Origin: Thiohalocapsa sp.
GTDB lineage: Bacteria > Pseudomonadota > Gammaproteobacteria > Chromatiales > Chromatiaceae
Assembly (NCBI GenBank): GCA_021736785.1
Contig: JAIPFF010000054.1
Location: 1-39,693 of the forward strand
DNA: 39,693 nt
Direction of reading: 5' to 3'
In this document: one piece after another, positions 1 through 39,693 of the stretch
Position numbering within the stretch: position 1 is the stretch's first letter
Layout: the number at the start of each line of letters is the position of its first letter
The notes under the pieces: generated by a model
What the model was told of the DNA's origin: nothing
The model's database searches: none
What the model saw: the letters and a program-made list of their open reading frames with translations, nothing else
Program-made: the position numbers and the translations under genes

Positions 1-1293
1 GAACGCGGCAAGCCACGTACTCCCGGGTTGTTGGGAGTCTGGGCTTTAGCACGGGCGTGATCCTGCGCCGGCACCGAACGGAACGCGGCAAGCCACGTAC
101 TCCCGGCCTCTTGGGAGTCCGGGCTTCAGCACGGACGTGTTCCTGCGACGGCATCGAACGGAACGCGGCAAGCCACGCACTCCCGGCCTCTTGGGAGTCC
201 GGGCTTTAGCACGGGCGTGATCCTGCGCCGGCACCGAACGGAACGCGGCAAGCCACGTACTCCCGGCCTCTTGGGAGTCCGGGCTTCAGCCCGGGCGTAT
301 TCCGGCTGCTGCTGCCACGGCGGAGGTCCGTCCGCGGCGTGCCGCAGACTCCTGGCGTTCTTTTGGGAGTCTGGGCTTCAGCCCGGACGTCTTCCCGCGC
401 CGCCGCCGATGATCCGTCCGCGGCGAGCCGCAGACTCCCGGCGCTCTTGGGAGTCTGGGCTTCAGCCCAGACGTAATCCCGCGCCGCCGCCGATGATCCG
501 TCCGCGGCGAGCCGCAGACTCCCGGCGCTCTTGGGAGTCTGGGCTTCAGCCCGGACGTCTTCCCGCGCCGACACCGATGCTCCGTCCGCGGCGAGCCGCA
601 GACTCCCGGCGCTCTTGGGAGTCTGGGCTTCAGCCCGGACGTCTTCCCGCGCCGACACCGATGATCCGTCCGCGGCGAGCCGCAGACTCCTGGCGTTCTC
701 TTGGGAGTCTGGGCTTCAGCCCGGACGTCTTCCCGCGCCGACACCGATGCTCCGTCCGCGGCGTGCCGCAGACTCCCGGCGTTCTCTTGGGAGTCTGGGC
801 TTCAGCCCGGACGTGTTCCCGCGCCGGCACCGATGACCCGTCCGCAGCGTGCCGCAGACTCCTGGCGTTCTCTTGGGAGTCTGGGCTTCAGCCCGGACGT
901 CTTCCCGCGCCGGCGCCGATGCTCCGTCCGCGGCGAGCCGCAGACTCCCGGCGTTCTCTTGGGAGTCTGGGCTTCAGCCCGGACGTAATCCCGCGCCGGC
1001 ATCGGTGACCCGTCCGCGGCGTGCCGCAGACTCCCGGCGTTCTCTTGGGAGTCTGGGCTTCAGCCCGGACGTGTTCCGGCTGCTGCTGCCACGGCGGAGG
1101 TCCGTCCGCGGCGAGCCGCAGACTCCTGGCGTTCTCTTGGGAGTCTGGGCTTCAGCCCGGACGTGTTCCTTCTTGGGAGTCTGGGCTTCAGCCCGGACGT
1201 CTTCCCGCGCCGGCACCGATGACCCGTCCGCGGCGTGCCGCAGACTCCCGGCGTTCTTAGGGAGTCTGGGCTTCAGCCCGGACGTGTTCCTTC
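1..1293 (+). repeat. REP/BIME array 1 (about 16 units, runs off the left edge)
   Basis: Roughly the first 300 bases are 80-bp units of one subtype (inverted arm with the core GGCAAGCCACG, forward arm GGGCTTCAGCACGG or close variants). From about 300 on, about 85-bp units of the main subtype take over: an inverted arm with stem GTCCGCGG/CCGCAGAC, then CTCC, a spacer of about 10-12 bases, GGAG, and a forward arm GTCTGGGC-TTCA-GCCCGGAC. The two arms with GGAG/CTCC heads facing each other match a BIME made of two REPs. Units at about 1140-1200 are rearranged: two forward arms follow each other with no inverted arm between them. All frames through this array are repeat artefacts, not genes. Confidence 0.9.
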
Positions 1294-1422
1294 GGCGCCG
1301 GTGGCACTCGCCGCGGCGGAGCCACGGCCTCCGGGGTTAACGCGCCCTTGGGTGCGGCCGAACTGCTGCATGGCGGAACTACCATCGCGTTCCTGGCATT
1401 TGAGCATCTTGTCAATCGCCGG

Positions 1423-1440
1423 ATTCCGGAACGCCGGAAT
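1423..1440. promoter_or_regulatory. Inverted repeat upstream of toxin-antitoxin pair 1, candidate operator
   Basis: ATTCCGG, a four-base AACG centre, then CCGGAAT: a perfect 7-bp inverted repeat 47 bases before the antitoxin start. A weak -10-like TAAACT follows at 1446-1451, so the palindrome would overlap the promoter. Antitoxins of this kind usually bind such palindromes to repress their own operon; that this one is the operator is inference. Confidence 0.35.
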
Positions 1441-1487
1441 ATTGCGTAAACTGCAAGGCAACGATGTGATTCTTGGAGGTGCCGAGC

Positions 1488-1739
1488 ATGGAGTTGGTGA
1501 AACTGGGATCAAAGGGACAAGTGACCATTCCGCGGGCGATTCTGCGTGCGGTCGGCCTGACGGGAGATGCGCCTCTGCTGGTGGAGGCGACTCCCGATGG
1601 GGCGATCCTGCTGCGGCCGGCGGCGGTCTACCCCATGGAGATCTACTCCGAGGCGCGTGTCGCGGAATTCGAGCAGGAGAATGCGGTCCCTGCCGATCTT
1701 CAGGCGCGGGTCCGTGCCTCGCTGGAGCGAGGCGATTGA
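1488..1739 (+). CDS. vapB: AbrB/MazE-family antitoxin (pair 1)
   Basis: An 83-residue DNA-binding antitoxin of the SpoVT/AbrB swapped-hairpin type. The N-terminal block VKLGSKGQVTIPRAILRAVG is the family signature, and the acidic C-terminal half would wrap the toxin. The ATG at 1488 is chosen over an in-frame TTG at 1473 because a strong GGAGGT at 1475-1480 sits 7 bases before it. The PIN-domain toxin follows at once on the same strand, so this is the first gene of a two-gene type II toxin-antitoxin operon. It should neutralise the toxin and autorepress the operon; both roles come from the family, not from direct evidence. Confidence 0.88.
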   Translation: MELVKLGSKGQVTIPRAILRAVGLTGDAPLLVEATPDGAILLRPAAVYPMEIYSEARVAEFEQENAVPADLQARVRASLERGD

Positions 1740-1740
1740 T

Positions 1741-2163
1741 TTGCTGCTGTTTCTCGACGCCAACATCCTGTTCAGTGCTGCGTACCGAGACGGGAGTCCG
1801 GCGCTGCTACTTTTCGAGCTGGCCTCGGCGCGCCGATGCCGTCTGGTCACCTCGGGGTTCGCTTGGGACGAGTGCCATCGAAACATCACCCTTAAGTCTC
1901 CGCAACGCGGACCGGCACTCGATGCGCTGAAAGGACAGCTGGAATACGCACCCGTGCCTGATACCGCGGCGATCGTGCGTGCGGCGAACCATGGTCTGCC
2001 GGACAAGGATGCGCCGATCCTCGCGGCAGCCCGGCAGGCGAAGGTCGACATCCTGGTGACCGGAGACCGGACCCATTTCGGACACCTGTACGGCAAAGTC
2101 ACCGACGGCGTGTGCGTGCTGACGCTGAGCGATTCGTTGGCACGACTGCTCGAAGAGAAGTAA
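1741..2163 (+). CDS. vapC: PIN-domain toxin, VapC-like (pair 1)
   Basis: A 140-residue PIN-domain protein, expected to be a Mg-dependent ribonuclease restrained by the AbrB-type antitoxin just upstream. Acidic residues in the usual places are visible: D6 in LFLDANIL, E44 in AWDECH, D88/D90 in LPDKDAPIL and D109 in VTGDRTHF. The start is uncertain. I chose the TTG at 1741, one base after the antitoxin stop, because it places the first catalytic Asp at residue 6 as usual in PIN proteins. A GTG at 1714 would overlap the antitoxin by 26 bases. The TGDxxHF ending is typical of the PIN group often annotated as a putative toxin; the RNA target is unknown. Confidence 0.85.
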   Translation: MLLFLDANILFSAAYRDGSPALLLFELASARRCRLVTSGFAWDECHRNITLKSPQRGPALDALKGQLEYAPVPDTAAIVRAANHGLPDKDAPILAAARQAKVDILVTGDRTHFGHLYGKVTDGVCVLTLSDSLARLLEEK

Positions 2164-2168
2164 TCGAT

Positions 2169-2314
2169 CCTCGTCGAGACACCGATGTCTGACCCTTGCG
2201 TGTTTCTGCTGGGTTCACCTGACTGGCCTTTGCCGCGGACTCAAGCGCGAGAAACGCGCGCGGCCTAACCTTCGACAGCGGTTTCTCGATGACGCGGCTG
2301 AAGCCGCGTACTCC
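2169..2314 (+). pseudogene. Decayed 5' end of a metallophosphoesterase gene (copy 1)
   Basis: This stretch aligns by eye to 5267-5416, including bases before the start codon: CGAGACACCGATGTC and GACCCTTG are shared, as is a later CCTTCG...TTTC/TCGACGACG block. In copy 2 the reading is MSDPWFSWLHLTDLH, a calcineurin-like phosphoesterase N-terminus. Here the frame from the ATG at 2185 is garbled (MSDPCVFLL...) and no metal-binding motif survives. Both copies stop where a REP unit begins. It is a fossil, not a functional gene. Confidence 0.5.
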
Positions 2315-3088
2315 ACCGGTGTGGAGTCCGGGTTCAGTCCGGGCGTCATCCCGCGCCGGCACCGATGATCCGTCCGCGGCGTGCCGCAGACTCCCGGCGC
2401 TCTTAGGGAGTCTGGGCTTCAGCCCGGACGTATTCCGGCTGCTGCTGCCACGGCGGAGGTCCGTCCGCGGCGAGCCGCAGACTCCCGGCGTTCTCTTGGG
2501 AGTCTGGGCTTCAGCCCGGACGTATTCCCGCGCCGACACCGATGATCCGTCCGCGGCGAGCCGCAGACTCCCGGCGCTCTTGGGAGTCTGGGCTTCAGCC
2601 CGGACGTCTTCCCGCGCCGCCGCCGATGACCCGTCCGCGGCGAGCCGCAGACTCCCGGCGTTCTCTCGGGAGTCTGGGCTTCAGCCCGGACGTCTTCCCG
2701 CGCCGACACCGATGATCCGTCCGCGGCGTGCCGCAGACTCCCGGCGTTCTCTTGGGAGTCTGGGCTTCAGCCCGGACGTCTTCCCGCGCCGACACCGATG
2801 ATCCGTCCGCGGCGTGCCGCAGACTCCTGGCGTTCTCTTGGGAGTCTGGGCTTCAGCCCGGACGTCTTCCCGCGCCGACACCGATGATCCGTCCGCGGCG
2901 AGCCGCAGACTCCTGGCGTTCTCTTGGGAGTCTGGGCTTCAGCCCGGACGTGATCCTGCGCCGGCGCCGATGATCCGTCCGCGGCGTGCCGCAGACTCCT
3001 GGCGTTCTCTTGGGAGTCTGGGCTTCAGCCCGGACGTCTTCCCGCGCCGACACCGATGATCCGTCCGCGGCGAGCCGCAGACTCCCGT
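2291..3088 (+). repeat. REP/BIME array 2 (about 9 units)
   Basis: The first unit has a different inverted arm (GCGGCTGAAGCCGC). The rest are main-subtype units at a regular spacing of about 86 bp with GTCCGCGG/CCGCAGAC and GTCTGGGC/GCCCGGAC stems. It ends about 10 bases before the stop codon of the minus-strand Rpn-family gene. A variant unit containing GGCTGCTGCTGCCACGG (about 2429) also occurs twice in array 1. Confidence 0.9.
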
Positions 3089-3097
3089 CTCTGGCGT

Positions 3098-4048
3098 TCA
3101 GGTCCAGAGGTCCTCGATGGTGTCGGCCGTGAGGATGCGCTTTGACCAAGCCAGTAGCGTTTCCGCGTCCGCGGCTTCGATACGCTTGCGGACGGCGTCG
3201 GACGGCGGGCCGAACTTGGCATCGATCAGACTTAGCAGCATGGCGGCTTCGCCTTCCTGGCGTCCTTCCTGGCGTCCTTCCTGCAGTCCTCGTTTGTGTC
3301 CGACGCGCTCGGCGCTGGTGACGTATGGCATCTTGGCTTGTTCCTCGAAGTCGGTCAGTTCTTGGATGAAGGCATCTTCCAGCGCGGGCGGCAGGCGCAG
3401 CATCCAGTCGAGCACGCGAAAGAGTTCCAGGATGTCTTCGCGGCCGTAGCCTCGTTGGTAGAGTAATCGCATCAGGCGCATTTTCCAGCCCTTTCGGGTG
3501 GCGCCGTCTTTGCTGGCCTGCGCCTGCAGGTGCGCCATGATGACGACGCTGAAGGGGTTGGGGCTGGTTTCGAGGTCTGCCCAACGCTTGTGCCAATCCA
3601 GGAGCTTTTCCGCCGGGAAGCGGAACTTGGTCTCGCAGCCCCAGCGGTTTCTGGTGTAGGTGCTCGGGCGATGCGTGGCGGTATCGTCGGCCAGGAGGGC
3701 GAGGCTGACGACGTCGACGTTGTAGCGATCGAAGTGGCGGTAGTTGTAGACGTACATGCGCTCGGCGAACGCGGGCTCGGGGTCGCCTTGTACTTCGACG
3801 TGGACCAAGACCCAGGTTTCCGAACCGTCGGCGGTGTGGACCTTCACCAGTTTGTCGGCGTAGCGCCGGCCGAGCTCGGCGTCGCGGACGATTTGTTGCA
3901 GTTCCTTGTCGAGGAATTCGTGGCCTTGGGTCCAGTCGATTTCGGTGTGGATGTGCGGGAAGAGGAACTGGAGGAATTCCGGGAAGTAGTGTTCCAGGGC
4001 TTCTTTCCAGGGGCTGTCGTGGTCGTCGCGTGGGGTTGGGTCGGGCAT
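3098..4048 (-). CDS. Rpn-family nuclease / putative transposase (PD-(D/E)XK)
   Basis: A 316-residue protein of the recombination-promoting nuclease (Rpn, transposase_31-like) family. The nuclease core shows D65 in RRYADKL and E85-x-Q87 in VHVEVQGDP, the D...ExQ pattern of this PD-(D/E)XK group, followed by the conserved ERMYVYNYRHFDRY segment. The C-terminal 60 residues contain a short EGRQ repeat (GLQEGRQEGRQEGE) and a helical block, AMLLSLIDAKFG...IEAADAETLLAWSKRIL, resembling the DUF4351-type tail often fused to these nucleases. Related Rpn proteins cleave DNA and promote RecA-independent recombination, and some act in phage defence. It is a single gene bounded by repeat arrays, with no partner visible. 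An intact frame suggests it is functional. Confidence 0.88.
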   Translation of the reverse strand: MPDPTPRDDHDSPWKEALEHYFPEFLQFLFPHIHTEIDWTQGHEFLDKELQQIVRDAELGRRYADKLVKVHTADGSETWVLVHVEVQGDPEPAFAERMYVYNYRHFDRYNVDVVSLALLADDTATHRPSTYTRNRWGCETKFRFPAEKLLDWHKRWADLETSPNPFSVVIMAHLQAQASKDGATRKGWKMRLMRLLYQRGYGREDILELFRVLDWMLRLPPALEDAFIQELTDFEEQAKMPYVTSAERVGHKRGLQEGRQEGRQEGEAAMLLSLIDAKFGPPSDAVRKRIEAADAETLLAWSKRILTADTIEDLWT

Positions 4049-4138
4049 GGGGCGGGAGCAGGCGTATCGGCACTATTTAGGCGATAATACACCAAATGTG
4101 TCTTTTTGCTCCGACGACGGAAGGCTCAGTGTTCTGGG

Positions 4139-4386
4139 CTTGGAGTCCGGGCTTCAGCCCGGGCGTGATCCTGCGCCGGCATCGCACGGAACGCGGCTAA
4201 AGCCACGTACTCCGAAGTTGTTGGGAGTCCGGGCTTCAGCCCGGGCGTGATCCTGCACCGGCATCGCACGGAACGCGGCTAAAGCCACGTACTCCGAAGT
4301 TGTTGGGAGTCCGGGCTTCAGCACGGACGTAATCCCACGCCGGCGCCGACGGTGGCACGGACGCGGCTGAATCCACGTACTCCGGC
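4139..4386 (+). repeat. REP array 3 (three units, GGCTAAAGCC subtype)
   Basis: Three units of about 85 bp in which the inverted arm reads ACGCGGCTAAAGCCACGT and the forward arm GTCCGGGC-TTCA-GCCCGGGC or the GCACGGAC variant. The CTCC/GGAG heads are as in the main subtype. The array lies between the divergent 5' end of the Rpn gene and the 3' end of the broken coiled-coil gene. Confidence 0.85.
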
Positions 4387-4412
4387 AGAGGGTGATTAAG
4401 GTCGTCTGTCGC

Positions 4413-4860
4413 TCAGGGCAGCAGCTTGATGGACGCGACGACGAGGGCACCGACGGTGGGTGGCGAAGGACCAGATCATGAAGCGGTCGATACGGCGCGT
4501 GAGGGCTTCGAATCTGGCTTCAAAGCGTTTGTCCATTTGCTCGAAGCGCTTGTCCATTTGCTCGAAGCGTTTGTCGACCTGCTCGAAGCGTTTGTCCATT
4601 TGCTCGAAGCGCTTGTCGACCTGCTCGAAGCGCTTGTCTATTTGCTCAAAGCGCTTGTCGACCTGCTCGAAACGCTTTTCCATCTGCTCCAAGATGGTCT
4701 TGATCAGCTCGCGTTGGTGCTTCAGCTCTTCTTCGACGCGGACCATGCGCTCGCGCAGCTCGATCTCTTAGACAGCCTGCGGCTTACCGAGGGATTGCTC
4801 TACGAGCCACTCGGCAAGGTGGTCTTTGATGAACTGGATGTCTTCTTGGGCCAGCGCCAT
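4413..4860 (-). pseudogene. Coiled-coil membrane-tail protein gene, broken by a stop and a frameshift
   Basis: Read from the ATG at 4858-4860: MALAQEDIQFIKDHLAEWLV..SLGKPQAV, then TAA (4768-4770). The same frame continues without a gap as EIELRERMVRVEEELKHQREL and about eight heptads of the type DKRFEQV/M, which form a coiled coil. The protein would end in a hydrophobic tail, but a 5-bp deletion near 4455 shifts the frame. Undoing it, with 5017-5103 as the reference copy, gives FATTLTVGALVVASIKLLP and a TGA at 4413-4415. From memory, related small proteins read through the first lesion with a tyrosine (AVYEIELRERM), so the TAA looks like a nonsense change. Re-initiation at the ATG at 4746 could still give a truncated 116-residue product. 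Function of the family is unknown to me. Confidence 0.7.
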
Positions 4861-4979
4861 GGTGCGGTTTCGTTTTGGAGTGTCGCGAACGAGTATATCA
4901 GGATGCGGCGCAGGGAACGTGTTGTCGTACACGTATGGGTGCTGTTCAAAACGCCGTCGGATCGGCTGCATCGGAAACG

Positions 4980-5004
4980 AAAAATGGGGTCAGACCCTGT
5001 TTTT
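4980..5004. repeat. 25-base palindrome with A and T tracts, copy 1
   Basis: AAAAATGGGGT-CAG-ACCCTGTTTTT folds as a hairpin with an A/T base, a GGGGT/ACCCT stem and a 3-base loop. It resembles a bidirectional intrinsic terminator. The same element returns at 5107-5131 in the same orientation, and the two bracket a fragment copied from the neighbouring coiled-coil gene. Confidence 0.7.
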
Positions 5005-5016
5005 CCGCTGTTTTTC

Positions 5017-5103
5017 CGAGGGCACCGACGGTGAGGGTGGTGGCGAAGGACCAGATCATGAAGCGGTCGATACGGCGCGTGAGGGCTTCGAATCTGGCTT
5101 CAA
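5017..5103 (-). pseudogene. Partial duplicate of the coiled-coil gene's 3' part
   Basis: These 87 bases match 4442-4523 almost exactly except for 5 extra bases (GTGAGGGTGGTGG here against GTGGGTGG there). Read on the minus strand it gives RRIDRFMIWSFATTLTVGAL, the unshifted form of the tail that is broken in the neighbouring gene. The fragment has no start or stop and is bracketed by two copies of a 25-base palindrome, so it is a captured gene piece rather than a gene. Confidence 0.7.
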
Positions 5104-5106
5104 GGA

Positions 5107-5131
5107 AAAAATCGGGTCAGACCCCGTTTTT
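5107..5131. repeat. 25-base palindrome with A and T tracts, copy 2
   Basis: AAAAATCGGGT-CAG-ACCCCGTTTTT: same loop, same A and T tracts and nearly the same stem as 4980-5004, 127 bases away in direct orientation. It could act as a terminator, or be the end of a small mobile unit. Confidence 0.7.
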
Positions 5132-5266
5132 CCGGTGGCATGAGACGTTGCGGTCTATCGCGGCGGGATCAAGTCGATGCCGGGTTCCCGGAGTCCCACG
5201 CCGCAAACACCGATCAGGCCGAGTCCTGCGTGGCTTGGCGTGCTACCAGACGCGCGCGTCTCGACA

Positions 5267-5416
5267 AGCGATCCGCATCGAGACACCGATGTCCGACCCT
5301 TGGTTCTCCTGGCTTCACTTGACCGACCTGCACTGCGGTCTCACGGCCCGGAAGTGTCTATCGCGAACCTTCGCCGGCAGATTTTCGACGACGTTGCGAA
5401 GTCGACGCGGCTGAGC
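5267..5416 (+). pseudogene. Decayed 5' end of a metallophosphoesterase gene (copy 2)
   Basis: The ATG at 5289 opens MSDPWFSWLHLTDLHCGLT, which carries the D-x-H first motif of calcineurin-like metallophosphoesterases. After about 21 codons the match shifts to another frame, which reads NLRRQIFDDVAK, the sequence expected a few residues later in such proteins. The gene then ends in a REP unit. No later metal-binding motif is present within the next 100 bases. It is a truncated, frameshifted remnant that shares its flanks with copy 1 at 2169-2314. I recall this N-terminus from large phosphoesterase/NTPase fusion proteins, but I cannot show that from this fragment. Confidence 0.6.
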
Positions 5417-5491
5417 CGCGTCCTTCCGGGCTTTTTGGGAGTCTGGGCTTCAGCCCGGACGTGATCCTGCGCCGCCGCCGATGATCCGTCT
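5402..5491 (+). repeat. Single REP/BIME unit
   Basis: One unit with inverted arm GACGCGGCTGAGCCGCGTC, a spacer, and forward arm GTCTGGGC-TTCA-GCCCGGAC. It abuts the phosphoesterase remnant on its left and lies 36 bases from the stop codon of the minus-strand PIN toxin. Confidence 0.85.
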
Positions 5492-5527
5492 GCCCCGATC
5501 CGCCACGTCGGCCCTGGACGCGATGCG

Positions 5528-5950
5528 TTACTCCATCGCTTCGCCCCACGGGTTGACGACGCGCAGGCCGGGCAGGTTGAAGTCGGCCAGGTTGCGTGTC
5601 ACCAGAGTTAATCCGTGCACCAGGGCGGTTGCGGCGAGCAGGCTGTCGATCGCGGGCAAGGGCCGGCCGGCCTCGACGCAGAGCTTGCCCCACCGATCCG
5701 CAACGGCCGCGTCGACATTTAGAATGCGACCGGCGAAGTAAGCCGGAACCTCGATATCCAGCCACGTGGAGAAGCGATCTTTGCGCTCGCCGTTCTGCAT
5801 GGCGTGGATGCCTTTTCGCAACTCGCCAAGGGTCAGGACCGACAGGTGCAGGCCACTGGATGGCTGGTTCGCGAACCAGCGGGCGACGCCGAGATGCGGC
5901 TTGCGCTTCTTGAGCTCGGACAGGGCGTTGGTATCGATCAACCAAGTCAC
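5528..5950 (-). CDS. vapC: PIN-domain toxin, VapC/FitB-like (pair 2)
   Basis: A 140-residue PIN-domain ribonuclease toxin. The catalytic acidic residues appear as D6 in WLIDTNALSE, E43 in LGELRKGI, D102 in LPAIDSLLAATA and D123 after the VTRNLADF motif; IDTNxLSE and the VTRN/F ending are typical of the FitB/VapC branch. The gene overlaps the upstream Phd-type antitoxin by 4 bases (ATGA at 5947-5950), so the two are translationally coupled. Toxins of this branch cleave RNA, often tRNA, when the antitoxin is degraded; the target here is not known. The frame is intact and of normal length. Confidence 0.92.
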   Translation of the reverse strand: MTWLIDTNALSELKKRKPHLGVARWFANQPSSGLHLSVLTLGELRKGIHAMQNGERKDRFSTWLDIEVPAYFAGRILNVDAAVADRWGKLCVEAGRPLPAIDSLLAATALVHGLTLVTRNLADFNLPGLRVVNPWGEAME

Positions 5951-6198
5951 AGGTCGATGTCGCGTGTCGGGCTTGTGTCGCGCGGGAAGTCGACGTCATC
6001 GGCGCCATACAGCGGAGATCGACGCATAAAGTCGACAAAGGATTCTTTCGGCTGCGTGAGTCGGTCGTAGTCCGCGCGTGACAGCACCACCACCGCGGGC
6101 TCGCCGCGCAGGGTGATTTCTTGCGGCTCGTGCTCGGACGCGAGGCGGACCAACTCGCTGAGGCGTGCCTTGGCGTCTTGCAGCGCCCATTGTTTCAT
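5947..6198 (-). CDS. Phd/YefM-family antitoxin (pair 2)
   Basis: An 83-residue antitoxin of the Phd/YefM type. The N-terminus WALQDAKARLSELVRLA and the segment PQEITLRGEPAVVVLSRADYDRL are the standard dimer and DNA-binding fold of this family; the tail after residue 55 would bind the PIN toxin. It is the first gene of the pair and overlaps the toxin by 4 bases. Upstream on the minus strand there is a -10-like TATACT (complement of 6245-6250) and an imperfect palindrome around CTAGTCAGTCTAG (about 6218-6230), plausible sites for promoter and autorepression. No convincing -35 is seen. Confidence 0.92.
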   Translation of the reverse strand: MKQWALQDAKARLSELVRLASEHEPQEITLRGEPAVVVLSRADYDRLTQPKESFVDFMRRSPLYGADDVDFPRDTSPTRDIDL

Positions 6199-6267
6199 GT
6201 CGGCCTTCGAGTAAAGCTAGTCAGTCTAGTTTGTTGATACGCAAAGTATAGACGAACGCCTCCCCTC

Positions 6268-6541
6268 GAGCGCGGCGGAAGCCACCGGCTCCCGGGTTTC
6301 CCGGGAGTCTGGGCTTCAGCCCGGACGTGATCCCCCGCCGCCGCCGATGACCCGTCCGCGGCAAGCCGCAGACTCCTGGCGCTCTTGGGAGTCTGGGCTT
6401 CAGCCCGGACGCGATCCCGCTCCGGCACCGATGATCCGTCCGCGGCGTGCCGCAGACTCCCGGCGCTCTTGGGAGTCTGGGCTACAGCCCGGACGTCTTC
6501 CCCCGCCGGCCTCGATCGGAACGCGGCAAGCCGCGCACGCC
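6268..6541 (+). repeat. REP/BIME array 4 (three units)
   Basis: Three units between the divergently transcribed toxin-antitoxin pair 2 and MNT/HEPN pair 1. The first inverted arm is degenerate (GCGGCGGAAGCCACC); the others are the main subtype. In the last unit the loop is TACA instead of TTCA. Confidence 0.85.
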
Positions 6542-6721
6542 TGGTTCGTTCGTCGGCGTAAGCGAGAACACGCGCCGGTCGGTTTGGGCTGCTAGTATTC
6601 GCAGTGGGTCTACCTGCCGGTGATTTGCCTTGCGCGGAGACGTGCATACGGCATCAGGTCAGGCGCCGACCTTTCGCAGCAACGCTTGTTCGTGGTGCGT
6701 CTCTACCGAAGCCTGCTTTTC

Positions 6722-7045
6722 ATGCGCCTCAGCCAGGACGAAATTTCGGCCATCGCGCTCGCCGGCCGCGCCAGTTTTCCGCCGCGCTCGACGATTCGCT
6801 TGTTCGGCTCGCGTTTGGATGATACGCGGCGCGGGGGCGATATCGATTTGTTGGTCGAGCCGCCGGAGCCGCTGGCGCCCGCCGATTTGGTGGAGCGACG
6901 CGCTCGCTTCATCGCGAGCCTGTATCGCTTGATCGGCGAGCAACGCATCGATGTGCTGATCGCGCCCGCCGATGTACCTGATGAGCGACCCGTGGTGGAA
7001 GCGGCGAGACGCGACGGGCGTTTGCTGGTGGCGGTTCCGCCATGA
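6722..7045 (+). CDS. Minimal nucleotidyltransferase (MNT) antitoxin, MNT/HEPN pair 1
   Basis: A 107-residue DNA-polymerase-beta-type minimal nucleotidyltransferase. The signature FGSRLDDTRRGGDIDLLVE holds the GS loop, a 9-residue gap and the DxD metal pair. The frame is open upstream to 6620, but the ATG at 6722 gives the usual N-terminus for the family (MRLSQDEISAIALAGR), although no good ribosome-binding site precedes it. The HEPN gene follows with a 4-base overlap. In characterised MNT/HEPN pairs the MNT protein modifies a tyrosine of the HEPN ribonuclease with AMP and so silences it. That role is assigned here by motif and context. Confidence 0.88.
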   Translation: MRLSQDEISAIALAGRASFPPRSTIRLFGSRLDDTRRGGDIDLLVEPPEPLAPADLVERRARFIASLYRLIGEQRIDVLIAPADVPDERPVVEAARRDGRLLVAVPP

Positions 7046-7503
7046 CCGCGAAGGGTGCGCTCGCGACGGCGATCTGGGAAGGCGACCGCCACCTGGAAAC
7101 GCTGGAACTGGCACTGAAGGACTGGCGGGTGGCGCCGGCTGCAACGCTTGCGGCGCTCGAAGCGGACCGGGAGAAGCTGCGCGTTGTCGATCAGCTGCTT
7201 TTTCGGTTCATCAAGCTCCAGGATGCTGTCGGTTTGCGGCTTATCCCGGCCACGCTTGCGGCCTTGTCCGAACCTTTCGAAGACTGGCCGATGATCGATC
7301 GGCTCAACCGGCTGGAAAAGCTGGGGTTTATCGACGTCTCGGACTGGTCGCGCTGGCGCGAGACGCGAAATCGGCTGGCCCACGAGTACCCGGATGCGCC
7401 GGATGTGCGCTTGGCAACGCTGCTCGCCGCGATTGACGCCGCGGCGGAGCTCGCGGGCGCTTATCGCCGGTGGCGCGAGAGACTGCCCCCGTTGTCGGGC
7501 TAG
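7042..7503 (+). CDS. HEPN-domain ribonuclease toxin, MNT/HEPN pair 1
   Basis: A 153-residue, mainly helical HEPN protein. The segment RNRLAHEY at about residues 110-117 fits the R-x4-H-x-Y motif: Arg and His form the RNase site, and the Tyr is the residue modified by the partner in studied pairs. The start overlaps the MNT stop by 4 bases (ATGA), so the genes are coupled. A paralogous pair with the same order and overlap lies at 12669-13492, and both proteins share an NRLEKL segment before the motif. Substrate and trigger are unknown. Confidence 0.85.
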   Translation: MTAKGALATAIWEGDRHLETLELALKDWRVAPAATLAALEADREKLRVVDQLLFRFIKLQDAVGLRLIPATLAALSEPFEDWPMIDRLNRLEKLGFIDVSDWSRWRETRNRLAHEYPDAPDVRLATLLAAIDAAAELAGAYRRWRERLPPLSG

Positions 7504-7570
7504 TTTGTCGATGTGCCAAGTGTGGACGGCCGCCTGCGCCGACCTTGTAGGAGCGCAGCCCCGCGCATTC

Positions 7571-8350
7571 TCGGGAGTCTGGGCTTCAGCCCGGACGTCA
7601 TCCCGTCCCGCCACCGATGATCCGTCCGCGGCGTGCCGCAGACTCCTGGCGCTTTTGGGAGTCTGGGCTTCAGCCCGGACGTGATCCGGCGCCGGCATCG
7701 ATGACCCGTCCGCGGCGTGCCGCAGACTCCTGGCGCTTTTGGGAGTCTGGGCTTCAGCCCGGACGTGATCCGGCGCCGGCATCGATGATCCGTCCGCGGC
7801 GTGCCGCAGACTCCTGGCGCTTTTGGGAGTCTGGGCTTCAGCCCGGACGTGATCCCGCTCCGGCACCGATGACCCGTCCGCGGCGAGCCGCAGACTCCTG
7901 GCGCTTTTGGGAGTCTGGGCTTCAGCCCGGACGTGATCCCGCTCCGGCACCGATGACCCGTCCGCGGCGAGCCGCAGACTCCTGGCGTTCTCTTGGGAGT
8001 CTGGGCTTCAGCCCGGACGTCTTCCCGCGCCGCCGCCGATGACCCGTCCGCGGCGTGCCGCAGACTCCTGGCGCTCTCTTGGGAGTCTGGGCTTCAGCCC
8101 GGACGTGATCCCGCTCCGGCACCGATGATCCGTCCGCGGCGAGCCGCAGACTCCTGGCGTTCTTGGGAGTCTGGGCTTCAGCCCGGACGTGATCCCGCTC
8201 CGGCACCGATGATCCGTCCGCGGCTTGCCGCAGACTCCCGGCGTTTTCTTGGGAGTCTGGGCTTCAGCCCGGACGTGATCCCGCTCCGACACCGATGATC
8301 CGTCCGCGGCAAGCCACAGACTCCCGGCGTTCTTGGGAGTCTGGGCTTCG
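7571..8350 (+). repeat. REP/BIME array 5 (about 10 units)
   Basis: Main-subtype units, several with an exact 84-bp period (7571-8000), which keeps reading frames open on both strands. Spacers differ between units (GGCGCCGGCATCG, GCTCCGGCACCG, GCGCCGCCGCCG), so copies are not identical. The last forward arm is interrupted after GTCTGGGCTTC by unrelated sequence. Confidence 0.9.
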
Positions 8351-8469
8351 ATGGAAGTACCGGCCCCGAGTACCGCGCTGGCCGAAGTGGAGTCGCCGAC
8401 TTGACGGGGTCGTCGGCTCCCACGAGCCTTAGGCTCGGTCTGTACAGCACTGACGGATTTGGCGATTCG

Positions 8470-8498
8470 TTGACAGCTTGCGTGCCTTTTCATAAAGT
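8470..8498 (+). promoter_or_regulatory. Sigma70-type promoter of toxin-antitoxin pair 3
   Basis: TTGACA at 8470-8475, a 17-base spacer and TAAAGT at 8493-8498, 34 bases before the antitoxin ATG. The -35 is a consensus match and the -10 a fair one. An AAGGAG follows at about 8517-8522. Confidence 0.6.
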
Positions 8499-8531
8499 AA
8501 GGAACGAATCGGATTGTAAGGAGTTCGCCGG

Positions 8532-8780
8532 ATGCCTACTGCCGTGCTCACAAGCAAAGGACAGGTCACCATTCCTGTCGAAGTGCGCCGCCGCATGGGG
8601 ATCGATACGGGAGACCGGATCGAGTTCGTAGAAGTGGACGGCGGCGGTTTCGTCATCAAGCCTGCCGTTGACGATGTGCGATCGCTCAAAGGCTTGCTGA
8701 AGAAGCCGGACAAGCCGGTCAGCGTCGAAGAGATGGAAGCAGCGATTCGCCGGCGCGCCGCTTCGGGCTCGGCCCGGTGA
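8532..8780 (+). CDS. vapB: AbrB/MazE-family antitoxin (pair 3)
   Basis: An 82-residue swapped-hairpin DNA-binding antitoxin. VLTSKGQVTIPVEVRRRMGI and GDRIEFVEVDGGGFVIKP are the full AbrB-type core; the tail SLKGLLKKPDKPVSVEEMEAAIRRRA is the toxin-binding helix often seen in this group. A clear Shine-Dalgarno (AAGGAG) and a good promoter lie upstream. The stop overlaps the GTG start of the PIN toxin (GTGA), so expression is coupled. It is only distantly similar to the AbrB-type antitoxin at 1488. Confidence 0.93.
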   Translation: MPTAVLTSKGQVTIPVEVRRRMGIDTGDRIEFVEVDGGGFVIKPAVDDVRSLKGLLKKPDKPVSVEEMEAAIRRRAASGSAR

Positions 8781-9178
8781 TCGGAATCGATACCAACGTG
8801 CTGGTGCGGTATATCGCCCAAGACGACGCATCGCAGTCGGCGCAGGCGACCGAGCTGATCGAGCAGGTATGCAGTGCGCAAGCCCCTGGATTTATCGGAA
8901 TTGTGGTGCTCGTGGAGTTGGTTTGGGTCAGCGAGAACTGCTACGGGGCCACGCGGGCCGAGGTGGCGGAGATCGTGAGGCGGATCTTGCGCATTCGCCA
9001 ACTGGTGGTCCAGGAGGCGGAGCTGGTCTGGAAGGCTTTGCGCCTGTTCGAATCGGGGAAGGCGGATTTTTCCGACTGTGTGATCGAGCGTACAGCGCAC
9101 GCGACCGGATGCACCGAGACGATGACCTTCGACCAGCAGGCCGCGGCGACGGCCGGGATGACCTTGCTGACCGGGTGA
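8777..9178 (+). CDS. vapC: PIN-domain toxin, VapC-like (pair 3)
   Basis: A 133-residue PIN-domain ribonuclease. Catalytic acids: D5 in MIGIDTNVLVRY, E47 in VLVELVWV, D97 and D100 in ADFSDCVI, and D119 in TMTFDQQAA. The IDTNVLVRY start and the TFD ending are standard for VapC partners of AbrB-type antitoxins. The GTG start at 8777 overlaps the antitoxin stop. The frame is complete and of usual length. It should cleave RNA when freed from the antitoxin; the target is unknown. Confidence 0.93.
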   Translation: MIGIDTNVLVRYIAQDDASQSAQATELIEQVCSAQAPGFIGIVVLVELVWVSENCYGATRAEVAEIVRRILRIRQLVVQEAELVWKALRLFESGKADFSDCVIERTAHATGCTETMTFDQQAAATAGMTLLTG

Positions 9179-9369
9179 GGTGATCCGCGGTGCTCGGTCG
9201 CGGCGCCGAGCGTCCCCCACCCGTGCGCGCAGAAGCCCTCCCTCGCTCGCGGCGCCCTCAACCCGAGCCCTTGGGGCGCGGGGTAGACGCGGTGGTGACC
9301 ATCATGGCAGCCACGCGCGGCAACAAGCCGGCGCGCCACGGGCTTCTTCCCGCGCCGCCACCGATGACC
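9179..9369. other. Gene-free spacer after pair 3
   Basis: About 190 bases of very GC-rich sequence with no gene, promoter or clear terminator that I can support. It leads into the next repeat array. Confidence 0.5.
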
Positions 9370-9563
9370 CGCCCGCGGCAAACCGCAGACTCCCGGCGTT
9401 CCTAGGGAGTCTGGGCTTCAGCCCGGACGTCTTCCCACGCCGCCACCGATGATCCGCCCGCGGCGTGCCGCAGACTCCCGGCGTTCTCAGGGAGTCTGGG
9501 CTTCAGCCCGGACGTCTTCCCACGCCGACACCGCTGACCCGCCCGCGGCATGCCGCAGACTCC
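9370..9563 (+). repeat. REP/BIME array 6 (two full units plus an extra inverted arm)
   Basis: Inverted arms with GCCCGCGGCAAACCGCAGAC, GCCCGCGGCGTGCCGCAGAC and GCCCGCGGCATGCCGCAGAC, and two forward arms of the main subtype. It ends about 20 bases from the stop codon of the convergent Uma2-type gene. Confidence 0.85.
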
Positions 9564-9583
9564 CCGTCTGGCGCCACTCGCCG

Positions 9584-10141
9584 CTACGCCCAGAGATCGG
9601 CCAGCGGGAAGGGGACGGCTTCGAAAGGGGCGAGGGCAACGCTGTCCGAATCCTGGAGCGTCGCCTCCAGCGTCCAACGATTGTCTCGCAGCGTGAAGCT
9701 CTCGAGGGTTCTGAGCACCGGATCGACGAGCCAAAGCCATTGCACCTGATGGATCGCGTAGATCGGCATTTTGACGACGCGGTCGGTCTTGGCGGTGCCC
9801 GGGGAGAGGATCTCGCAGACCCAGTCGGGGGCGCGGTCGATCCAGGCGGTATCGGGTAGCGTCGGCAGGCGCTCGCGGCGCCATCCGGCGATGTCGGGCA
9901 CGATGACGTGGTCGCCGAGATGGATTTCCGGCTCGTCGAGTATCCACCAGCCTCCGGGGCCGCTGCGCCCCGTTCCGAAAGGGTCGGACAGCTTGCCGCC
10001 GAGCGCGGACGCCGCCAGAGCGTGCCGCGGCGCCGGACGCGGTTGTGTGCGCAGCTCGCCGTTGAGGATCTCGGCGATCAGGTGCTCGGGGACCTGCAGG
10101 AGATCCTCGTAGGTGGCCGGTTTCGGGACGGCGTTGCCCAT
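9584..10141 (-). CDS. Uma2-family (DUF820) putative endonuclease
   Basis: A 185-residue protein of the Uma2/DUF820 family, predicted restriction-like PD-(D/E)XK nucleases abundant in cyanobacteria and some purple sulfur bacteria. Visible markers are the N-terminal TYEDLLQVPEHLIAEILNGEL, HVIVPDIAGWRRERLP, and PDWVCEILSPGTAKTDRVVK with the following MPIYA, which carry the acidic and lysine residues of the site. Length is normal for the family. It is a lone gene between two repeat arrays. The cellular role of the family is not established. Confidence 0.92.
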   Translation of the reverse strand: MGNAVPKPATYEDLLQVPEHLIAEILNGELRTQPRPAPRHALAASALGGKLSDPFGTGRSGPGGWWILDEPEIHLGDHVIVPDIAGWRRERLPTLPDTAWIDRAPDWVCEILSPGTAKTDRVVKMPIYAIHQVQWLWLVDPVLRTLESFTLRDNRWTLEATLQDSDSVALAPFEAVPFPLADLWA

Positions 10142-10203
10142 GGTGGAAGTGCTTCTGCGGCTGGGTTCGCGTGCAGTATAGCCGACGGATTATCGGCGCG
10201 TTT

Positions 10204-10806
10204 TCTCGGGAGTCTGGGCTTCAGCCCGGACGTGATCCCGCGCCGGCACCGATCCGTCCGCGGCAAGCCGCAGACTCCTGGCGCTCTTGGGAGTCTGGGC
10301 TTCAGCCCGGACGTCTTCCGGCGCCGGCACCGATCCGTCCGCGGCATGCCGCAGACTCCTGGCGCTATTGGGAGTCTGGGCTTCAGCCCGGACGTGATCT
10401 TACGACGGCACCGATCCGTCCGCGGCAAGCCGCAGACTCCCGGCGTTCTTGGGAGTCTGGGCTTCAGCCCGGACGTGATCCCGCGCCGGCATCGATTCGT
10501 CCGCGGCGAGCCGCAGACTCCTGGCGTTCTTGGGAGTCTGGGCTTCAGCCCGGACGTCTTCCGGCGCCGGCACCGATCCGTCCGCGGCAAGCCGCAGACT
10601 CCTGGCGTTCTTGGGAGTCTGGGCTTCAGCCCGGACGTGATCCCGCGCCGGCATCGATTCGTCCGCGGCAAGCCGCAGACTCCTGGCGTTCTTGGGAGTC
10701 TGGGCTTCAGCCCGGACGTGATCTTACGACGGCACCGATCCGTCCGCGGCAAGCCGCAGACTCCTGGCGCTCTTGGGAGTCTGGGCTTCAGCCCGGACGT
10801 CTTCCC
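10204..10806 (+). repeat. REP/BIME array 7 (about 8 units, 81-bp period)
   Basis: Main-subtype units with an exact 81-bp period. Inverted arms vary in the loop (GCAAG, GCATG, GCGAG) while the stems hold. Because 81 is 27 codons, several frames stay open for hundreds of codons and give spurious proteins with a 27-residue period (GSLGFSPDV...RGKPQTPGVL). It lies between the 5' end of the Uma2 gene and the 3' end of toxin-antitoxin pair 4. Confidence 0.92.
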
Positions 10807-10848
10807 GCGGCGTCGTCTGCATCTTGCGCCGCGAGCCGTCCGGTGCGA

Positions 10849-11247
10849 TCACGCCCAGTTCTCGATGCGCAAGCCCGGTACGCGTTCGAATTCACCCACG
10901 TTGTTGGTGACCAGGGTGCAGCCGAGGTAGCGGGCGTGTGCGGCGATCAGGAGGTCGTTGGCGCCGATAGGGGTTCCCCGGGCTTCCAGCGCGCTTCGAA
11001 TCTCGGCGTAGGCTTCGGACGCTTCTTGCGGCCAACCGAGCACCATGCAGTAGTGCAGGAAATCCGTCAGGGCCGCGGCGTTTTCTTGTTGGCGCCGACT
11101 CTTGCGGACGCCGAACTGCAGCTCGGCGAGGACGATGGCGGAGATGCCGACGTCGCCGATCGCGATCTCGCGGAGTCTGGCCTGCACTCGCGGCGGGTGG
11201 TGCTTCATGGTGTAGATGCAGGTATTGGTGTCGAGCATCCAGCGCAT
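10849..11247 (-). CDS. vapC: PIN-domain toxin VapC (pair 4)
   Basis: A 132-residue VapC-type PIN ribonuclease. Catalytic acids: D6 in MRWMLDTNTCIY, E42 in VLAELQFGV, D98 in IGANDLLIAAHA, and the closing TLVTNNVGEF motif. MLDTNTCIY with NDLLIAAHA is the pattern of VapC toxins that cut initiator tRNA in enteric bacteria; the same target is plausible but unproven here. The frame is open far upstream, but the ATG at 11245-11247 overlaps the antitoxin stop by one base (TGATG), as usual for coupled pairs. Confidence 0.93.
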   Translation of the reverse strand: MRWMLDTNTCIYTMKHHPPRVQARLREIAIGDVGISAIVLAELQFGVRKSRRQQENAAALTDFLHYCMVLGWPQEASEAYAEIRSALEARGTPIGANDLLIAAHARYLGCTLVTNNVGEFERVPGLRIENWA

Positions 11248-11519
11248 CAGAAGTCTTCTCTGCCCTGCGGCGGCCGGTCGTCGACGGCGTCGGGGAAGTC
11301 GTCGGTCAGGCGCTTGGCATGTGCGAAGTAGTCCTGCCACGAGCGGGGCTTGGGGGTGAGGATGATACTGTCGCCTTCGCGGCGGATCAGGACCTCGTCG
11401 GCGTCGATTTCGAGATCGCGGGGCAGCCGCACGGCCTGGTTGCTGCCATTGCGGAACAGGCGGGCGGTGCGGGGTTGTGCGGTGTCCGAAGGTGCTTCGG
11501 GCGGTGGGCGCTGGGTCAT
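11247..11519 (-). CDS. vapB: VapB/VagC-type antitoxin (pair 4)
   Basis: A 90-residue AbrB-fold antitoxin with the VapB/VagC signature TARLFRNGSNQAVRLPRDL followed by ADEVLIRREGDSIILTPKP; the C-terminal WQDYFAHAKRLTDDFP should embrace the toxin. The first 15 or so residues are a proline-rich extension. An alternative start at 11549 would add ten residues; neither has a good ribosome-binding site. It is coupled to the PIN toxin by TGATG. Of the four PIN pairs this is the most classic VapBC. Confidence 0.9.
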   Translation of the reverse strand: MTQRPPPEAPSDTAQPRTARLFRNGSNQAVRLPRDLEIDADEVLIRREGDSIILTPKPRSWQDYFAHAKRLTDDFPDAVDDRPPQGREDF

Positions 11520-11636
11520 GCGTGGCTCTGAAGCATATGGCGTTGGCATAGGTTAGTCTAGGCGCTGTCCGCCGTTGCGGCAAGACGTGAGCGCGGAGGG
11601 CGTGAAGGTGGCTTGAGCTTGACGTTGCCCGATGGC

Positions 11637-12237
11637 CTTCGACGCTGCTGAAGCCGCTTCGTCCGAGTTTCGGACTTTGGGCTTCAGCCTGGGCGCGGTG
11701 CCGCGGCGGCAGCGGCAGCCCTTCCGCGGCAAGCCGCAGACTCCTGGCGTTCTTCGGGAGTCTGGGCTTCAGCCCGGACGTGATCTTACGGCGGCATCGA
11801 TCCGTCCGCGGCGTGCCGCAGACTCCCGGCGTTCTTCGGGAGTCTGGGCTTCAGCCCGGACGTGATCTTACGGCGGCATCGATCCGTCCGCGGCGTGCCG
11901 CAGACTCCCGGCGTTCTTGGGAGTCTGGGCTTCAGCCCGGACGTCTTCCCGCGCCGGCGTTGAACCGTCCGCGGCGTGCCGCAGACTCCTGGCGTTCTTC
12001 GGGAGTCTGGGCTTCAGCCCGGACGTCTTCCCGCGCCGGCGTTGAACCGTCCGCGGCGTGCCGCAGACTCCTGGCGTTCTTCGGGAGTCTGGGCTTCAGC
12101 CCGGACGTGATCTTACGGCGGCATCGATCCGTCCGCGGCGTGCCGCAGACTCCTGGCGTTCTAGGGAGTCTGGGCTTCAGCCCGGACGTGATCCCGCGCC
12201 GGCATTGCACGCCACGCGGCAAGCTACGCGCTCCCGC
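11637..12237 (+). repeat. REP/BIME array 8 (about 7 units)
   Basis: The first unit is degenerate (GACTTTGGGCTTCAGCCTGGGCG). The following units are main subtype, several with an exact duplicate neighbour, e.g. the two units ending GCCGGCGTTGAACCGTCC near 11950 and 12035. The last unit changes to the GGCAAGCTACG subtype. Confidence 0.9.
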
Positions 12238-12379
12238 GTCGGTTCCACCAGCGCGGTCAACTCTGCGTCGGCATGCCTGTCCGGACGATTTTGCGACCGT
12301 CCATCGGTGCCGATGGGTGTCGCCTGCTAGCATAGTTCGATAGCTTACCGGATTGACCTCGATAGACTGGTCGACCGGC

Positions 12380-12547
12380 AGGTCGGCAGGTCGGCAGGTC
12401 GGTAGGTCTGTAGGTCTGTAGGTCTGTAGGTCTGTAGGTCTGTAGGTCTGTAGGTCTGTAGGTCTGTAGGTCTGTAGGTCTGTAGGTCGGCTGGATCGGC
12501 AGGTCGGCAGATCGGCAGATCGGCAGATCGGCAGATCGGCAGGATCG
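12380..12547. repeat. 8-bp tandem repeat upstream of MNT/HEPN pair 2
   Basis: Units drift along the block: AGGTCGGC twice, AGGTCGGT once, ten perfect copies of AGGTCTGT (12404-12483), then AGGTCGGC and several AGATCGGC. The 8-base unit is not a multiple of three, which argues against coding. It forms the first part of a simple-sequence tract lying just before the MNT start. Confidence 0.93.
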
Positions 12548-12555
12548 GCGAGTGC

Positions 12556-12645
12556 GGTCGGTTCGGTCGGTTCGGTCGGTTCGGTCGGTTCGGTCGGTTC
12601 GGTCGGTTCGGTCGGTTCGGTCGGTTCAGTCGGTTCAGTCGGTTC
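12556..12645. repeat. 9-bp tandem repeat upstream of MNT/HEPN pair 2
   Basis: Eight perfect copies of GGTCGGTTC (12556-12627), then two of AGTCGGTTC. The tract ends 10 bases before the AGGAGG ribosome-binding site at 12656-12661 of the MNT gene. Copy-number changes here would alter the leader or promoter spacing of the operon. Confidence 0.95.
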
Positions 12646-12668
12646 GGATGTTTGCAGGAGGGTCGCTC

Positions 12669-12968
12669 ATGCGCATCACGCGGCAACAGGTGAACGTCAT
12701 TCGCGAAGTGGTCGCCGACTTCTTCGGGGACGGCGCGAGCGTGTTTCTGTTCGGCTCTCGCGTCGACGACGATGCCCTCGGAGGCGATATCGATCTCTAC
12801 GTGGAGGTGGATCATCCGGTCGCGAACCGGGCCGCGGCGGCGAGCCGTCTCGCGGCGTCGTTGCAGCTTCGTTTGGGGGATCAGCGAATCGACGTGGTGG
12901 TCGCCGATCCGCGGACCGAGCCACTGCCGATTCATCGGCACGCTCGGCGTCATGGGCTCGCGTTATGA
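12669..12968 (+). CDS. Minimal nucleotidyltransferase (MNT) antitoxin, MNT/HEPN pair 2
   Basis: A 99-residue minimal nucleotidyltransferase with FGSRVDDDALGGDIDLYVE, the GS-x9-DxD signature, and the later QRIDVVVADP strand. An AGGAGG at 12656-12661 sits 7 bases before the ATG at 12669 and fixes the start. The HEPN gene overlaps by 4 bases. It has the same layout as the pair at 6722-7503, and the proteins are clearly related but divergent. It should silence the HEPN toxin by transferring a nucleotide to it. Immediately upstream is a simple-sequence tract that may affect its expression. Confidence 0.9.
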   Translation: MRITRQQVNVIREVVADFFGDGASVFLFGSRVDDDALGGDIDLYVEVDHPVANRAAAASRLAASLQLRLGDQRIDVVVADPRTEPLPIHRHARRHGLAL

Positions 12969-13492
12969 CGGCCTCGGACAGAGAGCGGCTGGTTTGGCTA
13001 CTGGAGGTTGCCCAGCGCGAAGGTCGGCATTTGCTGGCGACGACCGAGCGCTTGTTGCAGGAGGACATCGACGCGGATTGGGTCCGCCGTCTGGATTCCG
13101 AACCGATTCTTGCCGAACGGGTGGACGCGTTCGTGGCTCGTTTCGGTCGCTTTCAGGATCATCTCGGCAACAAGCTCGTTCCGTCGCTGTTCGGCGTCAT
13201 GCTGGAGCCGGCAGCTGCCATGCTGGACAATTTGAACCGGTTGGAAAAGCTGCGTCTGCTTTCTTCGGTGATGGACTGGGTGGAGGCGCGGAATCTGCGC
13301 AACCGCTTGGTGCACGAGTACATGCAGGACCCGTCGGAATTCGCGCAAGGCTTGGTGCGCGCATTGCACTTGGTGGGGCTACTGTTGCGAACCTACAACG
13401 CCGTCAATCGCTATATCCGCGATCGATTCGGCGGCGGGAAGGACGTCTGGCCGTCGCTTCTGCCGGACGAGCCGAGACCGACGACGCCGTAG
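12965..13492 (+). CDS. HEPN-domain ribonuclease toxin, MNT/HEPN pair 2
   Basis: A 175-residue helical HEPN protein with RNRLVHEY at about residues 119-126, again the complete R-x4-H-x-Y motif. It is about 20 residues longer than the HEPN of pair 1, mainly at the C-terminus. The ATGA overlap at 12965-12968 couples it to the MNT gene. Expected role: RNA cleavage that arrests growth unless the partner has modified the motif tyrosine. The frame is intact. Confidence 0.87.
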   Translation: MTASDRERLVWLLEVAQREGRHLLATTERLLQEDIDADWVRRLDSEPILAERVDAFVARFGRFQDHLGNKLVPSLFGVMLEPAAAMLDNLNRLEKLRLLSSVMDWVEARNLRNRLVHEYMQDPSEFAQGLVRALHLVGLLLRTYNAVNRYIRDRFGGGKDVWPSLLPDEPRPTTP

Positions 13493-13605
13493 CTCGACGC
13501 CAACGGACGTGCTGCGCTTCCGTCGCCGTCCGGTTCCACCAAGAAAGGCGCATGGAGGATAGGGGCCACAGGCTTCGGCCCTTGCCCGGGCCGGCGCCGG
13601 CCTCG

Positions 13606-14156
13606 ATCCGTCCGCGGCGAGCCGTAGACTCCCGGCGCTCTTTAGGAGTCCGGGCTTCAGCATGGACGTGATCCTGCGCCGGCATCGAACGGAACGCGGC
13701 TAAAGCCACGTACTCCCGGCGCGTGGAGTCCAAGGCTTTAGCCTTGGCGCAGGCCAGCACCGGCATCGAACGGAACGCGGCAAGCCGCGCACTCCCGGAT
13801 TCTTGGGAGTCCGGGCTTCAGCACGGACGTGATCCTGTGCCGGCATCGAACGGAACGCGGCTAAAGCCACGTACTCCCGGCGCGTGGAGTCCAAGGCTTT
13901 AGCCTTGGCGCAGGCCAGCGCCGGCATCGAACGGAACGCGGCAAGCCGCGCACTCCCGGATTCTTGGGAGTCCGGGCTTCAGCACGGACGTGATCCTGTG
14001 CCGGCATCGAACGGAACGCGGCTAAAGCCACGTACTCCAGGCGCGTGGAGTCCAAGGCTTTAGCCTTGGCGCAGGCCAGCACCGGCATCGAACGGAACGC
14101 GGCTAAAGCCGCGTACTCCCGGGTTGTCGGGAGTCTGGGCTTCAGCCCGGACGTAG
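13606..14156 (+). repeat. REP array 9 with a third arm type (CCAAGGC)
   Basis: Here a composite unit of about 165 bp is repeated. It holds two inverted arms (GCGGCTAAAGCCACG and GCGGCAAGCCGCGC), one forward arm GTCCGGGCTTCAGCACGGAC, and a third forward arm, GGAGTCCAAGGCTTTAGCCTTGG, whose stem is CCAAGGC/GCCTTGG. This third arm is seen only in this array, three times. The GGAG head is kept. Confidence 0.88.
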
Positions 14157-14204
14157 CACTTCCGCTATGGTGAGTCGGACGGCAGGACACATGGAGACTG
14201 GCGG

Positions 14205-14972
14205 ATGTTGTCGAAGCTTGTGACGCAGTTGTTGATGCCGCTAGGCGTCGGCGGGCTTGGGGTGCTGGTCGGCGTGATCGCGCTGGTACTCGGGCACCGA
14301 GTGTCGGGCAGTGCGCTGGCGCTGGCCGGGTTGGCTTGGATTTGGCTCTGGGCAACGCCGGCGGCGTCTGACTGGCTGCGCGGGTCGCTGGAGCATCGCT
14401 ATCCGCCGACGGCGGTGGAAGCGCTGCCGAAGGCGCCGGCGATGGTATTACTGGGCGGCGGTATGGATCCGGTGACGGCGCCGCGGCTGCATCCGGATTT
14501 GGGCAGCGCCGCGGACCGGGTATGGCATGCGGCGCGGGTGTTTCATGCCGGCAAGGCGCCGTTGGTGGTGGTCAGCGGCGGGGCGCTGCCTTGGCATGCG
14601 GGCGACGGCGTGGAGGCGGACGCGATGCTGACGTTCCTCGGCGATTTGGATGTCCCTGCGGAGCGGGTCGTGCTGGAGGGCCGCAGCGGCACCACGCGCG
14701 GTAATGCGGTGGAGACGGCCGCGCTGCTGGCGGAGCGGGGCATCGATCGGGTGCTGCTGGTGACCTCCGCGTTGCATATGCGGCGGGCGGAGGCGACATT
14801 CCGAGCCGTCGGGTTGGACGTGGTGCCGGTTGCTACGGACTATGAAATTGTGGACTCGGCCGAGACGCCGCTGGAGTATTTGCCGGATGCGGACGCGTTA
14901 TACGGCAGTTCGCGGGCGATTAAGGAGTATTTAGGGCTGGCTTATTATCGGCTCCGCGGCTGGGCGCGTTAG
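14205..14972 (+). CDS. YdcF/ElyC-family (DUF218) membrane protein
   Basis: A 255-residue protein. The N-terminus has two hydrophobic segments (about residues 8-30 and 35-52), followed by a DUF218 domain: MVLLGGGMDP near 81, a DRVWHAARVFHAGKAPLVVVSGG block, RVVLEGRSGTTRGNAVE, and VLLVTSALHMRRAEATFRAVG. This is the arrangement of ElyC, an inner-membrane protein needed for proper peptidoglycan precursor or lipid carrier use in E. coli; the exact reaction of the family is unclear. It starts at the ATG at 14205, with GGAG about 9 bases before. It stands alone between two repeat arrays. Confidence 0.88.
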   Translation: MLSKLVTQLLMPLGVGGLGVLVGVIALVLGHRVSGSALALAGLAWIWLWATPAASDWLRGSLEHRYPPTAVEALPKAPAMVLLGGGMDPVTAPRLHPDLGSAADRVWHAARVFHAGKAPLVVVSGGALPWHAGDGVEADAMLTFLGDLDVPAERVVLEGRSGTTRGNAVETAALLAERGIDRVLLVTSALHMRRAEATFRAVGLDVVPVATDYEIVDSAETPLEYLPDADALYGSSRAIKEYLGLAYYRLRGWAR

Positions 14973-14978
14973 GAAAAG

Positions 14979-15683
14979 GAGTCTGGGCTTCAGCCCGGAC
15001 GTAATCCTGCGCCGGCACCGATGCTCCGTCCGCGGCGAGCCGCAGACTCCCGGCGCTCTTGGGGAGTCTGGGCTTCAGCCCGGACGTAATCCTGCGCCGG
15101 CGACCGATGATCCGTCTCCCGCCCCGCCACCGATGATCCGTCCGCGGCGTGCCGCAGACTCCTGGCGTTCTTAGGGAGTCTGGGCTTCAGCCCGGACGTA
15201 ATCCCGCCCCGGCACCGATGACCCGTCCGCGGCGTGCCGCAGACTCCCGGCTCTCTTAGGGAGTCTGGGCTTCAGCCCGGACGTGATCCCGCGCCGGCGA
15301 CCGATGATCCGTCTCCCGCCCCGCCACCGATGCTCCGTCCGCGGCGAGCCGCAGACTCCTGGCGTTCTTGGGGAGTCTGGGCTTCAGCCCGGACGTCACC
15401 CCGCCCCGGCACCGATGACCCGTCCGCGGCGTGCCGCAGACTCCTGGCGTTCTTGGGAGTCTGGGCTTCAGCCCGGACGTCTTCCCACGTCGCCACCGAT
15501 GCTCCGTCCGCGGCGTGCCGCAGACTCCCGGCGTTCTTGGGAGTCTGGGCTTCAGCCCGGACGTAATCCTGCGCCGGCACCGATGCCCCGTCCGCGGCGT
15601 GCCGCAGACTCCCGGCGTTCTTAGGGAGTCTGGGCTTCAGCCCGGACGTAATGCCACACCGGCACCGCACGGAACCCGCTCGA
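14979..15683 (+). repeat. REP/BIME array 10 (about 8 units)
   Basis: Main-subtype units between YdcF and the metallo-hydrolase. Two units carry the same odd insert (GACCGATGATCCGTCTCCCG) about 198 bases apart (15099 and 15297), which shows that a block of more than one unit was duplicated. The last units lead into sequence that is no longer repetitive at about 15684. Confidence 0.9.
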
Positions 15684-15708
15684 AATTTCACACTCCACAA
15701 GGAGAGAT

Positions 15709-15780
15709 GCACTCAGCGCTTCCCGCACGGTCTCGCTGGTCAGTGCACTCAGCCCTTCCCGCACGGTCTCGCTTGTCAGT
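15709..15780. repeat. 36-bp direct repeat, two copies
   Basis: GCACTCAGCGCTTCCCGCAC... at 15709-15744 and again at 15745-15780 with two changes. It is unrelated to the REP units and lies in the leader, 57 bases before the metallo-hydrolase start. Confidence 0.9.
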
Positions 15781-15836
15781 GATTGCGGTTTCCGTGTGCG
15801 AGCGGCACAATCGGTCCACGCATCGACGGGGCTAGG

Positions 15837-17240
15837 ATGATGACGGATTTTCGTATCACGCATCATGGGGCGGTGGAGGGCGTTACGGGGTCGTGTCACG
15901 AGCTGACGTTGGCCGACGGGCGCTCTGTCTTGGTCGATTGCGGTCTGTTTCAGGGCGCGGAGGCGTCCGGCGACGGCTCCGGCGTCGGGCGGATGGAGGT
16001 CGGCTTCCCGTTGGAGCAGGTGGCGGCGCTGATCGTCACCCATGTGCATATCGACCATGTCGGTCGCATTCCCTATTTGATGGCCGCCGGCTTCACCGGC
16101 CCGATCTACTGCAGCGAGGCCTCGGCGGAGCTGCTGCCGTTGGTGCTCGAGGATGCGCTGAAGATCGGCTTCACGCGCGATGAGCTACTGATCGAGCGCT
16201 TCCTGCGGGTGATCGGCGAGCGCCTGCGGCCGTTGGCGTACGGGGCTTGGCAGACGGTGCTCGAGGGCGAGAAAGGCCTGCGGATTCGCCTCAAGCCGGC
16301 GGGGCATATCCTGGGCTCGGCCTATGTGGAATGCGACGTGCGTGAGGGCCGGCAGCGCTCCCGTGTGGTGTTCTCGGGTGATCTGGGGGCGCCCTATACG
16401 CCGCTCCTGCCGGCGCCGCGCCCGCCCTACGGCGCCGACGTGGTGGTGTTGGAGAGCACTTACGGCGACCGCAACCACGAGGACCGCCGCCAGCGAGCCG
16501 AACGCCTCCAGGCCATCGTCGAGCACGCGGCCCGCGACGGCGGAACCATTCTGATCCCCGCTTTCAGCATCGGCCGCACGCAGGAGCTGCTCTACGAGCT
16601 GGAGCAGATCATCCACCGAAACCGACAGTGTCCGGTGTCCCCGGGCCTCAATTGGGACGACATCGAGATCATCTTGGATTCGCCCTTGGCGGCGGACTTC
16701 ACGGCGGGCTACTCGCGCCTGCGCGAGCACTGGGATCGGGAGGCCAGGCGGCGCGTCGAGGCGGATCGCCATCCGCTGGACTTCGATCAGGTGCTGACCA
16801 TCGATGATCACGCCACCCATGAGCAAACGGTGCACTATCTCGCGCGGCGCATTCGCCCGGCGATCGTGATCGCCGCCAGCGGGATGTGCGCCGGCGGGCG
16901 CATCGTCAATTATCTCAAGGCCATGCTCGGCGATCCGCGGCACGACATTCTGTTCGTCGGCTATCAGGCGGCCGGGACGCCGGGGCGGGATATCCAGCAT
17001 TACGGGCCGCGCGGCGGTTATGTGATGCTCGATGGCCAACGCTACGACATCCGCGCCGCGGTGCATACGTTGAGCGGCTACTCTGCGCATGCGGACCGGG
17101 ACGGGCTGATCCGTTTCGTGACGGGCATGCGCTGCAAGCCCCGCAAGGTGATTCTGGTGCATGGCGACCGCGAGGCCAAGGTGAGCTTGCGCGAGGCGCT
17201 GCGGGAGAGGCTGCCGGAGGCGGAAGTGGTTGTGGGGTAA
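15837..17240 (+). CDS. Beta-CASP metallo-beta-lactamase-fold RNase-like protein
   Basis: A 467-residue protein of the CPSF73/Ysh1-like group. The zinc motif THVHIDHVGR gives H69-x-H71-x-D73-H74. Further conserved pieces are KPAGHILGSAYVE, VVFSGDLG, LESTYGDR, ILIPAFSIGRTQELLYEL (start of the beta-CASP part), IIAASGMCAGGRIVNYL-type sequence, SGYSAHAD and VILVHGD. The order (lactamase part, beta-CASP insert, RNA-specificity tail) and the length match bacterial members, which act on RNA. The frame is open upstream to 15783, but the tandem ATGs at 15837 and 15840 give the usual N-terminus. No operon partner is visible. Confidence 0.93.
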   Translation: MMTDFRITHHGAVEGVTGSCHELTLADGRSVLVDCGLFQGAEASGDGSGVGRMEVGFPLEQVAALIVTHVHIDHVGRIPYLMAAGFTGPIYCSEASAELLPLVLEDALKIGFTRDELLIERFLRVIGERLRPLAYGAWQTVLEGEKGLRIRLKPAGHILGSAYVECDVREGRQRSRVVFSGDLGAPYTPLLPAPRPPYGADVVVLESTYGDRNHEDRRQRAERLQAIVEHAARDGGTILIPAFSIGRTQELLYELEQIIHRNRQCPVSPGLNWDDIEIILDSPLAADFTAGYSRLREHWDREARRRVEADRHPLDFDQVLTIDDHATHEQTVHYLARRIRPAIVIAASGMCAGGRIVNYLKAMLGDPRHDILFVGYQAAGTPGRDIQHYGPRGGYVMLDGQRYDIRAAVHTLSGYSAHADRDGLIRFVTGMRCKPRKVILVHGDREAKVSLREALRERLPEAEVVVG

Positions 17241-17245
17241 GGGAT

Positions 17246-17779
17246 GGGATTACGTCCGGGCTGAAGCCCAGACTCCCAAGAGCGCCAGGAGTCTGCGGCA
17301 CGCCGCGGACGGATCGGTTGCGGTGCGGGGTTACGTCCGGGCTGAAGCCCAGACTCCCTAAGAGCGCCAGGAGTCTGCGGCACGCCGCGGACGGATCATC
17401 GGTGCCGGGGTGGGAAGACGTTCGGGCTGAAGCCCAGACTCCCGACAACCCGGGAGTACGTGGCTTGCCGCGTTCCGTTCGATGCCGTTGCAGGAAGACG
17501 TCCGTGCTGAAGCCCGGACTCCTAAGAGAGCCGGGAGTCTGCGGCACGCCGCGGACGGATCATCGGTGCCGGTGCGGGAAGACGTCCGGGCTGAAGCCCA
17601 GACTCCCTAAGAGGGCCGGGAGTCTGCGGCACGCCGCGGACGGGGCATCGGTGCCGGTGCGGGAAGACGTCCGGGCTGAAGCCCAGACTCCCAAGAGCGC
17701 CAGGAGTCTGCGGCACGCCGCGGACGGGGCATCGGTTGCGGTGCGGGAAGACGTCCGGGCTGAAGCCCGGACTCCCGGA
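17246..17779 (-). repeat. REP/BIME array 11, inverted relative to all others (about 7 units)
   Basis: The same units, but the GTCCGGGC-TGAA-GCCCAGAC arm now comes first, so the whole array is flipped. One unit in the middle (about 17450-17520) is of the GGCTTGCCGCG subtype. The array lies between two convergent genes, the metallo-hydrolase and the FecR-like protein, where it could end transcription from both sides. Confidence 0.92.
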
Positions 17780-17782
17780 GGG

Positions 17783-18295
17783 TTATTGCGGGCTGACGGG
17801 GTCGCGGTCGTCGCTGCCGACGCCTTCGGAGAGGGCCCAGCCGAAGCCTCCGGCGGCGCCTATGCCGAGGGGGATCAGTCCGGCGGTGGTGCTGCCGGCG
17901 AAGGTCGCGCCGCCGGCGCCGGCTTCGAGTTGGGAGACGGCGGTGCGCTCGATGTCTTGCGCGCCGACGGGCTCGATGTCTTGCACGCCGACGGGCTCGG
18001 GTGTCGCGCAGGTGCTTCGGGGGCCGACGGTGAGCAGTTCTTGGGCGGACATGTTGTGGGTGCAGCCGTCGGCGAATTGCAGCAGGGCGGAGCTGTCTTC
18101 CAGTACCAGGATGCGATCGAGCTCGTGTAGTTGCATGCCTTCGCGCGCGGCGACGTATTGAGCGCCTTGGCTGATCATTGCGGAGCCTTCGACGCGTTTG
18201 ATTTCGCCGACGGGCTGGGAGGCCAGGGAGGTGCTTAGAACGGCCGTGAGTGCAACTCCGGTTGCGGTCATCGCAAGCGCTTTTGCGTGTGCCAT
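17783..18295 (-). CDS. Secreted FecR-like domain protein
   Basis: A 170-residue exported protein. The ATG at 18293-18295 has AGAGGA just upstream and opens a signal peptide (AKALAMTATGVALTAVLSTSLAS, cleavage near residue 26). The mature part, GEIKRVEGSAMISQG...GMQLHELDRILVLEDSSALLQFADGC, follows the FecR-type pattern of paired short strands. Two cysteines (DGC and RSTC) could form a disulfide. A short internal repeat, EPVGVQDIEPVGAQDIE, precedes a glycine-rich hydrophobic C-terminus. Position downstream of the TPR gene, on the same strand and 186 bases away, suggests a link with the exopolysaccharide locus. The role is unknown. Confidence 0.65.
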   Translation of the reverse strand: MAHAKALAMTATGVALTAVLSTSLASQPVGEIKRVEGSAMISQGAQYVAAREGMQLHELDRILVLEDSSALLQFADGCTHNMSAQELLTVGPRSTCATPEPVGVQDIEPVGAQDIERTAVSQLEAGAGGATFAGSTTAGLIPLGIGAAGGFGWALSEGVGSDDRDPVSPQ

Positions 18296-18448
18296 GGCTT
18301 TGATCCTCTTCGGGTTGACGTGTTTTGCGAAAAAATGCGGGGCCGCCCTTGGCCCGGGCGGGAAGCGCGATAAGTCAGCGTTGCCCTGTTGTGAACCGCC
18401 GCGGCGGCGCAGTCTGTTTTGCGGTGCGGCCGGTGCCGACAACGCGTC

Positions 18449-18493
18449 GATCTAGTCACCGCCGATCTAGTCACCGCCGATCTAGTCACCGCC
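18449..18493. repeat. 15-bp tandem repeat at the end of the TPR gene
   Basis: Three copies of GATCTAGTCACCGCC. On the minus strand each copy encodes IGGD followed by TAG, in frame, so the gene ends in its first copy and two further in-frame stop copies follow. This looks like slippage duplication across the stop codon. Confidence 0.9.
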
Positions 18494-19816
18494 GATCTGG
18501 CCAATGTCGCTCCGGGCGCCGGCGTTTTGGCCGGTGCGCAACAGCGCCGCCGCCTGCGAGGCCGCGTCGAGCTCCTGGACGCGTGTGATTTCGAGGTCGT
18601 CGAACCACAGCACGCCGGAGAGTTTGAGCTCGAAGTCGCGCCAGCCGGCCGAGACGAGCCTGAGCTGCTGGTACGTGCACCCGGCGGGGACCGGGAACGT
18701 GAAGTCGAATTCGCTCCAGTCGCCGGACCCCAGCAGCCGCGGCCCTTCGCCGAGGACGATGCGCTCGGGCTGCTCGCAAATCACCTGCCATCGCACGCCG
18801 CCCTTAGACTTTAGGCTGTCCAGGCGCATGCGCCCGGCCATTCGGTAGTTACCCGTATCCAGAAACAGGGGTTGCCCGAGGCGCCAGAACCGGCCCTCGA
18901 AAGCGCGGAATTGGAGCCGCAGCGCCTTGCTGTCGCTCGCGCCATAGGTGGCGGCCGGACTCGCGGCGAAGTGCCGGTCGGGGAAGATCCGCCAGTCGAA
19001 ACCTTGGTTGCTGGGCGGCAGCTCGAAGCCACCGTTGTACAGCAGACCCAGATGCCCCCGCTCGACGTTGTCGAGCCCCTTGATCCAAGTGAGGTAGGCC
19101 TCGCTGATCAAGCCCTCCTTCTGCAGGCGCCGGACATAGTCGCCGCGCTCGTCGTCCGTGAGCGGAACCGCGACGGCCCGCCGCCGCAGTGCATAGACGT
19201 CACGCACGGTCTCGAGATCCAACGATTCCCTGGTGAGATAACCGAAGAAGTCGTTCCACCAAGACGGCGGTTCTTGGATGAGCGGCTCGAGCTGCTGCCT
19301 CAGGTCCGGCGATTCGGCCAGCTTCACGAGCAGCGGAAACAGGTCTTCTCGAGCGGACCGATCCGCACGCAGTACCGTGGACCAGTGCGCCAGCATTTTT
19401 TCGGTATCGCCGCGCTCGGCCCAATAGGCGGCGACTGCGCGCTGCACCGCGGGATCGGCGGGATCGAGCTCGGCGGCGAACGAGATCAGCCTGTCGCTGT
19501 GCCCGACATCGCCCTGTTCGAAGTGATGGCCGGCCATTAGGATCAGGGGCGCCGGCTCGGTGGGGTTGGCACGATAGGCGCGCTGCAGCAGCCCCAGCGC
19601 CGTTTGAGGGTCGTCGGGGAGGCTTTGCCGGCCTTTGGCCAGCAGCGCCCGGGCGTTGTTCGGCTGCCAGGTGAGCGCGTGCTCGGCGGCGGCCTCGTCT
19701 CCCTGTGCGAGTCTCTCGGCATAGTAGGCGGCCAAGCCGTAGCCGATGATCAGCCACCCCAAAAACCCTGCCGCGGCGAGCAGCAGGAGACGCCAGAAAA
19801 TGATCCGAGCGGTCAC
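18482..19816 (-). CDS. Membrane-anchored TPR protein with jelly-roll-like C-terminal domain
   Basis: A 444-residue protein. One hydrophobic helix at about residues 8-32 anchors it, with the bulk outside the cytoplasm. Residues 35-170 are TPR-like (AAAEHALTWQPNNARALLAKGRQ, PQTALGLLQRAYRANPTEPAP, and others). From about 255 on comes a beta-rich region (LLYNGGFELPPSNQGFDWRIF ... LRLQFRAFEGRF ... LDTGNYRMAGRMRLD ... VLWFDDLEI) resembling carbohydrate-binding jelly rolls. It overlaps the J-domain gene by 4 bases and so belongs to the export/kinase operon. Similar TPR proteins sit in exopolysaccharide loci, and a role in polymer handling in the periplasm is an inference. Confidence 0.72.
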   Translation of the reverse strand: MTARIIFWRLLLLAAAGFLGWLIIGYGLAAYYAERLAQGDEAAAEHALTWQPNNARALLAKGRQSLPDDPQTALGLLQRAYRANPTEPAPLILMAGHHFEQGDVGHSDRLISFAAELDPADPAVQRAVAAYWAERGDTEKMLAHWSTVLRADRSAREDLFPLLVKLAESPDLRQQLEPLIQEPPSWWNDFFGYLTRESLDLETVRDVYALRRRAVAVPLTDDERGDYVRRLQKEGLISEAYLTWIKGLDNVERGHLGLLYNGGFELPPSNQGFDWRIFPDRHFAASPAATYGASDSKALRLQFRAFEGRFWRLGQPLFLDTGNYRMAGRMRLDSLKSKGGVRWQVICEQPERIVLGEGPRLLGSGDWSEFDFTFPVPAGCTYQQLRLVSAGWRDFELKLSGVLWFDDLEITRVQELDAASQAAALLRTGQNAGARSDIGQIGGD

Positions 19817-20721
19817 TGTTGCATCTCAATCCAGTTGATAGGGCATCCTGGCGATGCGGTAGGCGCCGCCGCGCGCGCTGCGGCGGTTGCAGGAGAGATC
19901 CGGGAGGATGCGGGCGCGGCGGTGGCCGGCGGACTTGGATTGGCCGGGCGCTCGGGGCGCTCGGGGCGTGGCTGGGTGGATTGCCGCGTGTCGCTGCTGC
20001 GCAGGTAATGGGGCGCCGGCGGCGCGGTCGGCGACTGCTGGCCGAGGCGCAGTGCAGGCGTCTCGGTGCCCTTCAGGCCTAGGTAGGCGAAGGCCAGCGC
20101 GAGGGCGGCGACCAGGGCCGCGATGGCGAAGCGCCGTCGGGTTGCGGCGTCGATTGCGCCGAGATGGTAAGGGTCGGTTTCCGGCAAGGTCTTCAGGGCT
20201 GGTCTGAAAAAGATGCGTGGGTCGCTGCCGGCTCTCGGCCCGGGCGATGTCTTGAGCGTCTCGTCGTAATCGGCCCGCTGGTCGGGGTCGCGCAGGGTCT
20301 GATAGGCGGCGTTGATCCGGCTCGCGTAGGCCAGGTCGGCGTCGCCGGGCTGGTCGAGTCGGTCGGGGTGAAACATCCGCATCAGCAGCAAGTAATGGTT
20401 CCGCACGGTGTCCTGATCGGCGTCCCGCGTCAGCCCGAGGCAGCGGTAGTAGTCGCCGGCGGCGTCGAGCAGCACGTGGCGGGCGAAGAAGCGTGCGGCC
20501 TTGTCCAGCTCCGCCGGGCTGGTGGAGAGCAGGGCGGCTGTGTCTTCGATACGGCCCGCCGACAAGGCGGCGCCGAGCTCCGAGAACAGACCTTCGAAGC
20601 CGCGGGGCAGGGGCTGGCGCAGATCGGACAGATGCGCGTACGCGAGGGGCGTCCGATAGTAGTCGAGCGCCAAGTCGACGAGTGCCGGAACCATCTGCGC
20701 TGCATGCGTCCTGCGCTGCAT
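19813..20721 (-). CDS. Membrane-anchored J-domain (DnaJ-like) protein in the exopolysaccharide operon
   Basis: A 302-residue protein. Residues 90-155 form a J domain: YYRCLGLTRDADQDTVRNHY, HPD at 118-120, then INAAYQTLRDPDQRADYD. This part should activate an Hsp70 in the cytoplasm. A single membrane helix follows at about 197-215 (FAIAALVAALALAFAYLG), then a proline-rich tail to the end. It starts 10 bases after the tyrosine-kinase gene and overlaps the TPR gene by 4 bases, so all are one operon. The frame stays open to 20961, inside the kinase gene, but the ATG at 20721 is the sensible start; an ATG at 20694 is also possible. No zinc-finger or client domain of a full DnaJ is present. Confidence 0.82.
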   Translation of the reverse strand: MQRRTHAAQMVPALVDLALDYYRTPLAYAHLSDLRQPLPRGFEGLFSELGAALSAGRIEDTAALLSTSPAELDKAARFFARHVLLDAAGDYYRCLGLTRDADQDTVRNHYLLLMRMFHPDRLDQPGDADLAYASRINAAYQTLRDPDQRADYDETLKTSPGPRAGSDPRIFFRPALKTLPETDPYHLGAIDAATRRRFAIAALVAALALAFAYLGLKGTETPALRLGQQSPTAPPAPHYLRSSDTRQSTQPRPERPERPANPSPPATAAPASSRISPATAAARAAAPTASPGCPINWIEMQQ

Positions 20722-20731
20722 CCCCGGGCGA

Positions 20732-23056
20732 TTACGCGGTTTCCTGCCGCGGCAGCATCGGCTCTTCGGCTTGGCCTTGGCCGTAGCTGTATTGATAGGA
20801 GTAGCCGTAGCCATATCCGTAGCCCTTGCCGCCTCGTCCCACCTTCGACAGCACCGCGCCGAGCACATAGGCATTGGCCTGATACAGCCGCTTGACGGCG
20901 CCTTCGATCTCGCGCTTGCGCGCGACCTCGGGGTCGACGACGAACAGTGTTGCCTTGGCAAGGTTTGCCAGCACCAGGGCGTCGGCGAGGCCGATGACCG
21001 GCGGTCCGTCGATAATGACCTGATCGAAGCGCTCCGCCGACAGGCTCAGCAGATCGAGCATTTTCGCGCCCGAGAGTAGCTCGACCGGGTTCGGCGGCAG
21101 CGGTCCGCTGGTGATGGCGAACAGCCGCGGCACCGGGGTCGGCCGGGAGATGTCGACCGGTTCCGCGGTGCCGGCGATGTGGTTGGTGAGGCCGACACTG
21201 TTCGGCAGCGAGAGCACCCGGTGCAGGGACGGGTTACGCAGGTCGGCATCGATGAGCAGCACTTTGGCGCCGGCCTGTGCGAACGCGATGGCGGTGCCGA
21301 CGGCTGTCGTCGTCTTGCCCTCGCCGGGACCGGAACTGGCAAAGTGCAGGATTTTCGGTGCTCCTTCGGCGGTCGAGAACAAGAGCTGTGTCCGCAGCGA
21401 TCTGGCCGACTCGGCGATGGCGCTTTTCGGGTCCTTGAAGGCGAGCAGGCCGATATCGCTTTCGGTGAGACCGTGCTTTCTCGCCGAAATCCGCGGCACC
21501 AGGGTCAAGACCGCGGCGCCCACCAGGGCCTCCACTTCTTCCGGCGTGTTGGCGGTGTCGTCGAGGAGCTCGAGCAGGAAGGCGATCAGGACGCCGAGGA
21601 ACAGGCCGAGCGCAATGGCAATGGCCAGGTTCATCTTCAGGTCGGGCTTGTAGGGAAGGATCGGGATGGTTGCCGGATCCACCACCGAGATGTTGTTCTC
21701 GCCGATGCCGGCGGCCACGCCGACTTCTTTCATGCGCTGCAACAGGCCGTCGTAGAGCTCGCGGTTGGTCTCGACTTCGCGGCGAAGGGTTTCGTAGTCG
21801 GTGCTGCGGTCCTGCAGCGCCAGCGCTTCTTCCTTCAATTCGGCGATCCGCTGGGTCAGCTTGGCTTCTTCGCGGACCTTGGCCTGATATTTGGCCTGCA
21901 CCGAGCGCACCACGGAGCCGGTCTCGCGGGCGATCTCCCGAGTGACTTCGTCGATCTGCCGGCGCAACTGCTGCATGGCCGGATAGCCGGGCTTGAAGAC
22001 TTCGAGCTGCTCTTGGTACTCGGCCTCGAGCTCGCTGCGGCGCTGCTTCAGCGAGGCGACCAGTTCGCTCTCGAGGATGTCCGGGGCGCCGTCCGAGGCA
22101 TCGCGCAATTCCTGGTAGGCCGATTCCGCCTCGATGCGCTCGGCCTCAGCTTGCACCAGCTCGGTGTTCATCTCACGCAGCTTGTTGAGGATGATCTCCA
22201 GGCGGTCGTCCATGTTGACGATCTCGCGCTCGCGGGCATAGGCGACGAAACGTTTCTCGGATTCCTCGAGCGTCGCGCGCATCTGCGCCAGCTGGTCTTC
22301 GAGGAAGTGCTTGGCGTAGGAGGACGCGTCGAAGCGCCGCTCCAGGTTCAGGTTGATGAAGTTGGCTGCAATCGCATTGGCCACCGCGACGGCCTCGGTC
22401 GGGACGGTGCTGTCGTAGTGAATGCGCACCAGGCGCGAATCGCGCACCGGCTCGACGCTCAGGTGCTCGAGCAAGGCGTCCTCTTCTTCTTTCTCTGCGG
22501 CAAGGGCGGGGTCGATGGCCGGTGCGTCGGCCGTCGTCTCGGTGGAGCCTGCCACCGCGGTTGCCCAGTGGGTGACCCCGGAAAGGGCGCGGTCGAAGAA
22601 GGACGGGCCTTCATCGTCGTCGCCGATCGTTTCGAGCCCGAGTTGATCGATGACCCGGCGCGCCAGCGTACGGCTCTTAAGCAACTCGTATTGGGTCTTG
22701 TAGAAATCCTGGTTGGAGCGGATGCCGGCGCCTTCCTCCGGGACGACGCTGCCGTAGTCGACGATCTGGGTGCCGGTCGTCTCGATCTGCAGCATCAGCG
22801 TGCTGCGGTAGATGGGCGTTGTCTGGAACGTGGCCAGCACCGCGATGACGACCGCCAGCCCAAGGGTCAGCAGGATGGTCCCTTTGCGGCGCATCAGGAT
22901 GCGCCAATACTCGCGCAGGTCGAGGACGTCGTCGTTCGAGACGCGGCCCGGAGGCGGGAGCGCTCCGCCCATCCGCTGCAGGTGGCCCGCCTGCTGAATA
23001 AAGGCAAGCTGATGCGCGTCGTTATCCGGGACGGGCAGATCGCGTGCGCTATTCAT
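20732..23056 (-). CDS. Wzc-like polysaccharide copolymerase and tyrosine autokinase
   Basis: A 774-residue inner-membrane protein. A Wzz-type domain begins at about 44, with the first membrane helix at 59-77, a long periplasmic coiled-coil part (about 240-435) and the second helix at 475-497. The C-terminal BY-kinase has a Walker A SSGPGEGKTTT (574-584), Walker A' VLLIDADLR (599-607) and Walker B VIIDGPP (680-686). The tail is a tyrosine-rich stretch (GYGYGYGYSYQYSYG, 745-759), the autophosphorylation cluster. It controls polymer length and couples polymerisation to export through the lipoprotein encoded just upstream. The phosphatase at 24424 is its likely counterpart. Confidence 0.95.
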   Translation of the reverse strand: MNSARDLPVPDNDAHQLAFIQQAGHLQRMGGALPPPGRVSNDDVLDLREYWRILMRRKGTILLTLGLAVVIAVLATFQTTPIYRSTLMLQIETTGTQIVDYGSVVPEEGAGIRSNQDFYKTQYELLKSRTLARRVIDQLGLETIGDDDEGPSFFDRALSGVTHWATAVAGSTETTADAPAIDPALAAEKEEEDALLEHLSVEPVRDSRLVRIHYDSTVPTEAVAVANAIAANFINLNLERRFDASSYAKHFLEDQLAQMRATLEESEKRFVAYAREREIVNMDDRLEIILNKLREMNTELVQAEAERIEAESAYQELRDASDGAPDILESELVASLKQRRSELEAEYQEQLEVFKPGYPAMQQLRRQIDEVTREIARETGSVVRSVQAKYQAKVREEAKLTQRIAELKEEALALQDRSTDYETLRREVETNRELYDGLLQRMKEVGVAAGIGENNISVVDPATIPILPYKPDLKMNLAIAIALGLFLGVLIAFLLELLDDTANTPEEVEALVGAAVLTLVPRISARKHGLTESDIGLLAFKDPKSAIAESARSLRTQLLFSTAEGAPKILHFASSGPGEGKTTTAVGTAIAFAQAGAKVLLIDADLRNPSLHRVLSLPNSVGLTNHIAGTAEPVDISRPTPVPRLFAITSGPLPPNPVELLSGAKMLDLLSLSAERFDQVIIDGPPVIGLADALVLANLAKATLFVVDPEVARKREIEGAVKRLYQANAYVLGAVLSKVGRGGKGYGYGYGYSYQYSYGQGQAEEPMLPRQETA

Positions 23057-23177
23057 CGGCGTTCCTCGTTCGTTCGAACGGCGAAGTCACAAGCGCGACG
23101 TGCATTGCACGCTCGAGCGTTTGCTGGCTCCGCCCGGAGTCGGGCCTCGTTGCCCTTAGGTTGTCGTTTTCATCGAC

Positions 23178-23960
23178 TTAGAACGCAACGACGCGGACAA
23201 AACCGCGCAGCGTATCGGCAACGCTTTTGACGAATGTGGCCGATCCGGACCGCGGAACGATGACTTTATCGCTGCCGATCAATACCGGGTCGGTCAATTG
23301 GCCTTTCTCTATCTTCGCCAGATCAATGACGTAGGCGCCCACGGGTTGATCCGCTTGCTTGCGAAAGACGATCACCTCGCTCGTGTCGGCCAAGTCGGTG
23401 ACTCCCTCGGCATGCGCGATGGCTTCCATTAAAGTGGTCGTGCCGGTCAGCGGAAAGACGCCCGGCTTATTCACCGCCCCGCCCACCGTGACCTTCATGT
23501 TGGCGTATTCGGAAACGAAGATGTTCACTTGGGGGTTCTGCAAATAGTCCTGCTGCAACGCGGCCGCAATCTTGGCTTCGGCCTGCGCCGGCGTCAGTCC
23601 TGCCACCGCCACCGCCCCGATCAGCGGCATGACGATCCCTCCCGTTTCGTCCACGCGCTCCTGCGTGGACAACTCCTCCACCTGAAAGACGTCGACATGA
23701 AGCACGTCGCCGGGGGAAACCCTGTAAGTGGCTGTTCCGGCAGCCGCGTCGGGAATACCGACGACCGCGGGCACCAGCATGCCGCCGGTCTCCGCACCCT
23801 GGCCGGCCTGTGCCGGGGCCCCCGAAAATGCCGAGAGCGTGCCGGGCGAGGCGAGACTATTTGATGGGCCGGCGATGCCCGTAGTGGACGGCCTCGAACT
23901 GCAGGCGCCCAATGCCGACATGGCCAGGACGGAAAGAGCAATCCGCAATAGAGCGTCCAT
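23178..23960 (-). CDS. Wza-like outer-membrane polysaccharide export lipoprotein
   Basis: A 260-residue lipoprotein. The signal peptide ends in the lipobox SALGAC, with the lipidated Cys at residue 20. The poly-export domain starts with YRVSPGDVLHVDVFQVEEL and runs through GGIVMPLIGAVAVAGLTPAQAE. A SLBB-type part follows (MKVTVGGAVNKPGVFPLTG ... LMEAIAHAEGVTDLAD). It is shorter than E. coli Wza (which is near 380 residues), as in many gammaproteobacterial exopolysaccharide loci, so the C-terminal outer-membrane helix may be replaced: the last residues, FVKSVADTLRGFVRVVAF, are amphipathic. It is first in the operon that continues with the tyrosine kinase. Confidence 0.93.
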   Translation of the reverse strand: MDALLRIALSVLAMSALGACSSRPSTTGIAGPSNSLASPGTLSAFSGAPAQAGQGAETGGMLVPAVVGIPDAAAGTATYRVSPGDVLHVDVFQVEELSTQERVDETGGIVMPLIGAVAVAGLTPAQAEAKIAAALQQDYLQNPQVNIFVSEYANMKVTVGGAVNKPGVFPLTGTTTLMEAIAHAEGVTDLADTSEVIVFRKQADQPVGAYVIDLAKIEKGQLTDPVLIGSDKVIVPRSGSATFVKSVADTLRGFVRVVAF

Positions 23961-24423
23961 AGCTTGCTTCTCACTTCAGTCTTTGCGCTTCGACAACACG
24001 ACATCGGCGTTGAACCGAGCCCAACGCAGCGCCCGAGATGCATCGGAGCGCACGGCGTCAGTCTGATTGCGCGAATGGCCGCCACGGCCGACCGGCCTTG
24101 TGTGCGGTCGTGTCGATCATACAGCTTCCACCGGGCTGTGCGACGCCGAAATGGGCGCGTCGATACCGAAAAACTGCATTCTAGGGCTTTGCCTTAGGCC
24201 CGCTTAAGTGCATGACCCCATCCTGGCTCCGGTTCCGCTGCGGTTAGCCTATTGATCGTGCGATGCAGCATGACGCTTTGCGCCCGGGGTCGGCCTGGCG
24301 GTCTCACGTTTCGGCCATCTATTGCATTGATATAGGCGCAAAGCAGCGATAGCGGGCGGCGACGAGATGCTCTTCCCTCTTTGATGTACTTCCAATGCGT
24401 CGGGCTTATCCGGGGAGATCTTC
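23961..24423. promoter_or_regulatory. Divergent intergenic region of the exopolysaccharide locus
   Basis: 463 bases between the divergent export lipoprotein and the phosphatase gene. No gene is supported. It should hold the promoters of both main operons, but no strong sigma70 or sigma54 match stands out; the AT-richer stretch near 24318-24345 (ATTGCATTGATATAGG) is the best candidate for the plus-strand promoter. GGGGAG at 24413-24418 is the ribosome-binding site of the phosphatase. Confidence 0.45.
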
Positions 24424-25236
24424 GTGATCGATCTTCATTGCCACATGCTTGCGGGCATCGACGACGGTGCGCCAGACCTCTCGACCGCGCTCGCGATGGC
24501 CCGCCTCGCTGTTGCCGACGGCATTACGACGACGGCCTGTACGCCGCACATTTATCCCGGCCTTTACAAGAATACGACTGCGGGAATCTCTGCTGCGGTC
24601 GCTACCTTGAGGGAGGCGCTGGCCGAGGCGGGGATAGCGCTCGGGATTACTGACGGCGCTGACATTCAATTGGTCCCGGAGCTCGTGGACGGGCTACGTC
24701 GGGGCACGCATCCGACGCTGCACGGCTCGCGCTACTTCTTGCTCGAGCCGCCGCATCACACGGTGCCGGTGCGCTTTCAGCAAACGATTTTCGATGCCCT
24801 GGCTGCCGGCTTCGTGCCGGTGGTCACGCATCCGGAGCGGCTCACTTGGCTGGACAAGGAGCACTACGGCTGGATCGTTCGGGCGGCCGGGGATGGCGCT
24901 TGGATTCAGCTCACGGCCGGGGCGCTCGCGGGGCGCTTCGGAAGGTCTGCGCGCTATTGGGGAGAGAAGATGCTCGACGACGGCATTGTTCACCTGCTTG
25001 CGACCGACGCGCACGACGCGGTGCACCGGCCTCCGCTGCTCTCCGAAGGCCGCGATGCGGCGGCTGCACGTGTGGGTAAGGAGGAAGCTTGGTGGCTGGT
25101 GCGAGGCCGTCCGGAGGCCGTGCTCCGCGATGCCGAGCCGTCGTCGGTGCACGCGGCGCCGCTGTTTGATGACCTGGGCGGGCCGGTGCCTCGCGGGGCC
25201 GGCAAGCCGACTTGGCTGACGAGACTGTTTTCTTAG
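24424..25236 (+). CDS. CpsB/CapC-type PHP-domain tyrosine phosphatase
   Basis: A 270-residue manganese-dependent phosphatase of the PHP fold. Metal ligands are visible in MIDLHCHMLAGIDDGAPD (H-x-H at 5-7, D near 13), ACTPHIYPG, VVTHPERL and LLATDAHD. It starts with GTG at 24424 after a GGGGAG. It would remove phosphates from the tyrosine-rich tail of the Wzc-like kinase encoded divergently, and so control polymer assembly. It is the first gene of the plus-strand biosynthetic operon; the polymerase gene follows after 75 bases. Confidence 0.92.
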   Translation: MIDLHCHMLAGIDDGAPDLSTALAMARLAVADGITTTACTPHIYPGLYKNTTAGISAAVATLREALAEAGIALGITDGADIQLVPELVDGLRRGTHPTLHGSRYFLLEPPHHTVPVRFQQTIFDALAAGFVPVVTHPERLTWLDKEHYGWIVRAAGDGAWIQLTAGALAGRFGRSARYWGEKMLDDGIVHLLATDAHDAVHRPPLLSEGRDAAAARVGKEEAWWLVRGRPEAVLRDAEPSSVHAAPLFDDLGGPVPRGAGKPTWLTRLFS

Positions 25237-25311
25237 AGCGCCCCGATCGGGCGGGCCCCTGTGCTTAGCCGATCGCAAAGCCGGCGCCGCTGAGCGCCGC
25301 AGGAGTAATGA

Positions 25312-26832
25312 TTGATTACCCGGGCCGAAGCGAATCCGGAGCCGCATCCGTTCCACCGCGGTGCTTTCTCCTTGATCGTGCTTGCGCTGTTGCTGGCGCC
25401 CCTGTTTCGCGCCGGGGCCACGCCCATGGCGTCAATCGCACTGCAGCTGCTGGCGCTCGGAATGATCTTGGCGACCCTGTGGTCAGCGCCGCTCGCGCGC
25501 CTCACCCGCGCCGAGATCGTCGTGCTTGTCTTGCTCGCGCTTCTGCCGGTTGCCTATCTCGCGCCCGTGCCGATCTCGCTGATCGAGACCCTGCCGGGGC
25601 GGGCGACATACCTGGAAGGGCTCCGACTCTCCGGGCTGGATGGGCTAGATTCGCTGCCGGTGTCGGTCTATCCGTCGGCGACCTTGGCGGGCGGGCTTGC
25701 GCTCCTGTTGCCCATCGGTGTGTTTCTCGCCGTGCGTATCGTCGAGCACCGTCATGTGCTGTGGCTTGTACAACTGGTGCTGGCGGTCTGCGTGTTTCAG
25801 GCCATGCTCGGCTTGGTGCAATTCGGGACCGCGCAGAGCGGCGACATGCTGTTTGCCGTCCCCGGAGGGCACGCCGATTCGGCGACCGGCACCTACCCGA
25901 ACCACAATCATCTGGCCGGGCTACTCGAGATGGCCTTGCCCTTGGCGCTGGCTTTGCTCTTTTACTCGCTGCGGAGCGGAAGCACGGCGCGCGGCTATCC
26001 CGCTGGTCGGCGCATTGCGAGCAGGCTACCGCTGCATGTTAACCAAGCAGCGCTATACGGTTCGGTCGCACTGCTGATCGTCATCGGGCTGATCTTTACG
26101 CGCTCGCGTACCGGGATCCTCTTGGCGATGGTCGGCATCGTATCCAGCACCCTGCTGTTTGCCCGTCACCTGGGCAGCCGCAGCATTCTAGGCGCGACGG
26201 GTACGCTGGTTGCGCTTGTTCTCGGGGTCGGAATTGCCGTCGGTCTTGCGCCTGTTATGGACCGGTTCTCTATGGTCGGTGTCGTGGAAGACTTGCGCTT
26301 CGATATCTTCTCGGCATCCCTGATCGGGATTGGCCGAATGTTCCCGATCGGGAGTGGGCCGGCAACATACCCTGATGCCTTTGCCGCCTTCCAGCCCGTG
26401 GAGCTCGGCCGCGCATTCATCAACCGAGCCCATAGTGACTACCTGGAGTGGCTCTTCGATGTCGGGGTATTCGCGGCGCTGATTACCGGGTTGATCCTCC
26501 TCATCTACCTCAACCACTGGCGCCGGATTTACCGGCAACCGCAGTGGCACGCGGAGCGATTTATCCAAGTCGGCGCGGGAATAGGTGTTGCACTGATGGC
26601 GTTGCACGAGCTGCTGGATTACAACCTCTACATCCCGGCGAACCAGCTTGTTTTCGCCCTGCTGCTAGGCATATTTCTGCGGTCGCCGGACATCCCGTTA
26701 ATTCGCTCGGAACGAACCGAAGCAAGACGGGACAGGTATCAGCAATCGCGTGCCTCCCCAAAGGTAACGACGGCGGGTGCAGTCGAGGGAACCTCCATTC
26801 AAGAGCGGCAGATCGAGAATCCGTTCCGGTGA
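25312..26832 (+). CDS. O-antigen ligase/polymerase-type membrane protein (Wzy_C family), copy 1
   Basis: A 506-residue protein with about ten to twelve hydrophobic helices and a large periplasmic loop holding GTYPNHNHLAGLLEMALPLAL, the diagnostic motif of the O-antigen ligase (Wzy_C) family, and later FINRAHSDYLEWLFDVGV. It probably polymerises repeat units or ligates the polymer. The start is a TTG at 25312 with AGGAG at 25301-25305, 6 bases away; an ATG at 25308 lies in another frame and too close to that site. The C-terminal 60 residues are hydrophilic. It is second in the operon after the phosphatase. Confidence 0.88.
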   Translation: MITRAEANPEPHPFHRGAFSLIVLALLLAPLFRAGATPMASIALQLLALGMILATLWSAPLARLTRAEIVVLVLLALLPVAYLAPVPISLIETLPGRATYLEGLRLSGLDGLDSLPVSVYPSATLAGGLALLLPIGVFLAVRIVEHRHVLWLVQLVLAVCVFQAMLGLVQFGTAQSGDMLFAVPGGHADSATGTYPNHNHLAGLLEMALPLALALLFYSLRSGSTARGYPAGRRIASRLPLHVNQAALYGSVALLIVIGLIFTRSRTGILLAMVGIVSSTLLFARHLGSRSILGATGTLVALVLGVGIAVGLAPVMDRFSMVGVVEDLRFDIFSASLIGIGRMFPIGSGPATYPDAFAAFQPVELGRAFINRAHSDYLEWLFDVGVFAALITGLILLIYLNHWRRIYRQPQWHAERFIQVGAGIGVALMALHELLDYNLYIPANQLVFALLLGIFLRSPDIPLIRSERTEARRDRYQQSRASPKVTTAGAVEGTSIQERQIENPFR

Positions 26833-26893
26833 GCCCCGGCAAAAAATAGGTCAATCGGGCGACGTGTACGCGGCAACCTGCTAAGGGCGTGAT

Positions 26894-28390
26894 ATGTCTG
26901 CTGTAATCGAAGCGCTAACGCCGAGCAAAGTCTGGGTCGTTCCTCGACGCGGCATCGCGACGGTCTCGCTTGTACTCACCGATTTCGCCGCCCTTTTGCT
27001 CGCCGGTGCTACGGCGAATGTCTTGCATTGGCTCTATTTGGGCCCGAGTGAGCACCAATTGCTCGGCATCTGGCTCTTGCCGGTCGCAGAGCAACGCATT
27101 GCCGTCGCTCTTATTCTTCTTCTGATCGCGCAGGTGTGGTTTTGGGCATTAGGGCATTACACGCGACGACGTCCGTTTTGGGACGAACTGGCGGAGATTT
27201 TCAAGGTCATCGTCGGCTTGGCGTTGATTGATGCCGCGGTGTTGTATCTGCTCAAGCTACCGTTCTCGCGTGCGTGGTTTCTGGGCACGTGGCTGCTGAC
27301 CGTTCCGCTAATCCCCATGCTTCGCACCGGCACCAAACGCCTGTTGTTGCACTTTAGGGTCTGGCAGCGTCCGACCATTGTGTTGGGGGACGGCGACAAC
27401 GCCGCGGATGCCGTGGCCGCGATCAGAAGCGAGCCGCTGATGGGTATCGACGTCATCGGCGTCGCTCGCGTGACCTCGGCGCCGGCGCAAGAACGCCCGG
27501 AGCAACACATCATGGTCGGCCCCGCGCGCGTTCCTGTGATGCCGCTGAGCTCAGCTCTTCAGCTCTTGAGTGAGAGCCCGGAGAAGCCGTCGCTGGTCGT
27601 CGCGCTGGACAGAGAACTGGTCGCAAGCGAGGTGAAATTGATCCGCAAGCTGCAACGCATGTGCGGTGAAGTCAGTGTTGTCCCTCCACTCAGGGGCCTG
27701 CCGCTGTACGGAGCAAAGGTCAATCACTTCTTTCGCCATGACTTGTTTTTTCTAAGTCTAAGAAACCAATTGAGCCGGCACGGTGCTCGGCTCGTGAAGC
27801 GGACCTTCGATATTGTCGGCTCCGTTGTTCTCATCCTGCTGTGCGCCCCGTTCCTGATCTACTGTGCGGTTGGCATTGCGCTGGGCGGCGGCCCGGTGCT
27901 TTTTGCGCAGACGCGTATCGGGCAGAACGGGAAACCGTTTCACTGCTACAAGTTTCGCACCATGGTGAGGGATGCCGAGCAGGTATTGGCACGGCTGCTC
28001 GAAAGCAGCAGTCGAGCCCGCGCGGAGTGGCACACGGACCAGAAACTTCGCAATGACCCGAGAGTCACGCCCATCGGCCGATTTCTCCGAGCCTACAGTC
28101 TCGACGAGCTGCCCCAGCTGTGGAATGTCTTAACTGGCGAGATGAGCCTGGTTGGGCCGCGGCCCATCGTCGACAGCGAGCTATCGCGCTACGGTGACTT
28201 TGTTGACGAGTACCTCGCCATCCGGCCGGGAATGACGGGGCTTTGGCAGATCAGCGGGCGCAACGACTCGGGCTATGAGCAACGCGTATTCTTGGACTCG
28301 TGGTACGTGAAAAACTGGTCGCTTTGGTATGATCTCGTCATTCTGATGAAGACGTTTAGTGTGGTGCTGAAGCGAGAAGGCGCGTATTGA
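26894..28390 (+). CDS. wbaP: WbaP-type undecaprenyl-phosphate sugar phosphotransferase
   Basis: A 498-residue polyprenyl phosphoglycosyltransferase that would start each repeat unit by moving a sugar phosphate onto undecaprenyl phosphate. Four or five N-terminal helices (about residues 20-145) are followed by a cytoplasmic Rossmann-like part ([12 protein letters not shown] near 156) and the catalytic domain from about 298: [20 protein letters not shown] re-entrant helix, [39 protein letters not shown] with PRP, and [15 protein letters not shown]. The full-length, large form argues for WbaP rather than the short PglC type. The sugar (galactose or glucose) cannot be told. Confidence 0.92.
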
Positions 28391-28457
28391 GCTTTGACAG
28401 CGCTTGCTGCCCACATGGCTGGTGGAATAGTCCAATAACGTATGGGGAGGTGGTCGG

Positions 28458-29381
28458 GTGAGTCTGCGGGCAGAGGGCACAAACGACTATCTACCGAATT
28501 TGATCATAGCCGGCGTACCGAAGGCGGGAACAACTTCTATTCACGGGTGGCTGTCGGACCATCCGATGGCTTTGGGCTCCTACCCCAAGGAAACCAATTT
28601 CTTCGTCGATCGGGGCGCCCACATGTTCGATCCGTCCAGGCATATCGACCGCGGGCTGAGCGCATATAAGAGGTGCTTTCGTGCCAAGCTCTGCACTGTG
28701 CCGTCGGTGGTGTTCGAGGCAACTCCGTCGTACGTATACCAGCAAACGGCTCTTCAGCGTTTGCCGGAACTGCCCGGCAGACCTCATTTTGTTTTTGTCG
28801 TGCGCGAGCCGGCCAGCCAGATCTACTCTTTGTTCAGTTATTGCAAGAATAATTGGAATTGGATACCGCCGGACATGTCGTTCGACGCGTTCGTCGAAGC
28901 GGTTCGCGAGGGCAACAAGGAATTTCGCGGGAATGAGTTGCTACGGCATGCATTGCGTAACGCGCGCTATGTGGATCAGCTGGAGGCTTGGGCGGAACGT
29001 GCCGGTCGGGCTCGCATGCAGGTGCGGCTGTTCGAGGAGCTACGTTCCGATCCCAAGCGCTTTATGAAAAGCCTGGCAGCGTCTATGGGGTTGGATGCAG
29101 GCTTCTACGAGGAGTACGAGTTCCGGAAAGCGAATGAAGGTTATCGGGTCAAGAGCCGCGTGGTGCAGCAAGTCAACATTGCCCTTCGGGGAAGAATGCC
29201 GGATGGTAGTATTTACCGGTTTGCGCGTCGGCTATACCGGTTCCTGAATACATCTACCCCGCAAGAACCTGACGAGAGGGAGCGCGAGACGCTGGAGGGG
29301 TTGCGATTGGAATATCGCGACGCAAACACGCGACTCGCGGAGGCGTTCGACCTCGATCTCTCGGCTTGGGGTAGCAGGTAG
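28458..29381 (+). CDS. Sulfotransferase 1 (exopolysaccharide modification)
   Basis: A 307-residue PAPS-dependent sulfotransferase. The 5'-phosphosulfate loop is GVPKAGTTSIHGWL (residues 19-32), and the 3'-phosphate-binding strand and helix FVFVVREPASQIYSLF (111-126) carry R116 and S120. It starts with GTG at 28458, 7 bases after GGGGAGG. Set between the initiating transferase and a glycosyltransferase, it most likely sulfates a sugar of the polymer or its lipid-linked precursor. The acceptor is unknown. The donor PAPS must come from genes outside this window. Confidence 0.9.
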   Translation: MSLRAEGTNDYLPNLIIAGVPKAGTTSIHGWLSDHPMALGSYPKETNFFVDRGAHMFDPSRHIDRGLSAYKRCFRAKLCTVPSVVFEATPSYVYQQTALQRLPELPGRPHFVFVVREPASQIYSLFSYCKNNWNWIPPDMSFDAFVEAVREGNKEFRGNELLRHALRNARYVDQLEAWAERAGRARMQVRLFEELRSDPKRFMKSLAASMGLDAGFYEEYEFRKANEGYRVKSRVVQQVNIALRGRMPDGSIYRFARRLYRFLNTSTPQEPDERERETLEGLRLEYRDANTRLAEAFDLDLSAWGSR

Positions 29382-29428
29382 TGGATACACTTTGCCTAAG
29401 ACGGCTCACCCTATTTGGACGCTAAGAC

Positions 29429-30604
29429 ATGTCTCGCAGGATTTGCCTGATGCTGGAAACTGGCGGTGGCGGCGCGGGTCGGCACGTTCTGGACTTGAGC
29501 CATGGACTGGTCCGGCGGGGCTATGATGTGACGGTTGTCTATTCGAAAGGTCGCGCGGAACGAGATTTCTTGGAGAAGCTCGACGCGTTGCCGTGCGAGG
29601 CGTTGGCCGTACCGATGCAACGCGAGCTCGGCGTTTCGGATGCGGTCGCACTTCGACGAGTCACGATGATCCTCGATCAGAGGGAACCATTCTCCATTGT
29701 CCATGCACATAGCTCGAAGGCCGGAGCGTTGTCCCGGCTGAGCACGGCTCCTCGTCAGGCCGTTCGCGTGTATACACCGCATGCGTTCCGGACGCTCGAT
29801 CCTGCGCTTGGACCAGTAGGGCGCCTGGCGTTTGGGCTGATCGAGCGCGGTTTGGCGCGATGGCGGACGGACGGGGTGATTGCGGTTTCTTTCCAAGAGT
29901 ATACCCATGCGCTGCGGCTAGGCGTGCCGAAGCAGAAGCTGCACATGGTGCACAACGGTGTCGGCGTCCCGCCGCCTGCATCGCGCGTGGCGTTGCGCCG
30001 ACGCTTTGCGCTCGAGGATGACGACGTTGTGTTTGGCTTCGTGGGCAGGCTATGCAAGCAAAAGGCGCCGGAGCGGTTAGTCCGTGCCTTCGCGGAGGTC
30101 ATCCGCGCCGTGCCGAACGCGCGCCTGGTCCTGCTCGGCAGCGGCGACCAGGCAGATGCGCTGCGGAACCTGATCATCGAGCACGAATTGGCCGGCCGCG
30201 TGACCCTGACCTCAGACATTGATGGTTGGACGTTGATGCGGGCCTTCGATGTCTTCGTGCTGCCGAGTCGGTACGAAGCCATGCCCTATGTGCTGCTCGA
30301 GGCAGCCAGTGTTGGCTTACCGATTATCGCGACCGATGTCGGCGGTGTGTCCGCGGTCGTATCGCAATTGGAGAATGGAGTCGTGGTCGCCAATACGGAG
30401 GAGAAATCGAGCTTGGCTGCGGCAATGGTGTTGTTGGCTAAACCGGATGTCCGGAAACGTATGTCGGCCGCTGCAATGACTCGGCTGCCCTTGTTCTCGC
30501 TCGAGCGCATGCTCGACGAAACGGAGCGCGTTTATGATCGCTGCAGGGCGAACAAGCGCAAGCGACAGCAATCAGTGCCGGAACGATGGCCGATTTCGAC
30601 CTAG
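29429..30604 (+). CDS. GT4-type glycosyltransferase 1
   Basis: A 391-residue GT-B glycosyltransferase of family 4. The N-terminal glycine-rich loop is ETGGGGAGRHVLDLSHGL (residues 10-27), HAHSSKAGAL follows at about 102, and the donor domain opens with FVGRLCKQKAPE (214-225). The E-x7-E donor site is E293 to E301 in SRYEAMPYVLLEA. It should add a sugar to the lipid-linked repeat unit on the cytoplasmic face. Its end overlaps the methyltransferase gene by 19 bases, a sign of an operon. Confidence 0.94.
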   Translation: MSRRICLMLETGGGGAGRHVLDLSHGLVRRGYDVTVVYSKGRAERDFLEKLDALPCEALAVPMQRELGVSDAVALRRVTMILDQREPFSIVHAHSSKAGALSRLSTAPRQAVRVYTPHAFRTLDPALGPVGRLAFGLIERGLARWRTDGVIAVSFQEYTHALRLGVPKQKLHMVHNGVGVPPPASRVALRRRFALEDDDVVFGFVGRLCKQKAPERLVRAFAEVIRAVPNARLVLLGSGDQADALRNLIIEHELAGRVTLTSDIDGWTLMRAFDVFVLPSRYEAMPYVLLEAASVGLPIIATDVGGVSAVVSQLENGVVVANTEEKSSLAAAMVLLAKPDVRKRMSAAAMTRLPLFSLERMLDETERVYDRCRANKRKRQQSVPERWPIST

Positions 30605-31392
30605 CGATGGGGGAGCCCGAGCGGCAGGCGAATCTCCGCGCCTTCGACGCGGGGGATCGGGTGCATGCCCGCCTCTATCCCGACTATGCGGCTGGCGCTT
30701 TTGCTCCGGACGCCCATTTCGTTCTGTTCTTCGGTCGCGTCAACGCCCTGGTGTCGCAGGAAAGCGTCGTGCTCGACTTCGGAGCGGGGCGGGGGAAGCT
30801 CCAGCACATCGAGACAGGCTGGAAGAAGGAGCTGTGTAGTTTGAGAGGGCGCTGTCGCCGTCTGATCGGTGTCGATGTCGACCCGGTGGTCATGGAAAAT
30901 TCCATGACCGACGAGAACTATGTCATCGACGCGGATGGCCGCATTCCACTGCCTGACGACTCGGTGGACCTGGTGATGGCGTGGGCAGTGCTGGAGCATG
31001 TCACGACGCCGGAAACGACGGCCCGAGAGCTCGATCGCGTGCTGAAGCCGGGTGGCTGGATCTGCGCGTGGACGCCGAACAAATGGGGCTATGTCGGTAT
31101 CGGCGCGAGACTTGTTCCGAATCGCTTGCACGCACCCTTGCTGCGAAAAATCGGCATCGATAGGCGGCGTGACGAAGACGTCTTCCCGGTTGCTTATAAG
31201 ATGAATACGCGCTCGGTTCTGAAGCGTTTGTTCCCGCCTACTCGCTACGAGCATCATGTGGCCTTGCGCAACGGGCCGCCGGGTTATCACGGCGGTAGCT
31301 TGATCCTCGCTCGGTTGGTGCATCTCTACGGTGCGGTGATGCCGCCGGCAGGCCGGTCGATGCTGCACGCCTTCCTGAGGAAAACGCGGTGA
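30586..31392 (+). CDS. SAM-dependent methyltransferase
   Basis: A 268-residue class I methyltransferase. Motif I is VLDFGAGRGK (62-71), the acidic strand end is LIGVDVDPVV (about 94), then IPLPDDSVDLVMAWAVLEHV and LKPGGWICAWTPN. The C-terminal 100 residues are specific to a subgroup found in polysaccharide loci. It overlaps the glycosyltransferase by 19 bases and the next sulfotransferase by 4 bases. It probably methylates a sugar or the chain end, which may stop elongation; which of these is not shown by the sequence. Confidence 0.88.
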   Translation: MADFDLAMGEPERQANLRAFDAGDRVHARLYPDYAAGAFAPDAHFVLFFGRVNALVSQESVVLDFGAGRGKLQHIETGWKKELCSLRGRCRRLIGVDVDPVVMENSMTDENYVIDADGRIPLPDDSVDLVMAWAVLEHVTTPETTARELDRVLKPGGWICAWTPNKWGYVGIGARLVPNRLHAPLLRKIGIDRRRDEDVFPVAYKMNTRSVLKRLFPPTRYEHHVALRNGPPGYHGGSLILARLVHLYGAVMPPAGRSMLHAFLRKTR

Positions 31393-32198
31393 CTGCGCGG
31401 CACTTCGCCGGCGCGACCCCGACGATTTCCCGGATCAAGCAAGTCAGGACGCGCCTGCTGGACAAACTATCGCCTCAGCGGGTTGTCTTCCATCACGTAC
31501 CGAAGTGCGGGGGCACGTCGGTGGGTGCTGCGCTGCGACGGCGCTATTTTCTCAGTCAAGCGACGGTACGTCCGGAGCAAAGCTTTCTTGCCTATCAGGC
31601 GTTTACGGGCCGAGCGGATCGCGAGCAACTGCTGGTCGACGTGATCGGCTTCAGGCAACAAATGATGCTGTACTGGCTTTTCGAAGATGTGAGATGCATC
31701 TCGTTGCATGTCCCGTTCAGCAACGCGGCTTATGAGCGGTTCGGCGACCGTTATACGTTCATTACGATCCTGCGCGAGCCCGTGTCGCGCTTCATCTCGC
31801 ACTATTGCTGGAGCTACGGCAGGCCGGATGCTCACGGGAGGATCGAGGAACCTCTCGGCGAGTTCCTCGACACGCCGCGCGCGAAGCGGCTGGGCTCGAC
31901 TTACGTCGAGTACTTTTGCGGTTTCTCCCCCGAGCGCGATCTGTCTTCGGACAACGCGGTGGACGCGGCCATCTCGAACTTGCGGCGGTTCGACGTGGTC
32001 GGGACGTTATCGAAGTTGGATCGCTTCGAGTCCGACATTGCAACTAGGCTCGGAATTCGGCTCAAGATCGGCCACCGAAACAAAAGTGATCGTGCCCGTA
32101 CCGATGTCGAGCGTCGCTTGACGCCCGAGATCCGAAGTCAAATAACGGAGCTCTGCGCGCCGGACATCGCTGTCTGGCGGGCATGCAACGGTCTGTAA
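31389..32198 (+). CDS. Sulfotransferase 2 (sulfotransferase family 2-like)
   Basis: A 269-residue sulfotransferase of a different branch from the first. The 5'-loop is FHHVPKCGGTSVGAALRRRY (34-53), typical of family 2 carbohydrate sulfotransferases with HxPKxGGTS, and the 3'-phosphate site is TILREPVSRFISHY (126-139). GTG at 31389 overlaps the methyltransferase stop (GTGA). It is last in the plus-strand operon. Two unlike sulfotransferases suggest two sulfated positions or one for the polymer and one for another acceptor. Confidence 0.9.
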   Translation: MTARHFAGATPTISRIKQVRTRLLDKLSPQRVVFHHVPKCGGTSVGAALRRRYFLSQATVRPEQSFLAYQAFTGRADREQLLVDVIGFRQQMMLYWLFEDVRCISLHVPFSNAAYERFGDRYTFITILREPVSRFISHYCWSYGRPDAHGRIEEPLGEFLDTPRAKRLGSTYVEYFCGFSPERDLSSDNAVDAAISNLRRFDVVGTLSKLDRFESDIATRLGIRLKIGHRNKSDRARTDVERRLTPEIRSQITELCAPDIAVWRACNGL

Positions 32199-32386
32199 GG
32201 CCGCGGTAAACGTCACGGGAAACGTCACGGGAAACGCTCACTCGGACGAAAACGGTGGATCGGTCGTCGAGCACTGCAAGTCCTACGCGTGTCAATCACG
32301 CGACAATCAAGCGCCTCCGTCGGCCGTTTAACCCAACCGCCATGTTGGGCGACCTCGGTGTGCCGAATCACGGGCTGCGCTGCGGG
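32199..32386. other. Convergent intergenic region
   Basis: 188 bases between two convergent operons. A 12-bp direct repeat, AAACGTCACGGG, occurs twice (32208-32231) with a third partial copy. No clear terminator hairpin with a T tract is seen. Confidence 0.5.
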
Positions 32387-33673
32387 TTACAGGTTGGGTC
32401 TTTCGTAAACTCTGCTCGGCGTGACGGGGGCGGCAAAGAGAAGAATGACCAGAAGCGAGAATGGTGTACCCAAGCTGAAGTAAATCGGCTCTGAAAACAA
32501 TAGCGCGACATACGAGATCATAAACAGCAGAATCAGAAAATTCAATCGATCCCGGAAGTTCACGGGGTCGAATACGCGGATGGACGTCGCGTTCACCACA
32601 CGGTGCCGAATTAGGCGAGCCACGATCACGAAGAATAGCGCGTAGAGAAAAAATGCGCCGCCGACAACACCGCTGTCCAGCATCAGATTCAAATAGCCCA
32701 TATGGGCGTTGAACTCCGGACCCACCGGTGCCGATAGATCTTCGCGGGTTCTGAACCCGTACCCCAAAAATGGCTTGTCCGCTAGAAGGTCGACGGCAGG
32801 CTTCCAGAGGTATTGTCGTCCGGTAAACAGGCCCGCGTCCAAGCCGCGACTTTCACTATCGAGTGCCAAGACGTGACTGTAGACAAATTCGACGACGATG
32901 GGCGACGCCGGAATCAAGATGACAATCGTCGCGAGCGTCGCGATAACCCATTTATTCACTTGTGCCGGACGTCCCTGTAACGCGAACTGGGCAGAGATGC
33001 CGATGATCAAGATTAAGCTGGTCAGCAACGACGAGCGAGAGGACATTAATGCGATGATTCCGACCAGCAGGGCCGCAACCAAAACGCGGCCTCGGGCAAA
33101 GGTCAATACAGACAGCAACAACGCCGCTTGCAAGGACTTGGCAAACTGGTTTTTCTGGATTGCGCCGAACAGCTGGCCGTCCAGGTTTTTCAGCATATAC
33201 GCGGCCATATACACGATGAAGGCGATCGTCAATAAGCGGAGACCACGTATCAGCACCGCGTCGTCCATTGTCCATATTGCACCGAGCGCGATGACCAGTA
33301 TGCCGCTGTAGAGCGCGTAGGCCGCGCTCTCGAGCGGAGCGATGGAGATTGCCGAGAAGAGCAGCTGCAGAGTGAAATAGATGAACAGCAGTATGATATG
33401 CGGGTTATAGCGGATCAGTTTGATGTAGCGGACAAGAAATCGGGTGCCGAATGCGAGCATAAACGCGATAAATAGAATGCTTCCCCCTAGTTGGAAGGGC
33501 ACCGTAAGGTTTTCCTCGAGAACGGTCTGACGACCCTCCCAGTCGGAGTAGTTCCAATAGGGTATGAGCAGACCGATCAGCCAAGCAGCCAACGCCAGGA
33601 GGATGACGTATTCGCGGCGAAACAGACGTGCCAGCGACATTCGCTGCGGAGTCGAGTATGCGGAAGACTGCAT
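32387..33673 (-). CDS. O-antigen polymerase/ligase-like membrane protein, copy 2
   Basis: A 428-residue protein with about eleven hydrophobic helices. Its sequence is not close to the first copy, but the later part, GRQYLWKPAVDLLADKPFLGYGF ... NAHMGYLNLMLDSGVVGGAFFL, is the Wzy/WaaL-type loop: a ligase/polymerase motif with the H-N-x-x-L-like element replaced by NAHMGYLNLML. It is more AT-rich than its neighbours, common for polymerase genes. It lies 51 bases after the second glycosyltransferase on the same strand, so it is the last gene of the flippase/hydrolase group. Confidence 0.82.
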   Translation of the reverse strand: MQSSAYSTPQRMSLARLFRREYVILLALAAWLIGLLIPYWNYSDWEGRQTVLEENLTVPFQLGGSILFIAFMLAFGTRFLVRYIKLIRYNPHIILLFIYFTLQLLFSAISIAPLESAAYALYSGILVIALGAIWTMDDAVLIRGLRLLTIAFIVYMAAYMLKNLDGQLFGAIQKNQFAKSLQAALLLSVLTFARGRVLVAALLVGIIALMSSRSSLLTSLILIIGISAQFALQGRPAQVNKWVIATLATIVILIPASPIVVEFVYSHVLALDSESRGLDAGLFTGRQYLWKPAVDLLADKPFLGYGFRTREDLSAPVGPEFNAHMGYLNLMLDSGVVGGAFFLYALFFVIVARLIRHRVVNATSIRVFDPVNFRDRLNFLILLFMISYVALLFSEPIYFSLGTPFSLLVILLFAAPVTPSRVYERPNL

Positions 33674-33724
33674 GGTAGGTATGAATTCCTTTCGTCGCAG
33701 ACCGCAAGTTGCGGCGTAAGGGGC

Positions 33725-35047
33725 TCAGTGCCGGCTCCCGACCGTGCTGTAGAGCTGCCGAAGCTTTGTCACGTGCTCATTCAAGTTCATGCTTTCCCGG
33801 CGCGCCCTGGTAAGCGCGCTTTCGGAAACTTGCCGAAAATCCGGGATAGCGTTCAACTGGGACAGCGCATTGGTCAACGAGGAGACTGTCGGCTGGTTGA
33901 ATAACGCACCGTTGACACCTTCCGTGATCGCTTCCGCGGCGGCACTCCATGCGCCGCAGACCACGGGTACGCCTCGGGAAAGCGCCTCGTAGGCGACGAG
34001 ACCGAACGTCTCGTACCAGACGCTCGGAAATACCAGACAACGCGCTTGGTCGAGCCAAGCATCGACCTCATGGGGCTTGACCCATCCGGTGACAATCGCG
34101 TCGGGATTGGCTGCTGAGACGGCGTCGCGCTCGGGCCCGTCACCGACGAAGACGCATCCGATGCCGAGTCGCCTTGCAGCCGCGGCGAACAGCACAGCCC
34201 CCTTTTCGCGACTCAGACGTCCGACAAACAGAAATAGCTGGTTGTCCTCCGCGCGGACGCGCTTGGTGGTCGAGACGGAGATCGGGTTGGGTAGGTAGTG
34301 CAGCGACGCGCCTGAAGGGAGGTGAGAGCGCATGACGCGCCGCTGTACCTCCGAGATATAGATGATGTGGCGCAGCCGGCGCGGCATTTTGCCGAATCTC
34401 CACAAGATCAGTTGGCGGACGACGCGCCACGCCTTATGCAGCGGATGCCGTACGTCGCAATTGCGGAGCATACATGGCCCGCTCAACGGCCGACGCTTGC
34501 AGATCGCTTGGGCTTGGTAGTCGTAGTATCCGCCGTTGGGACAAGTCAGGAAGTACTCGTGTACCGTGAAGACATGGGGTACAGCGCTTGTGGTCAGAAC
34601 ACGTCCGATAGAAGGCGATAGCGCTTTGGCGTAACCATGGCAGTGCAGGATGGTTGTTGCCGGGTTCTGCGCGTCCAGTAAGGCCCTAAGTCGCCGGGCG
34701 GCCTTGAGGTTCCACAGGCCTTGTGTGACGGCGCGAAGCCGGCTGGGATCGGTCAGAATGTCGTGTTGCTGCAGGCACAATACCTCGATGCCGGCTTCAT
34801 ACAAGCGAGGATCGACGGGTCCGCATGCCGCGAAGAAGGTAACCCTCAGGCCCGAGCGAACGAGCTCCAAAGCGGATTCGATTGCGATGCGCGTCTGCCC
34901 GCCATTGATGCTTGCGTGATCGTTGACGACGATCACGTGTTCGATACATCGGCGATTCGAGCGAGCGACGACGTCGGAAACGTATCGCATCGGAATTCTA
35001 TATCCCGGTTCGAGGAAAGTGAGGACAGCTTCGTCTGGCAGTGACAT
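33725..35047 (-). CDS. GT4-type glycosyltransferase 2
   Basis: A 440-residue GT-B glycosyltransferase. The acceptor domain begins at about 36 with IEHVIVVNDHASINGGQTRIA and includes HCHGYAKALSPS and VFTVHEYFLTCPNGGYYDY, the latter typical of a GT4 branch in capsule loci. Donor-domain motifs are LFVGRLSREKGAVLF and SVWYETFGLVAYEALSRG with the E-x7-E pair. Cysteines near CKRRPLSGPCMLRNCD are a common feature of this branch. It starts 5 bases after the glycoside hydrolase stop. The transferred sugar is unknown. Confidence 0.93.
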   Translation of the reverse strand: MSLPDEAVLTFLEPGYRIPMRYVSDVVARSNRRCIEHVIVVNDHASINGGQTRIAIESALELVRSGLRVTFFAACGPVDPRLYEAGIEVLCLQQHDILTDPSRLRAVTQGLWNLKAARRLRALLDAQNPATTILHCHGYAKALSPSIGRVLTTSAVPHVFTVHEYFLTCPNGGYYDYQAQAICKRRPLSGPCMLRNCDVRHPLHKAWRVVRQLILWRFGKMPRRLRHIIYISEVQRRVMRSHLPSGASLHYLPNPISVSTTKRVRAEDNQLFLFVGRLSREKGAVLFAAAARRLGIGCVFVGDGPERDAVSAANPDAIVTGWVKPHEVDAWLDQARCLVFPSVWYETFGLVAYEALSRGVPVVCGAWSAAAEAITEGVNGALFNQPTVSSLTNALSQLNAIPDFRQVSESALTRARRESMNLNEHVTKLRQLYSTVGSRH

Positions 35048-35052
35048 TGCGT

Positions 35053-36369
35053 TTACGGATGCTGCGGTATGACGATGTTGCTCGGGCCGATGATGTAGAG
35101 TGGAGAGCCGGGGGGCAATGCCAGTGTTACGCGATCATTTTCGTCTACAGACAGGTCAACGGGCTCTCCGAGATAATCGAATGCACGGGTTATTGGACCT
35201 TTTATGGAGACGGTCATATGGCGCGGCGACAACGGCGAGCCCCAGAGCTCCCAAATCGCGTGAACCGTGCTGCCGTCGGAACGCCGCCACGCGGGATGGA
35301 AGACCAATCCGGTCTGCCACGGCTTGTTTATGGGCTTCGCAGCGGCGGGCCGAGCTTTGGTGAGTGTCTGATAAGCAGTGAAGGACGGCTTCTTGTGGCC
35401 GGCGAACGTCACTAGGCCAAAAGAGTCGCGGTCGCGTTCGTTGGTGCGGCTGAAGTCTTGAAACTCATACCAGAAGACGCGTTCGATACCGGTGTGCAGC
35501 GCTAGGATGTAGCCGCGAACGAGATAACGGGCTTGTTGCTTCGGTGTGTAACCCTTGCGCCCGAAATGGGTCGGCCAACCCCATTCGGTGAACCAAATCG
35601 GACGCGCTCCGACGTCGGCGCGGGCCAGCAGGTTCTGCAACGATCCCGCGACGAACGGGATGTAAGACTCGGGTGAAACGGGGTCATCGTGGGCATAAGG
35701 ATGAATCGCAAGAACGTCGAAGCTGCCGTCGGAGCTGGCGGCGGCCCGTTCCAAGAAGTCCCAGTCCCCTCTCGCCGTCGCACCGAATACAACGGTGGCG
35801 TTGGGGTCGACGCTCTTGATTGTCTTATACGTGGCTTTCAGGAATTTCCCATAGATCGAGGGGTCGGGAGCTTTCCAGAATTGATCGAGGTTGGGCTCGT
35901 TCCAAATCTCCCAGGCGCCGACGCGTCCCTTATAGCGCTCCACGGTTTGTTCGACGAAGGCCAGCCATCGGTCGAGATCCTCCTCGTCCTTCTCGCGTTT
36001 CGCGCCGAGACCCGGCGCGTCGTGGAGAAGGCCCAGGATGCCGATGTCGGCTTCGTCTAGGGTCCGCACGACCCGGTCCGGTTTTGAGAAGTCGAACTGA
36101 TCGGAAGGTGACTCGACGAAAGACAGGACGAAATCCGTGCGGACCCATTGAATACCGGCTTGACGCCAAAGCGCGGCGTGCCTAGCGATTTGTCCGTATT
36201 CATGGCGGGTGACGTGGGCGTGAACACCGTAGGGGGAGGTAGAGTCCGAGGCGACAATGTGAAGCGGCGTGCAGATCAGCAGAATCGCTAGCGCCCGCGA
36301 GATCGCGGCGCGGCGCCTCCGTCGCGGGCCGGCGTTTCGACGTCGAAGCATGAATATGTCGGTCGTCAT
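35053..36369 (-). CDS. PslG-like secreted glycoside hydrolase (clan A fold)
   Basis: A 438-residue exported hydrolase. The N-terminus is basic then hydrophobic (ISRALAILLICTPLHIVAS, cleavage near 41), a signal peptide or anchor. The barrel carries WEIWNEPNLDQFW with the acid/base E158 and PIWFTEWGWPT with the nucleophile E262, the pair expected for clan GH-A; the overall layout is like PslG of Pseudomonas and the GH39 group. Such enzymes cut the polymer in the periplasm during assembly or trim it at the surface. Start M1 or M7 both work. Its neighbours are glycosyltransferase 2 downstream and the flippase upstream on the same strand. Confidence 0.85.
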   Translation of the reverse strand: MTTDIFMLRRRNAGPRRRRRAAISRALAILLICTPLHIVASDSTSPYGVHAHVTRHEYGQIARHAALWRQAGIQWVRTDFVLSFVESPSDQFDFSKPDRVVRTLDEADIGILGLLHDAPGLGAKREKDEEDLDRWLAFVEQTVERYKGRVGAWEIWNEPNLDQFWKAPDPSIYGKFLKATYKTIKSVDPNATVVFGATARGDWDFLERAAASSDGSFDVLAIHPYAHDDPVSPESYIPFVAGSLQNLLARADVGARPIWFTEWGWPTHFGRKGYTPKQQARYLVRGYILALHTGIERVFWYEFQDFSRTNERDRDSFGLVTFAGHKKPSFTAYQTLTKARPAAAKPINKPWQTGLVFHPAWRRSDGSTVHAIWELWGSPLSPRHMTVSIKGPITRAFDYLGEPVDLSVDENDRVTLALPPGSPLYIIGPSNIVIPQHP

Positions 36370-36558
36370 CGGCGAATGCGGATGGAGTGGCGCTCTGATG
36401 TTTAGGCAAGCAATGATCGATGAGGTGTCCTGGCCAAGACATCAGACAGAACCCGAAAACGCGGTTTCGGGGTTCCCTGATCTTGAAGCGCTCGGTTGGC
36501 TGAGAATGGCGCGGGGGCCTGCCGCGTATGGGCAGCGCCGAAGTATTTCGACGCGTCC
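36370..36558. other. Spacer between flippase and hydrolase genes
   Basis: 189 bases on the minus-strand route from the flippase to the hydrolase. No gene is supported; a short plus-strand frame across it is not convincing. The hydrolase may have its own promoter here, but I see no strong match. Confidence 0.4.
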
Positions 36559-37881
36559 CTAGCGCCAGATGGCAAGCGTATTGAAGCCGTGGGCGCGGGA
36601 TACTTGGTAGACGCCGAGTAGGTTCTGCGTCGCGACACCGGCCGCGGTGGCGATTGCGGCGCCGGTGATTCCGTAGCTTGGGATGAGCGCGAAACCCAGT
36701 AGTACCGCCAGAACGGAGGCGATCAAGACCGTGTCGCGCAGTTTGGCTTCGTGACCGGTCATGGATAGTAGGAAGCCGACGGAGCCGGTCGCGACGTTGA
36801 GGAATTGGCCGAGCGCGAGGATTCGCAATGCAGTGCTGCCGGCGCCGAACTCCGCACCGAATAGCATCAAAAAGGCCCTTGGAAATAGCAACATTGCGAT
36901 GAGGGGGCCGAGGGAAAAGAGGACCATGAGCTTGGTGGCGCTCAACGCGGAGTGTCTGAGCGCTGCGTGGTTGCCGGTGCGGAAAAGCGCGGCGAACTTG
37001 GGAGCGGCGATGGTGTTGACGGCCAAGAGTACGAAAGTAATCAGCAACGCGGTGCGCTGTGCCGCGTTGAAGACGGCGACCTCGGCGCTTGTTGCCCAAG
37101 CGCCGAGGATGAGCTGGGATGACCAGGTAACAACCGCGGCCAGCACAGAGACGGTCAGCAAAGGCATGCAGACTTGTATCAACTCGCGGCGATCGATCGC
37201 GGGTAGTGCCCGGGGTCGCGGTACCGCGGAGAACCACCAAAAGGCGCCGATTGCGGCCGCCGCGGCAGTCGCCGCAGCCAGATACCAGACCGCGGTCACC
37301 GCCGTGGCGGGGCCGATAAACAGGACAAGCGCAAGCAGGACCAGCGGTGCGCAGACACTGAGCACGAACAGGGACTGGGCGACGCGCTTGATGCCTTGGA
37401 GCAGCTTGCCGTGGACAAACATCAACGCGACAAGCGGGATCGCGATCGCGGCGACCTGCAGGGCTTCGGCAAATTGCGGCTTATGCAGGACGTGGCCCGC
37501 GAGCCAGTCCGCGAGCAGTGCGAGCGTGCAGGCGACCAGGATCGAGGCAGTTAGCGACCAGTGCAACGCGGTCCGGTGTAGGCGTCTGATCTGGCCCCAT
37601 TCGCTTTCGACCGCGTAGGAGGCCGTGAACCTGACGAGCGCGAGATCCAAGCCGAGCCGAGAGGCCGTGGCGAGCAGGGTAACGATGGTGTACGCCAGAA
37701 AGAAGAGTCCGGCCTGTGCCGCGCCCAGCGTGCGGGTGACCGCAATGTTCATGGCAAAGACGGAAACGGCGGCTAGCGCTTTCATTAGAAACGCAGTAGC
37801 GCCGCCGCGAAGGATCTCCCGGAAGTCCGCGTCGCTGCTTCCGAAACGCGCTTTGACGCGGTTCAGGAATGTCCAAACCAT
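36559..37881 (-). CDS. Wzx-like oligosaccharide flippase
   Basis: A 440-residue membrane protein of the MOP/polysaccharide-transporter family with about twelve to fourteen helices. It opens with DADFREILRGGATAFLMKALAAV, the usual start of Wzx proteins of this type, and has the GAAQAGLFFLAYTIVTL and GFLLSMTGHEAKLRDT segments. It should flip the lipid-linked unit to the periplasm. The frame is open for 107 more codons upstream, but that part is rich in Ser/Arg/Pro and looks non-coding, so I chose the ATG at 37881. It is the first gene of the third group. Confidence 0.9.
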   Translation of the reverse strand: MVWTFLNRVKARFGSSDADFREILRGGATAFLMKALAAVSVFAMNIAVTRTLGAAQAGLFFLAYTIVTLLATASRLGLDLALVRFTASYAVESEWGQIRRLHRTALHWSLTASILVACTLALLADWLAGHVLHKPQFAEALQVAAIAIPLVALMFVHGKLLQGIKRVAQSLFVLSVCAPLVLLALVLFIGPATAVTAVWYLAAATAAAAAIGAFWWFSAVPRPRALPAIDRRELIQVCMPLLTVSVLAAVVTWSSQLILGAWATSAEVAVFNAAQRTALLITFVLLAVNTIAAPKFAALFRTGNHAALRHSALSATKLMVLFSLGPLIAMLLFPRAFLMLFGAEFGAGSTALRILALGQFLNVATGSVGFLLSMTGHEAKLRDTVLIASVLAVLLGFALIPSYGITGAAIATAAGVATQNLLGVYQVSRAHGFNTLAIWR

Positions 37882-38326
37882 CGTGCTGGTCTGCTGGGCG
37901 GGGATCACGGCCGCAGATGAGTCGTCAGGGCGCTTGCCGGCCCGGAGCTGGCTGGCGGAATGTCGTTGATCCGGCAGGGATGACGAGGGCAGGGTGCCCG
38001 GCGTTTGACGCGTCGTCGTTGCGGAACGCGGTGCTCGGTCGGCTGACGGACGAACGGAGGCCTCGTGCATCGGCGAAACCGGACCGGGCGTGGCGCCCTG
38101 GATAAAGCGCGAGCTCGAAACCGAGCGCCGAGCGACGTCGGCGGTTCGTGATGCGGGCGTCGGCGTTATACCATTGGCCCGAGCGCCGCTGTTTCGCCGC
38201 AAAGCAATCCGAGGTATCGGACGAGTCGGCGGGAATGGATCGGCAAACTCCGTGCGGGCGTTCGTGCGGTACCGTCAAGACGCAGGCGCGCGGGTTCTCC
38301 GGGGCGCGTGACTGGGAGAGTAGTTG
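37882..38326. promoter_or_regulatory. Divergent intergenic region between flippase and ackA
   Basis: 445 bases without a gene that I can support. On the minus strand a -10-like TATAAC (complement of 38165-38170) could serve the flippase group. GGGAGAG at 38314-38320 is the ackA ribosome-binding site. No strong -35 is seen on either strand. Confidence 0.4.
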
Positions 38327-39526
38327 ATGAAGGTTTTGGTTCTGAATTCCGGCAGTTCGTCGATCAAGTTCCAGTTGTTCAGCGACGATGACTGGACAGT
38401 CCTGGCGTCCGGGTCCGTTACGCGTATCGGCGAAGCGCAGGCGCGGATCGAGCGAAGCTGGGTGGATACGCACGGCGAGCTGCAGACGGCGAAGGACTCG
38501 CTCGCGGTGTCCGGCCACCGCGACGGACTGGAACGGATCATTGCCGGACTGCAAGAGTGCGGGTCGCTGGCGGATCTGTCGGAGCTTCGGGCGGTGGGGC
38601 ATCGTGTCGTTCATGGGGGCGAGGCCTTTCATGCTCCGACGGTTGTGGACGACGATGTCGTGGAAGTCGTCCGCAGGATGATTCCGCTGGCACCGCTGCA
38701 CAATCCGGCGAATCTGGATGGCATCCTGGTGGCGCGCGAGCTTTTTCCCGATGTGCCGCAAGTGGCGGTGTTCGACACGGCTTTTCACCAGACCATGCCG
38801 CGCACGTCGTACCGGTACGCGATTCCCGAGTATCTGTACCGCGAGCACCGAGTGCGCCGTTACGGTTTCCACGGCACGTCGCACCACTATGTGGCGAAGC
38901 GGGCGGCGGCCATGCTGCGCAAGCCGCTGGAGCACTGCAATCTGATCACGCTGCACCTCGGCAACGGCGCCAGTGCGACGGCGGTCCGCGACGGCACGAG
39001 CGTGGATACGTCCATGGGCATGACGCCGCTTGAAGGCCTCATCATGGGCACACGCTGCGGCGATATCGATCCGGCGATCCACTTTTATCTGAGCAAGAAT
39101 CTCGGATTCGACAATCAGACGCTAGATGATTTACTCAACCGCCAGAGTGGCTTGGTGGGGATCTGCGGCGTGAACGATATGCGCGAGATTCATCGTCTGG
39201 CCGAGCAGGGGGACGAGAACGCGGAGCTTGCCATCGGCATGACTTGCCACCGGCTGAAGAAATACATCGGCGGCTATTACGCCGAGTTGGGTCGGGTCGA
39301 TGCGGTCGTGTTTACCGGCGGGATCGGCGAGAACGACGCGGAAGTGCGTGCGCGCTCCTGCGGCGGCCTGACCGGGCTCGGCATCGCTTTGGACGAGACG
39401 CGCAATTCGGCGGACGACAGCGGCGAGCGGGTGGTGTCGCGCCCCGAGAGTCCAGTGAAGGTGCTGGTCATCCCGACCAACGAAGAGCTCGAAATCGCCC
39501 GGCAGGCCGTCGAAGCGGTCGCCTGA
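38327..39526 (+). CDS. ackA: Acetate kinase
   Basis: A 399-residue acetate kinase, the usual length, which converts acetyl phosphate and ADP to acetate and ATP or the reverse. Motifs in order: VLNSGSSSIKFQLF (N7), GHRVVHGGEAF (substrate Arg), VFDTAFHQTMP, YRRYGFHGTSHHYV-type loop, HLGNGASATAVRDG and SMGMTPLEGLIMGTRCGDIDP, and VFTGGIGEND near the end. The ATG at 38327 follows GGGAGAG by 6 bases; an in-frame TTG at 38324 is less likely. No phosphotransacetylase gene adjoins; repeats follow the stop directly. It is metabolic and probably unrelated to the polysaccharide genes. Confidence 0.97.
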   Translation: MKVLVLNSGSSSIKFQLFSDDDWTVLASGSVTRIGEAQARIERSWVDTHGELQTAKDSLAVSGHRDGLERIIAGLQECGSLADLSELRAVGHRVVHGGEAFHAPTVVDDDVVEVVRRMIPLAPLHNPANLDGILVARELFPDVPQVAVFDTAFHQTMPRTSYRYAIPEYLYREHRVRRYGFHGTSHHYVAKRAAAMLRKPLEHCNLITLHLGNGASATAVRDGTSVDTSMGMTPLEGLIMGTRCGDIDPAIHFYLSKNLGFDNQTLDDLLNRQSGLVGICGVNDMREIHRLAEQGDENAELAIGMTCHRLKKYIGGYYAELGRVDAVVFTGGIGENDAEVRARSCGGLTGLGIALDETRNSADDSGERVVSRPESPVKVLVIPTNEELEIARQAVEAVA

Positions 39527-39528
39527 CC

Positions 39529-39693
39529 GGAGTCCGGGCTTCAGCACGGACGTCTTCCTGCGCCGGCATCGAACGGAACGCGGCAAGCCACGCACTCCCG
39601 GGTTGTCGGGAGTCCGGGCTTCAGCACGGACGTGATCCTGCGCCGGCATCGAACGGAACGCGGCAAGCCACGCACTCCCGGGTTGTCGGGAGT
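39529..39693 (+). repeat. REP array 12 (two units, runs off the right edge)
   Basis: Units of the GGCAAGCCACG subtype with forward arm GTCCGGGCTTCAGCACGGAC, the same subtype as the first 300 bases of the window. The array begins a few bases after the ackA stop codon, where it may act as the terminator. Confidence 0.88.

Follow-up and report, generated by a model that had tools for sequence, protein, structure and literature searches.

The repeat arrays described here are best explained as a variant REP/RAYT system with GGAG heads, in which the RAYT is probably the one encoded elsewhere in the genome, on contig C74, belongs to a branch with an altered loop, and has partners whose arrays grew locally; judged from sequence, the probability of this reading is about 0.7. 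The arrays would represent REP/BIME-like clusters, made of inverted pairs of GGAG hairpins and serving as non-autonomous partners of the C74 RAYT, a TnpA_REP-type Y1 HUH enzyme. This enzyme would bind a substrate made up of the single-stranded hairpin plus its GGAG tetranucleotide, cut next to it, and join the REP elsewhere, thus seeding REP pairs. Slippage or unequal exchange may afterwards amplify the seeded units in place, giving tandem arrays. We infer that RAYTs of this branch bind, cleave, and transpose; GGAG presumably serves as the guide, and the change in the loop appears to go with the change in the head. What sets the system apart is its GGAG head, GTAG being the textbook REP tag.

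The window, that is, the whole stretch of DNA analyzed, is the entire contig C11 of 39,693 bp and carries arrays at both ends. Pattern counting revealed 132 REPs in 13 clusters, comprising 74 B and 58 A copies, with 60 of the 74 B copies being identical (GGAGTCTGGGCTTCAGCCCGGACG), and neither pattern matched the reversed window sequence used as a control. The 11 arrays and one lone repeat that the earlier note had described across 1-17779 are all present, as 12 clusters that together hold 130 REPs and span 5,828 bp (pattern count), and its estimate of about 80 units comes close to the 74 B copies. A generic detector of a head plus a hairpin found 143 GGAG, 0 GTAG, and 3 GTGG in the window, compared with 3 GGAG in the reversed window, while an Rfam scan of the window gave no family at gathering score.

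All arrays were delimited by TRF and pattern count and lie on the forward strand, except for one. The first (1-1293) starts at the contig end with about 300 bp of a second unit subtype, GAACGCGG..GCCACGTACTCC, followed by the main subtype; its units are 80-92 bp long, TRF reports it at 4-1169 (13.7 copies of 86 bp) and 1043-1293, and 28 REPs occupy 34-1284. It is followed by array 2 at 2323-3087 (84-92 bp units; 8.9 copies by TRF), array 3 at 4142-4383 (second subtype, 82-bp units), a lone B REP at 5438-5461 (pattern count), the short array 4 at 6303-6510, array 5 at 7563-8349 (84-86 bp units; TRF, 9.2 copies of 84 bp at 7573-8349), the short array 6 at 9345-9564, array 7 at 10203-10809 (81-bp units), and array 8 at 11723-12224 (81-82 bp units). 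In array 9 (13645-14154), the second subtype alternates with a further hairpin, GGAGTCCAAGGCTTTAGCCTTGG, according to the TRF consensus; array 10 (14978-15667) has units of 84-85 and 112 bp, and array 11 (17252-17776) runs in the opposite orientation, on the reverse strand. Array 12 (39529-39693), again of the second subtype, occupies the right contig end, beyond the range of the earlier note. Two neighbors outside the system were recognized in the gaps: arrays 1 and 2 enclose a PIN-domain gene (1567-2163, forward strand; Pfam PIN_3, 38 bits against a cut-off of 27), and arrays 6 and 7 enclose a Uma2-family gene (9584-10141, reverse strand; Pfam Uma2, 83.8 bits).

The layout of the units is regular. 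Head-to-head REP neighbors have 10-13 bp between the heads in 52 of 55 cases, the gap between tail-to-tail neighbors is 21 or 24 bp for 50 of the 55 and 30 or 51 bp for the other five, and the nine same-direction neighbors occur mostly at an A copy missed by the pattern. Inverted REP pairs, two alternating spacers, and tandem repetition, by which BIME-like clusters are recognized, are thus all found (TRF, pattern count). The nearest relative of a unit is its array neighbor in 59% of cases against 12% expected, which shows that the arrays grew locally; 55 of the 57 units are distinct. Diversity among window units amounts to 0.056 in REP columns compared with 0.258 in linkers, and GGAG is invariant while the linkers vary, although the B pattern by which units were picked itself starts with GGAG and allows three mismatches.

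The earlier note proposed a REP/RAYT (BIME-like) system and suggested looking in the full genome for a Y1_Tnp gene flanked by GGAG hairpins. Such a gene, L004, lies at C74:7315-7893 and is flanked on both sides by GGAG REP pairs laid out as in the window, which supports the proposal. It scores 102.2 against a cut-off of 80 with NCBIfam REP_Tyr_transpos and 27.7 bits against a cut-off of 23 with Pfam Y1_Tnp, and possesses the HYH motif and the aligned Tyr. The 11.4-kb contig C74 also holds REPs identical to the main B subtype of the window, which is the prevailing one, with 198 B-pattern copies genome-wide and none in the control; the subtype bordering L004 is a minority with 26 copies within one mismatch, and another RAYT may have been lost or may be absent from the draft assembly. 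REP copies are present on at least 24 of the 96 contigs. Around the other Y1_Tnp genes (L001, L002, L003, and L005), no such REPs were seen by eye in the retrieved flanks, and L001-L003 fall under the REP_Tyr_transpos cut-off.

Among 56 genomes, the window's B repeat occurs only in this one, with zero copies in the 55 others, including nine congeners. The earlier note would have been undermined by a lack of RAYT genes or by units fixed across related strains; in this comparison with congeners neither objection arose, as the genome has a RAYT and the congeners lack the B repeat. The best congener matches for an empty-site comparison are 72-74% identical and cover the neighboring gene only.

GGAG heads are not peculiar to this genome. 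Around relatives of L004, GGAG is the commonest tetramer at hairpin feet, occurring at 41 of 42 loci, in comparison with 7/39 distal stretches, 9/42 gene bodies, and 9/30 loci of other RAYT/Y1 genes; a stricter detector gave 33/43, 3/39, 4/43, and 2/30, respectively, with the counts of both detectors being uncorrected for relatedness of loci. The totals differ because L037 and L094 are the same locus, one of which was dropped from the 42 while both were kept in the 43. Another hairpin scanner was too strict and missed L004's own REPs, and its zeros were left unused. The sole miss among the 42 loci is L082, where GGAGTGCAAAAATAGAG and a long loop are visible by eye, and two further HMM-found homologues likewise have GGAG REPs by eye. 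Branch loci fit neither the GT[AG]G class, since GTAG was found at 6/42 and GTGG at 8/42, nor the CGTC class, with CGTC at 10/42 compared with 7/39 distal stretches and 14/30 other RAYT/Y1 loci. GGAGTnC is kept across loci with no conserved base upstream, and stems, loops, and spacers vary widely. Only 29 of the 42 loci had REPs detected in both 800-bp flanks of the gene. REPs point in mixed directions relative to the gene, with no fixed arrangement found among branch loci, and no conserved CT, CC, or CA was found at a fixed distance from the branch-locus REPs.

The relatives of L004 form a single branch with support of 100/99 in a tree built without L088, L094, L095, L102, L103, L104, and L105 but with L107, L108, and L110 added; because the group label is 'relative of L004' rather than the observed head, the tree shows one branch and is not an independent test of the head. 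The branch carries W-x-NYWDY[CS]PR in place of WQxR[FY]WEHxIR, in the loop through which the E. coli enzyme contacts its guide. The residue after the loop W is mostly W, but also Y, R, or C, with L004 having WY; as loci were picked partly by the motif PVW[YW]NYW, the invariance of this motif there is partly built in. With W[WYRC]-NYWDY and HYH, the branch falls outside RAYT subclass 2.2 (group 2), which is defined by a WQ or WE loop and an HLH-type HUH motif. The branch next to that of L004 has a GTAG head.

Among known systems, E. coli TnpA_REP with its REP/BIME (group 2, subclass 2.2; PDB 4ER8) is likewise a Y1 HUH enzyme, with a similarity of E 4.4e-15 and a shared fold according to a predicted model of L065, whose top PDB match is 4er8. 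Its REPs are also hairpins with a tetranucleotide at the foot and form inverted pairs in clusters; in contrast, E. coli has GTAG, HLH/HMH, and WQPRFWEHAIR, whereas GGAG, HYH, and W-x-NYWDYCPR are found here, on a separate branch. The TnpA_Y1 subclass 2.8, as far as described in the accessible part of PMC6006769, resembles the branch in HYH (NHYH there) and in a non-Q residue after W (W[YH] there; WY in L004 and WW in most relatives), but its eight proteins are cyanobacterial and combine GT[AG]G heads with YIHYNP, in contrast to the NYLLxNP-type (YLLxNP-like) motif and GGAG here. Stenotrophomonas BIMEs, in the portion of PMC2817692 available, share inverted REPs, two kinds of intervening segments, tandem modules, and one RAYT gene adjoining a BIME, but have GT(A/G)G heads. 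Pseudomonas REPs starting with GTRGGAGC (PMC2817692 Table 1; PMC3686654, both in part) contain GGAG, but in those REPs GT precedes it and the GTRG head shares bases with it, whereas GT[AG]G stands just upstream of GGAG at only 7 of 43 branch loci. The statement in the earlier note that GGAG is an already known head found no backing: the heads given in the accessible parts of the sources are GT(A/G)G (PMC2817692, PMC6006769) and GTAG or CGTC (PMC3733652), and no GGAG class was found in the literature searched, which covered few subscription papers. In Ca. Thiomargarita nelsonii, the published 'hupL MITE' (PMC4853749, seen in part) was considered as a GGAG REP and rejected, with no GGAGTNC in three hydrogenase loci.

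A broader proposal, to which we assign slightly less than even odds, is that a RAYT branch spanning several phyla exchanged GT[AG]G for GGAG as guide, together with its W-x-NYWDYCPR loop, and maintains hundreds of REPs in sulfur/methane bacteria, as a class not yet described. On this view A3G4 of the guide is kept, and the branch should still cut at CT. It is also conceivable, albeit unlikely, that the system is RAYT/REP but GGAG is not read as the guide, the hairpin being recognized and GGAG being kept by common descent or as a stem extension. The branch loci are indeed related by descent (tree), GGAG sits inside a perfect palindrome at L071, L074, and L077, and in S. maltophilia the RAYT still binds when the head is altered; since group 3 RAYTs tolerate some such changes, a different head does not necessarily imply a different guide (both from accessible sections of PMC8266576). 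Against this stand the constancy of GGAGTnC despite wide divergence of stems, loops, and spacers next to an unconserved upstream base, the invariance of GGAG in the window beside variable linkers, with the above caveat on the B pattern, and the rarity of GTAG, the head of the neighboring branch, among branch loci (6/42). Far less probable is that the hairpins are kept for another role, such as transcription termination, mRNA ends, or protein binding, and spread by tandem duplication only, with a coincidental RAYT. Local array growth would suit it, and REPs elsewhere do have such roles (PMC6006769, in part), but the copies on many contigs imply dispersal as well, the RAYT sits between REPs, the RAYT-REP association recurs at unrelated loci, and the repeat is absent in congeners. 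An assembly or binning artefact deserves hardly any credence: despite the draft state of the genome, its estimated contamination of 3.05%, and a copy within the first 60 bases of 11 contigs, nearly all units are distinct and the same subtype occurs on many contigs, including that of the RAYT.

Returning to the GGAG-headed REP/RAYT system, a branch with another head and an altered loop would, if true, provide natural enzyme/substrate pairs for testing whether the tetranucleotide sets the cut site. The E. coli enzyme tolerates no change in GTAG, and changing the cut site via the head failed for both E. coli and S. maltophilia (PMC8266576, accessible sections). Surveys demanding GTAG or GTGG, as in PMC6006769 (in part), would leave GGAG REPs unlisted despite hundreds of copies in each of two genomes, Desulfonema magnum (573 copies of its own GGAG REPs) and Thiomargarita nelsonii (472), both with 0 in the control; zero counts for the genomes of L065 and L066 are uninformative because the pattern is unsuited to the hairpins seen there. 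A phage search with L065 gave no match, and 19 plasmid records match L004, all of them below 60% identity. Two of these 19 were examined: the Kovacikia record has WQRRFWEYWIR with no REP array seen, and a Chloroflexota plasmid has WQRRFWEHLIR with GTAG repeats.

The window comprises all of contig C11. Its left 17.8 kb carries 80-86 bp tandem arrays throughout (TRF), and a pattern count assigns positions 1-17779 a total of 130 REPs in 12 clusters, or 5,828 bp of array, out of 132 REPs in 13 clusters in the whole window; in the reversed window sequence, used as a control, the two patterns have no match. The sequence of REP B is GGAG-TCTGGGC-TTCA-GCCCGGA-CG, and that of REP A, which lies on the opposite strand, is GGAG-TCTGCGGC..GCCGCGGACGG. 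Their heads, the GGAG tetranucleotides at the hairpin feet, face each other, usually 10-13 bp apart, and the tails are opposed across 21 or 24 bp. A generic detector returns 143 GGAG, 3 GTGG, and no GTAG heads in the window, and the dense GGAG hairpin pairs described in the earlier note are confirmed. In the available portions of the literature, the REP head is given as GT(A/G)G (PMC2817692), as GTAG or GTGG in 66 families (PMC6006769), and as the tags GTAG/CGTC (PMC3733652). The system is filed as a variant of the REP/RAYT system, and the earlier interpretation was right in kind; it is kept outside the GTAG and CGTC classes, whose defining heads were looked for and did not prove to be its own.

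Five genes of the genome match Y1_Tnp, and one of them, L004, is the RAYT gene with GGAG hairpins at both flanks that such a reading anticipated, the flanking REP pairs facing head to head in the same layout as in the window. L004 passes the NCBIfam REP_Tyr_transpos cut-off (102.2 against 80), and its sole PDB match by sequence is E. coli TnpA_REP (4er8). The same 11.4-kb contig, C74, has the window's main B repeat in exact copies at 64-151 and 3970-4268 and the CACGGAC variant near its right end, while the REPs directly adjoining L004 belong to a minority subtype (26 copies within one mismatch). Within one mismatch, the pattern GGAGTCYGGGCTTNAGCMCGGRCG has 198 copies in the 5.2-Mb genome (control, 0), at least 73 of them in the window, which makes up 0.76% of the genome. 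At least 24 of the 96 contigs hold repeat copies, and among the matches listed 11 contigs have one inside their first 60 bases, which fits assembly breaks at arrays. GGAGTCYGGGCTTNAGCMCGGRCG is absent from the 55 other genomes searched, including nine congeners, but the pattern is specific to one subtype, so its absence does not extend to other GGAG REPs. Of the 56 genomes, two encode an intact L004 homologue at 50% identity or above: the genome from which the window comes, and G011 (51%). The copy in G024 (L038, 49%) is broken by an internal stop and has GGAG hairpins nearby (GGAGTCCGAGGC, GGAGTCCGTGGC); the remaining matches are weaker.

A scan with an alignment of L004 and a second branch gene, L037, returned 41 relatives from purple sulfur bacteria, Methylococcaceae, Beggiatoa and Thiomargarita types, Desulfonema, and MAGs labelled Deltaproteobacteria, Chloroflexi, KSB1, and Anammoxibacter. 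The 38 branch rows of a 64-row tree, which represent four named phyla, group together on one side of a branch supported at 100/99, adjoining the E. coli-type group. Only 2 of 369 genomes evenly drawn from the class, this one included, match the branch profile at 1e-30, and thus the branch enzyme is rare in the class sampled. Elsewhere in the branch, Desulfonema magnum has 573 copies of its own REP (≤1 mismatch); in Ca. Thiomargarita nelsonii, exact copies of its REP number 472 (control, 0 in each).

When hairpin-foot tetramers of all kinds were tallied within 600 bp of branch genes, GGAG ranked first with both detectors. The strict one found it at 33/43 branch loci (172 hairpins), against 3/39 distal stretches, 4/43 gene bodies, and 2/30 other RAYT/Y1 loci, and the looser one at 41/42 (249 hairpins), against 7/39, 9/42, and 9/30, respectively. 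GTAG occurs at 6/42 branch loci versus 10/30 others (p 0.08, alone not significant). The consensus around the head is GGAGTnC, with no conserved base upstream (43/44 loci pooled); some branch REPs, at L073 and also L107, have GGAGC instead of GGAGT. GGAG REPs were seen by eye at L107 and L108.

Most branch members carry HYH and PVW[WY]-NYWDYCPR, with exceptions that include L099 (HDH), L088 (HCH), L079 (CPW), L096 (CPS), and broken copies; the usual motifs of the E. coli-like RAYTs aligned with them are HLH and WQxR[FY]WEHxIR. It should be noted that the invariance of the motif is partly built in because the scan used PVW[YW]NYW as a search pattern. L004, L037, L107, and L108, found without that pattern, keep NYWDY[CS]PR and vary among Y, W, R, and C at position 95, one of the guide-contact residues discussed for the E. 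coli enzyme (W94, Q95, E100, H101, and R104) in the accessible parts of PMC6006769 and PMC8266576. The predicted structure of the Lamprocystis relative L065 (pLDDT 81) also has 4er8 as its top PDB match (E 4.1e-10, TM 0.65/0.69). We infer that the RAYT binds, cuts, and moves these REPs. In the model discussed in the accessible passages of PMC8266576, A3 and G4 of the guide tetranucleotide select CT, whereas selection of CA depends on T2 and G4. As GGAG retains A3G4 without T2, it would be predicted to direct cutting at CT with CA no longer an option, or at CC should G2 be involved. A dinucleotide conserved at a constant distance from branch REPs, which would favour CT or CC, was looked for and not found.

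Within the arrays, 55 of 57 complete units are distinct, and the nearest neighbour of a unit lies in the same array in 59% of cases versus 12% expected. Adjacent units differ by a mean distance of 0.115, units at lag 8 by 0.249 (6 pairs). In none of 2000 label permutations was the observed difference reached. Diversity is lower in REP columns (0.056) than in linkers (0.258), and GGAG is invariant among units selected by a pattern that itself starts with GGAG.

The hairpin GGAGTCCAAGGCTTTAGCCTTGG of array 9 (13645-14154) is also present on C24 and C30 and adjoins a Thiodictyon relative (L102), and a variant differing in one loop base adjoins L065. Short inverted motifs like AAAAATGGGGTCAGACCCTGTTTTTCC recur at 4981-5008 and about 5105-5133, and a like motif, GGGGACAGACCACGTTTT, flanks L002 and L005, two further genes in the genome that match Y1_Tnp; these motifs are perhaps a second family of repeats that goes with the two genes. 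Among the genes between the arrays are those for three PIN-domain proteins and one Uma2 protein (1567-2163, 5528-5950, 10849-11583, and 9584-10141), as in a toxin-antitoxin-rich island. In addition, 21-base repeats (AAGCGCTTGTCCATCTGCTCG) occupy 4523-4693 within an ORF with weak coiled-coil matches, and tandem runs of 8-base (CGGCAGGT) and 9-base (CGGTCGGTT) repeats are found at 12376-12549 and 12555-12647, respectively.
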